64,000 bases of DNA from Deltaproteobacteria bacterium HGW-Deltaproteobacteria-6. Its GTDB lineage: Bacteria; Desulfobacterota; Syntrophia; Syntrophales; Smithellaceae. Below the pieces are notes generated by a model. The model saw only the letters and a list, made by a program, of their open reading frames with translations. It did no database searches and was not told the DNA's origin. Positions 1 to 64,000 of the stretch are shown one piece after another. Position numbers and translations under genes: made by a program. The stretch lies in the NCBI GenBank assembly GCA_002840435.1, contig PHAT01000008.1, positions 1 through 64,000 of the forward strand, read 5' to 3'. Positions within the stretch are counted from its first letter, which is position 1; every line of letters starts with the position of its first letter.

Positions 1-3000
1 CATTAATCTGAGTCCAGCTGCCCATATCCCACTGCCAGAGGCTGGATCCCAAGACTGCATAAAGCAGCTGATCAACATTCAATACTATCGGACGCATCAT
101 GTCGTTTTCTTCATGGCTTAAAATATGACAGTGCCATGTATACTCATGACCGAAGTTGACCATCTGGTTGGTTTGAGGCGTGGCCCATTGATCTCCGGTT
201 GCCGGATCCATTGACGAGAAGCCTTCCGTCGAACCCAGCGGCATCGCCGGATGCAGCGGCCTGATACTATTGGGAAGCGTAAAAGGAACCTGGGGTTGAA
301 CCGGTCTCAAAGCGACAATCGTATCTTCGAGAGGATTCATCCGGACCGTGTCTTTCCAGCCCAGTTCATTGTCATCAGGCAGGCGAATGAAGCCGTCCCA
401 GCCGACACGGTTCAGCACCTGCACGTCGAAGAGATGGAAGTGAATGGGGTGCGTGTCCACGCCGTTATGCGTAATCCTCCAAATTTGAATCTCACCCGGT
501 TTTACTTTTTCCGTTGCGGGATCGACAAAATTCTGGAGTATGAAGTTGGCGATCGCGGCATTGGTGAATGGCAATTCCAATCCCAGTTTGGCGCTCATGC
601 GTCCGTAATCGTCAAAAGTGGCGCCCATTTCATCATGAATGGCTTTCGCTTTCATGACAAAGTTGCTCATAACCGTCCCATCCACCTTCTGGAAGCTTAT
701 CGAACCATCGGAAATCCGCGATAAACCCCAATTGGGCCACGTTGCCGGGAATGTTGTTGCATAGGTCGTGTTATAAGCCGTCTGACCCACGATGATTGGA
801 TCTTGAGACTTCTGGAAAATACCGGTCGATCCGGCAAATGCCGTTTCCAGAGCAGACAAGGTACCGGCGTTGTAACCGTCGGGAACCACCGTCGTCGGAG
901 TTCCCGATACGACAATCTGCATCACCGTTCGGATATTGGGGCCAACACCGGGCGGAATGGGCTTGTAACCGCCGATATCTCTGCGGTCGGGCGCGCCGGT
1001 GTAGTAATCATAGTGAGGATCCAGCGCCGGAAATGCCGTCGGAGCATCATTGTAAAGAATGAGCGTCCGGCCGGCAAAACTGGTCAGGTCAACAATAACA
1101 TCGGCTCTTTCCGCGGGACCCAGAATCAGCGTTCCACCGCCGTCTCTCTGCGGGAGGACGTTGCCGACATTAAACATTGTCGGATCGAGATTCCACTGTA
1201 CAGGTTGATTATTCAGCACGGTGGGCTTTGGCAAAAACCCGCCTTCGGTGCCGATTTGCAGGAATGCAGGTCCGCGCATTGCCGGATCGGGAACGCCGCC
1301 TTCCCGGCCGTCTTTAGGCCAGGTATCCGGAAAGCCGGGAGACTGAGCAGCCGGAACCATGCCGACTTCTGTCGGGGCCGCGGTGTAAACAACTGCAGTT
1401 GCCGTCGCCTGTACGCCTGATGCGGGGGGAGCGATGGTTATGTTAGCCGTTGTATACCCGCTGCCGACTGTGGTTATCGTGATATCGTTTACCGCTCCAC
1501 CCAAAATTGTGGCCACTGCCGTAGCGCCCGTACCGTCGCCGGTAATGGTCACTGCGGGAGCCGAAGTATAGCCGCTGCCGCCGGAAAGACCGGAAAATCC
1601 GGAAACGATCCCCGTCGTCGCTCGGTAAAGCTGCAGGTTCAGGAACCGGTCATGAGAGGCATTCAAAATACGGAAACGGTACTGACCCGGTGCCAGGGTA
1701 ATGGTTGGATAAGCTGTCCCGTTAACCAGCATGGTATCCAGGAAAGCTTCCGCGCCCCAGGACGGGTTAGGTGTTCCGGGCATTTGCGGAGGCTGCGTGG
1801 TACCGTTGGCATACGGATTGGTTACCGGCCCATTGGTGATACACCAGGGCGGTGTGGCATCGGGCGTCGATCCGCAAGTCGGGGTTGACGGGAAAAACCA
1901 CGGACCATAGTGCCAGCGTCCCATGTCATTAACACCGCTCAGGTTCGGATTGAAAGGGTTCTGGGCAGGCATGTAAACATGCGGCCACCAGAGGTCGCCT
2001 GTTGTGGCTGTTCCGGTCGGCTGCCCCGGTACGGAGCCCCATGCCCAGGTCGGATCGGTTGCCATCGTATAGACGGTTGCGTCGCCGCCCAGCGAGGCAT
2101 TGACAAAGGTTTTATCCTGAATGACCAGAGGGATTCCATAACGATATGCACATTCAGCTGCACCGCCGCCGGGGCAGATATTGGGAAGGAGCCCCGCCGT
2201 GATGGCCGCTTCTTCCGTCGGATCCGTAATCAGATAACCGGCGGCTTCTCCGGCATAGACATTGAGGCGCGTAATGCCCCAGGCATGGTCATGATAAAAC
2301 ATCAGCCGCGAGCTTTGCTGGTTGGTATAATAATACGTCAGTTTTCCCGCGCCCGGATTGTTGGTGGCATTGGCTACCTGGCAAGTCGTCTGGAGTTTGC
2401 AGGCATCAATCGTCGCGCCTGTTGTTGCGTCAAACCACATATCGGGCACATAGCCCACGCTGACACCCTTGGGGTATGTTGTAGCCGCGCCTACCGGAGC
2501 CGTCCACTGGTGAGCGGTTCCGTCGCTGATCCAAGGCGTTCTACCGCCATGAAGATGGAGAGAACCGCGCTTCTGGGAAAAATTACCGGAAAGGGGCACT
2601 TCCAGAAGAGCCTTGGTGTCCGGGTTATAATTGACGTTGAATGCCCCTGACCCCATAATGGTGGTATCGACAGGGAGAAAGAGGTCACCGGCAGGCAGAC
2701 TGTTGGTGAACTTGATACGCACCGGCCGGCCATTCGTTCCACCGCCGGGCAATGGCGCATCCGGCGCATAGTTGGGATCATACTTCTTGGCAATGATGAT
2801 CGGACCGAGATAATGGGGTGTCAGCAAGCCTGCACCGCCATTTGTCTGCCGATAACCCTGCAGTTTCGTGCCACCGGCCGTGGCAAGCGTTTTGTCAAGG
2901 TTGTTCACGGCATCAAAGGCCGTATGCATCCGTTCACGGTACTGAACAAGTTCGATTTCATAGTAATCGGATCCGGCATAGGTATCCCTATCGGGGACGG

Positions 3001-3241
3001 CAATGGGAATGCATTGTCCGATTGTATTCGCTCCGGGGGTTGCCCCGCAAATTCCCGGCAGGCCGTCGACAAATTTTGCCAGCGGCGGACTATTCGCCCA
3101 GTTGGGGGTCGTAAAATAATCCGGAATATAATACCCGTTAGCCCCCGTATTGAGCGCCTGAGCATCACGTACGCCAATTCCCCATGGAATTACGGCCATG
3201 ATCATCAGGATCATCAAAATGTTAAAATCTCTCTTACACAT
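1..3241 (-). CDS. Giant multicopper oxidase, exported (3' end outside window)
   Basis: The minus-strand frame is open from an ATG at 3241 to the left edge, so at least 1080 residues are present and the C-terminus is missing. The start follows an AAAGGAG ribosome site. A hydrophobic N-terminus (residues about 6-20) suggests export. All four copper signatures are visible: HLHGG near residue 228, HDHA near 317, HPIHFHL near 934 and HCHILSHEE followed by DMM near 1035, so type 1 and type 2/3 centres should form. Such enzymes oxidise metal ions or phenols with oxygen. A glycine-rich segment at about residues 545-600 carries two GSGYT motifs and looks like a beta-repeat insertion in the second cupredoxin region. 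After the last copper site a repeat-like stretch (LYAVLGSSLWQWD, then GSWTQIN) begins and leaves the window. The protein is about twice the length of CotA-type oxidases; the substrate (Mn, Fe or Cu) cannot be told. Confidence 0.93.
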   Translation of the reverse strand, partial: MCKRDFNILMILMIMAVIPWGIGVRDAQALNTGANGYYIPDYFTTPNWANSPPLAKFVDGLPGICGATPGANTIGQCIPIAVPDRDTYAGSDYYEIELVQYRERMHTAFDAVNNLDKTLATAGGTKLQGYRQTNGGAGLLTPHYLGPIIIAKKYDPNYAPDAPLPGGGTNGRPVRIKFTNSLPAGDLFLPVDTTIMGSGAFNVNYNPDTKALLEVPLSGNFSQKRGSLHLHGGRTPWISDGTAHQWTAPVGAATTYPKGVSVGYVPDMWFDATTGATIDACKLQTTCQVANATNNPGAGKLTYYYTNQQSSRLMFYHDHAWGITRLNVYAGEAAGYLITDPTEEAAITAGLLPNICPGGGAAECAYRYGIPLVIQDKTFVNASLGGDATVYTMATDPTWAWGSVPGQPTGTATTGDLWWPHVYMPAQNPFNPNLSGVNDMGRWHYGPWFFPSTPTCGSTPDATPPWCITNGPVTNPYANGTTQPPQMPGTPNPSWGAEAFLDTMLVNGTAYPTITLAPGQYRFRILNASHDRFLNLQLYRATTGIVSGFSGLSGGSGYTSAPAVTITGDGTGATAVATILGGAVNDITITTVGSGYTTANITIAPPASGVQATATAVVYTAAPTEVGMVPAAQSPGFPDTWPKDGREGGVPDPAMRGPAFLQIGTEGGFLPKPTVLNNQPVQWNLDPTMFNVGNVLPQRDGGGTLILGPAERADVIVDLTSFAGRTLILYNDAPTAFPALDPHYDYYTGAPDRRDIGGYKPIPPGVGPNIRTVMQIVVSGTPTTVVPDGYNAGTLSALETAFAGSTGIFQKSQDPIIVGQTAYNTTYATTFPATWPNWGLSRISDGSISFQKVDGTVMSNFVMKAKAIHDEMGATFDDYGRMSAKLGLELPFTNAAIANFILQNFVDPATEKVKPGEIQIWRITHNGVDTHPIHFHLFDVQVLNRVGWDGFIRLPDDNELGWKDTVRMNPLEDTIVALRPVQPQVPFTLPNSIRPLHPAMPLGSTEGFSSMDPATGDQWATPQTNQMVNFGHEYTWHCHILSHEENDMMRPIVLNVDQLLYAVLGSSLWQWDMGSWTQIN

Positions 3242-3303
3242 TGTTTTCTCCTTTCTTCCTGAACAATGAATGCTTTACCTGTTTGTTTTCACACACCCCC
3301 ACC

Positions 3304-3314
3304 GGGGATTCCCC
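3304..3314. promoter_or_regulatory. GGGGA-T-TCCCC palindrome upstream of the multicopper oxidase
   Basis: A perfect 11-base palindrome lies 63 bases upstream of the multicopper oxidase start. It matches the core of the larger element at 3371-3410, so the promoter region has two related sites about 73 bases apart, near seven helical turns. A role as an operator is inferred. Confidence 0.4.
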
Positions 3315-3370
3315 TCATAAAAAACTCTAATCCATCATGATGATAAAATACTTGATTCCAATATCTTCAA

Positions 3371-3410
3371 CAATCAGGGATTCCCCTATTCACGGCATCG
3401 ATATTTCTTA
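3371..3410 (-). promoter_or_regulatory. Shared 40-base regulatory element, copy 1 (upstream of multicopper oxidase)
   Basis: This copy begins 130 bases upstream of the multicopper oxidase start and matches the copy at 4632-4671 at 31 of 40 positions without a gap by my count. The core is AGGGA-T-TCCCC and a conserved ATTTCTTA lies at the other end (plus-strand reading). A third, weaker copy precedes the ParB-like gene. The equal length, strand and distance to the gene start suggest a transcription-factor site; the factor is unknown. Confidence 0.5.
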
Positions 3411-3458
3411 AAGACAAACTTCCAAAAGGCTTTCAGACGTTTTGTACTTTGCCGATAT

Positions 3459-3489
3459 TAAAAAAAAAAGAGCTGCCCAAAGCAGCCCC
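3459..3489 (-). terminator. Rho-independent terminator at the end of the EPS locus
   Basis: Read on the minus strand, a GCTGC / GCAGC stem with a short TTTGG loop and flanking GG/CC pairs runs directly into a stretch of ten T residues. It lies about 80 bases past the stop of the gene at 3571-4080 and would separate that transcript from the multicopper oxidase. Confidence 0.8.
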
Positions 3490-3570
3490 ACCATCATTGC
3501 ATCAAACGTCGCTAAACGCGTCCGGAAGTCTTCGCCAATCTTTACCGGCTTCACGCCGCTTATCGTTTTC

Positions 3571-4080
3571 TTAAAACAGCAGAAGACTCCGGCCGCCGAA
3601 CGTTTCGTGCAGTCCGACTTTCCATATTTCATTTTCCCTGAATAATTGAAGGACTGCCGGATGAGGGGACTTTTTAAAATGGATGTTGATTTCGGCTTTA
3701 TCACGCCCGATCATTCCGATGGTCCATTTGCTGTGTTCCAGCACCAGCCGTGGATCGAAAAACGACAGATATCCATCCCAATAAGCTTTGGATATGGCTC
3801 CCCCCTGCCGGAAATCATCTTCGATTGTTTCCCTCGGGGTAGGGCTTCCGGATTTCTTCAGTTCCCGGTATGTGGAATCAATGGTCTTATCTTTGGTCTT
3901 TTCCGTAATCTTCGTCCAGACTTTTGGATATTGTTTCTCCTTCATTGCCTGAAACAGGGATTCCGATACGGACAACACGTTATTGATTTCCATGTCCGAA
4001 GGCTGGCCGGCATACAATACGGAGGGTGACAAACAGGCCAGAACGATAAATAAAGCTGCGATGACCCTGTAATGTATCAA
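3571..4080 (-). CDS. Small exported protein of unknown function
   Basis: This 169-residue protein starts at a TTG codon. That start gives a clear signal peptide (hydrophobic residues 6-20, ending near LYAG). The mature part is short and mixed alpha/beta, beginning with a helix-rich segment around residues 30-75 and ending in strands, which recalls NTF2-like or DUF4878-like secreted domains; I could not assign a family. It is the last gene before the terminator at 3459-3489 and follows the Ala/Gly-rich gene by 52 bases, so the two are probably cotranscribed. An accessory surface or EPS role is inferred from position only. Confidence 0.7.
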   Translation of the reverse strand: MIHYRVIAALFIVLACLSPSVLYAGQPSDMEINNVLSVSESLFQAMKEKQYPKVWTKITEKTKDKTIDSTYRELKKSGSPTPRETIEDDFRQGGAISKAYWDGYLSFFDPRLVLEHSKWTIGMIGRDKAEINIHFKKSPHPAVLQLFRENEIWKVGLHETFGGRSLLLF

Positions 4081-4132
4081 GGTTCAATACTCATAGAATC
4101 AGCATCATCTTTTCAGAAGAAGTGAAAAGATT

Positions 4133-4516
4133 CTAATGTTGCACAGGTGTTCCTGACGTAGATGAAGAACCGGAACCCGCTGCCACCGCAACTGCTGCTG
4201 CCGCTGCTGCTGCAACGGCTGCACCAATTGCCAGCGTTCCTGCTCCGATTCCGGCAATACCCGCTGCTCCTGCTGCTGCCCCTGCCGCACCTGCCCCTGC
4301 CGCACCGGCTCCTGCTGCACCAGCGCCTGCTGCACCAGCGCCTGTGCCGGCTCCTGCACCTGCACCTGCTCCTGCACCTGCTCCTGCGCCCTGCGCTGCC
4401 CCGGCGCCTGCACCTGCTGCTGCGGGCTGACTATAACTCGCCTGCGGAATCCATGTCACAAAAAAAAGAAACACAATCAAGATAACCAAACGTTTCTTGC
4501 ATTTTATTTTTTCCAT
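4133..4516 (-). CDS. Ala/Gly-rich secreted protein, YjbE-like
   Basis: The start at 4516 is chosen because GGAGGGAG lies just upstream; an ATG at 4537 would add seven residues and lacks such a site. The 127-residue product has a basic N-terminus and a hydrophobic signal segment (about residues 9-28). An almost pure Ala/Gly tract follows, a hydrophobic alanine run lies near 95-112, and the tail is Ser/Thr-rich and ends GTPVQH. Low-complexity exported proteins of this kind accompany YjbH-type EPS loci; Escherichia coli YjbE in yjbEFGH is the nearest named example. It likely sits at the cell surface or in the matrix. It has its own upstream region with the shared element at 4632-4671, so it may be expressed separately from the export genes. 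The codon bias makes long spurious Leu- and Gln-rich frames overlap it. Confidence 0.75.
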   Translation of the reverse strand: MEKIKCKKRLVILIVFLFFVTWIPQASYSQPAAAGAGAGAAQGAGAGAGAGAGAGAGTGAGAAGAGAAGAGAAGAGAAGAAAGAAGIAGIGAGTLAIGAAVAAAAAAAVAVAAGSGSSSTSGTPVQH

Positions 4517-4631
4517 CACTCCCTCCTTCTCGGACAATTAATCACCTGATTCATCTGTTTCCCGTTGAATCGGCCGGACTGGGTTTGCTGCCGATCTTCG
4601 GATACAAAATATAGATAACGGATGAGATGTT

Positions 4632-4671
4632 CAATCAGGGATGTCCTTATTTAGGGTTCCGAAATTTCTTA
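4632..4671 (-). promoter_or_regulatory. Shared 40-base regulatory element, copy 2 (upstream of Ala/Gly-rich gene)
   Basis: It lies 116 bases upstream of the start at 4516, almost the same distance as copy 1 from its gene. Identity to copy 1 is 31 of 40, including an unbroken 11-base block at one end and ATTTCTTA at the other. Its palindrome is degenerate (AGGGATGTCCTTA). Confidence 0.5.
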
Positions 4672-4754
4672 CGATGTGTTCCGAAAAGGTTTAGTGCACA
4701 AGCTGTCAGGTTTTTTCAAATCAGGGAAAAACTGAGCATTGGATTTATTCTTGT

Positions 4755-7700
4755 CTAAAATAATTTTAGAACTACTGCGGTCACAACAGCCGTATTCATA
4801 AGAATCTGGGTGAAGTCGCGAAGCTCACGAAGCCAGGCTATCCGCTCGAACTGTTCCGGCACAATGATCACATCGCCGGGTTCAATATCTTTGACTTTCT
4901 CACCGAACGCGGTGAATTCCCAGCGGGACCGGGTGCCATTCCATTCCAGGAACCCTCTTCCCAGTTTTCGGGCACTGCCGTCCACTTTGATAACGAAGGT
5001 CGATGCTTCATCGGCATAGCGTGAATACCCGCCGGCCATTCCTATGTAATCCTGATAGTTCCATTGATCGCTGTAGATGTAACTGGCTTGGGAAAACACA
5101 GCGCCCATGACGGTAACGACATTGTTTCTCTGAGGAATGTGCAGTCTGTCGCCGTCCTCCAGTTCGATATCATACTCGCTTCCTTTCAGCAGGCGAACAT
5201 TCGCCAGTTGAATGGTCATTCTTCCCTGGGCTTTCAGGGCTTTCAGGGCTTCGATAAACTTCTGTTTCTGCGCCATCTCTACTTCTTTGGCTTTAATTTC
5301 CTCCGCGGACAAAGCTTTGGACACCGCCTGTGATCCGGAAACCAGCAGTTCTCTTTCCATTCTCTTGGCGATATCTTCAAGGTTCTGCTGCTGAAGCTCT
5401 TTAACGCTTTGCCGGATAAACATTGATCCCCGCAGATACGCATTGGGGGTATAGCCTCCCGCCCGCTCAATCAGCGATGAAAGTTTTTCTCCTTTGTGCA
5501 CGGCATAACGGCCCGGAAACCTGAATTCTCCGCTAATTGTAACGAATTTCATGGCGCCCCAATCGGGGATTCTCTTCACCAGCAAACGATCATAAGGTTG
5601 TAAAACCACGTTACTTACCGGATCGCCCTCCAGGGCTTTTCTTAAATTGATCACCCGCCTGTCCGTCCTGGCCGTTTTTTGTCCTTTTTCAATAACAATA
5701 GAAGAGATTTCCGCTTCATCTTCGTAGGCCGATTCCAGTATGTTTCCGCCCTTGAATACCAGATCGCGAACGGTCATCCCTTCCGTATACTGGTAACTTC
5801 CGGGCTTGGCAACTTCACCGTCAATCACCGCACTTTTCTTATAGACCTGCTCCCAGATGGAATGGATAACGATGCGGTCTTCGCCCTGCATGACCAGATT
5901 GTGCTCGGGATCTCCTTCCATGGCCCGCGCGATATTGAAATACAGCGTTTGATAAACCCTCCCGGGAGACGTTCGAATAATCTCACCTTTTTCCAGATAC
6001 GAGTCGTTGGTCAGTCCGCCGGCGCTTAAGATGACATCCTTGACGCGCATATTACCCACCAGGCCGAAACTGCAGGTGATTCTCAGCCTGTTTTCCATGC
6101 TCTGCAGACGGTCAACCAGATCCGGCCGTCCCATTCGGGCCAGTTCGCCTTTTAAAATCCGTACGCTTTCGGCAGGCGTGCGGCCATTGTTCTGAGTCTC
6201 TTCACCGATAGCTTTTGCAGCATTGGCAAGATTATAAAGCCCTTGTTTTCGCAGATCATCCTCCATGCTTTTCAAGTCCTGAAGGACCAGCTCGGCATCG
6301 ACCTTTTTCTGATCCATAATCATATCCTGTGCAACCTGACAATCGCCCCGGATTTCGCCTTCTATCAAAACAGCAGGTTTGTCTTTGAACTGCCATTGAT
6401 TAAAAACATACACCTGATCCTGTGGCTGTAATTCGATATTGCTGGCCGGATCCTTCTGAAGCAGTTTTTTCAGATTGAAAGGGATCAGCTCGCTCGTCAT
6501 TTGCGGTGGTTTGAGTCTTTTCACCAGCGCGTATTCCAGATTGGTTTCCGGCAGTAGTTCACCGGCATCCTTAATGAGATCCGAAAGCCTCATCCCCGCT
6601 TTGATTTCATATTTACCCGGCCGCTTCACATTGCCATGAAGCGTGACCACATTGACGTTCGTATCCACAATGGAAAAAATTTTAATCAGATCGGCATCCT
6701 GAAGTTTCACGGCAGCCGCCTTCTCCAGATTTTTATCATTGATATCTAAAATAACCTGCCGTTCGCTTTTGATAATCCGTTCCACCTGGATCTGCTGGGT
6801 ATAGGCGGCAGGCACAATACCTCCGGCCAGTTCGATGATGCTTTCCAGATCATGGCGGCCGCGGAGTTCATAAATGGCCGGACGTCTGACGTTTCCGGCT
6901 ATGCCCACCATCAGTTCCGTTACCGGAACAAAGACCACATCGCCCGCCATCAGCGTCACGTCTTTCGATTTATCCCCTTTTAATAAAAGGTCATACAGAT
7001 CGAAGGTCGTGATAAGCTGGCCCTTGCGTTTCAGCTGAACATGCCGCATGGAACCGATTTCCGTAGGTCCCCCGGCCAGCAGCAAAGCGTCGGTGATAGT
7101 TGCAAACGAGCCAATGGTATAAGAGCCGGGGCGGCGAACATCGCCCAGTACAAAAACCGGAATCGTCTTTAAGGAGCCCATGGAAATATCGACATTGGTC
7201 CCCACCACCTGTTCCGACTGTTTGATGATTTGTTTGGACATCTCTTCAAAAGTCATTCCGGCCACAAAAAGCGGCCCGATCTGCGGGATGGTTATTTTAC
7301 CGTCGCGGTCCACGGTAAGATCATGCTGGGCATTGATTCGCCCCCAAAGCAGCAGTTTAACTTCATCCCCCGGTCCAATCCTGTATTTCAGAGGAACAGG
7401 CCCGTCTTTTCGGTCGCTCACCACCCGGACGGCCGCCTCGGAAAAAAAATCAAATCCGAACGGCTTGAGATCGATTGCAATATCCTGATATTTGCCCGCG
7501 CTGCGGGAACGTTCGAAAAATGTTTTTTCCCTGGACATCTCTCCACTGATCTTCAGATCAACGCCCGGCGATGTTCTTTTATTCAGGTCCTTCCGGCTGT
7601 CATTCTTTTCTTTCTGTTCTAAAAGCTGCTTCCCTTTGGCCACCTCTTCCGGGGTCAGTTTTTTGAAAGCAGGGTTGGATTTTAAGGCTTCCGCGTTCAA

Positions 7701-7952
7701 CCGTCCGCCTGATTTGACAAGCTCGGTCTGGATCGCTTCTTTCTGCGCCGGCGAAAGCCTCTGATAGGCTTCGGCTTGTTGCGAGCTCATCTGCTGCATA
7801 TTCTGGCCCTGAGCCAACCCGGGTATGGGCTGTATCGTAATATTGGTCATCGGCGTACTACCCTGCGCAAATATTTCCGGTGCAATGACCGTGAACGTCA
7901 TGACTGAAATAAATAGTGTGGTAAGACCGAGACTAATGAGTCCTTTTCTCAT
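4755..7952 (-). CDS. Polysaccharide export outer-membrane protein with many SLBB domains (Wza-like)
   Basis: This 1065-residue protein exports the finished polysaccharide across the outer membrane. A signal peptide covers residues 1-29. A Gln-rich and charged linker follows to about 125. The polysaccharide export domain starts near 185 (YRIGPGDE motif). After it I count about seven or eight SLBB-type repeats of the form 'GxVxxPGxY ... GxxLxDLIxxAGG', the last near residue 970. A hydrophobic tail (about 1047-1065) could form the outer-membrane helix as in Wza. Wza itself is about 380 residues with few SLBB repeats, so this is nearly three times longer. The start overlaps the end of the Wzz gene by four bases (ATGA), implying coupled translation. 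Confidence 0.93.
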   Translation of the reverse strand: MRKGLISLGLTTLFISVMTFTVIAPEIFAQGSTPMTNITIQPIPGLAQGQNMQQMSSQQAEAYQRLSPAQKEAIQTELVKSGGRLNAEALKSNPAFKKLTPEEVAKGKQLLEQKEKNDSRKDLNKRTSPGVDLKISGEMSREKTFFERSRSAGKYQDIAIDLKPFGFDFFSEAAVRVVSDRKDGPVPLKYRIGPGDEVKLLLWGRINAQHDLTVDRDGKITIPQIGPLFVAGMTFEEMSKQIIKQSEQVVGTNVDISMGSLKTIPVFVLGDVRRPGSYTIGSFATITDALLLAGGPTEIGSMRHVQLKRKGQLITTFDLYDLLLKGDKSKDVTLMAGDVVFVPVTELMVGIAGNVRRPAIYELRGRHDLESIIELAGGIVPAAYTQQIQVERIIKSERQVILDINDKNLEKAAAVKLQDADLIKIFSIVDTNVNVVTLHGNVKRPGKYEIKAGMRLSDLIKDAGELLPETNLEYALVKRLKPPQMTSELIPFNLKKLLQKDPASNIELQPQDQVYVFNQWQFKDKPAVLIEGEIRGDCQVAQDMIMDQKKVDAELVLQDLKSMEDDLRKQGLYNLANAAKAIGEETQNNGRTPAESVRILKGELARMGRPDLVDRLQSMENRLRITCSFGLVGNMRVKDVILSAGGLTNDSYLEKGEIIRTSPGRVYQTLYFNIARAMEGDPEHNLVMQGEDRIVIHSIWEQVYKKSAVIDGEVAKPGSYQYTEGMTVRDLVFKGGNILESAYEDEAEISSIVIEKGQKTARTDRRVINLRKALEGDPVSNVVLQPYDRLLVKRIPDWGAMKFVTISGEFRFPGRYAVHKGEKLSSLIERAGGYTPNAYLRGSMFIRQSVKELQQQNLEDIAKRMERELLVSGSQAVSKALSAEEIKAKEVEMAQKQKFIEALKALKAQGRMTIQLANVRLLKGSEYDIELEDGDRLHIPQRNNVVTVMGAVFSQASYIYSDQWNYQDYIGMAGGYSRYADEASTFVIKVDGSARKLGRGFLEWNGTRSRWEFTAFGEKVKDIEPGDVIIVPEQFERIAWLRELRDFTQILMNTAVVTAVVLKLF

Positions 7953-8899
7953 TTTACAACCTCCCCATTATTCTTTTTTAATTTTTCGTAATATTCCAGA
8001 AATAGCGCGATACCGATGCCGCTGAGCAGAGAAATAACAAGCGAAAGTAATGCAATTACGCTTCGTCGCGGTTTGATCTTTTTATCCGGCATCATAGGCG
8101 GATCAATGATTTTGAAAGCAAAGTTTTCCTTAACCTCCGCCATCATCCCGTTCTCGATCTGCTGGGCGATCAAGTTATACGTTTTCTGCTTGATAAACGG
8201 ATCCGTCGTGCTTCCCAACTGCTCTTCGAGGTATTGGCGATTGGTTGCCGCAACACGTTTGACCTCACTACTCATATAATTGGTCAGCGTTACAAGGTAG
8301 TAATCCGCAATCAGAGCCGCAAGCTTCGGGTCATGGAAATCGACGGTAACCGTAATGGTATTGTCTTTAATATTCCGGTTGATTTTAACGTTCTCTTCCA
8401 GCAGCCGTAAGGCATCCCAGATATCGGGAATCTTGATGAATTTAAAAGGTTTCATTCCCAGAACGCTGTATTCCTGCTTCCAGATCCGCCGTTCTTGATC
8501 CCATTGCCCGTAAAACAATAGTGGCATGAGATTGTACTGCTCGATGATCTTCCGTCTGAGAATATTGGAATTAAGCAGGCTTACAATCTCCGAGGCATTC
8601 GCTTGTGAGGATGACGGCACACCCGGAAAGCCTCCCAGTTGCTGGGCCAGTGCCGACAACCCTGCAGTATTAGTTCCGCTATCCCTGCCCGTTACGGGAC
8701 TAATGACCGCTTTGGCCTGGTAGATGTCCGTCATCAAAAAAGACAGGATGATCATCGTAACGACGGCTGCGACCATCATAGAGCCGATCATTTTACGACG
8801 CTTCCAGATGACCTGCCCACAGTGGTAAAAGTCTATCCCATCATGATCCGGCTCGTAATCACAGGAACAGTCCCGCATCTGTTTTGTTTTTTCTGACAT
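7949..8899 (-). CDS. Wzz-type chain-length determinant protein
   Basis: The 316-residue protein has the Wzz layout: a cytoplasmic N-terminus, a first membrane segment near residues 37-56, a long periplasmic region with a coiled-coil-prone part around 190-260, a proline-containing motif near 270-280 and a second membrane segment near 283-305. It sets polymer length in Wzx/Wzy systems and docks on the export protein, whose gene overlaps its 3' end. No tyrosine-kinase domain is fused, and no separate Wzc-type kinase gene occurs in the window. The N-terminal Cys residues (CSCDYE) are unusual. Confidence 0.9.
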   Translation of the reverse strand: MSEKTKQMRDCSCDYEPDHDGIDFYHCGQVIWKRRKMIGSMMVAAVVTMIILSFLMTDIYQAKAVISPVTGRDSGTNTAGLSALAQQLGGFPGVPSSSQANASEIVSLLNSNILRRKIIEQYNLMPLLFYGQWDQERRIWKQEYSVLGMKPFKFIKIPDIWDALRLLEENVKINRNIKDNTITVTVDFHDPKLAALIADYYLVTLTNYMSSEVKRVAATNRQYLEEQLGSTTDPFIKQKTYNLIAQQIENGMMAEVKENFAFKIIDPPMMPDKKIKPRRSVIALLSLVISLLSGIGIALFLEYYEKLKKNNGEVVK

Positions 8900-9049
8900 G
8901 ATTTATTCTCCAAGATTGATGATTGTTAATACCGATAATAACCGGGCAAACGGATAATCTAATAACCTGATAACCTGAAGGTACTTAAGGTCACTGTAAT
9001 TACTCCGGTCGCAAAGGTTACGCCAAGTCATTCAAACAGTGCAAAGGAT

Positions 9050-11131
9050 CTATTGAATCATTCCCTTGTCTTTGTCGGTATAGACCCTGGCGTTTCTTCC
9101 GATGAAATCGAAAAGATTGCTGAAGTGCCCGATGTCCTGGGCCACATCCCGCGTCCAGGGAGCAACCGACGTTTTATACGATGTTTTGGAATCCTTGCCC
9201 AGGAAGGCCCGGAGAGGGATGCTGAGTGCGATTCCTTTATCATGATAACCCATATTAACCGGATCATTGAAAACAGACGTGTCCGTAATACTGTACCAGG
9301 CTGAAAGGATGATCCCGTTGAAATTCTTGGAAACCGTTATGACGGTTCCCCGATCACCCGCCAGAAACTGACCGTTTTTCAGATCGACGTTAATTTCCGC
9401 TTCAGGGATGTTCAGCCGGATATTGAAAAACCCCGTGGCATAATGATCTTTCCAATCGTCTTTTTTTAATCCGGAAATATTGTTCGGCTCCCGCTTTTTT
9501 ACGACGCTTCCGGAAAGCCCGATGAAGAATCTCCCGTCAAATAAGGGTTTTGCCACTTCCCAGTCGACGCCCGCATATTGCTCTTCCAGATAGCCGAACG
9601 AAGCTCTGCCGTAAATATCACGCGGGAATTTATGAATCTGGTTGAACAGCAATGAGCCCATTTCCAGTGTCTGCTGCTGATAGAGAACAATATCCGTTCT
9701 CACCGGCGTTGATGTCGGTGTATTGGACGACGAGATGGTGTTGACAGGATACCATAACAATCCTGCCACCAGAGTCCCCCCCTTCCAGGGTGTAAACAAA
9801 ACCTCGCCGGACAAGCCCAGCCGATAACTGAAGAAACCCGAAGGGTCATTGACAAACAATTTGAAATCAGGCTTCAACATATAATCAATATACCGCTGGT
9901 GCAGCTTTTCAACACCAAGACTTTTTAAATCTTCGGTTTTGATCTCCGACAGATAAAGAAATTCATGGGTGTTCATATTTTCACTGTAATAGGCCCGCAC
10001 GTCGGCAACATCCGCTTCAAACGCCAGAACCGGGATCCTGTTGTCGGTCAGAACGAGGCGAATTCTTCGGAAGTCAGCCGCGGGGGTTTTCGAAATGATC
10101 TGATTGACGGCCGCCAGTGCCACTCCGACGGCCTTCATGTTGTAATAATACTTGTTGTTGCCGGCTTCAATCCGCAATTCGTCGTCATGCTTCTGAATCG
10201 CAATATTGCTGAATCCGGATTCATAAAGTGCATTGGCGATGCGATACTCCAATGGACTCTTTACGATTTCTGTTCGCTCACGGTATGGATGATCGTAGAT
10301 GGGAATAAAAGGATGGCTGAAATCAACCGACATGGAAACATTGATTGCAAACTGTTCACCGCGCTGCCAGCTTAGATCGGCTTCCAGCCAACTCCATGGT
10401 TTCAGCCGGATGCCGAAATTGAAAGGGGAAGGCACACCTGCCGGGAAATATTTCTTCTGGGCGGGATCCGTCGTCTGCCGCTCATAGCGTATCGGACTGT
10501 ATTCCGCCATAAGCATCAACCAGTCCGTGGCGGCAAACTGAATCCCTGCAAAAAATTGTCCGTCTTTCCGCCATGAAGAATTGTCCGTCAGCATCTCCAT
10601 TTTAAAACTTTCTCCCGATGAGGGCAGCGGTTCTTTCCCATAGCGTCCATTGCCGAAACCAACGGAAACATCAAACGGATAAAACTGCTTACTTGCCGCG
10701 ATATACTGTGAAGGATAAACCCTGGTTCCAAACGGGTCCATAATGCCCAGAGCGAGTGCCGGCCACCATTTACCTTCGGGAAGAAACTGCCATTTCATGC
10801 CCAGACTCTTATCCTTGTAATTTCCATATGCCGGCGTTAGAGACGGTAAATCCATAACTTCTGTAATTTTTCCGTCAAACTCCAACCCTTGAACAGGACT
10901 GATAGCGCCGTAATAGTAATTATAGGGTTTGACTGTTGTAAAACCGGCTCTGAACCTGGCTTCCGGCATGACCCGTGCCGACGGAGTCTCCATAAGTCCC
11001 GTTCCTCCCCAGTTAGAAGGTCCGGTAAATGGATCGTCACCGGCATAAACAAGACTTACCTGTGTCATCGTCATAAAAAGAAAGAACAGACAGACAGCAG
11101 GAGCGATTCTGCGCTTATCTATGGATGTCAG
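9050..11131 (-). CDS. yjbH: YjbH-family exopolysaccharide outer-membrane protein
   Basis: The N-terminal motif GPSNWGGTGLMETPSARV and the length (693 residues from the chosen start) identify the YjbH family, predicted outer-membrane beta-barrel lipidless proteins needed for some EPS systems. Many aromatic, alternating segments and a closing strand-rich C-terminus fit a barrel. The first ATG (11074) leaves only an 11-residue stub before the mature protein. Reading in frame upstream to CTG at 11131 restores a complete signal peptide (basic DKRR, then a hydrophobic core ending VYA), with AAAGGGG upstream. No ATG, GTG or TTG lies in that extension. I therefore propose the CTG start; ATG 11074 remains the conservative choice. 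It lies between Wzz and an unknown exported protein. Confidence 0.85.
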   Translation of the reverse strand: MTSIDKRRIAPAVCLFFLFMTMTQVSLVYAGDDPFTGPSNWGGTGLMETPSARVMPEARFRAGFTTVKPYNYYYGAISPVQGLEFDGKITEVMDLPSLTPAYGNYKDKSLGMKWQFLPEGKWWPALALGIMDPFGTRVYPSQYIAASKQFYPFDVSVGFGNGRYGKEPLPSSGESFKMEMLTDNSSWRKDGQFFAGIQFAATDWLMLMAEYSPIRYERQTTDPAQKKYFPAGVPSPFNFGIRLKPWSWLEADLSWQRGEQFAINVSMSVDFSHPFIPIYDHPYRERTEIVKSPLEYRIANALYESGFSNIAIQKHDDELRIEAGNNKYYYNMKAVGVALAAVNQIISKTPAADFRRIRLVLTDNRIPVLAFEADVADVRAYYSENMNTHEFLYLSEIKTEDLKSLGVEKLHQRYIDYMLKPDFKLFVNDPSGFFSYRLGLSGEVLFTPWKGGTLVAGLLWYPVNTISSSNTPTSTPVRTDIVLYQQQTLEMGSLLFNQIHKFPRDIYGRASFGYLEEQYAGVDWEVAKPLFDGRFFIGLSGSVVKKREPNNISGLKKDDWKDHYATGFFNIRLNIPEAEINVDLKNGQFLAGDRGTVITVSKNFNGIILSAWYSITDTSVFNDPVNMGYHDKGIALSIPLRAFLGKDSKTSYKTSVAPWTRDVAQDIGHFSNLFDFIGRNARVYTDKDKGMIQ

Positions 11132-11187
11132 AAGCCGTTCCCCTTTTTGTTTTTAAAACAAGTAGAAAGCAAAGAGTGTTTCGGCCC

Positions 11188-11709
11188 TTACTTACGTCTG
11201 TTGACCGACCGGTGCGCCTGGATGAACCGCTCCAGCAGCACATCCGCGTCTTTCTTGATAAGATGCAGATTACCGATATTGGTCATTCCTGTAATATTGA
11301 CGGACCAGGTGTTCGCCAGCGTTTTAACTTTCGGATTGACCTCGAGCGATACGATTTGCCGAAACTCACACTTGATATCATAGGCATACCAGTATTTTTC
11401 CGTTTCATGCGTATTGATGTTGACATAAAGGACAGGCCTTCCCGCCAATTTTAGCCATTCATCGCGTGAAAGTGTTCTGATCCCCGCCGCAAAGAGTTTT
11501 TTTTCGATATTTTTCTTTATCTGTTCCGTGCTCAGTCCCGCTTTTTGAGCATATTTCTGGATATTAGGTTGAATATTCTCTACCAGAACATAAACGCCTT
11601 TTAACCCAGTCAATGTGGATCTGCTGATTTCCGAATCGTCAGCCGGAGCATAAGTTGACCAGAATAAGGCTGACAGCAATATAGCGATGACAGTTTTATA
11701 CGGAGACAT
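11188..11709 (-). CDS. Exported protein of unknown function in EPS locus
   Basis: The start at 11709 is chosen because it gives a proper signal peptide (MSPYKTVIAILLSALFW, cleavage near PADD) and follows AAAGGTG. An in-frame ATG at 11817 would add a hydrophilic tail in front of the signal. The mature protein of about 150 residues has a helical stretch (residues 40-75) followed by strands with GMTNIGNLHL near the end. It occupies the place of YjbF/YjbG in yjb operons but lacks a lipobox and I see no homology to those proteins. A periplasmic helper of the export complex is inferred from its neighbours. Confidence 0.75.
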   Translation of the reverse strand: MSPYKTVIAILLSALFWSTYAPADDSEISRSTLTGLKGVYVLVENIQPNIQKYAQKAGLSTEQIKKNIEKKLFAAGIRTLSRDEWLKLAGRPVLYVNINTHETEKYWYAYDIKCEFRQIVSLEVNPKVKTLANTWSVNITGMTNIGNLHLIKKDADVLLERFIQAHRSVNRRK

Positions 11710-11835
11710 TTTTTCACCTTTCATCATTTGCTTTTTATACTCAATCCTTTTCGCAGGTTGATTTTTGCCACCATTTAGTCCGGCATATATCCCGTTTAAC
11801 ACCCACCCATCCGGCATCCCGCTCCGGAAGAAAGT

Positions 11836-13203
11836 TCATCTTGCACCTTTGCCGAATAACACGGTTCTTACTGTCCTTGCAATGATAATCAAATCCAGGG
11901 GCAATATGACGTTCTTGATATAATAGAGATCATATTCCAGCTTGGCCAGCGCGTCTTTGACCGTAGCGCCGTAAGGATAATTGACCTGAGCCCATCCGGT
12001 AATGCCCGGCCTGATGGAATGGCGTAAACTGTAAAAAGGAATTTCTTTCTTCAGGCTTTCCACAAACTCCGGTCTTTCGGGCCGGGGGCCGACGAAACTC
12101 ATGTCGCCTTTTAACACATTCCAAAGCTGAGGAAGTTCATCAATGCGCAACAACCGAATAATCTTCCCTACCCGAGTGACACGAGGGTCATTTTCCTGTG
12201 CCCACACGGCGCCGTTTGCTTCCGCATTAATCTTCATGGAGCGAAATTTGATTACCTTGAATATTTTTTCATCCCAACCGACGCGGTTCTGGTAATAAAA
12301 GACAGGTCCATCGGATTCCAATTTCACTAACAGTACCGTCAAGAGCATAACAGGGAAGGCGATAACCAGGAGGATAATCGCCATCGCTTTATCAAATAAT
12401 TTTTTTAGTTTCGTATTATAGATATTTCGTTCGACGCCGGAAATATCGGCAAACCCCAGCCACATATTAGTCGTATGCAGGACAGGAATAACTTCAAAAT
12501 ATTCCTCATAAAAAGTGGGCATTTCATATACATTTACGCCGCTGAATTTCACTTCGACCAGTTTTTGAAAAAATTCAATTGATCTTTTCTTCGTCGCGGC
12601 AACTATGACTAAATCAATTTTATGTCTTATGACTAGCTCTTTCAAATCACACGTATTGCCGAGGACGGCGTAATCCCCTATTTGCAAATCACGCTTCTCA
12701 GGATCATCATCCACAAAACCTGCCATCTTAAAATCAGACCGCGATTGCAGCACATGACATAGCGATTTTCCGGATTTGCCGGCGCCCAGAATTAATACCT
12801 TCAGGGGTTTTCTCGTATCCAGAAAATACATAAAAGCAAAGCGCCAAGTGAGCAGGAAAAGAAAAGCGAAGGAACCGCTGATCGCAAGAATACCACTGCC
12901 GTATGGCCGGATATGAAGAATGTAAAAAAGAGAAACATTGATCATATTAATCGTGATGACAGCTAAAGCAAACCGTAAGGTGAAACTGCTTTTGCCCGTT
13001 CTCTTTTCCAGGTTATAAAAGTCAAATATATAAAGAATGAGAATATACAATACAATGGTAATAATATCGGAAATATCGATGATTGCCGCTGGGTCAAGCA
13101 GTATTCCAAAACGCAGGATGGGCCCCAGATAAACTGAGGCCGCGATCAGGACGATATCGCCTGCCAGCAAAATAAGTCGATTTTGTGAAGCAGTTTTTAT
13201 CAT
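11836..13203 (-). CDS. Undecaprenyl-phosphate sugar phosphotransferase (EPS priming enzyme)
   Basis: This 455-residue protein starts EPS repeat-unit synthesis by transferring a sugar-1-phosphate to undecaprenyl phosphate. Four to five membrane segments occupy residues 1-130. A Rossmann-like CoA-binding domain follows (VLILGAGKSGKS near 136). The catalytic bacterial sugar transferase domain spans about 265-450, with a re-entrant hydrophobic helix, KFRSM, RIDELPQLWNVL and FVGPRPERPEF. This full-length arrangement is that of the WcaJ/PssY group. The sugar is not predictable from sequence. The next gene downstream is the unknown exported protein. Confidence 0.95.
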   Translation of the reverse strand: MIKTASQNRLILLAGDIVLIAASVYLGPILRFGILLDPAAIIDISDIITIVLYILILYIFDFYNLEKRTGKSSFTLRFALAVITINMINVSLFYILHIRPYGSGILAISGSFAFLFLLTWRFAFMYFLDTRKPLKVLILGAGKSGKSLCHVLQSRSDFKMAGFVDDDPEKRDLQIGDYAVLGNTCDLKELVIRHKIDLVIVAATKKRSIEFFQKLVEVKFSGVNVYEMPTFYEEYFEVIPVLHTTNMWLGFADISGVERNIYNTKLKKLFDKAMAIILLVIAFPVMLLTVLLVKLESDGPVFYYQNRVGWDEKIFKVIKFRSMKINAEANGAVWAQENDPRVTRVGKIIRLLRIDELPQLWNVLKGDMSFVGPRPERPEFVESLKKEIPFYSLRHSIRPGITGWAQVNYPYGATVKDALAKLEYDLYYIKNVILPLDLIIIARTVRTVLFGKGAR

Positions 13204-13293
13204 TTAAGAATCAGAAATCCGGTTAGGGACGATGATATTTTGATTACGCATGAAAGGGTTCATGAAACAGTTTCGTCAAACATATCAGAATAC

Positions 13294-14286
13294 TCAGAGC
13301 TTCATGACGAGCGCTTCACCATTGGTATTTTGATGTTCCAATTCTTCCTCAACAAGGCGGCGAACCAGTTCATCAAAAGTCAGATCATACATCCAGCCAA
13401 GTTTTGTCTTGGCCTTGGCTGGATTTCCATAAATCGCAGCGATATCGGATGGGCGGAAAAGTTCTTGATCGATTATCGTGTGCTCCTCCCAGTTCAAGCC
13501 GAAATATCCGAATGACGCCGCAGCAAATTCTCTGAGACTATGGACCTCGTTGGTTGCGATAACGTATTCGTCGGGTCTATCCTGTTGCAGCATCAGCCAC
13601 ATGGACTTGACATATTCCGGCGCATAACCCCAGTCCCGCTTGACATCAACATTGCCCAGGGATAGTTTCTCCCTGGCCCCTTGTGCAATCCGCACCGCCG
13701 TTGAAACAATTTTCTTTGTTACAAAATTCGATGGTCTGAGAAAAGACTCGTGATTGAACAGAATACCGCAGCAGCAAAACAAACCATAGGCCTCGCGGTA
13801 ATTTATGGCCAGCCAATGACTTGCCGCCTTGGAGATTGCGTATGGGCTGACAGGATACAACACGCAGTCTTCAACGACCGGCAGGGTTTTAACACGTCCG
13901 AACATCTCACTGGAAGATGCCTGGTAGAATCGTGCGGACAGTTTTAAAGTCCTCATCGCTTCCAGCAGATGTTGGGTACTCTGGATATTGAATGTAACGG
14001 TGTCCAGCGGATCTTGAAAAGAGCGGGAAACGGAACTCTGTGCCGCCAGATGATAGATCTCATCGGGGTCAAGCCAGTCAAGCAATTCACTTACTTTGGG
14101 CAAATTCAACAGATTACCCGGCAGGAGATTAACCTGGTCTTCGATTCCGAGCGTCTTCAGATTCTCCAGATGAGATCGATCAAAGTCCGTTACCAGACCG
14201 TAGATCTGATATCCTTTGTCAAGCAGGAACCTGGATAGATAAGTTCCATCTTGCCCTGTAATACCCGTGATGAGTGCCTTTTTCAT
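13294..14286 (-). CDS. gmd: GDP-mannose 4,6-dehydratase
   Basis: The 330-residue extended short-chain dehydrogenase makes GDP-4-keto-6-deoxymannose, the precursor of GDP-rhamnose, GDP-fucose or perosamine. The NADP-binding motif TGITGQDGTYL is at residues 7-17. The catalytic set is visible as SSSEMFG near 125 and YAISK near 149. GILFNHES and RDWGYAPEYV are typical of the family. No reductase or epimerase for the next step was seen in the window, so that activity must be encoded elsewhere or the protein also acts as a reductase. The polymer probably contains a 6-deoxyhexose. Confidence 0.9.
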   Translation of the reverse strand: MKKALITGITGQDGTYLSRFLLDKGYQIYGLVTDFDRSHLENLKTLGIEDQVNLLPGNLLNLPKVSELLDWLDPDEIYHLAAQSSVSRSFQDPLDTVTFNIQSTQHLLEAMRTLKLSARFYQASSSEMFGRVKTLPVVEDCVLYPVSPYAISKAASHWLAINYREAYGLFCCCGILFNHESFLRPSNFVTKKIVSTAVRIAQGAREKLSLGNVDVKRDWGYAPEYVKSMWLMLQQDRPDEYVIATNEVHSLREFAAASFGYFGLNWEEHTIIDQELFRPSDIAAIYGNPAKAKTKLGWMYDLTFDELVRRLVEEELEHQNTNGEALVMKL

Positions 14287-14398
14287 GGGTTATTCCTTTA
14301 TGCGGCAATGATGTTTCGGAAGGGATACGTTTTTTATGTGTGTTTTGCGGAAAAGCGGCAGATCTTGCGGAATGTCTGATCTGAGATTGCAGTGCATC

Positions 14399-15565
14399 CT
14401 AAGTAATTATTGAATAGATTTCATTTACGCTAGCAATATTGCGCTCCCAGCTATATTTCTCCACTACCAACTGCCTGGCATTGCGTCCCACCTCTTCGGC
14501 AACCGGATAGTTCTTAAGCAGGGTTATACATGCTTCGGCAAATTGTTCAGGAGAGTCCGCTACCACAATACTCTCCCCATTTACGGCAGCGATAGTCCCC
14601 AACCCGAGGGTCGTCGCAACAACCGGTAAACCACAGGCCATTGTTTCCAGAATCTTAAATTGCATTCCGGAACCAGCCTGCATCGGGGCAATCGCAATCT
14701 GCGCTTCACTTAACGCACCTGCTATGGAATCAACGTATCCGGTAACGATCACCGAATTTCCATTATTTAATGCTTTCAGCCTGGGTCCGGGGTTGTTTCC
14801 GACAATCAGCAGGCGCACATCAGGCACTGACTTTCTGATCTTGTCCAGGCATTGTTCATGGAACCAGAGAATGGCATTCTCATTGGGAAAGTAACCCATA
14901 TTGCCAGAGAAAACGATTGCCCTGTTTTGCGGCAGGCTTCCATAAGGCCTGAATTCTTCTGTATCGACACCCAGCGGAATGCTGACAACATTATTCGAAT
15001 GAATACATTCTTTGTCTTTATCGGAAACGACGATGGAGAAACCATATTTGCTTGCGATCTCATTTTCACACCGCCTGAGCCTTTTTAATTCCATATTGAA
15101 AATCCATTTCAATGGATATCTTTCCTGAGCGACCCTTCTTTCAAAATTCAGCTGCATGGAATCAATCAGGTCCAGTATCTTCGGCACATTGATGTTTTCC
15201 GTATATTGGGCCATTCTCAGCATATAAGTATGGACAACATCGAAGCCTCCGCCTGTATCTAACAGGCGCCGAACTTCCTTTTCAAATCGTTCAGAGTGAA
15301 AATACGATACCTGAAAAGGAGCAGATGAAAATATTCCTCCGAACATATTAATGACCGATCTATGTCGGGAAAGCTTCACCGGTATGATTTCCGCGCAAAA
15401 TGGTTTCAGCTTATTCGCATATACCAGTTCTTTATCCGACTGATAGAATGTAAGCAGGGTTATCCGATGATCCCGGCTGATGAGCCTTAGCCGGTGATAG
15501 GCAACAGCCTGATCACCTTTCAACGGGGGATAGGGGAAACGGGGCGTAATGAAAAGGATGTTCAT
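14399..15565 (-). CDS. Glycosyltransferase family 4
   Basis: The 388-residue GT-B fold enzyme begins with ITPRFPYPPLKGDQ, similar to EPS-associated glycosyltransferases. The nucleotide-sugar binding half carries VFSGNMGYFPNENA near 223 and the retaining GT4 region near 310 (QAGSGMQFKILETMACGLPVV), with the second catalytic glutamate in ILETMA. It adds one sugar to the lipid-linked repeat unit on the cytoplasmic side. Its ATG directly follows the stop of the preceding gene, consistent with one operon. Confidence 0.9.
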   Translation of the reverse strand: MNILFITPRFPYPPLKGDQAVAYHRLRLISRDHRITLLTFYQSDKELVYANKLKPFCAEIIPVKLSRHRSVINMFGGIFSSAPFQVSYFHSERFEKEVRRLLDTGGGFDVVHTYMLRMAQYTENINVPKILDLIDSMQLNFERRVAQERYPLKWIFNMELKRLRRCENEIASKYGFSIVVSDKDKECIHSNNVVSIPLGVDTEEFRPYGSLPQNRAIVFSGNMGYFPNENAILWFHEQCLDKIRKSVPDVRLLIVGNNPGPRLKALNNGNSVIVTGYVDSIAGALSEAQIAIAPMQAGSGMQFKILETMACGLPVVATTLGLGTIAAVNGESIVVADSPEQFAEACITLLKNYPVAEEVGRNARQLVVEKYSWERNIASVNEIYSIIT

Positions 15566-16714
15566 TTAATGAACCCGATAAACTTCTTCATAGGTTTTAA
15601 GGGTCTCTTCGGCCATCTTTCGCCAGGAAAACTTATGCGCCTGTCTGACGCCGCGGTCTGCCAGTTCCTCACGCAGCGCTTTATCACCCAGCAGCTTGAC
15701 TAACGTGCATCTCAAGGCCTGGCCATCCGTTGGATCTATCAGTAAAGCGGCATCGCCGACTACTTCAGGTATTGATGTTGTGTTGGATGTAATAACAGGC
15801 ACGCCGCAGGCCATGGCTTCCAGGGGAGGAATCCCAAAACCCTCATAGAGAGAAGGATACAGAAAGACCTTTGCGGCGTTGTACAAAAGAACCAATTCTT
15901 CCATTGAAACAAAATCCAGAAAGGCAATATCATCTGAATAATTAGAGTCCCGGGCGATCCTGAACAAACGGGTTTGTCTCCAGTCAGGCACCCCGGCAAT
16001 CAGAAGTTTTTCTTTAATGCTAAGCTCCTTCTTCAGATTAATAAATTCTCTTATCACCAGCTCGGTGTTCTTGCGTGGATCAACCGCCCCTAATGTCATG
16101 ATGTAATCACCCGTCATCTTAAATCGATTTTTTATCTTTTGAGCGGCTTCAGCCTTGCTCACGGTCCGGAAACAGGCGTCGGCCGCTTCGTATGTTATTC
16201 TTATATCTTCATTTCGCAATCCGGTGATGTGCTTCCGGATATCATTTTTAGAATACTTTGAAACCGTTATCGCCATGGCCAGACGTTTGGCAGACCTTGT
16301 AACTATCGCTTTTCTGTAAACTCTGCCTGCCCTTTGATACAGGGACGGAGACTCCGCCATCTCAGTGCTGTCTTTCAAATACATGACATCGTGAATCGTT
16401 GAAATTAATTTAGTGCGTTTATTTAACAGGACCGGCGCTGTATTTCCGCTGCAATGTAAAATATCAACGCAATCTTTCTTTACCTGCATGGGTAATATGA
16501 TTTGCTCCCACATCGGGTAATTGGAGGGTAACAGTTTACTTACACGGAAATTCGCTTGCATGGGCAGCACCCTATCGCTGTCGTCACGGTCAGTGTAAAG
16601 GATGTATTGGTTGGCGGAGTCTATCTCGGCGAGGTTCCTGATGAGGTTAAGAGTATAATTACCGATACCCCTCCTTTTCATGACGGCAAACCTGGAATCG
16701 ATGCCTATTCTCAT
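15566..16714 (-). CDS. Glycosyltransferase family 4 (mannosyltransferase-like)
   Basis: The 382-residue GT-B protein starts with MRIGIDSRFAVMKRRGIGNY, a glycine-rich acceptor-side loop. The C-terminal half shows GAVDPRKNTELVI near 210 and the EX7E-type region SLYEGFGIPPLEAMACGVPV near 295, followed by SNTTSIPEVVGDAA. These features are typical of alpha-mannosyl and rhamnosyl transferases. The start overlaps the preceding stop by four bases (ATGA), indicating translational coupling. Confidence 0.92.
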   Translation of the reverse strand: MRIGIDSRFAVMKRRGIGNYTLNLIRNLAEIDSANQYILYTDRDDSDRVLPMQANFRVSKLLPSNYPMWEQIILPMQVKKDCVDILHCSGNTAPVLLNKRTKLISTIHDVMYLKDSTEMAESPSLYQRAGRVYRKAIVTRSAKRLAMAITVSKYSKNDIRKHITGLRNEDIRITYEAADACFRTVSKAEAAQKIKNRFKMTGDYIMTLGAVDPRKNTELVIREFINLKKELSIKEKLLIAGVPDWRQTRLFRIARDSNYSDDIAFLDFVSMEELVLLYNAAKVFLYPSLYEGFGIPPLEAMACGVPVITSNTTSIPEVVGDAALLIDPTDGQALRCTLVKLLGDKALREELADRGVRQAHKFSWRKMAEETLKTYEEVYRVH

Positions 16715-17541
16715 CCCATGCGTCCTTTTCTGTTCAGATTCAGCAATGGTTTCAGAAGCGGATGTGCTTTAAGATACATCGAGAATAGAAAAACTCTTGT
16801 CAAGAAGATGATATCCAAAAAAACATTGTTAGGGCACTTATACTCATGAAGCATCTTCCGCAACCTGTACAAGTGCTGAAGCAACTCCGTAATATTTGAT
16901 GACCTGCCTCCCTCAAGAAAATACGTCGCATCAAAGGGCAGCACGGTATACTTTTCGTTACCCTTAAAAGCGATCCGCAACCAGAACTCATAATCCATGG
17001 CCTGAGCATAGTCTGTGCGAAACAGACCGTGTTTCTCAAAAATATCTTTAACAAGGAATGTTGATTGGTGCGGGATAGAATTCTTTTTCAGAAGATTACA
17101 TAATGCAGGGTCAGGCAAATAATGATGTTTTTGATTTCCTAGTGCGTCAACTACCCTTGCCCCTGCAACGGCCCACCGCCATTTTTTTTTCAAAAAGGAA
17201 TTAACAACTTTATCTATAGTACAATCATCGACATACCTGTCACCGGCATGAAGATGTGAAACTAATCCTCCTTTAGACAATAAAACACCTTTGTTCATTG
17301 CGTCGGATATGCCGCAATCATAGTCAGAAATAATGAGCGTCCGTTTATCACCGCCATGAATGGTCGCGAGGTTTTTTGCGATTGATACAGTTCTGTCATC
17401 TGATTTTCCATCGATGATAATATATTCTATGAATGGATAGGTTTGATTGAAAACACTCATCATTGTTTTCTCAATCATCTTCTCCGCATTCTTGCAGATA
17501 GTAATAATCGATACAAGTGGATAACCGGCGGTTGCAACCAT
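16711..17541 (-). CDS. Glycosyltransferase family 2
   Basis: The 276-residue GT-A enzyme has SIITICKNAEKMIEKT at its start, EYIIIDGKSDDRTV near 37 and a DYDCGISDAMN segment near 75-85 that corresponds to the metal-binding acidic motif. DYEFWLRIAFKG near 180 is the usual acceptor-side motif of this group. A C-terminal hydrophobic stretch (residues 240-258) may anchor it to the membrane. It is an inverting transferase of the EPS assembly line; donor and acceptor are unknown. Confidence 0.92.
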   Translation of the reverse strand: MVATAGYPLVSIITICKNAEKMIEKTMMSVFNQTYPFIEYIIIDGKSDDRTVSIAKNLATIHGGDKRTLIISDYDCGISDAMNKGVLLSKGGLVSHLHAGDRYVDDCTIDKVVNSFLKKKWRWAVAGARVVDALGNQKHHYLPDPALCNLLKKNSIPHQSTFLVKDIFEKHGLFRTDYAQAMDYEFWLRIAFKGNEKYTVLPFDATYFLEGGRSSNITELLQHLYRLRKMLHEYKCPNNVFLDIIFLTRVFLFSMYLKAHPLLKPLLNLNRKGRMG

Positions 17542-17548
17542 GGAATAA

Positions 17549-18844
17549 TTACCTTGGATCTTCTGAACCTACAGGATGACAGATGGTCATGATCACTCTC
17601 ATTGGTTCCGTAACAACGATGTAGCAAGCAATCAGCAGAAAGCAGACTATCATGATTTTTATCGCCAAAAGCGAGTCGATGGGAATAATATACAGCGGCG
17701 GAAGCAACAATGCAGTCAGTGCAATATTCTTGCCGACGGCTTTTGACGGTTTGAGCAGTCTGCGCCTTACAAGTCCCAGCAATGTCCCCAGGAACAGAGC
17801 ATAGAATACGGACATTATTTTTCCAAACACGATATACCCTTCAATGATAAATGTGGGGTTGACGCCATGTCCTGACAGCATTCCAGTGTAATCCTCATGC
17901 AGGGATGGCCCTATCGAAGCTGAAAACGCCGGATAACCTATGACAGATGACAGCGTGTGAAAAAAATACAAAAAGGGATTGAATTGATAGTTGACGGCAA
18001 AATCATAGATTTCACCGCTCGCATACATTGAATATGGATGCATAAATTGATACCAGACAAAGTTCAAAGCACTGTTCATACTTTCAAAATCAACTGCTCC
18101 CAATGTAGAGACATAGATAAAATAGGCCCAACCAAGGCCGATTAAAATTCCGATGCTCATCAATGCGGGCCGGGTAAATACTCTGGTTTTTGTGTTGAAA
18201 AAATAAATTCTTAAATATTCGCCCAGGGCAATCGAGAATATTACAATCAGGAGTGTTCCCTTTTTGGGGGCTGCAATGGATAAAACAATAGAAATGATCA
18301 ACGCAACCCATCCCCAGTTTTTCTCTTTATTTGATTTCAAGAGCGGCGTACAGCAGGCGAGGAGCACGATATCGAATGATCCAATACCTAACAGAAGAGA
18401 AGATGCGACTTTATTATTGAGATCAAATTCTATATATGAATCACTTCCTGTTTCGCCAATAATCAGCGGCAGTTGGTTGAATACGGACAACATAATAAGC
18501 AGTTTGCAGGCCAACACGGCTAAGCCAATGCCAAGAAGATAGTGCGCCTGAGCAGACCCATCTGATTCACTAATTTTCTGAGGTTTTATTTTGGGAGAAC
18601 AGACCCAAAGCGAAATTGTAAATACAAATAAACATAACGTCATATGGAGGACGCCAGGTGCCGTCAAATCAGGCCTGAACAGATACTGGCCTGATACCGT
18701 TATGGCAGTGGCTATCCTTATTGCAAGAAAGAGAAAAAGTGGATCAAGCCAGCCCCAGACTCTTTTCCTGAAAAACAGATATAAAAGTAAAACTGCAATG
18801 CTTACTATTTGCCAATCTTCCATATTACTATTTCTCTTTTTCAC
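17549..18844 (-). CDS. Wzy-like EPS polymerase, multi-pass membrane protein
   Basis: The 431-residue protein has about eleven or twelve hydrophobic segments and a large periplasmic loop around residues 240-320 (FMHPYSMYASGEIYD, then SIGPSLHEDYTGM). This is the layout of O-antigen/EPS polymerases, which vary greatly in sequence. The assignment rests on topology and on its place between glycosyltransferases and the flippase. An in-frame ATG seven codons later (18823) is an alternative start. It would join flipped repeat units into the chain in the periplasm. Confidence 0.8.
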   Translation of the reverse strand: MKKRNSNMEDWQIVSIAVLLLYLFFRKRVWGWLDPLFLFLAIRIATAITVSGQYLFRPDLTAPGVLHMTLCLFVFTISLWVCSPKIKPQKISESDGSAQAHYLLGIGLAVLACKLLIMLSVFNQLPLIIGETGSDSYIEFDLNNKVASSLLLGIGSFDIVLLACCTPLLKSNKEKNWGWVALIISIVLSIAAPKKGTLLIVIFSIALGEYLRIYFFNTKTRVFTRPALMSIGILIGLGWAYFIYVSTLGAVDFESMNSALNFVWYQFMHPYSMYASGEIYDFAVNYQFNPFLYFFHTLSSVIGYPAFSASIGPSLHEDYTGMLSGHGVNPTFIIEGYIVFGKIMSVFYALFLGTLLGLVRRRLLKPSKAVGKNIALTALLLPPLYIIPIDSLLAIKIMIVCFLLIACYIVVTEPMRVIMTICHPVGSEDPR

Positions 18845-18971
18845 GTGTCATTATTCAAATAATCCAACATGAGCGTATTCGGCCATTATCCCCCGACAGG
18901 CCTGCTTCGTCTTTAATAAGCATGAAATGGTAATTGCATCGGCGGTATTGCCCAATCACTGCGATATGTTT

Positions 18972-19847
18972 TCATTTACTTTGAGTAGCATCGCAAAATT
19001 GGAAATTAACATGCGGTTGTTTGATCTTACGAAACAGATGGACCTGATGGAAGCCCAGAGAGGGCATTACCCTATATATGACTTTTTTTGCTGCGTTCCT
19101 TAGGCTCGAATTTATAAGAAAATCGGTGTCAGACGTAATATAGGATTCCAAAGTCAGAAATCCCAATTTTTCAAACATATATTTTATCTCATTTGCAGTG
19201 TATTCGCGCCAATGCAGCCCAACAACCATATTGTCTTTTCCGTTGAGCTGAGCAAAAAAATCGTCGATGGGATTATGAATTGAATGGCCTAATAACAACT
19301 TCAGTCTATTCGTCAATCTCGCTATATTAGGTAATGACAGATAGAGAAGACCGCCACTTTTTAGTGTTCTATTTATTTCAACTATAATCGGCAACGGATT
19401 GAAATTTAAATGTTCAAGAACTTCGCACAGCATTACGACATCATATTTGTCATCTTCACAAGGGATCCTGTTTGTCTTCAGGTTTTGCGATAACATTTTT
19501 ATATGGTGCCGTTTATATCTGAGTTGAAGTCTCTCGTTGGTCATGAATTCGGGAATATCCATTGCAGTAACTGAAAATCCAGCTTTAGCCAACGATATCG
19601 ATGTAACACCTAAAAAAGCCCCCATTTCAAGAATATTAATTTCTGAAGGTTCATTCCGAAGGCACAAGTTTTTCTCTATATATTTTGCTACATCTTGCAA
19701 CGTTCTGATGTAGGATGGTTTGGATCGAATGATATATTCAGATTCCCCCTTCGCCCCACTTCCGTTATTCAGCAAATCGATCGGTTTCTCGAAATATTCT
19801 TGAATAGTTTCGTCAAGAACATTAATGACATCATTCTGTGATAACAT
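18972..19847 (-). CDS. SAM-dependent methyltransferase (EPS locus, 1 of 4)
   Basis: The 291-residue class I methyltransferase has the SAM-binding region ILEMGAFLGVTSISLAKAG near residues 71-89, an acidic residue after the second strand (AMDIPE), and the LCEVLEHLNF motif near 140. LKSGGLLYLSLPN near 160 is the fourth-strand signature. It probably adds an O-methyl group to a sugar of the repeat unit or caps the chain. It shares family features, but not close identity, with the three other methyltransferases upstream. Confidence 0.85.
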   Translation of the reverse strand: MLSQNDVINVLDETIQEYFEKPIDLLNNGSGAKGESEYIIRSKPSYIRTLQDVAKYIEKNLCLRNEPSEINILEMGAFLGVTSISLAKAGFSVTAMDIPEFMTNERLQLRYKRHHIKMLSQNLKTNRIPCEDDKYDVVMLCEVLEHLNFNPLPIIVEINRTLKSGGLLYLSLPNIARLTNRLKLLLGHSIHNPIDDFFAQLNGKDNMVVGLHWREYTANEIKYMFEKLGFLTLESYITSDTDFLINSSLRNAAKKVIYRVMPSLGFHQVHLFRKIKQPHVNFQFCDATQSK

Positions 19848-19924
19848 ATGCTCTCCTGGATGAATGATCTAACCTATTTAATAAAAACATCGAGCTGAAT
19901 CCGAATCAATAGAATACCAATGCA

Positions 19925-20075
19925 TTGCATTGCCTTGTAATAAACAGTGAGCGTATTATGATTCTTTTTCTCCCAGGTAAAATCGTTTGCCCTCTTTAAA
20001 CCCCTGTCCGTCCGGCAGTATTGACAATGCATCATCATTCCGCAGATTCCATACCGCGACAGCCACATCTTCCAT
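19925..20075 (-). pseudogene. Glycosyltransferase C-terminal remnant
   Basis: About 150 bases align with the 3' end of the intact glycosyltransferase gene at 21063-22211. In one minus-strand frame they read EDVAVAVWNLRNDDALSIL, and after a frame change RGLKRANDFTWEKK then HNTLTVYYKAM. The intact protein has EDIAASIWGIWNDDEALSMM and RGLERANAFKWEE then ARNTLLVYHKAMD. The N-terminal 85 percent is missing and the piece abuts the stop of the methyltransferase gene at 20098. It marks an old duplication followed by replacement or deletion within the locus. Confidence 0.8.
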
Positions 20076-20097
20076 TTACCCGCTCATCGAAAGATAA

Positions 20098-21021
20098 TTA
20101 CACAGCTCCTAAAATATTCTCGATCCCATATATCGTACACTGCCTGGCAACAACGTTCCAACCTTCGGTTTCAATTGCCGGCACGGCCTTACGCGCCCTT
20201 ATGAAAATGTGACTTCGCAGATGGGGAACTATTGATGTAAAGGTACGCAACGTGGAAATAAGGGCCCCCTTCGTCCCGCGAAATACATTACCGTTATCCA
20301 CATAATAAGCATATTCAATTTGAAAACCTGCCATTGCCAGCAACCGAATCAACTCTCGCTTCGTATAAAGGCGGATATGAGGACGCCATAGGTCGTCATG
20401 AACAACGTGGCTGACTTCCAATGGCTCTAAATTCTGAAGGCCGACAGCCAGTTTACATATATCTCCAATGAATGAAACGCTGTTTGTCGTCAGGTACAAA
20501 ACCCCGCCCATTTTTAAGAGCCGGTTAATCCCGCATAATAATGACAATGGATACATCTGGTGCTCGATAACATCGGTGCAAATAGCGACGTCCTGTGAGT
20601 CTTGCTCAAAAGGACCGGAAAGGATATGCGGCGGCCCGGCCTTTCCGCACTTGCGCAGATCGAACTCCATCTCGAGAACCCTGATGTCTCGCGCAATCAT
20701 GGCGTTTACGAAATCGGAGGAAAAATTAAAACCAGCCGCAAGCAGTTTGTAATCCTTTGAAGGGAATAGTTTATCACGCAAAATCCGGGGCGTTGTCCCG
20801 GGGAATGCACCGTAATCACATATCGTGCATGACGGATCATGTATGTCATCAGCCAGATGACGAAACAATTCATATAACCTGCCCCGGCCTTGTCCGAGGT
20901 TGGTTCGGGGCGAAGCAACCCGACGGGAAACGGCTGACTCCACACTCACTATTTCCGTTGGCAGAGCATCTGTTTCATCTTGCCGCAGCCAATCTGAGTA
21001 TATTTTTCGGTTGAGTTTCAT
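20098..21021 (-). CDS. SAM-dependent methyltransferase-like protein (EPS locus, 2 of 4)
   Basis: The 307-residue protein has a diverged SAM-binding loop (ICDYGAFPGTTPRIL near 65), a second-strand acidic region, the VAICTDVIEHQMYP motif near 146 and LLKMGGVLYLTTNS near 167. These mark a class I methyltransferase of the type found beside glycosyltransferases. The long N-terminal extension (residues 1-60) is unrecognised. Immediately downstream lies the glycosyltransferase remnant at 19925-20075, so this gene may have arrived by recombination. The target sugar is unknown. Confidence 0.78.
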   Translation of the reverse strand: MKLNRKIYSDWLRQDETDALPTEIVSVESAVSRRVASPRTNLGQGRGRLYELFRHLADDIHDPSCTICDYGAFPGTTPRILRDKLFPSKDYKLLAAGFNFSSDFVNAMIARDIRVLEMEFDLRKCGKAGPPHILSGPFEQDSQDVAICTDVIEHQMYPLSLLCGINRLLKMGGVLYLTTNSVSFIGDICKLAVGLQNLEPLEVSHVVHDDLWRPHIRLYTKRELIRLLAMAGFQIEYAYYVDNGNVFRGTKGALISTLRTFTSIVPHLRSHIFIRARKAVPAIETEGWNVVARQCTIYGIENILGAV

Positions 21022-21062
21022 CGGTATTGTTTAAACTGTTTTTCGAAAAGGCACGTGAATAA

Positions 21063-22211
21063 TTAATCCATTGCCTTGTGATAAACCAACAGTGTGTTGC
21101 GAGCTGTTTCTTCCCACTTGAATGCATTTGCTCGTTCCAATCCCCTGGCCCGCATCATTGATAGCGCCTCGTCGTCATTCCATATCCCCCATATTGATGC
21201 GGCAATGTCCTCCGCCGACGTGGGAACAAATAACTTTCCCGCGTTGCCTGTAACTTCAGGAATCGTCGTGCAATCAGAAGCTACTACAGGGCAGCCGCAG
21301 GCCATAGCCTCAACAAGAGGTATTCCGAAGCCTTCAAACAACGATGGAAACACAAGGAGACGCGCCCCGTTATAGAGATACGGAAGGTCTGAAAATGGCA
21401 CATAACCAATGGTCTTTACAAGATTTGCCAGACCCAACTCCTGTATTTTCCGGGCAACGCTTCCATGATATTTTTTCGAGATGCCTGACAGAACCAGCAG
21501 ACCATCAAAGTTCCATTTATCCGCGAGCAGTTTCAGCGCGTCTAGCAAAACAGCATGGTTTTTGTGCGGCCATGTTGCCGCAGGATAGAACATGAAAGGT
21601 CGATCTATTCCATATGCCGTAAGCAGACGTTCCGCAGCATCGTTATTTTTCATAACCCGAAAAATCGGTGAAAATCCTGTATGCACGACATCAATCTTCT
21701 CTGGTTCAATGGAATACATCTCAATAAGGCAGTTCTTCGTAAACTGAGCGCTCACGATGACACGCGTTGCCAGTTGTGCGGACTTCTTGCACATTTTTTT
21801 TCTAAGGCGTAATTCTTTTCTGGAAAAAAACTCAGGATAAAACTCATGCTGCATATCCCAGAATGTGAGCACTGTCGGTCTGTCGATCACCAGGGGATCA
21901 ATAATCGTAAACGGATAGTGAATGACATCGCTCTGCTGGTCAGCCAATTTACTGACATAGAGATCAAAGTTCAGTAAGGTTCGCATAACTCGATGAAATA
22001 ACTTTCTCGATACCGGTTGTTCATAGCCGCGGATCGCAGCTACGGAAACTCCTCCACCGTCAAACTCACCACGGTTGACCGCAGTTGTGAAGACAGTGAA
22101 TGAATTATTGTTATGAACAACAGGAAGATGACGAACCAGCTCCCTGAAATATGTCTCCGTCCCGCCCATTTGACCGGGGTTGAAGTATAATGCATTAAGA
22201 CATACCTTCAA
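21063..22211 (-). CDS. Glycosyltransferase family 4
   Basis: The start is placed at a TTG codon (22211): it follows GGGGGCAGG at good spacing and gives the standard N-terminus KVCLNALYFNPGQMGGTETY. An ATG at 22298 would add 29 hydrophilic residues and overlap the preceding gene. From the TTG the protein has 382 residues. GGTE is the acceptor-side loop. AATWPHKNH lies near 220, and FPSLFEGFGIPLVEAMACGC near 295 holds the two catalytic glutamates. The C-terminal 50 residues are duplicated in the remnant at 19925-20075. Confidence 0.9.
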   Translation of the reverse strand: MKVCLNALYFNPGQMGGTETYFRELVRHLPVVHNNNSFTVFTTAVNRGEFDGGGVSVAAIRGYEQPVSRKLFHRVMRTLLNFDLYVSKLADQQSDVIHYPFTIIDPLVIDRPTVLTFWDMQHEFYPEFFSRKELRLRKKMCKKSAQLATRVIVSAQFTKNCLIEMYSIEPEKIDVVHTGFSPIFRVMKNNDAAERLLTAYGIDRPFMFYPAATWPHKNHAVLLDALKLLADKWNFDGLLVLSGISKKYHGSVARKIQELGLANLVKTIGYVPFSDLPYLYNGARLLVFPSLFEGFGIPLVEAMACGCPVVASDCTTIPEVTGNAGKLFVPTSAEDIAASIWGIWNDDEALSMMRARGLERANAFKWEETARNTLLVYHKAMD

Positions 22212-22257
22212 AACCTGCCCCCTTTGACGAGAAGAACTACTCCATTCACTTTGAGGC

Positions 22258-22983
22258 TCATGATTGATCTCCTTGCACGGGCTTGTGAACAACCGCAAAA
22301 AAGACGGGGTTCAGAATTGCAGGGTTCAGATTTGCATTAATTTTGCGCAGAAACCTGCTATACGCCCAATACATATTTCTTAAATGATACCTCACTCTCG
22401 TTCTGAAATTTCTTTTATACGCATCTTCAAAGCCACCGAATTTGAAGTCCACTATCCCTGCGCTGATCATAACCTGCCTTAAGCTGTGTTCAATAAATCC
22501 AACCTCATGGGTGAAATCATTATACCTGTGCAGTTGCGCATCCGGAGCTTGCATATTCGGCACTTGAATGATGATCGTTCCGCCAGGGGACAGAGCTTTA
22601 TAAAGACATTTCAAGAATGGCACGATCTCTTCTTTTTTTATGTGTTCCAAAACGTCCAGAAGCGTAATGACATCATAAGAAGACTCCCTGTCTGATAGCC
22701 ATTGAGCCGTATCTTCAACCAACAGGCAATTCAACCCCAATGAAGCACAAAATGCGACCGTGCTCGGGGATATATCGATCCCAAGATAATCCACATAACC
22801 CCATTTCTTCATGCAGGAAAGCATTTCACCGCGCCCTATTCCGATGTCCAACAGTTTAGCCGTCGTATTCGAAGGAAAGAATTTCCTGTAATTATACTCA
22901 AAACTATCAAATTTGAAAGTAGCCTGTTTATAATCGTCAAAAGCATTATCAATATAAGAATCGAAAATCTCCTTCATATTCAT
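22258..22983 (-). CDS. SAM-dependent methyltransferase (EPS locus, 3 of 4)
   Basis: The 241-residue class I methyltransferase shows LLDIGIGRGEMLSCM near residues 44-58, the acidic second-strand end GIDIS, LLDVLEHIKKEE near 108 and LSPGGTIIIQVPN near 131. This is the typical small Methyltransf_23 type that sits in polysaccharide loci and methylates sugar hydroxyls or terminates chains. It is followed after 46 bases by the TTG-started glycosyltransferase. Confidence 0.88.
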   Translation of the reverse strand: MNMKEIFDSYIDNAFDDYKQATFKFDSFEYNYRKFFPSNTTAKLLDIGIGRGEMLSCMKKWGYVDYLGIDISPSTVAFCASLGLNCLLVEDTAQWLSDRESSYDVITLLDVLEHIKKEEIVPFLKCLYKALSPGGTIIIQVPNMQAPDAQLHRYNDFTHEVGFIEHSLRQVMISAGIVDFKFGGFEDAYKRNFRTRVRYHLRNMYWAYSRFLRKINANLNPAILNPVFFAVVHKPVQGDQS

Positions 22984-23021
22984 TCCACCTCGGCACTAAA
23001 TTTATTTGAAGAAATGTTTTG

Positions 23022-23792
23022 CTATAAATCCGTTCGACGAATGCCCTGATCGTTCAAAGAGTTGCTTCGAATGAAAACATTGAATATATCCGCGATCGCA
23101 GCATGACAAATCAATCGAAAGAGAATTCCCGGCAACTGACTTCTCGTAAAAATGTGTATATACCGTCCATCAGTTATCAGGTTCAGGCCATGTCGCTTAG
23201 CGATCTCTTGCAAAGATTTAACGGTGTAGAAGCTGATATGTTGTCCATGTTCAAGCCCGAGATATCTCCAGCCGTCCGGTCCCGACAGCAATGCAGGTAC
23301 CAGTTCCGTTGAAAGGAGAATATTCGATGAGAATTTCAATATGTTCTCAATGTCATCGGAAGGATTTTCAAAATGTTCAAAGACTTCAAACGCCGTCACC
23401 AGTTCATATGGAATCGATGAATCCAGTTCAACATCGAACTGCCGGGCAAAGAGGTTCTCGCAGTACTTGTCATACCTGTAGAAATCGAAACCCTTATCAC
23501 GCATCAGTCGCACAAAAATGCCGTAACCACCGCCATAATCCAGGAATCTTGCTTTCTTGTCAAAAAACAGACCTATAACCGCTCTCGTTACCCTGGAGAG
23601 ATAAATGTTGCGGCTGAACAGTCCCACATCGAGATTGCTGATTGCTGATGAATAGGCCTCTGCAAGCCAGTATGGTTTTTCCGTCTGAATGAAGCCGCAG
23701 CTATTACAACGAAAATAATTGACGTTGAATTTACTAAGCAGAAATGCCTTGCCAAAATATTTGCACGCATGGTCACACACCTTGCATCTCAT
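23022..23792 (-). CDS. Zinc-ribbon SAM methyltransferase (EPS locus, 4 of 4)
   Basis: The 256-residue protein starts with two CxxC pairs (CKVC at residue 3 and CNSC near 29) forming a putative zinc ribbon. A class I methyltransferase core follows: FLDYGGGYGIFVRLM near 83, a shortened second strand (FYRYD), and TAFEVFEHFENP near 133. Zinc-ribbon methyltransferases of this kind act in sugar C-methylation or in EPS decoration. It lies 18 bases after the flippase gene, so the two are probably read together. Confidence 0.85.
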   Translation of the reverse strand: MRCKVCDHACKYFGKAFLLSKFNVNYFRCNSCGFIQTEKPYWLAEAYSSAISNLDVGLFSRNIYLSRVTRAVIGLFFDKKARFLDYGGGYGIFVRLMRDKGFDFYRYDKYCENLFARQFDVELDSSIPYELVTAFEVFEHFENPSDDIENILKFSSNILLSTELVPALLSGPDGWRYLGLEHGQHISFYTVKSLQEIAKRHGLNLITDGRYIHIFTRSQLPGILFRLICHAAIADIFNVFIRSNSLNDQGIRRTDL

Positions 23793-23810
23793 ATTCTTGA
23801 GTCGCCATTT

Positions 23811-25166
23811 CTATTCATGGGAAAGAATCCTGTTGTTAAGGAATGTATATGGCACAACAACCAGCAGAACATAAGACCCTATCATCGCCATGAGCAGTCC
23901 GTTTACCCCGAATTTGCCGACAAAGAATATTTTTGCAGCTATTGAAACAATGGTAAAGCCGGTTGCAATAATCAACTGCAGTCGTATGGCATTCACACCG
24001 TTCAAAAACATGGAGTAGGTAACCCCCAATCCTTTGAGAACCATCCAGCCTGCACATAACGCTACAAGCATAAAGGGCAATACGAAATCAGAGCCCACCC
24101 ATAGCGCAAAAATCGGCTTATAAAACAGAACCAGCATTCCTGCTGCACATACTGTAAAAATCAGTGTAAGAATCATGGACCTGTTTAAGGTCTGTCTTAC
24201 CCACAGATGGTCTCCACGTGCATTTGCTTCGCCATAAGCAGGCCACAAAGGGGTGAAAGCTATAGCGATAATTATCAAAACACCCTCAAAGAGCCTGGAA
24301 ACAATGGAGTATTGCGTTACTGATTCGGCGCCGAGCATTCTGGCAAGAATAATGTTATCGGAAGCAAAAGCAATAGACACCGCCAACTGCAATACGAAAA
24401 AAATCAACCCTCCATGAAGAATACGTTTCATCCCCTTTGCAGAAATATCAGAGAAGCGGGGCAGAAGATCACGACGCCGCACAAAGAAAAAAATTATTCC
24501 ATTAGCCAAAAGTGAAACGATGGGGGAACCTGCCATTGCCATAACAAGCCACATCAAATCAGCTTTCACATAAATGACAAACAGGATAGACAGGACACTC
24601 AAAATACTCCCGATGGTTTGCCATAGACTGCTCCAAAATCCTTGTTGCATGCCCATTTGAACTCGTTGTACTATACCGGCAGGCACACCTACGGCAAAGC
24701 AGACCATAAACGAAGCCACGGCTGGCCCGGTCTCCCGGATTGCTGCTGCGGACTTGACATTAAAGATATTATTCCACGGAATCAACGGATATATAGCAAA
24801 AAATACTAATAAAATAAGTATCATTAATAAAGTAAGGATTAATAATGCATTTGTTATATGCGATCGAATCGCGCCAATGTCATCTTTGCCATAAGCCTCC
24901 GTTATTGCATTCATCAGCCCATTACCTACTCCAAAGTCGGCAAATACCATCATTGCAATAACGGAGCTAATGGTCATCCAAAGGCCATAGCGTTCAGCAC
25001 CGAGGTAGTTGAGGGTTAGGGGAACGGTTATCACAGCAGCGACAAACGATATGACCTTAGCTGCACCGGAAGAAAGTGCCGTGAGAGTTATTCTTCTGTG
25101 GCGTTCCCTTGCTCTATCTTCGGAAGTCCCGGTATCGATCCCTGTTAATGTTAGCCGCGTCTTCAA
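23811..25166 (-). CDS. Wzx-type polysaccharide flippase
   Basis: The 451-residue protein has about twelve to fourteen hydrophobic segments in the MATE/PST arrangement and begins its first helix with SSGAAKVISFVAAVITVPLT, characteristic of oligosaccharide flippases. It moves the lipid-linked repeat unit across the inner membrane. The start is a TTG at 25166 with AGGATAAG some twelve bases upstream; no ATG is available before the first helix. It is the first gene of the EPS run on this strand, so the main promoter should lie in 25167-25418. Confidence 0.92.
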   Translation of the reverse strand: MKTRLTLTGIDTGTSEDRARERHRRITLTALSSGAAKVISFVAAVITVPLTLNYLGAERYGLWMTISSVIAMMVFADFGVGNGLMNAITEAYGKDDIGAIRSHITNALLILTLLMILILLVFFAIYPLIPWNNIFNVKSAAAIRETGPAVASFMVCFAVGVPAGIVQRVQMGMQQGFWSSLWQTIGSILSVLSILFVIYVKADLMWLVMAMAGSPIVSLLANGIIFFFVRRRDLLPRFSDISAKGMKRILHGGLIFFVLQLAVSIAFASDNIILARMLGAESVTQYSIVSRLFEGVLIIIAIAFTPLWPAYGEANARGDHLWVRQTLNRSMILTLIFTVCAAGMLVLFYKPIFALWVGSDFVLPFMLVALCAGWMVLKGLGVTYSMFLNGVNAIRLQLIIATGFTIVSIAAKIFFVGKFGVNGLLMAMIGSYVLLVVVPYTFLNNRILSHE

Positions 25167-25418
25167 ATGATATACTTATCCTGAAAAGGGAATGCCGCCA
25201 CTGGTATATTTTCTGTATGGCTTTTTAGCATGCAACAATCAATCTGCCTGCTATGCGTTAATTTGATTTATTATTGAGAAATATATACATTTTATTCTAT
25301 ATTAAAGAAAATATAACCGATGCCGGAGCTCCGGCATATCCACCTTTTGAAAATTATTTACGAAATGAGTGATGATTCGGATTTTTTATTCATACCATCT
25401 TAGTTTTGCTCCCATCTT
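25167..25418 (-). promoter_or_regulatory. AT-rich region expected to hold the EPS operon promoter
   Basis: These 252 bases separate the ParB-like gene from the first EPS gene and encode nothing. They are strongly AT-rich around 25255-25315 and contain the palindrome at 25320-25337. A precise promoter cannot be set by eye. Confidence 0.45.
25320..25337. repeat. Perfect 18-base palindrome
   Basis: The sequence ATGCCGGAG followed by its exact reverse complement has no loop, so it fits a protein-binding operator better than a hairpin. No T-run follows on either strand, which argues against an intrinsic terminator. It lies about 82 bases past the ParB-like stop and 154 bases upstream of the EPS operon start. 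Confidence 0.6.
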
Positions 25419-26285
25419 TTACCGGCGTTGAGCCGAACGAGCCAGGAAGGAATCAATCCAGTCTCTGAGATTAATAAGGGCGTCCTTAAAACCGGAATCG
25501 TCTTCCGCTTCGCAGTGTGTTGCATCAATGCTGTTCAGTTTGTCCATGATCTTGCCGGCCATAAGGACTATGGCTTCGAGGGCTTTGGTGTCAAACGTAC
25601 TCCTTTTCTTCGATGTTTTTCTGCCCCTGTTCATTTTTTCTTTATACAATCCATAGGCAGTGAACATTGCTCTTTCCTGCTTCTTCCGGGCAATGTCGAT
25701 TAAGACATTTTTGGATACCGTACGGTTACCACGACAATCATCGCGAATCTGCTGAGGTAAACGGTTGATCAGAAGGATATCGGAAATGGTGGTTCGCGCC
25801 TTGCCGATAACGGCACTGAGCTGCTCATGGGTGTATTTCTGCTGATTCATGAGTCTCTGCAAGGCCTCCGCTTCCTCCACCGCCGTCAAGTCCTGACGCA
25901 GCAGATTCTCAATCAGAGATATTTCCGAGGCATTGCCGTCGATGAAAAGAGCCGGTACCGAACTCAGCCCCGCCTTGCGTGCAGCAATGATTCGTCGTTC
26001 TCCAGCAACAATAACCAGATTACCGTCTTCATGAAGGCGAAAAAGAACAGGTTCCAGAATACCATGCTTCCTGATGGAGGCGGTCAGTTCTTCCAGCGCG
26101 TGAGCATCCAATACCTTGCGCGGCTGATCAGGATCAGCCAGGAGATCATTGAGTGAAAGATTATAAAGTATGCCCCGCTCATATACGATATCGGTGATGC
26201 CCGTCTTTTCCGGTGAGTCCACAGAACATTCCTCCATATTACTTTTCTTTTTGGTTGGAGATGCCATTGTTATTGTTTTTTTCAT
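25419..26285 (-). CDS. Orphan ParB/Spo0J-like protein
   Basis: The 288-residue protein has a ParB N-terminal nuclease-like domain around residues 40-130: DPDQPRKVLD, then GERRIIAARKAG, then LIENLLRQDLTAVEEAEAL, followed by a helix-turn-helix region (THEQLSAVIGKARTTISDIL). These include the GERRxxA box that binds CTP in ParB. No ParA ATPase gene lies nearby and the C-terminal dimer domain is not the usual one; instead there is a basic linker (MNRGRKTSKKRS) and an acidic tail. It may be a regulator rather than a chromosome partition protein. It is read in the same direction as the EPS genes and ends about 250 bases before them. Confidence 0.85.
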   Translation of the reverse strand: MKKTITMASPTKKKSNMEECSVDSPEKTGITDIVYERGILYNLSLNDLLADPDQPRKVLDAHALEELTASIRKHGILEPVLFRLHEDGNLVIVAGERRIIAARKAGLSSVPALFIDGNASEISLIENLLRQDLTAVEEAEALQRLMNQQKYTHEQLSAVIGKARTTISDILLINRLPQQIRDDCRGNRTVSKNVLIDIARKKQERAMFTAYGLYKEKMNRGRKTSKKRSTFDTKALEAIVLMAGKIMDKLNSIDATHCEAEDDSGFKDALINLRDWIDSFLARSAQRR

Positions 26286-26975
26286 ATAATTTATTGCTGA
26301 ATATCGGCTGATACAGCTCCGCCCTCTGAGTTACATATTAGAGATTTTAGGGATGGTATGTTGCGCGAATGCAGACAATTATTGAACCATGTTTCAGAAA
26401 GGAGCTTACCCGTATTAAAAAATGCTCCTTGCTATCCCGGCAAAAAAACAGCGGGGATAACGTCCTATGATCAATCTTTGGAGGTATTTTAAAGATGTGA
26501 AGAATGTTTTTCTATCGGGTGATCCCTTATTTGCCATAAGGGATTCCCTTATTTACTATCGGGTATTATCTGATTAAATCTAACTTTATGACCGCATGAT
26601 TTGATCCAAACCGTATCAACAACAAGAGCTCACAACACAGGTAAAATATTCATCAGACCATCTATGCCTCAAAATAATCGTTTACAAATTATCAATAAAT
26701 AGATTAAAAATGGCAGTAACTAATGAATTTAATGATATTATGCGTTTTATTATAATATTTAAGCCGCTGGATAGTCGCCGAAAACATTGATTAATGTATT
26801 TTGTTTGATATAAAGAAATAAAGTAGATCCTTTTTATAAAGTTCCCGTGGCGTCTACCGATTTAATTACTGAATGGGAATGCCCTCGCAGAAAGGCAGGT
26901 AAATTTCGCCTTGTATCAAAGTCAAATTTCAGCGACTGATGGATATCCGGAATTTCCTGGATCAGCTTATTCCAC
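26286..26975. other. 690-base intergenic region with regulatory repeats
   Basis: No credible gene is present; possible reading frames are short and lack ribosome sites. It separates the minus-strand ParB/EPS block from the plus-strand secretion block, so it should hold divergent promoters. The part at 26640-26830 is very AT-rich. The repeats at 26523-26573 lie inside it. Confidence 0.6.
26523..26573 (-). promoter_or_regulatory. Shared regulatory element, copy 3, with tandem half-site
   Basis: A perfect 17-base palindrome (ATAAGGGA-T-TCCCTTAT) is present at 26537-26553. TCCCTTATTT occurs twice, at 26523 and 26545, a spacing of 22 bases or two helical turns. ACCCGATAG, read on the minus strand, flanks both sides. 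The core and the following TTATTTA match copies 1 and 2. It lies about 250 bases upstream of the ParB-like gene, in the same orientation as in the other two promoters. Confidence 0.5.
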
Positions 26976-27344
26976 ATGCTAAAAATTAACCGCTTTCATT
27001 CAGGCCTTCCTTACATTTCTATTTTGCTGACCATTCTTCTCATATCCGGATGCGCGGACAAACTGGTGTGCCGTCATCAGGTACTGGAGACGGCCTCGAT
27101 GGGCGTGGAAAAACATCTGGAGACGCGTATTTCAATTTATAAGGTAAGCCATCCGCTTTGGGATGCGCACGCGCAGGCACAGGTTAAAGTCGACGGCGAA
27201 TGGAAATGGATGGATGACTGGTTCGGTTACGTCATTCTGGGCGATGAACCGGCGCTCACCCCGACCGGATATATGTTGTTCTATTCCATCCCCGAATATT
27301 TGGAAGTCTTGCGCCAGGGCTCTTACCGGACAGGTGAAAAATAG
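26976..27344 (+). CDS. Small lipoprotein of unknown function
   Basis: The 122-residue protein has a lipoprotein signal peptide with lipobox LLISGC (Cys at residue 26). The mature part contains WMDDWFGYVIL and a Tyr/Pro-rich ending; I do not recognise a family. No good ribosome site precedes the ATG. It is followed by about 315 bases without a gene and then by the secretion ATPase. Membrane anchoring is well supported; the role is not. Confidence 0.65.
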   Translation: MLKINRFHSGLPYISILLTILLISGCADKLVCRHQVLETASMGVEKHLETRISIYKVSHPLWDAHAQAQVKVDGEWKWMDDWFGYVILGDEPALTPTGYMLFYSIPEYLEVLRQGSYRTGEK

Positions 27345-27659
27345 GATTGTCTTTCTTCAGTCAATCCAACGTCTTTGCATGCCTTTCAGCATCTGATTCA
27401 GGTCCACTCCGTTTCAGGGAGTCGCTTCGTTCCTTCAAGACCATTCATCTTAATCCATGCGGCATGAATAAAGCAACCATTCAATAACCCGCGGCTCCCG
27501 CCCGCCGGCAATCTTTCCGCTTCTCTGATCCATTTCCTGATTCTTATTTAAGAGATTTATCCCGGCGGATGAGGCTTACCCCCTATAGATAATTAGCCGG
27601 CAAGATGAAATAATTTAAGGCGTAAAGAACCGTCACTAAAAACAATGGAAGGCCCGAAG
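27345..27659 (+). other. Gene-free leader region before the secretion genes
   Basis: About 315 bases contain no convincing frame. The last 100 bases are AT-richer and probably contain the promoter of the GspE-GspF-pseudopilin operon. I see no riboswitch-like conserved core. Confidence 0.4.
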
Positions 27660-29168
27660 ATGAACCAGACGATAACCGCCGTTAAAATCGAAAATCTCCC
27701 CAAGGTTCCTATTGTTCTGGATGGATTATCCAACCGGTTCATCCGGGACAGCCGGATCATCCCGCTGGAAATGAAGAGCAATGTTCTCAAGGTCATCATG
27801 GCAGACCCGACCAGCCGCGAGGTTATTGACGCCTTAAGGGTCGCCCTGCGCGCGGAGGTTCAGGTCTTTTCCGGCGATGAAAAAGCGATCGATGATTATA
27901 TCGCGCGATATTACGGCCAGGAGAGCCAGGAAATCAACAAGGTCATTGAAAATATCGAAGACAAGGGATTTGAATATTCCGCGGATGACGGCGAGGACGT
28001 CGGCCATCTTAAGGATCTGGCCTCCGAAGCGCCGATCATCAAGCTGGTGAACCTGATCATCGCCCGCGCTCTGGAAAGCAGGGCGAGCGATATTCATGTC
28101 GAACCTTACGAAGATGAATTAATCATCCGCTTTCGTATTGACGGCGTGCTCCACAACGTCGAGACAGCGCCTAAGAAATTGCAGGCGGCTATTGTTTCCA
28201 GAATAAAGATCATGGCCAAACTCAATATCGCCGAGCGGCGCCTCCCTCAGGACGGCCGCATCAGAATCAAGGTCAGCAACAAGGAAATCGACCTCCGCGT
28301 CTCCAGCATTCCCGTTCTTTACGGCGAAAGCATCGTCATGAGAATTCTCGATAAGGAAGGCATCGTTATCGATCTGGAACGTCTGGGATTTGCCGATGAT
28401 ATGCTTTTGCAGTTTAACAAGCTGATTCAAAAACCCAATGGCATCATCCTCGTTACCGGACCGACGGGCAGCGGCAAGACCACGACCCTTTACGGCGCCC
28501 TCGACAAAATCAATTCTCCCGAGAAGAAGATCATTACCGTCGAGGACCCGATCGAGTATCAGTTGAAAGGCGTCAACCAGATCCAGCTCAAGCCTCAGAT
28601 CGGCCTCAATTTTGCCAATACCCTTCGCCACATTGTCCGGCAGGACCCCGATGTCATCATGATCGGAGAAATCCGGGATCTGGAAACAGCCGAAATTGCC
28701 GTGCAGTCCGCCCTGACCGGGCATCTGGTTCTCTCCACACTGCATACAAACGATGCGCCCAGCGCCATCACGAGGCTTCTGGATCTTGGTCTGGAAAGCT
28801 TCCTTTTATCATCAACGATCAGGGGAATACTGGCCCAGCGCCTCGTCCGCATCATTTGCCCCCATTGCAGGGAAATAAATCTGCCGGGGGACGATCCGTA
28901 TAATCCGGCTTTACCCGGCGACACCTATCACGGCAAAGGATGTGAGAAATGCGCCTTCACGGGATACCTTGGCCGGTTGGGCATCTTCGAACTGCTGGTG
29001 ATCGATGACCAGATCCGAAGGCTCATCCTCAAAACCACCGACGCCGCCGAATTAAGGCAAATGGCCGTCAAACTCGGGATGAAAACGATTCTCGAAGACG
29101 GCAACGACAAGGTCAGAAAAGGGCTTACGACTTTGAGTGAAGTATACCGGGTAACACAGGAGGTATAA
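27660..29168 (+). CDS. gspE: Type II secretion / pilus assembly ATPase GspE
   Basis: This hexameric AAA-like ATPase drives pseudopilus or pilus assembly from the cytoplasmic face. The Walker A motif GPTGSGKTTTLY is near residue 265, the Asp box and Walker B region follow (DPDVIMIGEIRD near 330), and a tetracysteine zinc site (CPHC near 400, CEKC near 425) is present. LPQDGRI and DIHVEPYED are also diagnostic. The N-terminal domain (1-130) is short as in GspE of Geobacter-type systems. The start at 27660 follows GAAGG at proper spacing; ATG 27645 is possible but has no ribosome site. The next gene, gspF, starts one base after its stop. Confidence 0.94.
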   Translation: MNQTITAVKIENLPKVPIVLDGLSNRFIRDSRIIPLEMKSNVLKVIMADPTSREVIDALRVALRAEVQVFSGDEKAIDDYIARYYGQESQEINKVIENIEDKGFEYSADDGEDVGHLKDLASEAPIIKLVNLIIARALESRASDIHVEPYEDELIIRFRIDGVLHNVETAPKKLQAAIVSRIKIMAKLNIAERRLPQDGRIRIKVSNKEIDLRVSSIPVLYGESIVMRILDKEGIVIDLERLGFADDMLLQFNKLIQKPNGIILVTGPTGSGKTTTLYGALDKINSPEKKIITVEDPIEYQLKGVNQIQLKPQIGLNFANTLRHIVRQDPDVIMIGEIRDLETAEIAVQSALTGHLVLSTLHTNDAPSAITRLLDLGLESFLLSSTIRGILAQRLVRIICPHCREINLPGDDPYNPALPGDTYHGKGCEKCAFTGYLGRLGIFELLVIDDQIRRLILKTTDAAELRQMAVKLGMKTILEDGNDKVRKGLTTLSEVYRVTQEV

Positions 29169-30365
29169 ATGCCCATCTTTTCTTATCGCTCAACAACCCG
29201 GGAGGGAATCGTTGCCGAGGGAGTCATCGAGGCGGCAGATCAACAGGCGGCCCTGGACCGGATCATCAACACGGGCGTTATTCCCCTGGAGGTAAAAGCT
29301 GCGGCGGCAAGCAGCTTCATGTCAAAATTCCAGCACAAAACCAGCACGGGAGATCTGGTATCCTTCACCGCTGAACTGCAGTCCCTCCTAGAGGCGGGGC
29401 TCCCTCTGGACAAGGGCCTGAATATTCTTTCGGAAATCTCCGAACATAAAAAAATGAAAGAGACGATCCAGAGCCTGCTCAAATCCGTACGGGGCGGCGT
29501 TTCTTTTTCGGATGCGCTCTCCAAACATCCGCAGATCTTTCCCAGGTTTTACGTCAATATGGTTCGGGCCGGCGAACAAGGCGGGATTCTCGGGGTGACG
29601 CTGGAGAGGTTGAACGAGTTTCTCGAATCATCAAAAGAATTGAAAGATCACCTCATTTCTTCCATGATTTACCCGGCCATTCTTTTTGTAACGGGCGGAA
29701 TTTCCATCATCGTCCTGCTCACTTTCGTCCTGCCCCGATTTTCTGTTATTTTTGCCGAGCTGGGAAGCGCGCTGCCCGTTTCGACACAAATCCTTCTGAT
29801 GTTGAGCGAGGGCCTCAAATCGTATGGATGGATACTGCTCGTCGCGATGATTGCGTCATGGTTTGCCCTGAAAAATTATATTGCATCGGATGCGGGACGG
29901 TATCAATGGGACGGCTTCAAACTCAAGTTCATGAAAGATACGATCCAGAAACTGGAAACGGCCAGATTCTGCAGAACGCTGGGAACACTTTTATCCAGCG
30001 GGGTGCCTCTGCTTCAAGCTTTGAACAATTCCCGGGAAGTCATCGGCAATCGTGTCATCGCCCTGGCCATTGAAGACGTGTCCAAAGGCGCCAAGGAAGG
30101 ACGAGGCATCTCCGAGCCCCTTGCCCAGACCGGCATTTTCCCACCCCTGGCTCTCTCCATGATCAGGGTCGGCGAAGAAACGGGCACCATCGATCAAATG
30201 CTGATACGGATTGCCGTCATTTATGAAAAAAGTCTGAAGCAGGCCGTGAAAAGACTCATGTCCCTCCTTGAACCGCTGATGATCCTTTTTATGGGACTGG
30301 TGATCGGTTTTATCGTTGTTTCCATGCTGCTCGCTGTTTTCAGCATATCGGATATCCCATTGTGA
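29169..30365 (+). CDS. gspF: Type II secretion inner-membrane platform protein GspF
   Basis: The 398-residue protein has two repeated T2SSF domains (about residues 65-190 and 265-395) and three membrane segments (near 170, 220 and 370). The N-terminus PIFSYRSTTREG and AELQSLLEAGLPL with GLNILSE are characteristic. It binds GspE and anchors the assembly platform. Its stop overlaps a possible GTG start of the following pseudopilin gene, showing tight coupling. Confidence 0.94.
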   Translation: MPIFSYRSTTREGIVAEGVIEAADQQAALDRIINTGVIPLEVKAAAASSFMSKFQHKTSTGDLVSFTAELQSLLEAGLPLDKGLNILSEISEHKKMKETIQSLLKSVRGGVSFSDALSKHPQIFPRFYVNMVRAGEQGGILGVTLERLNEFLESSKELKDHLISSMIYPAILFVTGGISIIVLLTFVLPRFSVIFAELGSALPVSTQILLMLSEGLKSYGWILLVAMIASWFALKNYIASDAGRYQWDGFKLKFMKDTIQKLETARFCRTLGTLLSSGVPLLQALNNSREVIGNRVIALAIEDVSKGAKEGRGISEPLAQTGIFPPLALSMIRVGEETGTIDQMLIRIAVIYEKSLKQAVKRLMSLLEPLMILFMGLVIGFIVVSMLLAVFSISDIPL

Positions 30366-30406
30366 TGATAACCGGCCCGACAATATTAATGCAGGTATGT
30401 CCATCC

Positions 30407-30853
30407 ATGAAAAAAAATTCCAAAGGCTTTACCCTGATGGAGCTGATGATTGTTGTCTTTCTGATTACCATCATCCTGGGTTTGTCCGCTTTCTTTTTTA
30501 CCGGTTTTCTGCCCGGCTCGGAATTTAATGCGACGGGGCGGGAAATTTCGGCCATGATCCATCGGACGAGGTCCCTGGCCCGCATGAATATGGAAAGTCA
30601 TACTTTTACGATCGATCTGGACAACAGATCCTACGGCATGGAAGGCGCTCCTCCCCGGACTATCCCGCCGGGAATTTCAATTAAAATAATGGACCCGTTT
30701 TCCGGTGAGGTCATCCACGGACAATATTCCATTGTTTTCAGTCCCGGCGGCACCATGGCGGGAGGAACCATCATCCTCTTTCAGAGGGGAAAAACATTGC
30801 GGATTGAACTGGATCCGATTACCGGTGCGATATCAACCCGGGATAAATCGTGA
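30407..30853 (+). CDS. Type II secretion pseudopilin (GspH-like)
   Basis: The 148-residue protein has a prepilin leader MKKNSKG cut before FTLMELMIVV, with the conserved Glu at mature position 5, then a hydrophobic helix to about residue 30. The C-terminal part is beta-rich and resembles GspH/FimT minor pseudopilins (ISAMIHRTRSLARMN is the usual helix end). The ATG at 30407 gives a normal short leader; a GTG at 30362 overlapping the gspF stop would lengthen it by 15 residues. It is the only pseudopilin in the operon. Confidence 0.85.
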   Translation: MKKNSKGFTLMELMIVVFLITIILGLSAFFFTGFLPGSEFNATGREISAMIHRTRSLARMNMESHTFTIDLDNRSYGMEGAPPRTIPPGISIKIMDPFSGEVIHGQYSIVFSPGGTMAGGTIILFQRGKTLRIELDPITGAISTRDKS

Positions 30854-31128
30854 TCATATTTCTTGAATCATCCGCCGTTATTTGGTACCTGTTTTATGCA
30901 TAAAAATGAAACACATCGTCATGATCCAGGCGGAATCTGAAAAGGGATATGCGCGCAACGAGCAGCATCTCATACAATGGATGAGGGTTTTTAAGCCAAA
31001 GACTGAGCTACAATAAGAGGCAAACCGATTTCCATTAAAGGTAAATGCTTATAAAATAGCTCTCAAAGATTCTTTTGAATCAGATAATGGAAACCTGGAA
31101 TAAAAAACAGGAAGGGGCGGCGCAAAAA

Positions 31129-31779
31129 ATGAAAACGACAGTTCTTCTTGTTGATGATCACAAAATATTCAGGGATGGCCTGCGGACTCTCATTGAGAAG
31201 GAAGGCATGGAGGTCGTGGGCGAGGCGGAAAACGGCAGAAAAACCATCAAGCTCGCCGAAAAGCTGCTGCCCAATGTGATTATCATGGATGTCAGCATGC
31301 CGGATATGAACGGGATAGAAGCAACCCGGAAAATCATCTCGGAAATGCCGGCGGTAAAAGTCATTGCGCTTTCCATGCATTCGGATCGACGGTTTGTATT
31401 AGGCATGCTGGAAGCCGGCGCTTCGGGTTACCTTCTCAAAGATTGCGCCTTCGGAGAACTTTCCAGCGCGATTAAACAGGTCCTCACGGGAAATAAATAT
31501 CTCAGTCCAAAAATTGCGGATGTTGTTGTCAAGGGATACCTCAATAAATCCAATGATGCTTTTGTCGGCGGCGCTTCCGTCCTGACATCGAGAGAAAGAG
31601 AAATTCTGCAGCTGATTGCGGAGGGACTGACGGCAAAGGAGATCGCCGATCATGTATTCCTGAGTGTCAAGACTGTAGAAACCCACCGTCGGAACATCAT
31701 GCAGAAACTGAATATGAGAAGTACAGTGGACCTGACCAAATATGCCATCCGTGAAGGATTGACATCCCTGGATACCTGA
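31129..31779 (+). CDS. NarL/FixJ-family response regulator
   Basis: The 216-residue regulator has a receiver domain with phospho-acceptor Asp in NVIIMDVSMPDMNG near residue 55, upstream acidic pair VDDH, conserved Ser/Lys switch residues (ALSMHS, YLLKD), and a LuxR-type helix-turn-helix (LTSREREILQLIAEG, then KTVETHRRNIMQKL) at about 150-205. The start at 31129 gives the standard MKTTVLLVDDH; ATG 31087 or TTG 31075 would add a non-conserved tail. No sensor kinase is adjacent, so its input signal is unknown. It could be a regulator for nearby EPS or secretion genes. Confidence 0.9.
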   Translation: MKTTVLLVDDHKIFRDGLRTLIEKEGMEVVGEAENGRKTIKLAEKLLPNVIIMDVSMPDMNGIEATRKIISEMPAVKVIALSMHSDRRFVLGMLEAGASGYLLKDCAFGELSSAIKQVLTGNKYLSPKIADVVVKGYLNKSNDAFVGGASVLTSREREILQLIAEGLTAKEIADHVFLSVKTVETHRRNIMQKLNMRSTVDLTKYAIREGLTSLDT

Positions 31780-31842
31780 TCAGCCATTACAGTTATTGTG
31801 TTGATGGGCGCAGGCAAGGGAATTCAATCTTTATCTTTTACC

Positions 31843-34800
31843 TTAATCTTTCGTAAGCCCCCGGCTCCGCCAGAGCATGTAGATGGCGGGATAAATGATC
31901 AATTCAAGAATCGTGGAGGTTATCACACCACCCACCATGGGAGCGGCGATCCGCTTCATCACGTCGGCGCCGGTGCCGGAACTGAACATGATCGGAATCA
32001 AGCCGGCCAGTATGACGCTCACCGTCATTATTTTCGGGCGAATGCGTTTGACGGCGCCGAACATGACGGCATCCCGCAAATCGCTTTTCGACCTGAGCAA
32101 TCCTTCTTTTTTCCACTTCTCATAAGCCAGATCCAGATACAAAAGCATGACCACGCCGGTTTCGGCATCGAGACCGGCGAGCGCGATGATACCTACCCAG
32201 ACCGCAATACTCATGTTGTAGTTGAGCAGGTATAAGAACCAGAAGGAACCGACCAGCGAAAAAGGCACGGCCAGAAGAACAATGGCCGTTTTAATGACCG
32301 AACGGGTATTGAGAAAAAGAATTACAAAGATGATCAGCAGCGTAAAAGGAATAATCAGCTTTAAACGTTCGTGGGTTTTCAGAATGTATTCATATTCGCC
32401 GCTCCAGACCAGCCGGTACCCCTCCGGCAATTTGACGGTGGCGGCTTTTTTGCGGGCATCTTCCACATAGCTTCCGACATCGCGTCCCGTCATATCAATA
32501 TAGACATAAGAGGTCATCAGCCCCTCTTCACTCTTGATGGACGTTGCCCCCCGGATCACACGGAAGTCGGCAAGCTCTCCCAGCGGCACTTGCCTGATGC
32601 CCCCGCTCCCGGTCATCGGGGATGCAACAGCGGGGAGAGCGCCTCCCTGCGCCATCACGGGCACCAGAATCCGTTTAAGTTTATCCACGTCACTGCGCAG
32701 TTCCCGCGGGTAACGGATATTCACGGGATAACGCGCCCGGCCTTCCACGGTTGTGGTCAGGTTCATGCCGCCGATGGCGGCTTGAATCACCTCATTCACA
32801 TCATCCACCGCGAGGCCATACCGGGCGATGGCTTCCCGGTTGACGACAATATCCAGGAAGTAACCGGTCGCCACGCGTTCCGCATAAACGCTGCGCGTTC
32901 CCGGAACGTCCCGCAGATGATGCTCCAGATTCATCCCGATCTTTTCGATTTCTTCCAGATTCGGACCCAGAATTTTAATCCCCACCGGCGTGCGGATACC
33001 GGTAGCCAGCATATCAATGCGCGCCTTGATCGGCATGGTAAATGAATTGGCCACGCCGGGAATATTGAGCGCGTCATTCATTTCATCTTTGATCTTTTCG
33101 CTCGTCATGCCCTTGCGCCACTGGGCTTCCGGTTTCAGATTGATGACGGTTTCAAACATTTCCAGCGGAGCCGGATCCGTCGCCGTTTCGGCGCGGCCGG
33201 CCTTGCCGAAGACTTGAGCAACTTCCGGAATTTTCATCAGGATTTCGTCCTGCATTTTTAACAGCCGTGCCGCTTCCGGAGCGGAGACGCCCGGCATGGT
33301 CACGGGCATATAGAAGAGTGATCCCTCATAAAGCGGCGGCATGAACTCCGATCCCAGTTTCAGAAAGGGATAAACCGTCAGAGCCATAATAATGACGGCA
33401 ATAACAATGACCGTTTTGCTGAAGCGGATCGCCAGATGAGCGACGGGTTCGTAAATTTTGTGCAGGAAACGGCTCACCGGATTTTTTTCTTCCGGCCGGA
33501 TTTTACCCCGGATAAACAGGGTCATTAAAACCGGGGTCAGTGTAATCGCCAGAAATGACGAAAAAAGCATGGCAAACGTTTTGGTATAAGCCAGCGGCTT
33601 GAACAGCCGTCCCGCCTGCGCTTCCAGGGTGAAAACTGGCAGAAATCCTACCGTGATTACCAAGAGGGCGAAGAAAAGCGAAGGCCCGACTTCGCGGGCG
33701 GCGGCAATGATGACCTCCGTTCTCGCGCCCGGGCTCCCTTCCCGCTCCCATTCCTCGAGTTTTTTATGGGCGTTCTCCACCATGATGATGGAGGCGTCCA
33801 CCATCGCGCCAATGGCTATGGCGATGCCGGAGAGGCTCATGATATTGGAAGTGACGCCCAGATAATACATGCAGATAAAGGATATGATAATGGCAATGGG
33901 CAGCGTGACAATCACGACCAGCGCGGACGGCAGATGAAACAGAAAGATCAGACAGACAATACTGACCGCAATGGCCAGCTTGATAATTTCATCTTTGAGC
34001 GTGTCAATCGATCGGCGGATCAAATCGGAACGGTCATACGTCGTAACAATCTTTACGCCCTTGGGCAGGCTTGGCGTAATGTCATTTTTGATTTTATCTT
34101 TAACCCGCTCAATAACATTGAGAACGTTTTCACCGAAACGGACAATGACAATTCCTCCGGTGACTTCGCCCTTCCCGTCCAGATCGGCCAGTCCCCGGCG
34201 AATTTCCGGCCCGAGTTGAACACGGGCAACATCTTTCAAATAGACGGGAGTACCCGCCGCGCTTGCACCCACGGCGATATTTTCCAGATCCTTCACCGCT
34301 TTAAGATAACCCCGGCCCCGGATCATATACTCGGTGCCTGAAAATTCCAGCACGCGCCCCTCTACATCCCGGTTGCTTTTGCGAACCGCCTCCATGACTT
34401 TGGGCAGGGGCAGATTATAGGCGGACAGCCGATGGGGGTCGACGGTAATCTGGTATTGATTGACGAAACCTCCGATGCTCGCCACCTGCGAAACACCGGC
34501 CACACTTTCCAGCGCCAGCTTGACGTTATAATCCTGAAGAGAACGAAGTTCCGCCAGATTGAGTCCGCCTGATTCATCCACCACGGCATATGAAAATCCC
34601 CAGCCGAGGCTCGTGGCATCGGGGCCCAGAACCGGATTAACATCAGCCGGTATTTTATTTTTGACGGCCTGAAGGTATTCCAGGATACGGCTTCTGGCCC
34701 AGTAGATATCCGTCCCTTCCTCGAAGATGACATAGATAAAGGAACTGCCCAGGAAGGAAAATCCGCGCACCGCCTGGACTTTCGGCGCGGCAAGCAGCGT

Positions 34801-35013
34801 AGAGGTAATGGGATAGGTAATCTGATCTTCCACCAGGTCGGGGCTGCGCCCCGGCCATTCGGTGTAAATGATAACCTGTGTATCGCTTAAGTCGGGAAGA
34901 GCATCCAGCGGCGTATTTTTCAGCGTCCACAATCCCCAGGCCACGGCAAAAAAAACCATGAGGAAAATGATAAATTTGTTGCGGGCGGAAGCTTCAATGA
35001 TTTTCCCGATCAT
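31843..35013 (-). CDS. cusA: Heavy-metal RND efflux pump, CusA/CzcA family
   Basis: The 1056-residue inner-membrane antiporter pumps monovalent copper/silver or divalent metals. It has twelve membrane segments, two large periplasmic loops, the proton relay motif GAMVDASIIMVENAH near 405 and GSEFMPPLYEGSLFYMPVT near 560, with methionines as in CusA. The overall length matches the HME-RND family. It is the last gene of a four-gene operon with the YtkA-like, outer-membrane and adaptor genes. I favour Cu/Ag because of Met-rich periplasmic proteins alongside, but Co/Zn/Cd export is possible. Confidence 0.92.
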   Translation of the reverse strand: MIGKIIEASARNKFIIFLMVFFAVAWGLWTLKNTPLDALPDLSDTQVIIYTEWPGRSPDLVEDQITYPITSTLLAAPKVQAVRGFSFLGSSFIYVIFEEGTDIYWARSRILEYLQAVKNKIPADVNPVLGPDATSLGWGFSYAVVDESGGLNLAELRSLQDYNVKLALESVAGVSQVASIGGFVNQYQITVDPHRLSAYNLPLPKVMEAVRKSNRDVEGRVLEFSGTEYMIRGRGYLKAVKDLENIAVGASAAGTPVYLKDVARVQLGPEIRRGLADLDGKGEVTGGIVIVRFGENVLNVIERVKDKIKNDITPSLPKGVKIVTTYDRSDLIRRSIDTLKDEIIKLAIAVSIVCLIFLFHLPSALVVIVTLPIAIIISFICMYYLGVTSNIMSLSGIAIAIGAMVDASIIMVENAHKKLEEWEREGSPGARTEVIIAAAREVGPSLFFALLVITVGFLPVFTLEAQAGRLFKPLAYTKTFAMLFSSFLAITLTPVLMTLFIRGKIRPEEKNPVSRFLHKIYEPVAHLAIRFSKTVIVIAVIIMALTVYPFLKLGSEFMPPLYEGSLFYMPVTMPGVSAPEAARLLKMQDEILMKIPEVAQVFGKAGRAETATDPAPLEMFETVINLKPEAQWRKGMTSEKIKDEMNDALNIPGVANSFTMPIKARIDMLATGIRTPVGIKILGPNLEEIEKIGMNLEHHLRDVPGTRSVYAERVATGYFLDIVVNREAIARYGLAVDDVNEVIQAAIGGMNLTTTVEGRARYPVNIRYPRELRSDVDKLKRILVPVMAQGGALPAVASPMTGSGGIRQVPLGELADFRVIRGATSIKSEEGLMTSYVYIDMTGRDVGSYVEDARKKAATVKLPEGYRLVWSGEYEYILKTHERLKLIIPFTLLIIFVILFLNTRSVIKTAIVLLAVPFSLVGSFWFLYLLNYNMSIAVWVGIIALAGLDAETGVVMLLYLDLAYEKWKKEGLLRSKSDLRDAVMFGAVKRIRPKIMTVSVILAGLIPIMFSSGTGADVMKRIAAPMVGGVITSTILELIIYPAIYMLWRSRGLTKD

Positions 35014-35023
35014 GCAAAGTCCT

Positions 35024-36250
35024 CTATCTGGAAGGCAGGGGTTTTATCCCCTTTAACTGCGCTTCTGAATCCACCAGGAAATTAGCCGATGCCACGACCC
35101 TTTCACCGCTTTTCAAGCCGCGCAGTACTTCAACATAGCCATCCGTCTTAATCCCGGTTTTGATTTCCCGCGGCTCAAACGCATCGTTGCCCAGATCCAC
35201 ATAAACGACCATGGCCCTGCCCGTATCCACCACGGCGGATTCCGGAATCACCAATTTACGGCCCAGGTTAATTTGAATTTCCACATTGCCGAACATCTGC
35301 GGCTTGAGTTGATTGTTGCGATTCGCAATCTTCAGACGCACTTTGATGGTTCGCGTCTCCGCCGAGAGGTTGGGATAAATGTAATCAATTTGTGAGGTCA
35401 TTTCCACGCCGGGAAGATAGGCCAGTGTCATGACCGCCCGGTTTCCGACTTTAATGAAGGGCAGTTCATACTCATAGATATCGGCAATCACCCAGAGGCT
35501 GGACAGATCAGCTATATCAAACATTTTTTCACCCGGCATGATCCTCATTCCCGCAACGACCATTTTTTGCGTGACATAACCCGAAACAGGCGCGTACAGA
35601 GTCAAGGTCCTCACGGGCTGGCCGGTTTCCTCAATACGCTTGATCTGGCTTGCGGAAATGTCCCATAAGAGCAGTCGCTGGCGCGCCGCTTCCAATGTTG
35701 CCGCCGCGTCCCCGGCCATCAGCTTGTTCACTGCGGATGAGGCCGTCCTGCTCCCGTCCGAAGAACCGGCGGCCGTCTGCTTCGTCCACTTCAAAGCCGT
35801 CAGAAACTCCTGCTGGGTCGCGATCAGCTCCGGACTGTAAATTTCAGCGAGCTTCGCGCCTTTTGTGATGTAACTGCCTGTCGTATTCACATAGAGTTTT
35901 TCAATCCATCCCTCAATCTTGGCATTGATCGTAGCCTGCCTGCTTTCATCGGCTTCCACTCTCCCGACGGTCCGGATAATTCTTTTCATCGGCGCAAGTG
36001 CGGCTTTCACCGTTTTCACGCCGATAAGCTTTTGCTGCCCGGCGGAAATTTCCACCTGCGGCACTTCCCGATCCGGTTCAACTGCCTGCTGTTTCTGCCG
36101 GGAAGCGGGTTTGGCTTGAGCGGTTTTGGCTGCCGCCTGCCCGTGCTGCGAATGATCCTGGGCTGCGACCGCCGATGCCATGACCATGGCCAGACATCCC
36201 GCCGTCAAAAGGCACCCTGACCTGATCAGACGGCTGTTTATTTTTTTCAT
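35024..36250 (-). CDS. cusB: Efflux adaptor protein, CusB family
   Basis: The 408-residue periplasmic adaptor has a signal peptide (residues 1-30), a His-containing segment (DHSQHGQ), the barrel-sandwich hybrid domain (GRVEADESRQATINAKIEGW near 100), a helical hairpin near 140-200, and beta-barrel and membrane-proximal domains near 240-400. It bridges CusA and the outer-membrane channel. The start overlaps the stop of the preceding gene by four bases. The N-terminal CusB metal-binding methionine cluster is not obvious. Confidence 0.92.
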   Translation of the reverse strand: MKKINSRLIRSGCLLTAGCLAMVMASAVAAQDHSQHGQAAAKTAQAKPASRQKQQAVEPDREVPQVEISAGQQKLIGVKTVKAALAPMKRIIRTVGRVEADESRQATINAKIEGWIEKLYVNTTGSYITKGAKLAEIYSPELIATQQEFLTALKWTKQTAAGSSDGSRTASSAVNKLMAGDAAATLEAARQRLLLWDISASQIKRIEETGQPVRTLTLYAPVSGYVTQKMVVAGMRIMPGEKMFDIADLSSLWVIADIYEYELPFIKVGNRAVMTLAYLPGVEMTSQIDYIYPNLSAETRTIKVRLKIANRNNQLKPQMFGNVEIQINLGRKLVIPESAVVDTGRAMVVYVDLGNDAFEPREIKTGIKTDGYVEVLRGLKSGERVVASANFLVDSEAQLKGIKPLPSR

Positions 36251-37521
36251 CTTTTCTCCCCTCCAACGGAACGTCCGGCCGTAATAGCATGCAGGCGGGC
36301 AATGGCTTTTTCCCGCTCCACACGCTGGCCCCAGTATGAGAATTCATAGTCGAGCAGTGTTTTTAAGCGGGAAATAATGCTGACCGCCTCTATCCTTCCC
36401 GTGGAATACCCGGTCAGCGCCTGCTCGATATCCTGCCTGCTTCTGGGAAGAAGCCCCTTTTGATACAAATCGATGAGCTTCTCCGATGTCCGAAGCATGG
36501 AATAGTTATCACGCAGGGCTGCTCCAATCATCACCCGGGTGGCTTCCATTTCACGATCGGCCTGATGGATATTGGCCCTGGCTTCATTGACAGCCGGTTT
36601 TTGTTTTGATTGAAAATAAAGAGGGATGTTAATGGTCGTGGTAGCGCTCCACATGTCGGGAAACTCACCGCTCCGGTTGAAGTAGCTGCCACTCAGGGCA
36701 AAATCGGGATAATACTCTTTTTGCGCCATCGCCAGTCTGGAATTGGCGGCCTCGATCATTTTACCGCGCGATTTCAACTCCGGAGAATGCTGCATGGCCA
36801 GGTCGAGAGCGGCATCGATCTCCAGGTCGAAAGGCTGATAAACCGGTTCGGAAGGTCTGGGCAGCGCGGGGCCTTTATACCGGCCGACGACGGAAGCCAG
36901 CATAGCCTCCAGAGACAGGATTTTTTGTTTCGCCATTTCTTCTTTTTCCAGCAGCATGTACTTTTCGGATTGCGTCATCAGGACATCCAGCTGCATGGCA
37001 CGCCCTGCGGCATACCGCGCCAGAGTCAGGCTTTCAATGCGGTTGATCAATTCCCGTTTATCCTTCAAGAGATCAATGTTCTTATAGGCCAGAAAAAGGT
37101 CCAGGTAGATCTCCCGGACCCGCGCCGTTGTTTTGAGCTTCAATAGTTCATGCATGGCCTCCAGGCTCTCCGCGTCCCGCGTCGTCATTTCTTCTTTGAG
37201 CCTGCGCTTGCCCGGAAACAGAAATTGCTGCGTCGCTGAAAACATCCACTGGGCGCCCTGCATCTCGCCGTAAGTATAGCGGTTAAAGCCTTCATTTTGA
37301 TAGCCGAACATAAACATCGGATCGGGCAGGCTGCCGGATTGAGGAATCCGCAGACGGGCAGATTCAATTCTGGCCTGCGACGCCTGAATTTCAGGATTAT
37401 TCTTCAGCGCCTCATCGATCAGGCCTTCCAGCACCGGATCGCCATGGACGGGACCGGCAGCCAGAAGAAAAACAGCTGAAAATAGCAGCCAGAGCCTGGC
37501 GAACCTACTTGATATCGACAT
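36247..37521 (-). CDS. Outer-membrane efflux protein (TolC/CusC family)
   Basis: The 424-residue protein has a signal peptide (ending near VHGDP) and two outer-membrane-efflux repeats with long alpha-helices and periodic Ala/Leu residues (LDEALKNNPEIQASQARIES near 35 and AALDLAMQHSPELKSRGK near 235). It forms the trimeric exit duct of the metal pump. The start overlaps the preceding YtkA-like gene by 17 bases, showing translational coupling. Confidence 0.9.
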   Translation of the reverse strand: MSISSRFARLWLLFSAVFLLAAGPVHGDPVLEGLIDEALKNNPEIQASQARIESARLRIPQSGSLPDPMFMFGYQNEGFNRYTYGEMQGAQWMFSATQQFLFPGKRRLKEEMTTRDAESLEAMHELLKLKTTARVREIYLDLFLAYKNIDLLKDKRELINRIESLTLARYAAGRAMQLDVLMTQSEKYMLLEKEEMAKQKILSLEAMLASVVGRYKGPALPRPSEPVYQPFDLEIDAALDLAMQHSPELKSRGKMIEAANSRLAMAQKEYYPDFALSGSYFNRSGEFPDMWSATTTINIPLYFQSKQKPAVNEARANIHQADREMEATRVMIGAALRDNYSMLRTSEKLIDLYQKGLLPRSRQDIEQALTGYSTGRIEAVSIISRLKTLLDYEFSYWGQRVEREKAIARLHAITAGRSVGGEKR

Positions 37522-37900
37522 TTAATTTCACCGTTTGTGTTTTACCACCGCGGCTGATTTTGACATTCACAAACCAGGGACCGGACATGGAAAAATTGAT
37601 GGTCGCCAGATAGCTTTCCCCTTTTAATTTAGCCGCCGTTTTGTAATTCATCGCTCCCATTCCGGGCATCGCCGGCATGCCGTAATCAATAGCCACCGCG
37701 GCATCCGTTACGGTTTTGCCCGCCGCATCCGTGATCCCTACCGTCAGTTTGTTGATACCGGTCACCGGCGGATTCTTGTCAATCGTTACCAAAACGCTCA
37801 GATCGCCCGCTTTCTTAGAAATTTCATAATTTTTGGCATAAGCTGAGATACAGCCAGCCAGCAATGCCATGACCACCAACATTAATGTAACACGCCTCAT
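37505..37900 (-). CDS. YtkA-like / FixH-like exported protein
   Basis: The 131-residue exported protein has a signal peptide (about residues 1-22) and one immunoglobulin-like beta domain. The Met-rich loop DYGMPAMPGMGAMNYK near 75-90 is the motif of the YtkA family, often found with copper efflux genes and cytochrome oxidase assembly genes. A role as a periplasmic copper-binding helper is plausible but not proven. It is the first gene of the Cus operon. Confidence 0.82.
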   Translation of the reverse strand: MRRVTLMLVVMALLAGCISAYAKNYEISKKAGDLSVLVTIDKNPPVTGINKLTVGITDAAGKTVTDAAVAIDYGMPAMPGMGAMNYKTAAKLKGESYLATINFSMSGPWFVNVKISRGGKTQTVKLNVDIK

Positions 37901-38542
37901 ATAACTCCTCCTGTTTTTTTGTTTTATTCCTGAATCCCATTAATTTTTGCTGCGATGATAAAATGTAGCATAAAAAAGCCACAAGTGAAATATGCGGCGT
38001 AGTATATACTGCTGTTTTCTACATCTGAAACACGATAAGCAACCCATCGGTTCAGCCATCAACATGACCATAGCGGTTATACCCGGCAAAGTCAAAACAG
38101 ACATTAATTCTTTTAAAAAGGCTTCCTTGCAATGAAGTCGGCATACCGCATCCCGCATCAAATATATTGCTGCGCCATCGTTATTATCCGTGATCTTTGC
38201 GGCTTCCTGCTGCAGTTTTTCTTTTGTTTTTATGCCGTCTCCTCCTGTGTTTTTTTATACGTTATCCGATCAGGATATATTTGCAATCATGGTTGTTCCA
38301 TAGGTTAACGGTAGGCGAATCCTGCTATTTCTCAAAAATGTCATTCATTTCATATATAGGACCTTGAATAGCCTTTTAATATTGAAGAAATCCATTGCTG
38401 GTGGTTTTCGCCTACCATTCACCTCTTTATCTTCCCGTATTGCCGGCCATTTCCGAATCCTGTAAATTTCAGCACAAATAATAGTGTGCCGCCGGTGCAT
38501 GGGGTGCAAAGTGAGAGACTGATTGGAAAGGAGATGATGCTT
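37901..38542. other. Gene-free region between divergent operons
   Basis: About 640 bases separate the Cus operon (minus) from the next plus-strand genes. A 73-codon minus-strand frame exists but has no ribosome site and no family resemblance, so I did not call it. The region should carry the Cus promoter near 37901-38000 and the plus-strand promoter near 38450-38520; I could not identify a metal-regulator box with certainty. Confidence 0.5.
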
Positions 38543-38821
38543 GTGAAAAATGAAATAATTTTCTTTCTGATGGTTTTACCGATCATCGCCGCCTTCACAT
38601 TTATCGGGCTGCACCTTAGCGAGCGCACATTGCATCGAGGAGAGGTTGCCATGATATCTTCCGACATCGATTATGTTGTGGCGATCTTAAAGAAGAGAAA
38701 CGCCGGTGATTGCGTCATTGAACCGACAACCTATGGCTGGAAGTGCACGGATTTTAATGGCAGAGTTTACAAGATTAAAAAATATGCGGACCCATGGCAG
38801 GGGGCTTCCCTGTCCAATTGA
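38543..38821 (+). CDS. Small membrane-anchored protein of unknown function
   Basis: The 92-residue product has one N-terminal hydrophobic segment (about residues 4-22) and a short soluble domain with two Cys (CVIEPTTYGWKC) that may pair. The GTG at 38543 is nine bases after AAAGGAG; ATG at 38534 or 38537 is too close to it. No family is recognised. It is followed by a zinc-ribbon gene 27 bases later and may be cotranscribed. Confidence 0.6.
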   Translation: MKNEIIFFLMVLPIIAAFTFIGLHLSERTLHRGEVAMISSDIDYVVAILKKRNAGDCVIEPTTYGWKCTDFNGRVYKIKKYADPWQGASLSN

Positions 38822-38848
38822 TTTCATAATTCAGACGGGTATGAACGG

Positions 38849-39151
38849 ATGCGTAACATCATTATTTGTAAATCCTGCGGCGGCAGGGGAATGGCAATGG
38901 ATTCATTGCTGACGACGGATTCTCAATTTCCGTCTTTTTGCCATTTGGGACATGATCCTTACACGGGATATATGCATTACCAATGCCCGTACTGTCATGT
39001 TCTGCTTTTGGTCGATCCCATGAAAATGCTGGGCACGCAATGCGTTCAGGGCATGCCTCATCATGATAAGGCTGCTTTTGACGGCAATGATAAAGGTCAA
39101 TATGGCCAGGTCGGATCATCCTGGCCCGGCAAGCATACAGGGATGGGATGA
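38849..39151 (+). CDS. Small zinc-ribbon protein of unknown function
   Basis: The 100-residue protein has two Cys pairs, CKSC near residue 7 and CPYC near 46, spaced as in a zinc ribbon. Between them is a His/Tyr-rich stretch, and VLLLVDPM follows. A third Cys occurs near 65. The ribosome site is weak, which lowers confidence. It could bind zinc or another metal; nothing more specific can be said. Confidence 0.5.
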   Translation: MRNIIICKSCGGRGMAMDSLLTTDSQFPSFCHLGHDPYTGYMHYQCPYCHVLLLVDPMKMLGTQCVQGMPHHDKAAFDGNDKGQYGQVGSSWPGKHTGMG

Positions 39152-39282
39152 TGATTTGAAATCCATGCGGTCAATGAGATGTGCCGACGGGACGCCAACT
39201 TTCATGACAACTTCGAAGTGACCGCACACTGCAGCATACACGGTTTTAAGACAAGACCACACGCCTTACCGGGGAAGACGTT

Positions 39283-39645
39283 ATGAAAAATAATTATTCC
39301 GGATGTTTTTCTATTCTTCTTTTTATCTTTTTCCTGCTCGTTCTTAATGTTCAACCTGCTCATGCAACAAAGCCGAAATCCGTAGATTTGTCATACGACG
39401 AACGCACGCAGATTTTATCCGTCAAAATTGATCACTACACCGCAGCGGCCAACCTGCATCATATTGAATATGTCGAGATCAGAAAAAACAGAGCGCTTCT
39501 CAGTAACAATGAATATAAAAATCAACCGGCTGATTCTACATTCACATACACTTACCCGTTACCGGCTGCAAAAGGAGATACCGTCGAGGTCACGGCATCC
39601 TGCAACCTCTGGGGCCGTAAAACATCGACATTAACGATTCCGTGA
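39283..39645 (+). CDS. Exported single-domain beta protein (SoxZ/desulfoferrodoxin-like fold)
   Basis: The 120-residue protein has a signal peptide (hydrophobic residues 9-24, cleavage near AHA). The mature 90 residues contain alternating strands with KSVDLSYDERTQILSVKIDH and GDTVEVTASCNLWGRK, resembling small immunoglobulin-like proteins of the SoxZ or superoxide-reductase-like type found in anaerobes. No metal-binding His/Cys set is complete, so the fold assignment is tentative. A single Cys remains in the mature form. Confidence 0.6.
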   Translation: MKNNYSGCFSILLFIFFLLVLNVQPAHATKPKSVDLSYDERTQILSVKIDHYTAAANLHHIEYVEIRKNRALLSNNEYKNQPADSTFTYTYPLPAAKGDTVEVTASCNLWGRKTSTLTIP

Positions 39646-39798
39646 ACGTCCATCCCTGTTTGCCGGGTTTATCAGGAGATGGTTATGAATAATCGTTTAC
39701 GGCGCTGACCGCGGCGAATTGGTTTTGGCATGCCTGCCCGGATCATAAGGGCGTCCAGACCATGACCGGAGAAAATTTCACAAAGAGAGGGGACTGAA

Positions 39799-40605
39799 AT
39801 GAATGACGAAAAAGGAATTGTTATCGAAAGAGTTTTTGACGCGCCGTCCAGGGCCGTATGGCGCGCCTGGACAGAACCGGAAATCATTCAACAATGGTGG
39901 GGGCCCGGGGATTTTACCGCGCCTAGCATCAAAGTGGATTTGAAAGTCGGCGGCCAATACATCTTTGCCATGCACGGACCGAAAGGTTCCGAGTGGGACA
40001 AGGATATGTACAGCGCGGGTATCTATCAGGAAATTGTACCCGGTAAAAAACTCGTTCTGACGGACTATTTTTCCAATGAGAAAGGCGAGATGCAAGAGCC
40101 TGCTGATTATGGAATGGATTCGGATTTTCCAAAAGAATCAACGGTTACCGTTCTTTTTGAAGAACCGGAAACCGGTAGAACAAAACTTTCCGTCATCTAT
40201 CCGGAACCGGCAAAAAAAGAACAAATGGAAGCCATGCTCAAAAGCGGAATGAAGGAAGGCTGGAACTCAAGCCTTGAAAAGCTGGGGGCAGTTTTATCGG
40301 GGGAAACAATAACAGCTGGGAAAACTTTATCAAAGGAGATGATTATGGACGACGAATGTGAAGAAAAAAAGTTGATGGACAAAGTCATGGAAGACCCCAA
40401 TAACGAATTTAAAGGAAAAGAAAGGGTCTGCGACAAAGACGTTGAGCAAGTGCTATGGAAACTCGACGGAGAAGGAAAGATGGAAAACAATGAATCCGGA
40501 AAGATGACCTCCGGCGGCAAAGACAAAGCCATGGAAGGCAATCTGGTCAAAGAAGACATCCTGCCCGGCATTGGCGACGCATCAGCACATTCCGCGAGTC
40601 TGTAG
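39799..40605 (+). CDS. SRPBCC (AHSA1) protein fused to a small acidic domain
   Basis: Residues 1-165 are an AHSA1/SRPBCC domain (ERVFDAPSRAVWRAWTEP, then QWWGPGDFTAP; closing helix GWNSSLEKLGAVL), a hydrophobic ligand-binding fold. After a short linker, residues 181-268 form a charged domain with RVCDKDVEQVLWKL and an AHS tail; a paralogue of this part is free-standing at 41798-42130. An AAAGGAG site followed by an in-frame ATG at 40345 lies at the junction, so the acidic part may also be made alone. The functions are unknown; the small domain may be a stress-related accessory protein. A hairpin terminator follows. Confidence 0.8.
   Translation: MNDEKGIVIERVFDAPSRAVWRAWTEPEIIQQWWGPGDFTAPSIKVDLKVGGQYIFAMHGPKGSEWDKDMYSAGIYQEIVPGKKLVLTDYFSNEKGEMQEPADYGMDSDFPKESTVTVLFEEPETGRTKLSVIYPEPAKKEQMEAMLKSGMKEGWNSSLEKLGAVLSGETITAGKTLSKEMIMDDECEEKKLMDKVMEDPNNEFKGKERVCDKDVEQVLWKLDGEGKMENNESGKMTSGGKDKAMEGNLVKEDILPGIGDASAHSASL
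40332..40347 (+). promoter_or_regulatory. Internal ribosome site and start inside the AHSA1 fusion gene
   Basis: AAAGGAG lies six bases before the ATG at 40345, in frame with the long gene. The same kind of site (AAAGGAGG) precedes the free-standing paralogue at 41798. This supports separate translation of the acidic domain. Confidence 0.5.
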
Positions 40606-40654
40606 GCACAAAAAAGGGAGAAGTGCAGAATACTGCGGCAAGGCATGTCATGAG

Positions 40655-40694
40655 GGACACCCCCGTTTATTATTCAATCACAGTGGGGGTGTCC
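40655..40694 (+). terminator. Strong hairpin terminator
   Basis: GGACACCCCC pairs perfectly with GGGGGTGTCC across a 20-base loop, 50 bases past the stop of the AHSA1 fusion gene. Only three T residues follow, so termination may be partial. Confidence 0.6.
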
Positions 40695-40942
40695 TTTAAC
40701 AGGAAAAGTTCATATCCGGCAATCCTGTCATTCTCTTCCATCCATGCGTTCATGAACAGAGAGGCCGGTTGGCCGGCATTCATTCCTCATTGATCGAATA
40801 CTGTTTGGAGCCGCATGATAAGGGTTTTTCATGCGTAAGAAAGATTCATAAATCAACCAGCCTTCCGTTTTTCCGCCGCCGGAATTAATAATGCTTTCCG
40901 AAAACCCTCATGCTCCCTCGAGTAAACCAGCCTGAGCGTGCT

Positions 40943-41413
40943 TTAATCAATTTTTACTTTCACTTCTTTGCTCTTGGCTTCGTCACTTTTGGGCATGGTA
41001 ACTTCGAGAACGCCGTCCTTAAATGTTGATTTAACTTTATCCCCCTTGACTTCCGTGGGGAGACTGAAGGTACGGCAGAATGAGCCATAGGAGCGTTCCA
41101 ATTTGTAATAATCTTTCCTCTTGATTTCATCTTCCTTCTTTTTCTCTCCGGATATGGTAATGCTGCCGTCCGTCAACGTCACTTCGATGTCTTCTTTCTT
41201 CATGCCGGGAAGTTCCGCTTTCAAAACCACATTTCCGTCCCTTTCAAAGATGTCCACTTCGGGCATCAACTCTTCTTCAATGCCGCTTCTCATTCTGGAA
41301 AAGAACGGCGTGAAGGGACGGGGCAGAACCTCGTCAAACCATTTGTCGAATTCCCTGAGAGACATTAAAGGCCGTGCTTCTGATCGGACCAATTCTTTTT
41401 TTTCTTCCGCCAT
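40943..41413 (-). CDS. Hsp20 small heat-shock protein
   Basis: The 156-residue ATP-independent chaperone holds unfolding proteins. The alpha-crystallin domain covers about residues 48-145 (PEVDIFERDGNVVLKAELPG, SITISGEKK, SFCRTFSLP) and ends with the GVLEVTMPK signature. The start at 41413 follows GGAGGTG; longer frames starting upstream add a non-conserved leader. A 6-base inverted repeat lies 75 bases upstream. It is divergent from the small acidic gene at 41798. Confidence 0.95.
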   Translation of the reverse strand: MAEEKKELVRSEARPLMSLREFDKWFDEVLPRPFTPFFSRMRSGIEEELMPEVDIFERDGNVVLKAELPGMKKEDIEVTLTDGSITISGEKKKEDEIKRKDYYKLERSYGSFCRTFSLPTEVKGDKVKSTFKDGVLEVTMPKSDEAKSKEVKVKID

Positions 41414-41797
41414 AATACACCTCCATGAAAAATACTTCAGTCGGCAAAAAACTGAAGGCTGGTTTCTTTCACAGCATCGAAAATAAATGCACGTTTCGTA
41501 GCGTGCAAAATTACGAACGCATTCCCCGATGTGAAATATACGGACCGGCGGGCTCAAAACAACGATAATTAAATAAGGACAAATTGACAGGCAAAACCTA
41601 TCAGATTCGCCGGCACGCGGTTGTCTGGTCATTCCCCAATGGTTATTTTTACCCACCATTATGCTTACAATTATCCATCATTGATTTTAGCGGCGGATTC
41701 CCCCATTTTAGATCCAAATATGCGCGCTTACCCGCGGCAAGTTGCAGAGGTATGCAATCGCCGCCGAATTTGAAAAGTCATCATAAAGGAGGACGAT
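41414..41797. other. Divergent promoter region between hsp20 and the small acidic gene
   Basis: The 384 bases hold no gene. They contain the inverted repeat at 41488-41507 and must carry promoters in both directions. Confidence 0.5.
41488..41507. promoter_or_regulatory. Inverted repeat upstream of hsp20
   Basis: TGCACG and CGTGCA face each other across eight bases. The site does not match the CIRCE box. It could be a repressor site or an RNA hairpin in the 5' leader. Confidence 0.35.
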
Positions 41798-42130
41798 ATG
41801 GAATGCGAAAATGTTGACAAAATAAAGCCCCTGGACAGGCTTCTTGACGACCAGATTAAAGAATTTGAAAGCGGAAAAGACAGGGTGTGCGACAAAGACC
41901 TGGACGAGATGATGTGGAAGCTCGGCGATTATGAAAATGAAGAGCCCAAAATGGAGGCGGAAGAATTCGAGGATGAGCACCCCCTCGAAGAAGACCTCGT
42001 GGAGAAGAAAGTGGTCTTCGGCAGTAATGAAAAGCCCTATTATATGAAAGATGAGCAGGCGACAGGCGGCATTCCGGAAGGTGATCAGGTCGCAACAGCG
42101 CACTCCATGAACCCTGATTCGGGAAGGTAA
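41798..42130 (+). CDS. Small acidic protein, paralogue of the AHSA1 fusion tail
   Basis: The 110-residue, strongly acidic protein starts after AAAGGAGG. GKDRVCDKDLDEMMWKL near residues 27-43 matches GKERVCDKDVEQVLWKL in the protein at 39799-40605, and both end in a Gly/Asp-rich segment with ATAHS or SAHS. The middle (EEFEDEHPLEEDLVEKK) is probably disordered. The conserved Cys-Asp-Lys-Asp core could bind a metal or a partner. No known family is recognised. It precedes the acyl-CoA dehydrogenase by 37 bases, so the two may be cotranscribed. Confidence 0.75.
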   Translation: MECENVDKIKPLDRLLDDQIKEFESGKDRVCDKDLDEMMWKLGDYENEEPKMEAEEFEDEHPLEEDLVEKKVVFGSNEKPYYMKDEQATGGIPEGDQVATAHSMNPDSGR

Positions 42131-42167
42131 TCGTATGATAACCTTTCTTTGACAGGAGGAAATGATT

Positions 42168-43502
42168 ATGCAGTTTGAATTAAGTTCCGGACAAAAGGAG
42201 CTGCAGTCAAAAATCCGCGAATTTGCCGTCACAGAAATCCTGCCGGCCGTCTGGCATTATGACGAGAAGGATGAAATTCCTCTTTTCTTGCTGCAAAAAG
42301 CGTTTACCGCCGGTTTTATGAATACGGATATACCCGTAAAATACGGCGGCAAAGGATTTGGCCTGATCGAGAACGTTATTCTTACCGAGGAGATGGCCGC
42401 CGTTTGTTCGGGTGTGGCAACATCTATTTTTGATAATTCTCTCGGCATGGCGCCGATCTTTCTTTCCGAAAACGAAAAGGTTAAAGAAAAATATCTTCCG
42501 CTCATCCTTCGTGAATTTAAGCGCATTTGTTTTGCGACATCGGAACCGCTGCTGGGCTCGGACGTCGCCTCTATACGCTGCAGAGCGGAAAGAGACGGAA
42601 ACGATTATATTTTAAACGGCACAAAGTACTGGATAACCAACGCCTCGGTGGCTGACTACATGACGATTTTTGCCACCGTTGATCCTACTAAACAGCATGA
42701 GGGTATTTGCGCCTTTCTCGTGGAAAGAGACTGGAACGGGGTTTCCGTAGGCAAACCGATTCCGAAATTAGGCCAGCGCTCTTCGAATACGGCGGGGATT
42801 AACTTTAAGAACGTCAGAGTCCCCCGGGAAAATGTTATTGCGGAACCGGGCAAAGGCTTTGTCCTGGCCATGAAAACTTTCGCCCGTACCCGGCCCGCCA
42901 TCGGTGCTTTTGCCGTAGGCGCCGCCCGTTCGGCAATGGAATACGCCATCGATTACGCCAGGCATAGAAGTGCTTTCGGCGCCAGGCTTTCCAATTTTGA
43001 GGCCATTCAGTTCAAACTGGCCGAAATGTACCAAAAAGTGGAAACCTCCAGGCTTTTGGTATGGAAGGCGGCGTGGGAAGCGGATAACGGCATGGACCCG
43101 ACTATCAGCGCCTCCATCGCCAAATTTTATGCGACGGAAACGGCCATGGAAGTCGTCAATGATGCCATGCAGATTTTCGGCGGCTACGGCTATACGAAAA
43201 TGTTTCCCATTGAGAAATTATTCCGGGATATACGCCTGCTTAGCATATACGAAGGCACCAGTGAGATTCAGCGTCTGATTGTTTCCGGTTATGTCCTGAA
43301 TCAATACAAACCGTCCCTGCCGTCGCTTTCAGACCTTCCGATGATCCGCGCGCTCGATTTGAATGATCCGGGCGCAAAAAACACGACAGCCTGGCGCTGC
43401 GGCATCTGCGGACACATTCACTATGGCGGAGAACCTCCGGATGAATGCCCCTACTGCTTTTTCCCGAAAACAGTATTCAAAAAAATCTGGCCCGCGGGTT
43501 GA
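42168..43502 (+). CDS. Acyl-CoA dehydrogenase with C-terminal rubredoxin-like domain
   Basis: The start at 42168 lies seven bases after AGGAGG; ATG 42162 is too close. Residues 1-385 are an acyl-CoA dehydrogenase: CFATSEPLLGSDVASI and YWITNASVADYM in the FAD/substrate domain, RSAFGARLSNFEAIQFK, and the C-terminal YEGTSEIQRL loop where the catalytic Glu lies (IYEGTSEIQ). Residues 400-435 form a rubredoxin-type iron site, CGICGHIHYGG then CPYC. The fusion suggests direct electron transfer from FAD to the iron centre instead of, or in addition to, ETF. The acyl substrate is unknown. Confidence 0.92.
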   Translation: MQFELSSGQKELQSKIREFAVTEILPAVWHYDEKDEIPLFLLQKAFTAGFMNTDIPVKYGGKGFGLIENVILTEEMAAVCSGVATSIFDNSLGMAPIFLSENEKVKEKYLPLILREFKRICFATSEPLLGSDVASIRCRAERDGNDYILNGTKYWITNASVADYMTIFATVDPTKQHEGICAFLVERDWNGVSVGKPIPKLGQRSSNTAGINFKNVRVPRENVIAEPGKGFVLAMKTFARTRPAIGAFAVGAARSAMEYAIDYARHRSAFGARLSNFEAIQFKLAEMYQKVETSRLLVWKAAWEADNGMDPTISASIAKFYATETAMEVVNDAMQIFGGYGYTKMFPIEKLFRDIRLLSIYEGTSEIQRLIVSGYVLNQYKPSLPSLSDLPMIRALDLNDPGAKNTTAWRCGICGHIHYGGEPPDECPYCFFPKTVFKKIWPAG

Positions 43503-43610
43503 TGGGCAACATTACTTCCTGTTGCCTCCTGAGAAAGGAGGACAAGGAATTATAAGCCAAGATTCAGTGACATGAAAAGGTGCATGCGGAGCTGACCCGC
43601 CTGATTGAAT

Positions 43611-44327
43611 TTAATCCGGATGGTTAATGATGGATGCCCCGAACGCCCCGCGGCTCAAATATTTTTTAAACCAGAAGGAGGCCAGATCGGCGACCGCCTC
43701 CAGTGCTCCGGGTTCCCCGAACAGATGGGTCGCTCCCGGAACAATAGTCATTTTTTTAATCGCTTTTACTTGTGTCATGGCCTGTTCATTGAGGGTGATG
43801 ACTTCATAATCTTCGCCGCCCACAATAAACAGAGTCGGCGCCGACACAACGGAAAGTCCACGCCCGGCCAGGTCCGGCCGGCCTCCGCGGGAAACGATGG
43901 CCTTCACCACATCCTGATGATCATTTTCCGCAATCAGCGCCGCCGCCGCGCCCGTGCTGGCTCCAAAATACCCTATCGTCATTTTCGCCATTGCGTTCTG
44001 CGCTTTCACCCAGGCCGTCGCCCCGGACAACCGGGAAGCCAGGAGGCTGATATCGAAACGAAGCCGCGCATTGTATCGGTCGACCTGCTCCTCCTCAGAT
44101 GTCAACAGATCGAACAGCAATGTCGCCAGTCCTTCGCGCTGCAAGTATCGGGCGACGTACTTATTGCGCGAACTGAGGCGGCTGCTGCCGCTGCCGTGCG
44201 CAAACAAAATGATGCTTTTTGCCCGCGGAGGAATCGCCAGATCGCCTTCCAGTATGGCATGACCAACCGGGACGCGGACGGTCATCTCTCCCGTGGAATC
44301 CGGCATTGTCCTTTGAATGGCTTTCAT
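43611..44327 (-). CDS. Alpha/beta hydrolase, dienelactone-hydrolase-like
   Basis: The 238-residue hydrolase has the oxyanion segment FAHGSGSSRLSSRN near 42, the nucleophile elbow GYFGASTGAAAAL near 118 (catalytic Ser), an acidic residue near VGGEDYEV (175) and catalytic His in GATHLFGEPGAL (205). These phosphoribosyltransferase-linked hydrolases are common in stress clusters; the substrate is unknown. Its start overlaps the phosphoribosyltransferase stop by four bases. Confidence 0.9.
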   Translation of the reverse strand: MKAIQRTMPDSTGEMTVRVPVGHAILEGDLAIPPRAKSIILFAHGSGSSRLSSRNKYVARYLQREGLATLLFDLLTSEEEQVDRYNARLRFDISLLASRLSGATAWVKAQNAMAKMTIGYFGASTGAAAALIAENDHQDVVKAIVSRGGRPDLAGRGLSVVSAPTLFIVGGEDYEVITLNEQAMTQVKAIKKMTIVPGATHLFGEPGALEAVADLASFWFKKYLSRGAFGASIINHPD

Positions 44328-44992
44328 CGCATGGCTCCCGCAGTTTGCCCCGAAGTTTCCGCCGCCCGGAGCAGTTGAATGACTTCTTTATCGGTCGTCT
44401 GTGAAAAATCATCGTACCAGGCGCCCACCGCGTTAAAGTGCAGGGGCGTGACGCCGCAGACGATTTCATCAACTTTAGTACGGAATTCATTGCAGGCTTC
44501 AACCGACGCCACAGGCACGGCAATCACAATTTTTCGCGGACCGAGTTTGCCGAGCGCTTCCACCGCGGCGCGCATGGTCGCGCCTGTGGCCAGACCGTCA
44601 TCAACCAGAATAACCGTCCGGCCTTGAACATCGAGCTGCGGGCGGTTTTGCCGGTACACCTGCTCGCGCCGTTTGAGTTCTGCAAGTTCCGTGGCGGCAA
44701 TGCGCGAGATTTCGGCAGGCGAAATCCGGATGCTGTTCAATACATCCTCATTGATGACCTAAACGCCGCCGGACGCTATAGCCCCAAAGGCCAGTTCTTC
44801 ATAGCCGGGAACGCCCAGTTTCCGGACCAGAAAAATATCCAGCGGCAAACCAAGTCCCTGTGCCACCTCAAAAGCCACTACGACGCCGCCGCGCGGAAGC
44901 CCCAGAACAATCGTATCAGGCTTATTCACATACTTTTGCATATGATCCGCCAGATACATACCGGCAGCTGTTCTATCCTGAAAACGTTCCAT
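44324..44992 (-). pseudogene. Phosphoribosyltransferase interrupted by an in-frame amber codon
   Basis: The frame is continuous from ATG 44992 (AAGGAG upstream) to the stop at 44324, except for one TAG at 44759-44761. Before it is [15 protein letters not shown] (77 codons), and after it VINEDVLNSI and then the PRPP-binding loop VILVDDGLATGATM. Intact relatives read straight through, commonly with Arg or another polar residue at this place. The two halves therefore make one normal 222-residue enzyme but for the stop. It may be a recent pseudogene, a sequencing error, or a read-through case. A downstream start at 44740 would give only the C-terminal half. Both halves look well conserved, which points to a recent event. 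Confidence 0.85.
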
Positions 44993-45025
44993 AAAGCATT
45001 CTCCTTATCGGGTAAAGATTGGCCG

Positions 45026-45541
45026 TCAGCTTTCCGGGAGTTTTCTGAGCGATGCGGTTATAAAGGCCGGAAGGTCCGCCGGACTGCGGCTGGAAATAAT
45101 ATTGCCGTCCTCAACGACCTCCTGATCGACAAAGTCCGCGCCGGCATTAATGAGATCATCTTTGATCGATTTCCAGCCGGTTATTTTTCGGCCCTTCACC
45201 ACACGGGCCGAGATGAGCAGCTGGGGACCATGGCAAATGACAAAGACGGGTTTACCGCTTTCCACAAACTCCCGGGCAAAACGAAGTGCGTCCGCATGGA
45301 TTCTCAGCTGATCGGGAGAATAGCCGCCGGGGATCAACAGGGCATCGAAACCGGTAATGCTCAAATCTTTGAGCGTCTGATCGATGACAACCGGCGTGCC
45401 TTTTTTGATCCCTTTGACGGTTTCCCCCGCTTGAATTCCGATATGAACAATTTTGTGCCCCGCTGCCATAAAAGCAAAAACCGGTTCCGAGTATTCGGAA
45501 TCTTCAAACATATTCGTAATGATGACGGCTATGGTAGCCAT
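45026..45541 (-). CDS. DJ-1/PfpI family protein (deglycase/protease-like)
   Basis: The 171-residue protein has the family fold with the nucleophile elbow VICHGPQLL near residue 100 (catalytic Cys followed by His), GFDALLIPGG near 62 with the conserved Gly-Gly, and an early Glu (FEDSEY). Such proteins repair glycated proteins or act as stress proteases. It is part of the minus-strand run from hemerythrin to the alpha/beta hydrolase. Confidence 0.93.
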   Translation of the reverse strand: MATIAVIITNMFEDSEYSEPVFAFMAAGHKIVHIGIQAGETVKGIKKGTPVVIDQTLKDLSITGFDALLIPGGYSPDQLRIHADALRFAREFVESGKPVFVICHGPQLLISARVVKGRKITGWKSIKDDLINAGADFVDQEVVEDGNIISSRSPADLPAFITASLRKLPES

Positions 45542-45652
45542 TTTTCACCTCCGGTTGTTTTACGGGCTGCCGATATATTCTACCCGTTCTTCAGTTACGT
45601 TAGCGCAAAAGTTACCGGTCAGGCCCGGATTCATTATCCTGACCGCCTTTTT

Positions 45653-46663
45653 CTACGACCAGATACCGGCTATTTGAGCCCGGCAATACGGGCAACGGCC
45701 GTCCCGGAGATGAAAGCTTTGTAATCCCATATAATGCCTTTCGATGACGGGTTTTTTACACTGATGGCAATAGGTGTTGACGCCCTCCATGACATTGCCC
45801 ATGTAAATGTGATGCAGGCCGGCCTGCTCACCGATTTGTTTGGCGCGATGCAATGTGGCAAGCGGGGTTGCAGGATGATCGGAAAATTCATAATCCGGAT
45901 GAAAACGGCTGATGTGCCAGGGGATCATGCGATCCACACCCGCAAGAAATTCGGCAATTTGCTTTAATTCATTATCCGAATCATTTTCGCCGGGAATCAC
46001 CAGCGTCGTTACTTCAACCCAGACACCCAGAGCCTTCATCCCGGAAATCGTGTCCAGCACCGGCTGCAGACGGGCTTTGCAGTTTTTTTTGTAGGATGCC
46101 TCGCTGAAACTTTTCAAATCCACATTGGCCGCGGCAAGATACGGTTTGATGGTTGCCAGCGCCTGATTCGTCATATATCCGTTGGTGACGAACACGTTAG
46201 ACAACCCCGCCTCCATTGCCAACTGTGCCGTATCAAATGCATACTCGAAGAAAATGGTCGGTTCCGTGTAGGTGTAGGATATGCTCCGGCAGCTATTTTT
46301 TACGGCATCGTCGACCACCTGCCGGGGCAAAACTTCGCGGCCGGATTGAACATGGCCATTCTTTGCGGATACCTGGGAAATTTGCCAGTTCTGGCAGAAA
46401 CCGCATTTAAAATTGCAGCCGATTGTGGCAATGGAATAAGACCGGGTGCCGGGCAGAAAATGATACAGCGGCTTTTTTTCGATGGGGTCGACATGGGCCG
46501 CGATCACATCCGCATATACCATGGTGTTTAAAACGCCCTGCACGTTTTGCCGGACGCCGCACACACCAAACTTCGATTCTGATATTTTGCATTCATGCGC
46601 GCACAGATAACAATGCACCTTTTGATTATCCAGCTTTTCCCACAAACGGGCTTCTCTGATCAT
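45653..46663 (-). CDS. amrS: AmmeMemoRadiSam system radical SAM enzyme
   Basis: The 336-residue enzyme has the radical SAM motif CNFKCGFC near residue 63, the N-terminal CYLCAHECKI and CGVRQN segments, PIEKKPLYHFLPG and a C-terminal CPYCRAQIAG zinc-like pair. These identify AmrS, which modifies an unknown target with AmmeMemoRadiSam partners; no partner gene (MEMO1, AMMECR1) is in the window. The start at 46663 follows GGGAGG; ATG 46714 would add 17 residues. A C10 run lies upstream at 46729-46738. Confidence 0.9.
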   Translation of the reverse strand: MIREARLWEKLDNQKVHCYLCAHECKISESKFGVCGVRQNVQGVLNTMVYADVIAAHVDPIEKKPLYHFLPGTRSYSIATIGCNFKCGFCQNWQISQVSAKNGHVQSGREVLPRQVVDDAVKNSCRSISYTYTEPTIFFEYAFDTAQLAMEAGLSNVFVTNGYMTNQALATIKPYLAAANVDLKSFSEASYKKNCKARLQPVLDTISGMKALGVWVEVTTLVIPGENDSDNELKQIAEFLAGVDRMIPWHISRFHPDYEFSDHPATPLATLHRAKQIGEQAGLHHIYMGNVMEGVNTYCHQCKKPVIERHYMGLQSFHLRDGRCPYCRAQIAGIWS

Positions 46664-46807
46664 GACAGCCTCCCGCAATATTCTTAAATGCTTCCGGACA
46701 TTCGATTGTATCATTGCCGGTCAGGTCACCCCCCCCCCGTTTACAGAAAGCAGCAACGGCAACAGGATAAGGTTCTGCGGCCGGGGTGATCGGACATTCG
46801 GGAAAAT

Positions 46808-47428
46808 CTATTCAGCAGATCGCTGTCCATAATCCAACCGCGATGAATAACCCGGAATATCCGCATCGGAGCACATAAAAATCCGCGTACCGGCGAGGCT
46901 TTCTTCAAGGGTCGACTCAACTTTACGATATTTCCAGTGCAATATTTTTTCATCATACGCTTCGAATTCCTGAATTATTTTTTTATGCTCTTCCTGTAAA
47001 AAATATTGCGCAGCAGGGGTGAAAAAATGTTTATCTTCTTTGAGAATATGTCCGGGATAAAAGGTAATCAATTCCTGAAGGCAACCGATGATTTCCTGTA
47101 TCGTATCAACCCCTGCAAAATATCTTTCGGTTGCAAGTATCCATCTGCCCACAATCGAACGGGAATACTGGTGTTCCTCGACAAGTTCATTCATCATCTC
47201 CAAATGTTCTTTGGAAATACTTTTTTTTCTGAGTTCCCGGAAAACAATATTCTCTTCTTTCCCATGGTGAGCGAGATCCGCGTAGGTGCGGATAAAATCG
47301 ATGGACATCTCTATCGCTACGGGATCGATCCGGCGCATCCCTTTAATTTTTTCGACCTCGGATTGAAATACGGTCAGCGTGTTATTGATAACCCGGTGTT
47401 CTTCCCGTAAAAGCTTCATGGCATTCAT
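46808..47428 (-). CDS. Hemerythrin-domain protein
   Basis: The 206-residue helical protein has iron-ligand histidines in LLREEHRVI near 11, DLAHHGKEENIVF near 53 (His and Glu), EEHQYSR near 86 and FYPGHILKEDKHFF near 128. This set fits a di-iron oxygen- or NO-binding site. It may sense or scavenge oxygen, NO or iron in this stress cluster. The start follows AGGAGG. The C-terminal 40 residues are unrelated to the domain. Confidence 0.92.
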   Translation of the reverse strand: MNAMKLLREEHRVINNTLTVFQSEVEKIKGMRRIDPVAIEMSIDFIRTYADLAHHGKEENIVFRELRKKSISKEHLEMMNELVEEHQYSRSIVGRWILATERYFAGVDTIQEIIGCLQELITFYPGHILKEDKHFFTPAAQYFLQEEHKKIIQEFEAYDEKILHWKYRKVESTLEESLAGTRIFMCSDADIPGYSSRLDYGQRSAE

Positions 47429-47580
47429 TGTTGCCTCCTGTTTATCCGCAATGGATCTCCGACATTTTTCGGCGCTTCAGGTAGTTTATGCCGGCCATCT
47501 TTCGCCCTGAAAATAACCGGTCCTTTTAACAACCGCGGAACATCGTTATTTCCGTATTTCAAGCAGTTGCGTTTAAAAAG

Positions 47581-48081
47581 TCATTTCTCTTTTTGTTCAT
47601 CCATCTCCAGGGCGGAGGAAAGCAGTTTAAGCGTGATACCCAGAATCAGGATAACGGTAACGTTCACGATAAGTTCGATCATGGCATTAATGAAGTTCTG
47701 CCCCTGAAGTGTTTCCACGGATAGTTTTGCGCTGATGGACAGAATACCCCGTGTGGCCGATACAATGCCGATATTGAGAAATGGACGAAGGGATGTTCTG
47801 TGTTCTTCAAGATAGTGGATCACGGTTCCCATGACTTCCATGACGATGATCACTAGCAGCAGATCGGAAACAAATCGGATGATTGCCTCCGCTGCTTTTC
47901 TCGGTTCATGCACATTCAGGATGATGGTGCTGAAGTCCCAGTAGCTGTAGAATAAAGAAACAAGAGCTGCCAGCAAAAAGCTGATTCCGACAAAAGCATA
48001 AAGGATGGAATCGCCGGTGCGCAGCATTTCTTTCGAATATCTGATGATAAAGTTTTTGAGCTTTTGATCCGTCCCGCTCAT
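47581..48081 (-). CDS. psiE: PsiE-family membrane protein
   Basis: The 166-residue protein has four membrane segments (near residues 25-45, 70-90, 105-125 and 138-158) with YSYWDF and HYLEEHRTSLRPFLNIGI, typical of the phosphate-starvation-inducible E family, whose exact function is unknown. The neighbouring upstream gene is the eRF1-like protein. The ribosome site (GAGGG) is rather distant. Confidence 0.85.
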   Translation of the reverse strand: MSGTDQKLKNFIIRYSKEMLRTGDSILYAFVGISFLLAALVSLFYSYWDFSTIILNVHEPRKAAEAIIRFVSDLLLVIIVMEVMGTVIHYLEEHRTSLRPFLNIGIVSATRGILSISAKLSVETLQGQNFINAMIELIVNVTVILILGITLKLLSSALEMDEQKEK

Positions 48082-48135
48082 GAATGTTCGCCCTCATTTG
48101 CCGTGCATTGAATTGTACCGGTCGGGAAGAGACTG

Positions 48136-48621
48136 TTATGGCTGCCGCGGGTGTGACGACGGCGATGTTTTCATTCTCTGGTGGGGTGATTCCACCAGGT
48201 TTAAGCCGTTTGGAACCTCCGCATTAAAATATTGGCAGACCATTGCCAGAACTTGATGATCGGTCATCCTGTCGGTGGTCCGTACGTCCGTTATCAGCCC
48301 GCCGAGATTATTCTTTTCCAGCTGTTTCCTGAGCTCATTTTTGGCCTCTCCCGGGCCAAAAATATAGACGGCGTCGGCATGGCGGATCATCTCAATAATT
48401 TTATTGTAAAAAATGCCGATATGCTCATTAAATTCATTTTCATGCCGGTCATCCGCCGGAATCTCCCTTGCTTTAAAAGGCCCTTTGAGCGTGGTGCTGC
48501 CTGCGGCCCGCGGATGTTTTTCAACTTCTGATTTGACGATCTTTAAAGTTGCGATTTCCTTTTCAAGCGTAATAATCACAGCCTTGCGATGATCAATCCA
48601 CAATCCGGTTTTTGCTGGCAT
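48136..48621 (-). CDS. eRF1-domain-like protein (bacterial archaeo-eukaryotic release factor family)
   Basis: The 161-residue protein starts at 48621 after AAAGGAGG. KTGLWIDHRKAVIITL, DRHENEFNEHIGIFYNKII and VYIFGPGEAKNELRKQL match short baeRF-type proteins, thought to be translation or ribosome rescue related. The conserved release-factor GGQ motif is not visible, so peptidyl-tRNA hydrolysis is unlikely. The role is unknown; stress association is inferred from the neighbours. Confidence 0.8.
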   Translation of the reverse strand: MPAKTGLWIDHRKAVIITLEKEIATLKIVKSEVEKHPRAAGSTTLKGPFKAREIPADDRHENEFNEHIGIFYNKIIEMIRHADAVYIFGPGEAKNELRKQLEKNNLGGLITDVRTTDRMTDHQVLAMVCQYFNAEVPNGLNLVESPHQRMKTSPSSHPRQP

Positions 48622-48639
48622 CAGTTCCTCCTTTATCAA

Positions 48640-48966
48640 AATTTCTTCTTTTTCAGCTCCTGCCGCCGGGTGTAAACGAGACGACCCGCACTCTTCCTTT
48701 TTAATTTTTGACGGATATACCTAAACAATTCTGAACACCCATCTGTTTGACTTGATCGATCTGGGCTTCAATTGCGTTGATGTGCTCCTCTTCATCATCA
48801 AGCGCATATATTTATTGATAATTATAAACATCCGACGGTCAATAACAATCCCAATAAAATCATAGTAGACTGAGAGGTATAATCTGCCACTGTGAAATCC
48901 GGGATGGAGATTAATGGCAAAATAGTCACCCGGAAAAAAACGGCATGGAAACATAAAGGTTCCCAT
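48640..48966. other. Intergenic stretch with bacterioferritin remnant
   Basis: Apart from the remnant described at 48701-48808 I see no gene. It separates the eRF1-like gene from the desaturase. Confidence 0.4.
48701..48808 (-). pseudogene. Bacterioferritin C-terminal remnant
   Basis: The minus strand reads ALDDEEEHINAIEAQIDQV then KQMGVQNCLGIS and a stop at 48701. Bacterioferritins end with the same pattern: an EEEH iron-ligand motif, a Glu/Gln-rich helix and an I-G-x-Q-N-[FYC]-L tail. A stop just upstream (48812-48814) and no related sequence further upstream show that only the last 35 codons survive. It is evidence of a lost iron-storage gene. Confidence 0.72.
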
Positions 48967-49923
48967 TCAAACATTAATGATCTTACCGGATTCTCTTTTT
49001 TCTTTCGGAAGGGGCCGGATGCTGCTGACAATTCCCAGCACCGACAAAAGGAGGATGAGATAATAAGTGATATCGACCTCATACCAGTAGAAACCATTAC
49101 GGTTGGAAATTGCATAATGATGATGGTTATTGTGCCACCCTTCTCCCAGCGTCAGAATCGCGAGAACGACATTGTTCCTGCTGGTGTCATCCGTATTATA
49201 TCTGCGAAAGCCGAACATATGATCAAAAGAGTTTATGGTGAATGTGGCATGCATCACCGCAATGCTGGAAATAAAAAATCCCCAGACCAGCATCTGTGTT
49301 CCGTTTGTTTTGAGCCCGGGAGCAAATACCGCAAGCCAATGACCGGCCCCAAAAAGCAGGATGGCAAATATAACGGGGACAACGATATCGAATCGGTTCA
49401 GCCATACAAGCTCGGGAAATTTCACCCAGTCTTTCACATATTCATATCGTGTTTTGAAATTCTCACGGTCAAGAACCCATCCGATATGAGCCCGGAAAAA
49501 GCCAAGTTGTGAAGGCGAATGAAGATCTTCAGGTTTATCGGAATAGGCATGATGATGCCTGTGATTGGCAGCCCACCATAATGGACCGCGTTGAAGGGCG
49601 GAATTTCCGAGAACCGCAAATAGAAATTGCATAATCCTGCTTGTTTGGAAAGTTCTGTGGGAAAAATAGCGGTGATAAAATCCCGTAATCGCGAACATGC
49701 GGACGACATAGAGCCCAATGGCTGTATTAACCGCAGTCCAACTCCAGCCGACGATGAATGGGGCCAAACATGTCAGGTGCAGCAGGGCCAGCGGTATACC
49801 GCGAACCAAGTCGTATCTTCCTTTTCTGCCGATTTTGACCAATTCCGGCGTGTCGGAATCGATCCACCTGGCCAGCGACCGTGCAGTTTGTGATCGTTTC
49901 AGGAATGCAAACATTTCTCTCAT
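48967..49923 (-). CDS. Acyl-CoA/acyl-lipid desaturase, membrane type
   Basis: The 318-residue enzyme has four hydrophobic segments and three histidine boxes: HRYFSH near 84, HRHHH near 122 and HNNHH near 260. It uses oxygen and a ferredoxin or cytochrome b5-like donor to put a cis double bond into a fatty acid. The start follows AAGGGG. The enzyme requires molecular oxygen, which fits with the oxygen-using multicopper oxidase and hemerythrin here and argues against a strictly anoxic life. Confidence 0.93.
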   Translation of the reverse strand: MREMFAFLKRSQTARSLARWIDSDTPELVKIGRKGRYDLVRGIPLALLHLTCLAPFIVGWSWTAVNTAIGLYVVRMFAITGFYHRYFSHRTFQTSRIMQFLFAVLGNSALQRGPLWWAANHRHHHAYSDKPEDLHSPSQLGFFRAHIGWVLDRENFKTRYEYVKDWVKFPELVWLNRFDIVVPVIFAILLFGAGHWLAVFAPGLKTNGTQMLVWGFFISSIAVMHATFTINSFDHMFGFRRYNTDDTSRNNVVLAILTLGEGWHNNHHHYAISNRNGFYWYEVDITYYLILLLSVLGIVSSIRPLPKEKRESGKIINV

Positions 49924-50272
49924 GGCAGAAACCCCTTAGTCATAAACCTGGTCTTGTTCTAATCCGCAATGAAGCCCCACAGAGCCGATTGAATTCTATT
50001 GTATTATCTGTAAAATTTAAAATGAATCCTTTTAAAGTCAATATACGGATGACCTCTTGTAGGGGCACAAGGCAAAGCAGCGGAGCGTGCATCATCTCAT
50101 TGATATAATTTATTTTATAATGATTTCCGATGTGCGACCACCCTCCTTTTCCATTTTTTTTTGATCGGCGGGCCCTTTTTTTACAAGCAGGCAAAATGGC
50201 CATAATGTAAAAATTTTTGTAATGTGAAAAAGTGGCGCAGGGATTGATTGCATTGTTTGTTTACCGGTTTTT

Positions 50273-50287
50273 TGCTGTTTGACAGCA
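50273..50287. promoter_or_regulatory. Inverted repeat over the candidate NHEJ promoter
   Basis: TGCTGT and ACAGCA are exact inverted repeats around a TTG centre and overlap the TTGACA box. The half-sites recall but do not match the LexA CTGT-n8-ACAG box. A repressor site is inferred. Confidence 0.4.
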
Positions 50288-50306
50288 GGTCTTTCGTGCA
50301 TACTTT
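50279..50306 (+). promoter_or_regulatory. Candidate promoter of the NHEJ operon
   Basis: TTGACA at 50279-50284 and a weak TACTTT at 50301-50306, spaced by 16 bases, lie 38 bases before the first Ku start. The -35 match is perfect; the -10 match is poor. Confidence 0.35.
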
Positions 50307-50344
50307 TATTAAAATAATTTAGAAAAACGTCTGGGGATTTTGCA

Positions 50345-51115
50345 ATGACAGGCAGAGCAATCTGGAAAGGAAATATCCATCTTGGACTCATTGACATCCC
50401 TGTAAAGCTGCATACCGCGGTCAAAGAAGAGCACATTCAATTCCACCTTCTTCACAAAAAAGATCATATCAAATTAAAGCAGCAAATGATCTGCGCGCAT
50501 GAAAAAGTGCCGGTGCCGCCCGAAGAGCAGATCCGGGGATTTAAACTGGACGACGGAAGATATATACTGGTCACGCCCTCGGAGCTTGCGGAAACGCTGC
50601 CCGAAGACAGCCGGGTCATTACCGTTCTGGAATTTGTCAAAGCCTCGCAAATCGATCCTCTCTTCATTTCACGCGGCTATTATCTGGAACCGGAGAACCG
50701 GGACAAAGCCTATCTGACGCTTGCCGCGGCGCTTGCCGATCTGGATGTGGAAGGCATCTGCACCTGGACCATGAGAAAGCGGTCCTATATCGGAGCCCTG
50801 CAGGTGAGCGGCAGGCTTCTCCGGCTCAACACGCTCCGGTACGCCGATGAAGTAATCCCTGCATCGTCACTTGACCTCCCACATACGTCAATATCGGAAA
50901 AAGAACTGCAGATCGCAAGCGACCTGATCGGCCACCTGACCGCTTCTTTTGAACCTCGGAAATTCGAAAATGAACACGAAAAGAAATTGCGGCAGTTGAT
51001 TGATAAAAAAGCACGGGGTGAAAAGATTGTGATCCTGCGGCCGCAGCGCCGGAAACCGACATCGCCTGACAAACTGCTGCAGGCGTTGGAAGCCAGTTTG
51101 AAAAAAGTCGCCTGA
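50345..51115 (+). CDS. ku: Ku protein 1
   Basis: The 256-residue protein belongs to the bacterial Ku family that forms a ring on DNA ends in non-homologous end joining. The core beta-barrel region (GRAIWKGNIHLGLIDIPVKL; YYLEPENRDKAYLTLAAAL near 115) spans about residues 1-220. The basic C-terminus (ILRPQRRKPTSPDKLLQALE then ASLKKVA) contains the ALEASLKK LigD-binding-type tail. A second, different Ku gene follows after 13 bases. Confidence 0.95.
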   Translation: MTGRAIWKGNIHLGLIDIPVKLHTAVKEEHIQFHLLHKKDHIKLKQQMICAHEKVPVPPEEQIRGFKLDDGRYILVTPSELAETLPEDSRVITVLEFVKASQIDPLFISRGYYLEPENRDKAYLTLAAALADLDVEGICTWTMRKRSYIGALQVSGRLLRLNTLRYADEVIPASSLDLPHTSISEKELQIASDLIGHLTASFEPRKFENEHEKKLRQLIDKKARGEKIVILRPQRRKPTSPDKLLQALEASLKKVA

Positions 51116-51128
51116 GGGAGAAACGTAA

Positions 51129-51911
51129 ATGGCCATGCAAAGTATATGGAGCGGAACGATCAGCTTCAGCCTGGTGGCAATTCCGGTGCAACTGGTCCGG
51201 GCGGTCAAGCCGGACCGGGTTTCTTTCCGCCTGCTGCACACCAAAGATTATTCTCCCCTCGCAAGAAGAATGTTTTGTCCCCGGGAGGAAAAGATCGTTT
51301 CGCCCGAGGACATCATCCGGGGATATGAAATCGGTCCCGATGCCTATATTACAGTCACGGATGAAGAGCTGGAATCCGTTTCCCCCGAGCGCAGCCGCAC
51401 GATCGAAATTGTCGAATTCGTGAATCTTCCCGATATCGATTCCATTTATTATGATCACCCCTACTACCTGGTGCCTTCCAAAGGCGGCGAAAAAGCGTAT
51501 CAGTTGCTGGCGGAGGTGATGCGCCGGACAAATAAAGCGGGGCTGGCTAAATTTGTTATGGGGGAACGGGAATATTTTGTCGCGATTAAAAATATCGAAG
51601 GGGCGCTGTCGCTGATCACCCTGCATTACAGTGAAGAAATTCTTCCCGATGACGGTATCCTGCCCCAAGCAAGCCCGGCCGATGCTTTAGAGACGGCCCG
51701 CATGAAAAAAATCATCAAGGAAATGATCGTCGGCTTCCATCCGGACCGCTACACCAATGAGCGCCGGAAAAGCATGCTGACGATTCTCAAAAAGAAGGCC
51801 AAAAAACAGCCTCCGGTTATGCCGCCCGAAGTCGCAGAGGAAGATGAAGGCCCCGTCGATCTGGTGGCGGCGCTGGAAGCCAGCATGCGGAAGGTGAAAA
51901 AGAAACGTTGA
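51129..51911 (+). CDS. ku: Ku protein 2
   Basis: The 260-residue second Ku shares the fold (QSIWSGTISFSLVAIPVQLV; YDHPYYLVPSKGGEKAY near 112) but is clearly diverged from Ku1. It also ends with ALEASMRKVKKKR. The pair is next to each other and to the LigD genes, which suggests a heterodimer rather than a recent duplication. Its stop overlaps the TTG start of the next gene. Confidence 0.95.
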   Translation: MAMQSIWSGTISFSLVAIPVQLVRAVKPDRVSFRLLHTKDYSPLARRMFCPREEKIVSPEDIIRGYEIGPDAYITVTDEELESVSPERSRTIEIVEFVNLPDIDSIYYDHPYYLVPSKGGEKAYQLLAEVMRRTNKAGLAKFVMGEREYFVAIKNIEGALSLITLHYSEEILPDDGILPQASPADALETARMKKIIKEMIVGFHPDRYTNERRKSMLTILKKKAKKQPPVMPPEVAEEDEGPVDLVAALEASMRKVKKKR

Positions 51912-52813
51912 ATAGAAAAGCGGCTCAGATTGCAGGAAGAAACCTGTCTTTATCCAACCTGGAAAAGGTCCTCTATCCTTCCACCGGGTTCACGAAGGCC
52001 CACGTTCTGGAATACTACCGGCTTGCCGCCCCGTTTATTCTTCCGCATCTCGCGGACCGGGCGCTGACCTTAAAACGTTATCCCGACGGCGTGGCAAACG
52101 ACTATTTTTTTGAAAAGCGCTGTCCCGTCCACCGACCGTCCTGGGTGGCCACGGCGGAAATCGCACGCGACAGCGGCGGGCCCATGACGGTCTGTCTGGT
52201 AAATGATCTGGATACGCTGATGTGGGTGGAAAATCTGGCCGCACTGGAGCTGCATGTGCCGCTTTCGCGCGCGGCCGCGCCGGAAAATCCGGATGCCGTC
52301 GTTTTTGATCTCGACCCCGGTCCCGGCGCCGGCCTTCCGGATTGTCTGCGTGTGGCGCTGATCCTGCGGGATCTGCTTGCCGGGTTAAAGCTTGCTTGTA
52401 TTCCCAAAACATCGGGGATGAAGGGGCTTCATGTGCTGGTTCCCCTGAATCACAAAGAAACAACATTCGACAACACCAAGAAATTTTCCAAATCCGTGGC
52501 CCAGGTGCTGGAGCGCAACTATCCGGACCTGGTCACATCCAAAATGGCCAAGGAGCAGCGGATCAAAAAAGTTTTCATTAACTGGTCTCAAAATGATTCG
52601 TCCAAGACCATAGTTTGCGTTTACTCCCTGCGGGCAGGCGATCATCCGACCGTCTCGTTTCCTCTGGCCTGGAAGGAACTGGAACATTTGGAAAGCAAAG
52701 GCGACCCGGATAAAATTCAGGTCGAACACGCCGAAGCCATCAGCCGCCTTAAGAAATCAGGCGATTTGTTTGCCGGGATGCTGACGGTGAAGCAGCGCCT
52801 CCCTTATTTATAA
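51908..52813 (+). CDS. ligD: LigD polymerase domain protein (PrimPol)
   Basis: The 301-residue stand-alone NHEJ polymerase fills gaps at DNA ends, preferring ribonucleotides in known cases. The catalytic DxD is in VVFDLDPGPG near 130 and the family motif KTSGMKGLHVLVPL near 165. The start is TTG at 51908, overlapping the Ku2 stop (TTGA), a tight coupling. In many bacteria this domain is fused to the ligase; here it is a separate gene. Confidence 0.94.
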   Translation: MNRKAAQIAGRNLSLSNLEKVLYPSTGFTKAHVLEYYRLAAPFILPHLADRALTLKRYPDGVANDYFFEKRCPVHRPSWVATAEIARDSGGPMTVCLVNDLDTLMWVENLAALELHVPLSRAAAPENPDAVVFDLDPGPGAGLPDCLRVALILRDLLAGLKLACIPKTSGMKGLHVLVPLNHKETTFDNTKKFSKSVAQVLERNYPDLVTSKMAKEQRIKKVFINWSQNDSSKTIVCVYSLRAGDHPTVSFPLAWKELEHLESKGDPDKIQVEHAEAISRLKKSGDLFAGMLTVKQRLPYL

Positions 52814-52908
52814 TACCCCTTAACGGGACGAGCGTTAATTCTCCGCAGTGGCTGCGATACCATAACGTTCATTTCATGCCCCGAGAGCTTGCTGCGAGGT
52901 GGTAGATT

Positions 52909-54510
52909 ATGGCCCTGAAAGATTACCTGTCCAAACGCAAATTCGGGAAGACGCCCGAACCTCCCGCCGCCCTTCATCCTGCGGGAGGCCGCCTTGTTTT
53001 TGTCGTGCAAAAGCACGCCGCCCGCGCACTGCACTATGATCTGCGGCTGGAGATGGAAGGCGTTTTGAAAAGCTGGGCCGTCCCGAAAGGCCCCTCGCTT
53101 GACCCCAGCCAGAAACGCCTGGCGGTCATGGTGGAAGATCATCCTTTCGATTACAAGGATTTTGAAGGCGTGATTCCGGAGGGAAACTACGGAGCGGGCA
53201 GCGTCATTATCTGGGACCGCGGCTTTTATTCCCATCCCGCCGAACCGGATGAAAACCACAGCGAAAAGCTTTTTCTGGAAGGGCTGAAAAAAGGGCATCT
53301 GACATTTATTCTGCACGGGCAAAAGTTGCAGGGGGAATTCGCGCTGGTTAAAACACGTCAGAATGAAAAGTCCTGGCTGCTTTTGAAAAAGCATGACCGC
53401 TATGCGACAACCGAAGACATTCTGAAAGACAACCGGTCCGTCGTCTCCCATGAGAATCTCGAAGACGTGACGCACCGCAATCCCGGGCGGCATCCAAAGC
53501 GGGAGAAGATTGATCAGATTCATTTACGCGAAACCCTGGAAAGTGAAGACCTGAAAGAGGCGCCTGTTGCGCCCATACCGCATCATATCCGGCCGATGCT
53601 CGCAACCCTGGCGAAAAAGTCTTTTGACCATCCGGACTGGATATTTGAAATGAAGTGGGACGGGTACCGGGCCATTGCCGAAATCGAAAACGGAACGGTT
53701 CGGCTGTATTCCCGAAACGGAATTTCGTTTGATAAAAAGTTTTCTCCCGTTTTTGCAGCGCTCACGACTTTCCCTATGGAGGCCGTGCTGGACGGTGAAA
53801 TTGTTGTAGTGGATCGTGAGGGACGTCCGGATTTTCAGATGCTTCAGGATTATCAAAAATCGGGGAAAGGCCATCTGGTCTATTACGTTTTTGATCTCCT
53901 TTATCTTCAGGGACATGATCTGACCGCCCTGCCCCTCTCAACGCGGAAAACGCTCCTGAAAAAAATCCTTCCGGCGTCTCCGAACGTAAAAATAAGCGAT
54001 CACATCGCCGCCGACGGCGCCGCGTTTTTCAAGGTTGTCAAGGATGCCGGGCTGGAGGGGATCATCGCCAAACACGCATCCAGTCTTTACTCCGCGGGCA
54101 AAAGAAGCGCAAAATGGCTTAAAATCAAGACGCACCTCACGCAGGAGGCCGTCATTGCCGGATTTACCGAACCCCGGGGCAGCCGGAACGATTTCGGCGC
54201 TCTTGTGCTGGGAGTATTTGAAGGGAAAGATCTGGTTTTTATCGGGCATACCGGCGGCGGATTCAGCGCCGGAATGCTCAAAGAAATCCGCGGAAAACTC
54301 AATCCCCTGATCCGCAGAAAATGTCCTTTTAAGACAGAACCCAAAACCAATACAGAGGTGACCTGGGTAAAGCCGTTGCTGGTTTGCGAAGTGGAGTTCC
54401 GCGGCTGGACTTCCGAGGGCCTGATGAGACAGCCGGTTTTTTCCAGGATGCGTGAGGATAAAGATGCTAAAGACGTGGTTCGGGAAACCGTCTCCGTCAC
54501 CGCCCCGTAA
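52909..54510 (+). CDS. ligD: LigD phosphoesterase and ATP-dependent DNA ligase
   Basis: The 533-residue protein joins an N-terminal 3'-phosphoesterase domain (about residues 25-175: HYDLRLEMEGVLKSWAV, then HPFDYKDFEGVIPEGNYG) to a ligase domain (about 220-530). The catalytic lysine is in EMKWDGYRA near 247, and DGEIVVVD near 300, GLEGIIAK near 382 and KWLKIK near 404 complete the ligase motifs. It seals double-strand breaks with the Ku proteins. The missing polymerase domain is supplied by the gene before it, 95 bases upstream. Confidence 0.95.
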   Translation: MALKDYLSKRKFGKTPEPPAALHPAGGRLVFVVQKHAARALHYDLRLEMEGVLKSWAVPKGPSLDPSQKRLAVMVEDHPFDYKDFEGVIPEGNYGAGSVIIWDRGFYSHPAEPDENHSEKLFLEGLKKGHLTFILHGQKLQGEFALVKTRQNEKSWLLLKKHDRYATTEDILKDNRSVVSHENLEDVTHRNPGRHPKREKIDQIHLRETLESEDLKEAPVAPIPHHIRPMLATLAKKSFDHPDWIFEMKWDGYRAIAEIENGTVRLYSRNGISFDKKFSPVFAALTTFPMEAVLDGEIVVVDREGRPDFQMLQDYQKSGKGHLVYYVFDLLYLQGHDLTALPLSTRKTLLKKILPASPNVKISDHIAADGAAFFKVVKDAGLEGIIAKHASSLYSAGKRSAKWLKIKTHLTQEAVIAGFTEPRGSRNDFGALVLGVFEGKDLVFIGHTGGGFSAGMLKEIRGKLNPLIRRKCPFKTEPKTNTEVTWVKPLLVCEVEFRGWTSEGLMRQPVFSRMREDKDAKDVVRETVSVTAP

Positions 54511-54537
54511 AAAAAGGCGCCACGGTAGAATAATCTT

Positions 54538-55248
54538 ATGAAATTTTATATTGGAACCAGTGGATATGGCTACAAGGAATGGAAGGGTAGGTTTTACCCG
54601 GAAAAAATCTCTCCCCATGACATGCTGGGCTTCTATGCCGGCCATCTCGGCGCAGTGGAGATGAACAACACCTTTTATCATATGCCTACGGACGCCGTCC
54701 TGACCTCCTGGACCCGGCAGGTGCCTGCCGATTTTATCTTTGCCTTCAAAGCGCCCCGGATCATCACACATTACAAGCGTCTCAAAGACGTGGGCGCGGA
54801 GATTTCATATTTTTTCCGGACGCTGACCGTCCTGCACAGCAAACTGGGGCCGGTGCTTTTTCAGTTTCCTGATCGTTTTCAGGCGGACCACAAACAATTG
54901 GAAGATTTTCTCATACTGCTTCCCGCCTGGGCTTCTTGTGCCTTTGAGTTTCGCAGTCCGTCCTGGTTCACGGATATGACTTTGCAACTGCTGCGGGCAA
55001 AAAATTGCAGCCTCTGCATAACGGACACCGACGAGCATCCGGCGGGAGCTATCGCAAGCACCGCGCCATGGGGATATCTGCGGCTGCGCCGGTCGGATTA
55101 CACGGATGCCGATCTCTCATTGTGGCTCAAAAAAATCCGACTTCAAAAATGGAAAGCCGTCTTTGTCTTTTTCAAGCACGAAGCTCAGGCGAAAGGGCCT
55201 GAGTTGGCGATGCGTTTCAGAAAGCTTGCGGAAACCAGCGACACATAA
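54538..55248 (+). CDS. DUF72 family protein
   Basis: The 236-residue TIM-barrel protein of the DUF72/YecE family starts with YIGTSGYGYKEWKGRFYPE and has NTFYHMP near 42 and APRIITHYKRLKD near 70, with an ending in FFKHEA. The biochemical role is unknown; it is often found near DNA repair or nucleic acid genes. It follows the LigD gene by 27 bases and may be part of that operon. Confidence 0.9.
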   Translation: MKFYIGTSGYGYKEWKGRFYPEKISPHDMLGFYAGHLGAVEMNNTFYHMPTDAVLTSWTRQVPADFIFAFKAPRIITHYKRLKDVGAEISYFFRTLTVLHSKLGPVLFQFPDRFQADHKQLEDFLILLPAWASCAFEFRSPSWFTDMTLQLLRAKNCSLCITDTDEHPAGAIASTAPWGYLRLRRSDYTDADLSLWLKKIRLQKWKAVFVFFKHEAQAKGPELAMRFRKLAETSDT

Positions 55249-55298
55249 TATTTCATTTGAAGCTCCCTTGCAATGCTTCAGTAAAGCTTTACACTAAT

Positions 55299-55340
55299 GT
55301 CATTTCGAATCCCGATATGTCGGGATGAGAAATCCTTGTC
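55299..55340. repeat. Small interspersed repeat with hairpin
   Basis: GTCATTTCGA, a TCCCGA-TATG-TCGGGA hairpin (55310-55325) and GAGAAATCCTTGT form the familiar 'GTCATTTCGA...GAGAAATC' intergenic repeat class of Gram-negative genomes. It sits between convergent genes and could serve as a weak terminator for both. Only one copy was seen in the window. Confidence 0.5.
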
Positions 55341-55383
55341 CCGAAACAATGGCCGTTCTTATAAAAACCTGATCGGGCAACCA

Positions 55384-55983
55384 TCAACCCGGGGGCAAAT
55401 TTTTTCCGAATTGTTCAATTTCTTTGCCCGCTTCCTTCAGGCCTTTTCCAACATCATCAGCGACGGCGCGGCCCTTCGCTTTCAATTTCACGGACAGCTC
55501 CCTGGATTTTTTCAGGGCATTTTTCGTGCCGGCTTCAATTTTCCGACCGGTCCAGGCAAAGCCTCTTTCCAGATAAGTTGCCGCCTTATCAAGAGACTCA
55601 CCTGCCTTGACCGACTCTTTCTTCGCCCATGATTCGGCGGACCGGGCATGAGCATCCAAAGCCAGAGCATGATAAGCGCGCCCGAAGGCATCCTCCATCT
55701 TTTTGACGGATGTCACGGACCCTTTTTTCACGTCACCGGCCAGCTTTTCCAGTTCTTGGGCGGAATCGGCAAGCGCCGCCTTACTCTTTTCGGATGCCTT
55801 CATCGATTCCTTTTTCATAAACGCAGCGCTTTTTTTTATCTGCGCCGCCGCAGCATCCATTTTTTTATCCAGATAGTTCTGTTTCGCCTTCTGAAAATTC
55901 TGTTCAATGGATAACGGTGATTCCGGGGCCGCAACAGCTGTCCACGGCAGGATTAACATCATAAAAGCAATGACGATAGTCAT
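55384..55983 (-). CDS. Exported helical repeat protein of unknown function
   Basis: The start at 55983 is set because it gives a signal peptide (MTIVIAFMMLILPWTAVAAP); a frame extending to 56214 is a shadow of the decayed gene before it. The mature 180 residues are almost wholly helical, Lys/Ala/Glu-rich and likely amphipathic (AAAQIKKSAAFMKKESM and similar), resembling LEA-like or YfdX-like periplasmic stress proteins. The ATG overlaps the stop of the decayed upstream gene (ATGA), so translation may once have been coupled. The function is unknown. Confidence 0.7.
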   Translation of the reverse strand: MTIVIAFMMLILPWTAVAAPESPLSIEQNFQKAKQNYLDKKMDAAAAQIKKSAAFMKKESMKASEKSKAALADSAQELEKLAGDVKKGSVTSVKKMEDAFGRAYHALALDAHARSAESWAKKESVKAGESLDKAATYLERGFAWTGRKIEAGTKNALKKSRELSVKLKAKGRAVADDVGKGLKEAGKEIEQFGKNLPPG

Positions 55984-56214
55984 ATGGAAAAATGCACCAT
56001 GGCAATCGTGCCGTCGATGAGATACGCAGACGGGTGGTTGATCGAAAGATAAATAAAACCGGCGTAATAAATACACTGAATAATCCAGCCACTGCAGGTA
56101 TTCAGTTTTCCGCATCTTTGCTGATGGGATGAATCCGCAGATGAAGGAGCCAGCCTCCCAAGGCAATGCCAAAAATGGCCGGAAGCAATATCGAATATAA
56201 TCTTTTTTCTTCAT
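55980..56214 (-). pseudogene. Decayed small membrane protein gene
   Basis: After AGGAGG and ATG, a poly-A run seems to have two extra bases; correcting it gives MKKRLYSILLPAIFGIALGG then WLLHLRIHP and KDAEN. An in-frame TGA follows where Trp would fit (N-stop-IPAVAGLF), and then VFITPVLFIFRSTTRL. One missing base leads into AYLIDGTIAMVHFSI and a stop that overlaps the ATG of the next gene. Together these make a typical three-helix membrane protein of about 80 residues. Three independent lesions make a pseudogene more likely than a sequencing fault. Confidence 0.68.
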
Positions 56215-56297
56215 TATTTTCCTCCTGCATTTTATATTTCAGATGGACTTTCTGATGTTTTTCATCATGCAATAATAACCGGACCCTGAAAATCATT

Positions 56298-57686
56298 TTA
56301 CAACGCTTCAATAGCGGTAATGAGTTCCTGAACTATTTTTTTCCCATCGCCGAAGAGCATCATCGTATTATCGGCTGCGAAAAGTGGATTGGGTATTCCG
56401 GCAAAGCCCGGGCTTAAGCTCCGCTTGATCACAATCACCGTGCGGGCATGATCGACATTGAGAATGGGCATGCCGGCAATAGGACTTTTCGGATCGGTTC
56501 GGGCCAGCGGATTAACCACGTCGTTGGCCCCGATCACCAAAACCACATCCGTCCGGTCAAATGTCGGATTGATTTCATCCATGGTTTTTAATTTGTCATA
56601 GGGAATGTTCGCTTCTGCAAGAAGCACATTCATATGGCCCGGCATTCGGCCAGCAACCGGATGGATGCCGAATTCAACATCGATTCCCCGAGATTCCAAG
56701 AGAGTTACCAGAGCGCTGACGGCATGCTGTGCCTGCGAAACTGCCAGACCGTAGCCCGGCGTAATGACAACACGCTGTGCCGTATCGAGGAGCATGGCCG
56801 CATCGTCCGGACTTACGGATTTCACGCGTCCTTCGTAGATATCCGCTGCCCGGCCGGTCTGAGTGGATGATCCTGTTCTTCCAAAAACACAGTTTCCAAA
56901 TGAACGGTTCATCGCTTTACACATAATTTTTGTCAGGATCACACCGGATGCCCCGACGAGCGCTCCGGAAATAATCAGAAGATTGTTGGACAGGACAAAT
57001 CCGGTTGCCGCCGCCGCCAGGCCTGAGTATGAATTGAGCAGCGCAATAATCACCGGCATATCCGCGCCGCCGACCGGAATAATTAGCAGCACGCCCAGAA
57101 TCGAGGAAACCGCAACCAATGCCCAATAGGCCCAGTATGCCGATGGATCGATGACAAGAATTCCGCCAAACGCAGCTATGATGATCATAAGAACAACATT
57201 CAGTCCATCCTGCCCCTGAAAACGCAAGGCTTTTTCCGTCGTAATGCCCTGAAGTTTGCCGAAGGCCAAAAGGCTCCCACAAAAGGTCACGGCGCCGATG
57301 AAACCGGCTGCTGCTGTGGATAGTGTGAATTGGATGGAAGGGTTTTGCGTAAGCAGAATGATTTCTGCAAATGCGGCTGCGGCAACCAATACCGAAGCAC
57401 CGCCGCCCAGACCGTTGAGCACAGCGACAATCTGCGGGACGGCCGTCATTTTTGCCTTTTGCGCAAGGATGATCCCGGCTGCGGAACCCGCCAGCATTCC
57501 GGCAAAAATGATTTCATAACTCACGATCCGGCGATCGAAAAGTGTTATCAGAACCGCGATCAGCATCCCCAGCGCGCCCAGCCTGTTGCCACGCGTTGCC
57601 GTCCGCGGATGCGCCAGATCCTTCAATCCGAACACAAAAAAGGATGAAGCAACCAGATAGGCGATATTGACGTAAATGCTGTTCAC
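56298..57686 (-). CDS. pntB: NAD(P) transhydrogenase subunit beta
   Basis: The 462-residue subunit carries nine or so membrane helices (residues 1-260) and the NADP-binding domain III (about 290-460) with GYGLAVSQAQHAV near 313, VEFGIHPVAGRMPGHMN near 334 and GANDVVNP near 390. It couples proton movement to hydride transfer from NADH to NADP+. It adjoins the small alpha-2 gene by one base. Confidence 0.95.
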   Translation of the reverse strand: MNSIYVNIAYLVASSFFVFGLKDLAHPRTATRGNRLGALGMLIAVLITLFDRRIVSYEIIFAGMLAGSAAGIILAQKAKMTAVPQIVAVLNGLGGGASVLVAAAAFAEIILLTQNPSIQFTLSTAAAGFIGAVTFCGSLLAFGKLQGITTEKALRFQGQDGLNVVLMIIIAAFGGILVIDPSAYWAYWALVAVSSILGVLLIIPVGGADMPVIIALLNSYSGLAAAATGFVLSNNLLIISGALVGASGVILTKIMCKAMNRSFGNCVFGRTGSSTQTGRAADIYEGRVKSVSPDDAAMLLDTAQRVVITPGYGLAVSQAQHAVSALVTLLESRGIDVEFGIHPVAGRMPGHMNVLLAEANIPYDKLKTMDEINPTFDRTDVVLVIGANDVVNPLARTDPKSPIAGMPILNVDHARTVIVIKRSLSPGFAGIPNPLFAADNTMMLFGDGKKIVQELITAIEAL

Positions 57687-57687
57687 A

Positions 57688-57969
57688 TTATTCCTTTCTT
57701 TTAAACATTTTAAGCATCCGGTGCGTAATCAGAAATCCGCCGACAACATTGATGGTTGCAAAAGCAACGGCAACAAATCCTAAAACGGAGATCAGCAGCG
57801 ATTCCTTTGCGCCGGCGGCAATCAGGGCCCCGATCAGGGTGATGCCGGAGACGGCATTGGCGCCCGACATCAGCGGGGTGTGCAGAATGGGGGGCACTTT
57901 GGTAATGACTTCAAAGCCCACAAAGGTGGCCAGAACAAAAATGGTCAAAGCGGTAATGAAAGCATCCAT
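57688..57969 (-). CDS. pntAB: NAD(P) transhydrogenase subunit alpha, membrane part (PntAB)
   Basis: The 93-residue protein has three membrane helices and the segment VPPILHTPLMSGANAVSGI, diagnostic of the alpha-2 subunit. It lies between pntAA and pntB as in three-gene transhydrogenases of deltaproteobacteria and alphaproteobacteria. Confidence 0.94.
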   Translation of the reverse strand: MDAFITALTIFVLATFVGFEVITKVPPILHTPLMSGANAVSGITLIGALIAAGAKESLLISVLGFVAVAFATINVVGGFLITHRMLKMFKRKE

Positions 57970-57974
57970 TAATT

Positions 57975-59171
57975 TTATCCTCCCGTCATTTCATTTTGGG
58001 AAGCGGTCGCAGGTTCGAGTAATTTATTGACTGCCGGATGTATGACCCGGCCGTCCCGTGTAATCATGGTTTCACGGATGATTTGATCATCCAAGTTAAA
58101 GTTTGCCGGAAGTATTTTACCGTTGCCGGTCAGGTGCAGAATAAAATTTACGACATTGTTGGCAAACATCTGGCTGGCATGATAGGGAACCGTCGAGGCC
58201 AGGTTTTCGGGTGCGATGATGGTTACATCGTGTTTTAAAACTATTTTACAAGACTCCGTGAGTTCGCAGTTGCCGCCCTGTTCACCCGCCAGATCAATAA
58301 TGACCGTACCCGGAGACATTCTTTGCACCATCTCTTCCGTAATCAGGATCGGCGCTTTGCTTCCGAAGACGGCGGCGCTGGTCACGACAACGTTACTTTC
58401 CATGATCGCCTTGGTCATTAACTCGCGTTGCCGAAGGTAGAATGCCTCATCCATTGCCCGGGCATAGCCTCCGCCTGTTTCAGCATCCTGAGCTTCCGCG
58501 GGCAGATCCAGAAACTTTGCACCCAGACTCTCTACCTGCTCTTTGGCCGCCCCGCGAATGTCCCAGGCCTGCACCAGGGCGCCAAGTCTCCGGGCAGTGG
58601 CTATCGCCTGCAGACCAGCCACGCCGGCGCCGATAATGAATACATGGGCGGGCAGAATTGTACCGGCCGCCGTCATTAGAAGCGGAAACAGGCGGGGAAG
58701 ATGATCGGCAGCCAGAATAATGGCCTTGTAACCGGCAATCGAAGCCATGGAAGATAGCACATCCATGCTCTGCGCCCGGGCTATTCGGGGCATGAGTTCC
58801 AAGGCAAATGCGGTTACCATATGATCGGCCAGCGCTTTGACCGAAGTCGGTGCACCCAGCGGGTTTAAAAGCCCGATCAGGACCTGACCCTCGTGCATCA
58901 GGGAAAGATCATCCTCATCTATCATGCCTTCCCGATTCAGAGCATGAACCTGGAAAATGTAATCGCTTTGATCAAAGACAATTTGCCGGTCTGAGACAAT
59001 AGCAGCGCCTCTGGCCCGGTAATCCTGATCGGTAAAGCCGGACAGGCGGCCGGCCCCTTCCTCCATTAGGACTGTAAAACCGGCAGCCGTGAGCCTGGGA
59101 ATGACCTGGGGAATCACGGCGACACGCTGTTCGCCGGGATACATTTCTTTAGTGATGCCGATATTTATCAT
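57975..59171 (-). CDS. pntAA: NAD(P) transhydrogenase subunit alpha, NAD-binding part (PntAA)
   Basis: The 398-residue soluble subunit binds NAD(H). The alanine dehydrogenase/PNT fold shows TKEMYPGEQRVAVIPQ near 7, the Rossmann motif VFIIGAGVAGLQAIATARRLG near 174, and PGTVIIDLAGEQGGN near 275. It starts after AGGG and precedes pntAB by five bases. The operon makes NADPH for biosynthesis. Confidence 0.95.
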   Translation of the reverse strand: MINIGITKEMYPGEQRVAVIPQVIPRLTAAGFTVLMEEGAGRLSGFTDQDYRARGAAIVSDRQIVFDQSDYIFQVHALNREGMIDEDDLSLMHEGQVLIGLLNPLGAPTSVKALADHMVTAFALELMPRIARAQSMDVLSSMASIAGYKAIILAADHLPRLFPLLMTAAGTILPAHVFIIGAGVAGLQAIATARRLGALVQAWDIRGAAKEQVESLGAKFLDLPAEAQDAETGGGYARAMDEAFYLRQRELMTKAIMESNVVVTSAAVFGSKAPILITEEMVQRMSPGTVIIDLAGEQGGNCELTESCKIVLKHDVTIIAPENLASTVPYHASQMFANNVVNFILHLTGNGKILPANFNLDDQIIRETMITRDGRVIHPAVNKLLEPATASQNEMTGG

Positions 59172-59187
59172 TTTCTATCCCTGCTTT

Positions 59188-62100
59188 CTAACTTCCTTTT
59201 TCTTCATCAACGTCTTTTGAGTGTTCCGCAGCCAGCAGCAGATACATGCCGGGTACGACAAAAATGGTGAACAATGTGCCGATGGCAATGCCGGTCATAA
59301 TCACCAGGCCCATATTAAAACGGCCCTCGGCGCCGGCGCCCGATGCCGTAACCAGCGGCACCACCCCGACAACCATGGCGGCCGTCGTCATCAAAATCGG
59401 GCGAAGCCTGATGCAGGCTGCCATCTCGATGGCATCGCGCTTATTTTCGCCTTCTTTTTGCAGATCATTGGCAAACTGAACAATCAGAATGCCATGTTTG
59501 CTGATCAATCCGATCAGCGTCACAAGGCCGACCTCGGTATAAATATTGAGGCTGGCGCCGCCCACGCCCAGACTGATGAAGATCATGGCGCCGCAAATGG
59601 ACATGGGCACGCTGATCATCACGATCAGCGGATCGCGAAAACTTTCAAAGAGCGCCGCGAGAGCCAGATAAATGATGAACAGGGCAAAAATAAATGTCAC
59701 CAGAAGCGTGCTCGATTCATTCATGTACTGCCTGGACTGGCCGGCATAGTCAATGCTGTATCCCTGCGGCAGCAGATCCACGGCAATATTTCTGAGCGCA
59801 GCCAGGGCATCACCCAGGGTGACTCCGGGGGCGGGCACCGCTGAAATCGTCGCCGAATTCAGTTGTTGAAAATGATTGAGCGATTCCGGCACAACACTGG
59901 TCTTCAGATCGACAATCGTTGAAAAAGGAATGGATGCACCGCTTGACGTTTTGAAATAGTAATCCCGCAATTGACTTGTGTTAAGTCTGAAATTCTGCTG
60001 GACTTGGGGAATCACTTTGTACGACCGGCCCTGCAGATCAAAATAATTGACATAGCCGCCGCCCAGCATCGAGCCCAACGCGGAGCCGACGTCGCGCATG
60101 GTCAGTCCCATCTGGGCCGCTTTATCCCGGTTGATGTTTAAAATGGTCTGCGGCTTGTCAATTTTCAGATCCGTGTCCACATAAGCAAACAGGCCGCTCC
60201 GGTAAGCAGAGGCCAGCATGTTTTGCGATATCTCATTGAGATTTTCGAAGGATTCCGTTGTGCCAATGATAAATTGCACCGGCAATCCGCTGGTGCCCGG
60301 CAACGGCGGTCTTAAAAAGGAGACGGCCTGGGCGCCGGCGATGCCGCCCAGCTGCATCTGAACCTGCGGGTTTAACTGCATGGTGGTGCGTTTGCGCTTA
60401 TCCCATGGTTTCGTCACCATTCCGGCCACGGCCGTATTCAATCCATTAACGCCGTCAAATTGAAACACATGATCCGTTTCGGGGTATCCTTTGATGATAT
60501 CAAATACCTGCCGGGTATTGAGTTGCGTCTGCGCAAGCGTCGCATTCGGCGCAGCCGTAATGAAAGAAATGATAATGCCCTGATCTTCCTGCGGAGCCAG
60601 TTCACTATTGGAGCTGATAAATAAAAAATAATTACTGAAAATGATCAGGACGGCGAAGACAATCGTCACCGGCAGGTAGTCCAGAGCCGTGGCAAGCATT
60701 TTTTTGTAGATGCGGCGCAAAAATTCAAACTGGCCGTTGACAAATTTTTCAAAACGGTTTTGGGCGGCATCGCTTCCCCCCTTCAAAAACCTGGAGCACA
60801 TCATGGGAGACAAGGTTAAGGCGATGACAGCCGATACGGCCACGGCGGCGGCCAGTGAGTAAGCAAATTCGGTAAAGAGCGCTCCGGTAAGGCCGCCCAT
60901 AAAACCAATCGGGACATATACGGCAATCAGCACCACGGTGATGGCAATGATCGGCCCGGCCAGTTCTCTCGCTCCATCGATGGCCGCCTGCACCGGCGAC
61001 AAGCCCATTTCGATATGCCGGTGAGCATTTTCGACGACAATGATGGCATCATCGACGACCAGCCCAATGGCGAGCACCAAGGCCAGAAGGGTCAGCAGAT
61101 TAATCGAATACCCGAGAAGCAGCATGATAAAAAACGCCCCGACCAGAGACAGCGGGATGGCAATCGTCGGGATGATGACGGAACGAACCGACGCCAGAAA
61201 CAGATAAATCACGATCGTGACAATCAACAGCGCCTGGAGGATCGTGATGATCACTTCTTCGATGGAGCTGTTGATGTATTTGGTGGCGTCGTAGACGATG
61301 CGGCCTTTGAGTTCGGAGGGAAACTGCTCCTCGATGGGAGGAAAAGCCTTGCGCACCTTGTCAATAACAGTCAGCAGATTGGCGCCCGGCGCTACTTTAA
61401 TGCCGATAAACGTTGCCTTGTCGCCGTCAAAGGCAACCGATGTATCATAGTCTTCCGACCCCAGTGTAATTTTGCCGATATCACCGAGGCGGATGATGGC
61501 GTATTTGCGGGATTTAACGATCAGCGCCTTAAATTCCTCCACCGAATGAAGCGTGGTATCGGCCACCAGATTGACGGTAATCATCTGTCCCTGTGTGCGG
61601 CCGATGGCGGAGATAAAATCATTGTCGGCCAAAGCATTGCTTACATCCGTCGCGGTTATGCCATAGGCCGCCATCTTCTGCGGATCGAGCCAGATGCGCA
61701 TGGCGAAGCGCCTGGCACCCAGAACCTCGGCCGTCTGAACGCCCTCCACCGCCTGCAATTTCGGCTGCACCACCCGAATCAGATAATCGGTTATTTTATT
61801 GGCAGGCATGACTTTGCTGTAGAAGCCGATATACATGGAGGCGATGGTTTCGCCGATGGCAACGGTGATAACAGGATGTTGCGCATCTTTCGGCAACTGG
61901 TTGAGGACGGCATTTACCTTCGTATTGATTTCCGTCAGCGCGGAATTGGGATCGTAATTGAGGCGCAAATTGGCCTGAATGGAACTGACGCTTTGCGTGC
62001 TGGTCGAGGTGAGGTAGTCAATCCCGTTGGCCTGGGCAATCGAATTTTCCAGGGGGGTGGTAATAAAGCCCGCAACAACCGACGGATCTGAGCCGGTATA

Positions 62101-62250
62101 CACGGTTGTCACCGTCACCACCGCATTTTGAGTGTAGGGAAACTCCCGGACCTTTAACAGGCCGATTGAACGCAGTCCCAGTGTTAAGATCAGCAGGCTG
62201 ATTACAATGGATAAAACCGGCCGCCGGACAAATATATCCGTGAAATGCAT
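59188..62250 (-). CDS. RND multidrug efflux transporter, AcrB/MexB family
   Basis: The 1020-residue pump of the HAE-1 family begins MHFTDIFVRRPVLSIVISLL, has twelve membrane helices and the proton relay GLVVDDAIIVVENAHRHIE near 400. VPIGFMGGLTGALFTEFA near 450 is also typical. The likely substrates are organic compounds; the family does not include the heavy-metal pumps. It is the middle gene of an adaptor-pump-outer-membrane operon in the same direction. Confidence 0.94.
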   Translation of the reverse strand: MHFTDIFVRRPVLSIVISLLILTLGLRSIGLLKVREFPYTQNAVVTVTTVYTGSDPSVVAGFITTPLENSIAQANGIDYLTSTSTQSVSSIQANLRLNYDPNSALTEINTKVNAVLNQLPKDAQHPVITVAIGETIASMYIGFYSKVMPANKITDYLIRVVQPKLQAVEGVQTAEVLGARRFAMRIWLDPQKMAAYGITATDVSNALADNDFISAIGRTQGQMITVNLVADTTLHSVEEFKALIVKSRKYAIIRLGDIGKITLGSEDYDTSVAFDGDKATFIGIKVAPGANLLTVIDKVRKAFPPIEEQFPSELKGRIVYDATKYINSSIEEVIITILQALLIVTIVIYLFLASVRSVIIPTIAIPLSLVGAFFIMLLLGYSINLLTLLALVLAIGLVVDDAIIVVENAHRHIEMGLSPVQAAIDGARELAGPIIAITVVLIAVYVPIGFMGGLTGALFTEFAYSLAAAVAVSAVIALTLSPMMCSRFLKGGSDAAQNRFEKFVNGQFEFLRRIYKKMLATALDYLPVTIVFAVLIIFSNYFLFISSNSELAPQEDQGIIISFITAAPNATLAQTQLNTRQVFDIIKGYPETDHVFQFDGVNGLNTAVAGMVTKPWDKRKRTTMQLNPQVQMQLGGIAGAQAVSFLRPPLPGTSGLPVQFIIGTTESFENLNEISQNMLASAYRSGLFAYVDTDLKIDKPQTILNINRDKAAQMGLTMRDVGSALGSMLGGGYVNYFDLQGRSYKVIPQVQQNFRLNTSQLRDYYFKTSSGASIPFSTIVDLKTSVVPESLNHFQQLNSATISAVPAPGVTLGDALAALRNIAVDLLPQGYSIDYAGQSRQYMNESSTLLVTFIFALFIIYLALAALFESFRDPLIVMISVPMSICGAMIFISLGVGGASLNIYTEVGLVTLIGLISKHGILIVQFANDLQKEGENKRDAIEMAACIRLRPILMTTAAMVVGVVPLVTASGAGAEGRFNMGLVIMTGIAIGTLFTIFVVPGMYLLLAAEHSKDVDEEKGS

Positions 62251-62265
62251 GGATAATCCTTTCGC

Positions 62266-63420
62266 TCATTCATCGACAGTCACTGGCGCTGCATCATTTT
62301 TGGGTTGAAACTTGTTATCAATGACCACGGAGCTCCCCGATTTCAGTTTGAAATGACCGCTTGTCACAACCGTATCACCCTCTTTGACGCCGCTTAGTAT
62401 GGCCACCTGATCTCCGCGGACCGGCCCCGTTGTGACGATGGATTGCTTCACGGTCCATGCCTCGCGTCTGGCCTGATCCTGCGCGCCTTTTTCAACAATG
62501 AAAACCATTTCTCCATAGGGGTTAAAGGAAACGGCGGTCTGAGGAAGCGTCAGATACTTATTGACAACACCCGTCTGAATTTCGATGGAAACAGACATGC
62601 CCGGCAGAAGTTCGCCCCGGGCATTGCGAATGACGGATTCCACCTGGATATTGCGTGTTTCCGGATCGACCTTCGGATTAATGGTTGTAATGATTCCCTG
62701 AAACGTCCGTCCCGGATACGCGTCACTCACTGCAATAATGCTCTGGCCTTTTTTTATACGCCCCAGTTCCTGCTGGGGCAGATAGAAATTGCCATAGAGG
62801 GCGTCCAGAGACTGCAGGGTAACAATTTTATCACCGGCGTTGAGGTATTGCCCGAGATTAACCATGCTGATTCCCAGCCGTCCATCAAACGGCGCCCGGA
62901 TAGACTTTTTCGCAACAAGCGCCTGCTGCTGCGCAAGCAACGCCCGCTTACTCTTGAGATCGGCCTCATCGGCATCCAGGACGGCCCGGCTGACAGCCGA
63001 AGCGGCATACTGCCTGACGTCGCGATCATAAACGATTTTAGCAAGCTCCGCCGCCGCTGCCAGGGAATGCATCTGCGCCACATCCGAATCGGCATTAAGC
63101 TCAACCAGAAGCTCGCCTGCCCGGATATTTTGTCCCGGTTGAAAATGAATCCGGCGCACCAGACCCGATATCTCGCAGGTCACATCCACGCCGCGAACGG
63201 CGCGCAGGCTGCCGACCACCCTGAGCTGCGGCTGCCAGACTTTTAATTCGGCTTTTGCCGCCGTCACCGTTACCGGAGGCATCTTCCGGCCGGCCATTGA
63301 TTTCCCGGCCATCTGCGTCTGAAGAGCCTTGTATCCGAAAATACCGCCGAAGATAATCCCCGCCGCCAGCAGCATGATCACCATACCCCTGACCATTCTT
63401 TTTCGTTGTTCAGAAATCAT
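62266..63420 (-). CDS. RND efflux periplasmic adaptor (membrane fusion protein)
   Basis: The 384-residue adaptor has an N-terminal membrane anchor (about residues 12-28), a lipoyl/hybrid domain (GLVRRIHFQPGQNIRAGELL near 90), a helical hairpin (about 105-165) and beta domains (RAPFDGRLGISMVNLGQYL near 175). It connects the pump to the outer-membrane channel. It precedes the pump gene by 15 bases and overlaps the outer-membrane gene stop by four. Confidence 0.93.
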   Translation of the reverse strand: MISEQRKRMVRGMVIMLLAAGIIFGGIFGYKALQTQMAGKSMAGRKMPPVTVTAAKAELKVWQPQLRVVGSLRAVRGVDVTCEISGLVRRIHFQPGQNIRAGELLVELNADSDVAQMHSLAAAAELAKIVYDRDVRQYAASAVSRAVLDADEADLKSKRALLAQQQALVAKKSIRAPFDGRLGISMVNLGQYLNAGDKIVTLQSLDALYGNFYLPQQELGRIKKGQSIIAVSDAYPGRTFQGIITTINPKVDPETRNIQVESVIRNARGELLPGMSVSIEIQTGVVNKYLTLPQTAVSFNPYGEMVFIVEKGAQDQARREAWTVKQSIVTTGPVRGDQVAILSGVKEGDTVVTSGHFKLKSGSSVVIDNKFQPKNDAAPVTVDE

Positions 63421-64000
63421 TGGCGCTTCTCCTCAATAGATTCCGAGGTTTCCACATGCTTTTCATTGCTGTCCCACCAGCCGCCGCCCAGCGCCGCAAA
63501 GAGCGCCGCCGTATCGGCATAACGGGCTGCCTGCGCCTGAATCAGGCTGATCGCAGCACCCTGATACTCACGCTGGGCGTTGAGCAGAAAAAGATAATTT
63601 ACCGCGCCCAGTTCATACTGCCTCCGGGCCAGCGCAAGGGATGTCCATGCCGCCCGTTCAGCCGTCGCCCGGGCCTGCAGGGCTTTCGCATCGGTCTCCA
63701 GCGTGCGCAGGACATCGGCCACGTTTTGAAAGGATTGCAGAACCGTCAGGCGGTATTGCGCCAGGGCTTGATCGTATACGGCGATGGCCGCACGCTTTCT
63801 TGCTGTGAGCGCTCCGCCTTGAAAAAGGGGCTGCAGAAGCCCCGCCCCAAAATTCCAGAGAATGGAACGGCTGTCCAGTAAATCGCCTATATTGTTGGAT
63901 GCAAATCCATACGAACCGGTCAGTGTAATTCGGGGATATAGATTGGCTGTGGCAACGCCGATTTCCGCACTGGCTTTGTGCAACACCGTTTCGGCCGCTT
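63417..64000 (-). CDS. Outer-membrane efflux protein, NodT family (5' part outside window)
   Basis: The frame is open to the right edge, so only the C-terminal 193 residues are visible. They hold the second outer-membrane-efflux repeat with AEIGVATANLYPRITLTGSY, LFQGGALTARKRAA and LALARRQYELGAVNYLFLLN, diagnostic of the NodT/OprM group. A tail (WDSNEKHVETSESIEE) follows the domain. It serves the RND pump downstream; the start lies beyond 64000. Confidence 0.9.
   Translation of the reverse strand, partial: AAETVLHKASAEIGVATANLYPRITLTGSYGFASNNIGDLLDSRSILWNFGAGLLQPLFQGGALTARKRAAIAVYDQALAQYRLTVLQSFQNVADVLRTLETDAKALQARATAERAAWTSLALARRQYELGAVNYLFLLNAQREYQGAAISLIQAQAARYADTAALFAALGGGWWDSNEKHVETSESIEEKRQ

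Follow-up and report, generated by a model that had tools for sequence, protein, structure and literature searches.

A composite promoter element that precedes a multicopper oxidase gene and an Ala/Gly-rich protein gene in a 64,000-nucleotide stretch of Deltaproteobacteria bacterium HGW-Deltaproteobacteria-6 (contig PHAT01000008.1, positions 1 to 64,000; hereafter the window) recurs in related genomes before surface-protein, slime-sugar and envelope-stress genes. The reading that we favour, with moderate confidence, is that the element is a sigma-70 promoter core under a dimeric activator, most likely of the NarL-type family of the response regulator encoded at 31075-31779. The element, its placement, spacing, -10 position, spread and target types were computed directly; activation, class II contact, regulator identity and signal are what we infer, and the regulator behind the element is probably of the two-component type.

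The copies at 3371-3410 and 4632-4671 are identical at 31 of 40 positions without gaps, exactly as a sequence-only reading of the window had claimed, and the distances that it gave also hold (130 bp to the oxidase ATG at 3241 and 116 bp to the Ala/Gly-rich ATG at 4516). Shuffled windows supplied 1500 40-mers, none of which had a partner better than 28/40; for 1500 taken from the real window the best partner reached 30/40 (2/1500). The features of this region are as follows.

3345-3411, minus strand: promoter element of the multicopper oxidase gene, recognised by the 40-mer match, -10 spacing and genome-wide model search; distal half-site 3396-3410, palindrome 3371-3390, -35 (TTGTTG) 3368-3373, -10 (TATTTT) 3345-3350
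4606-4672, minus strand: promoter element of the Ala/Gly-rich gene, recognised in the same three ways; distal half-site 4657-4671, palindrome 4632-4651, -35 (TTGAAC) 4629-4634, -10 (TATTTT) 4606-4611
2-3241, minus strand: multicopper oxidase gene (PF07731, 40.2 bits, cut-off 20.4), running off the window start
4133-4516, minus strand: Ala/Gly-rich protein gene, ATG at 4516, reading frame open to 4537
3304-3314, no strand assigned: GGGGATTCCCC in the oxidase leader, outside the element by score

Three search models were used: R1, built from ten elements, three of them from the window and the array before the ParB-like gene among them; R2, built from 43 of the 47 rows that were left once near-duplicates, N-containing rows and a mis-anchored ParB row had been taken out; and R3, which is R2 minus seven more window-family rows and L218, L224 and L240, whose alignment was less clean. 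A model free of window-family sequences gave genome-wide E values of 2.0e-7 for the oxidase element and 6.3e-7 for the Ala/Gly-rich element, and these two were its sole matches below 0.07 in the window's own genome. In the related genome G057 both related genes carry the element despite a different gene arrangement; the oxidase-related gene is 43.5% identical to the window oxidase over 496 columns, and the Ala/Gly-rich relative is 52% identical (low-complexity sequence, filters off). Judged by their sequence, both copies are real promoter elements, and the suggestion that one regulator controls the two genes is well supported by the independent model and by the G057 genes. A further copy had been placed at 3304, where the sequence GGGGATTCCCC is present but R1 scores only 4.8 bits.

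The grammar of the element consists of a half-site, TMAGGATTTTCGAAG, followed by the palindrome AATCAGGATATTCCTGATTG over the -35 TTG and then by a -10 starting with TA 20 bp further on. At offset 40 this TA was found in 42 of 54 aligned rows (which include one mis-anchored ParB row and some near-duplicates), against 2 to 12 rows at the other 29 offsets counted. The palindromic site overlaps the -35, further close-packed sites lie upstream with 22-bp spacing, and the sigma-70 -10 sits at a fixed distance from the site. This layout suggests a sigma-70 promoter with a site for a class II activator, the class II contact being a prediction. With a matrix of the palindrome only, 20 shuffled windows reached up to 25.2 bits, compared with 28.5 and 27.1 at the two best sites, so that significance depends on the full element.

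In the proposed mechanism, one activator dimer would sit on the 20-bp palindrome, which overlaps the -35 TTG and has its centre near -42. A second dimer would occupy a degenerate site two helical turns (22 bp) further upstream, and the promoter of the ParB-like gene would offer a third site. The activator, most likely a NarL-type response regulator of the family of 31075-31779, would make class II contact with RNA polymerase and switch on genes of the surface and envelope. These would be, in this genome, the oxidase gene, the gene for the Ala/Gly-rich protein and a ParB-led polysaccharide run; in relatives, they would be PEP-CTERM-like, export, metal-efflux-type and stress-protein genes.

The third copy that had been claimed, at 26534-26573 upstream of the ParB-like gene, matches the other two at only 25/40 and 26/40 positions, which is no better than chance (of 1500 shuffled 40-mers, 169 found a partner at 25/40 or better), but the tandem 22-bp array at this place is real. 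Its three units start at 26512, 26534 and 26556, and the perfect 17-bp palindrome reported there, ATAAGGGAATCCCTTAT, is present.

26486-26577, minus strand: promoter of the ParB-like gene with three units, recognised by array, palindrome and -10 spacing; proximal unit 26512-26533, middle unit with the perfect 17-bp palindrome 26534-26555, distal unit 26556-26577, -10 (TAAAAT) 26486-26491
25419-26285, minus strand: ParB-like gene (ParB_N plus ParB HTH), first of 17 same-strand ORFs of at least 100 aa
4755-25166, minus strand: polysaccharide run with flippase-like, glycosyltransferase, polymerase-like, TIGR03013 XrtA/PEP-CTERM glycosyltransferase, YjbH, Wzz and SLBB export proteins

Aligned by promoter position, the pair of units at 26512 and 26534, and not 26534-26573, corresponds to the 40-base element, because the TAAAAT -10 has the canonical spacing to unit 26512. 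In G057 the array occupies the same place with changed letters, and TATAAA is found at the same offset. Models R2 and R3 left the array unmatched as a full element. All three sites serve minus-strand genes, and what supports the inclusion of the ParB-like gene under a common regulator is the 22-bp array together with the conserved -10 spacing, rather than the 40-base match. The array promoter probably also drives the polysaccharide run behind the ParB-like gene, inside which (4755-25166) no strong element was found.

Across related genomes, most of them in many contigs and possibly misbinned, the element was detected in 43 of 155 (E ≤ 0.01), and its target genes include PEP-CTERM-like, polysaccharide-export, multicopper-oxidase, metal-efflux-type and stress-protein genes. 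A search of a named genome collection with a strict pattern returned two records, the KSB1 MAG L272 (37.9 bits, ahead of an ORF whose beginning is signal-like) and the MAG L271 (23 bits, with no match beyond model position 50); this search tells little about spread because the collection may omit records near the window's genome.

The distribution of regulators in these genomes points to the following gene as the best candidate binder.

31075-31779, plus strand: NarL-type response regulator (receiver plus GerE), likely ATG at 31129

Relatives of this regulator scoring at least 250 bits are present in 14 of the 23 genomes with a strong element (R2, E < 1e-5) versus 13 of the 132 others (p 2.5e-7), and in 12/21 versus 13/132 without the own genome and G057 (p 3e-6), these p values and those for linkage being optimistic because related genomes are not independent. 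Of the 27 regulator-bearing genomes, 7 have the regulator gene no more than about 10 kb from an element, with 0.97 expected (p 7e-5; five genomes and p 0.002 without the own genome and G057). These are G000, G057, G081, G089, G053, G100 and, by model R1, G102; the G000 linkage rests on the ParB array, itself in the R1 training set, and the elements are weak in G053 (5.4e-4), G100 (4.7e-4) and G102 (R1 only, at the end of a receiver-like ORF with no clear target). In the window no kinase was seen next to the regulator gene, nor does an element lie ahead of it; in several relatives the regulator adjoins a histidine kinase. The screen scored up to 18 first-look candidates per genome, and all candidates in nine genomes.

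Less probably, another transcription factor commands the same architecture and regulon, and the NarL-type regulator just tends to be encoded in the same surface-gene clusters. No close relative of the regulator was found in eight of the 23 strongly motif-positive genomes (G041, G055, G078, G087, G091, G135, G142 and G149), and for this reason the regulator step is unproved. With all first-look candidates scored, the best regulator-like score was 134-165 bits in seven of them, and G091 had none at 1e-15; completeness of 84-100% cannot account for all eight. The motif-positive genome G085 holds a regulator fragment. In 13 further genomes the regulator is present but a strong element is not (a weaker one, E ≤ 0.01, exists in six), and these also speak for a different factor, whereas the strong co-occurrence and linkage between regulator and element, and an architecture that fits NarL-family activators, argue for the NarL-type protein. 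The sequence-only reading had offered as candidates both this regulator, which co-occurrence and gene linkage favour, and the ParB-like protein, which its distribution across genomes disfavours as a general binder.

Operators of ParB, Noc and KorB are built from palindromic units, and such units do precede the ParB-family gene here and in G057. A ParB-like protein binding the palindromes as a KorB/Noc-like operator, and so controlling its own operon and the two neighbours, is nonetheless improbable, since the protein does not clearly track the element: it was found (E ≤ 1e-32) in 6 of the 23 strongly motif-positive genomes versus 16 of the 132 others (p 0.08, or 0.28 without the own genome and G057) and in none of the four f21 genomes. 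Counting in a truncated copy at a contig end in the motif-rich G038 (52% identity, E 5.3e-29, and so missed at this cut-off) gives 7/23. Further, among the loci tabulated, two of which had no upstream DNA, the 17-bp palindrome lies upstream only of the window's own gene.

Chance similarity or a dispersed mobile repeat is very improbable as an explanation of the full element, even though its parts behave loosely. Allowing up to one mismatch, the bare GGGATTCCC core occurs 18 times in the window where 25.8 matches would be expected, and so shows no enrichment. The bare palindrome with two mismatches occurs in 60/155 genomes (6 for a backwards control), but it is too loose as a genome marker because, with up to two mismatches, 21 of 30 loci fall inside some ORF of at least 90 aa. 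In contrast, the full element was centred inside an ORF of at least 100 aa in only 3 of 48 fetched matches and outside in 45, when about 22% of random positions lie outside and 78% inside; random placement and lack of conservation, which the earlier reading had named as outcomes against its proposal, are thus not what was found. The 48 come from 76 matches with E < 1e-3, ten of which are training elements; from the other 66, six more comprise two inside an ORF of at least 120 aa (L152, L169) and four intergenic ones (L129, L142, L151, L157), and the remaining twelve are outside any count. The fixed -10 spacing and the relatedness of the G057 targets also speak against chance.

Least probable of all, and close to negligible, is that the element is the known site of the PrsK/PrsR sigma-54 system, which likewise has an upstream element common to PEP-CTERM-type surface-protein genes. 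PEP-CTERM-like proteins are indeed among the targets here; the motif published for that system (PMC1569441) ends in TTTACA and differs from this element, whose -10/-35 are of sigma-70 type. PrsR exceeds its cut-off in 21/155 genomes (in G017 only with neighbouring frames) and in 1/23 motif-positive ones (G057), and at p 0.32 it is not tracking the element rather than excluded. The sigma-54 reading is disfavoured by the own-genome best PrsR score of 438.8 against a cut-off of 502.6 (ten candidates scored per genome) and by sigma-54 promoters not being clearly enriched: GG-N10-GC lies within 90 bases downstream in 6/54 rows versus 7.7 in shuffles, and at least 8/11 consensus letters occur in 5 rows versus 3.2.

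Two known NarL-type systems help to place the element. The core sequence of mycobacterial DevR (DosR, NarL subfamily) differs from that of the element, and RcsB of enteric bacteria is also a NarL-type regulator. The window regulator scores far under the RcsB cut-off (NF008098 81.9 bits, cut-off 235; this one protein scored), and solved DevR is among the eight structure chains that match it at 1e-20. DevR targets differ from those of the element, and binding at the element is a prediction, but in DevR promoters too the sites are packed closely and the proximal one lies over the -35 (PMC3029386). Similarly, the RcsAB box core TaAGaatatTCcta, as given in the available text (PMC4325325), resembles TCAGGATATTCCTGA of the element, and exopolysaccharide targets, described for RcsAB in the accessible part of PMC5829831, are common to both systems; the element has a longer palindrome and a second site 22 bp upstream.

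The described route for PEP-CTERM switching is, in the available text, sigma-54 PrsK/PrsR, and the same 2006 paper states that further regulators and DNA motifs were still to be found (PMC1569441). No description of the element or of a related PEP-CTERM switch was found in the open-licence PMC literature, including the available parts of PMC3333781 and PMC1569441. The element would be such a motif: its promoter grammar is defined, its targets are listed, and there is a candidate regulator to test in the relatives of the window organism. The odds are about even that it marks an order-wide surface regulon independent of PrsR. In such a regulon a two-component system of the NarL type, with Rcs/DosR-like logic, would act through tandem 22-bp sites at sigma-70 promoters to switch PEP-CTERM proteins, exopolysaccharide, copper-type oxidase and efflux, and general stress proteins together. 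Surface and biofilm control in these bacteria becomes directly testable by experiment.

The 40-base element stands in the window in the promoters of two minus-strand genes, and a related array precedes a third. The features are:

3345-3350, -10 sequence TATTTT of the multicopper oxidase promoter
3371-3410, element, oxidase promoter
4606-4611, -10 sequence TATTTT of the Ala/Gly-rich protein promoter
4632-4671, element, Ala/Gly promoter
25419-26285, minus strand, ParB-like gene
26486-26491, -10 sequence TAAAAT of the ParB promoter
26512, 26534 and 26556, starts of three tandem 22-bp units upstream of the ParB-like gene
31075-31779, plus strand, NarL-type response regulator (receiver and GerE domains)

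The first two copies are identical at 31 of 40 positions, as the sequence-only reading had claimed, and among shuffled 40-mers (n=1500) the best partner reached a maximum of 28. That reading also described a third copy at 26534-26573, where a real 22-bp unit is found, but the stretch shares only 25/40 and 26/40 positions with the other two, a degree of identity that by itself is expected by chance. The three tandem units became apparent when the DNA was read in steps of 22 bases, and it is to these that the third copy owes its resemblance. The related genome G057, where the ParB-like protein has 68% identity to that of the window, carries three 22-bp units at the corresponding position with changed letters.

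Ten initial elements were used to build a sequence-only model (R1); the window supplied three of them, G057 one, and f21, a family of related genomes, six. Run against 155 genomes of the order, a number that selection by class also gives, it yielded strong matches beyond the training set, spread over several families. The promoter grammar was read from 54 aligned rows: a distal half-site TMAGGATTTTCGAAG is followed by AATCAGGATATTCCTGATTG, whose final bases supply a -35 TTG. A -10 starting with TA lies at offset 40 in 42 of the 54 rows; at the 29 other offsets counted, TA occurs in 2 to 12 rows. With this spacing the palindrome centre falls close to -42 and the distal site lies another 22 bp upstream, which is the layout expected of a sigma-70 promoter with a class II activator. 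The promoters of the oxidase and Ala/Gly genes fit the grammar. The ParB promoter fits with unit 26512-26533 as the proximal one, so the supposed third copy is the middle unit; the G057 ParB promoter has TATAAA at the matching offset.

For a non-circular test, model R3 was made from 33 elements, with the window's family excluded. Searched over the complete own genome, it gave E values below 0.07 for the oxidase (E 2.0e-7) and Ala/Gly (6.3e-7) promoters only. The ParB middle unit scored E 0.5, and the ParB array is therefore akin by architecture, without a full-element match. G057 held nine R3 matches at E<=1.2e-4 (seven <1e-5), including the oxidase and Ala/Gly gene promoters. The oxidase gene adjoins the ParB-like gene in G057 and lies at the opposite cluster end in the window; the element has stayed with the oxidase gene despite the differing arrangement.

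Model R2 (43 elements) matched at E<=0.01 in 43 of the 155 genomes and at E<1e-5 in 23, here called motif-positive. Placement was sampled in 48 of the 66 R1 matches with E<1e-3 outside the training set: the element centre fell within an ORF of at least 100 aa in 3 of 48, compared with 78% of random positions of the same loci. Two of six additional fetched matches were flagged within an ORF. Locus L272, from a MAG that bears the label candidate division KSB1, also has a 37.9-bit element at 7040-7105 (+); the ORF 145 bp downstream of it has a signal-like start. Such an occurrence would reflect either spread outside the order or misbinning.

The genes downstream are given by fetched locus; the list holds named genes only, and many other matches precede genes left unnamed.

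Named genes downstream of the element
L214, polysaccharide export protein (Pfam)
L219, polysaccharide export protein, below the TIGR03027 cut-off
L209, FKBP isomerase; L215 similar in appearance
L208, CDGSH protein; L212 similar
L226, CsbD
L234, YtxH; L236 similar
L240, BON protein
L203 (L204 similar), YtkA protein, then an outer-membrane-efflux-factor-like gene (G085 and G038)

Five further downstream proteins have PEP-CTERM-like tails. L205 (TIGR02595) and L213 (NF038125) score above a curated cut-off; for L220, L224 and L230 the matches to PEP-CTERM or exosortase-type models all stay below cut-off. Behind training elements, four more such tails were seen by eye (L140, L141, L154, L156), none over cut-off, together with two RTX proteins (L139, L155). 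In the window, YtkA, OEP, CusB-type and AcrB-type efflux genes (31843-37900, minus strand) adjoin the response regulator.

Which protein would bind the element was addressed by co-occurrence. PrsR, the known PEP-CTERM regulator, is disfavoured: it exceeds the cut-off in 21 of 155 genomes, overlaps the motif-positive set in G057 only (p 0.32, association in neither direction) and has no match at cut-off in the own genome. Nor are sigma-54 promoters clearly enriched within 90 bases downstream in the 54 rows (GG-N10-GC in 6 rows, shuffles 7.7; matches close to the consensus in 5, shuffles 3.2). The PEP-CTERM motif 1 in the literature has TTTACA at its end and a GG/GC promoter after it (PMC1569441); the Desulfovibrio vulgaris PEP-CTERM regulator DVUA0057 has been mapped, and a network figure legend marks sigma-54 promoters and describes the binding motifs of the DVUA0057-network regulators as not validated (PMC3333781). 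The ParB-like protein, also proposed as binder, is disfavoured as well, being present at E<=1e-32 in only 6 of the 23 motif-positive genomes; G038 has a further copy, which is truncated.

The window's ParB-like protein is one member of a dispersed set of paralogues, found in 22/155 genomes at E<=1e-32; a single genome can hold as many as 11 copies, and some of the copies contain stop codons. Twelve of the 18 loci attempted were resolved; by eye, several lie beside polysaccharide-type genes and others do not. Immediately before the window's ParB-like start, the leader AGAGGGCGGAGCTGTATCAG (26308-26327, minus strand) is conserved at 19/20 positions in G057 and 16/20 in L075 (genome G135), and at no more than 12/20 in the remaining paralogue loci compared. 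We take it to resemble the ops element of RfaH-type antitermination, and it is possibly the leader of the polysaccharide operon. Divergent from the array, a small protein without a Pfam match (26976-27344, plus strand) has a similar sequence in the same place in G057.

The NarL-type regulator is the better candidate. It is 92% identical to its G057 counterpart, and in both genomes roughly 5 kb separate the regulator from the ParB-like gene. Relatives at >=250 bits occur in 27 of 155 genomes, comprising 14 of the 23 motif-positive ones vs 13 of the 132 others (p 2.5e-7); leaving out the window's genome and G057, the figures are 12/21 vs 13/132 (p 3e-6). G085 carries a fragment whose DNA-binding end is 68% identical. 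In seven genomes, vs 0.97 expected, a regulator lies within ~10 kb of an element, counting the ParB array as the own genome's element and an R1-only match as that of G102. In G081, the element before a Wza-type export gene is followed, ~6 to 8 kb further on, by a histidine kinase and the regulator; among kinases, this histidine kinase matches MctS best, then UhpB and NarQ, all below cut-off. We consider the chance that this family is the predicted binder somewhat better than even. In eight motif-positive genomes no close relative was found, the regulator occurs in 13 genomes that lack a strong element, and next to the window's regulator no kinase was seen; for these reasons the full mechanism, a class II promoter switch with the NarL-type regulator as candidate activator, is rated moderately probable.

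Ahead of the regulator, on the plus strand at 27645-30853, lie genes for an MshE-type ATPase, T2SSF and a pilin-like protein, and T2SSF-like and/or pilin-like neighbours were seen by eye beside its relatives in G053, G150, G154 and G134. Regulators 80-89% identical to the window's occur in genomes of other families (G134:C243, G150:C88, G154:C78), which would reflect either gene transfer or misbinned contigs. Near its relatives in G100 and G102 (L303, L305), inspection by eye showed small kinase-like domains that stand alone and fragments consisting of a receiver only.

RcsB is NarL-type as well; by the NCBIfam cut-off, the window's regulator does not qualify as RcsB. The element's core is similar to the RcsAB box TaAGaatatTCcta (PMC4325325), and its layout to that of promoters of DevR (PMC3029386), which a literature abstract places in the NarL subfamily. 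In operation, the element would thus resemble a NarL-family class II switch, with a candidate binder.
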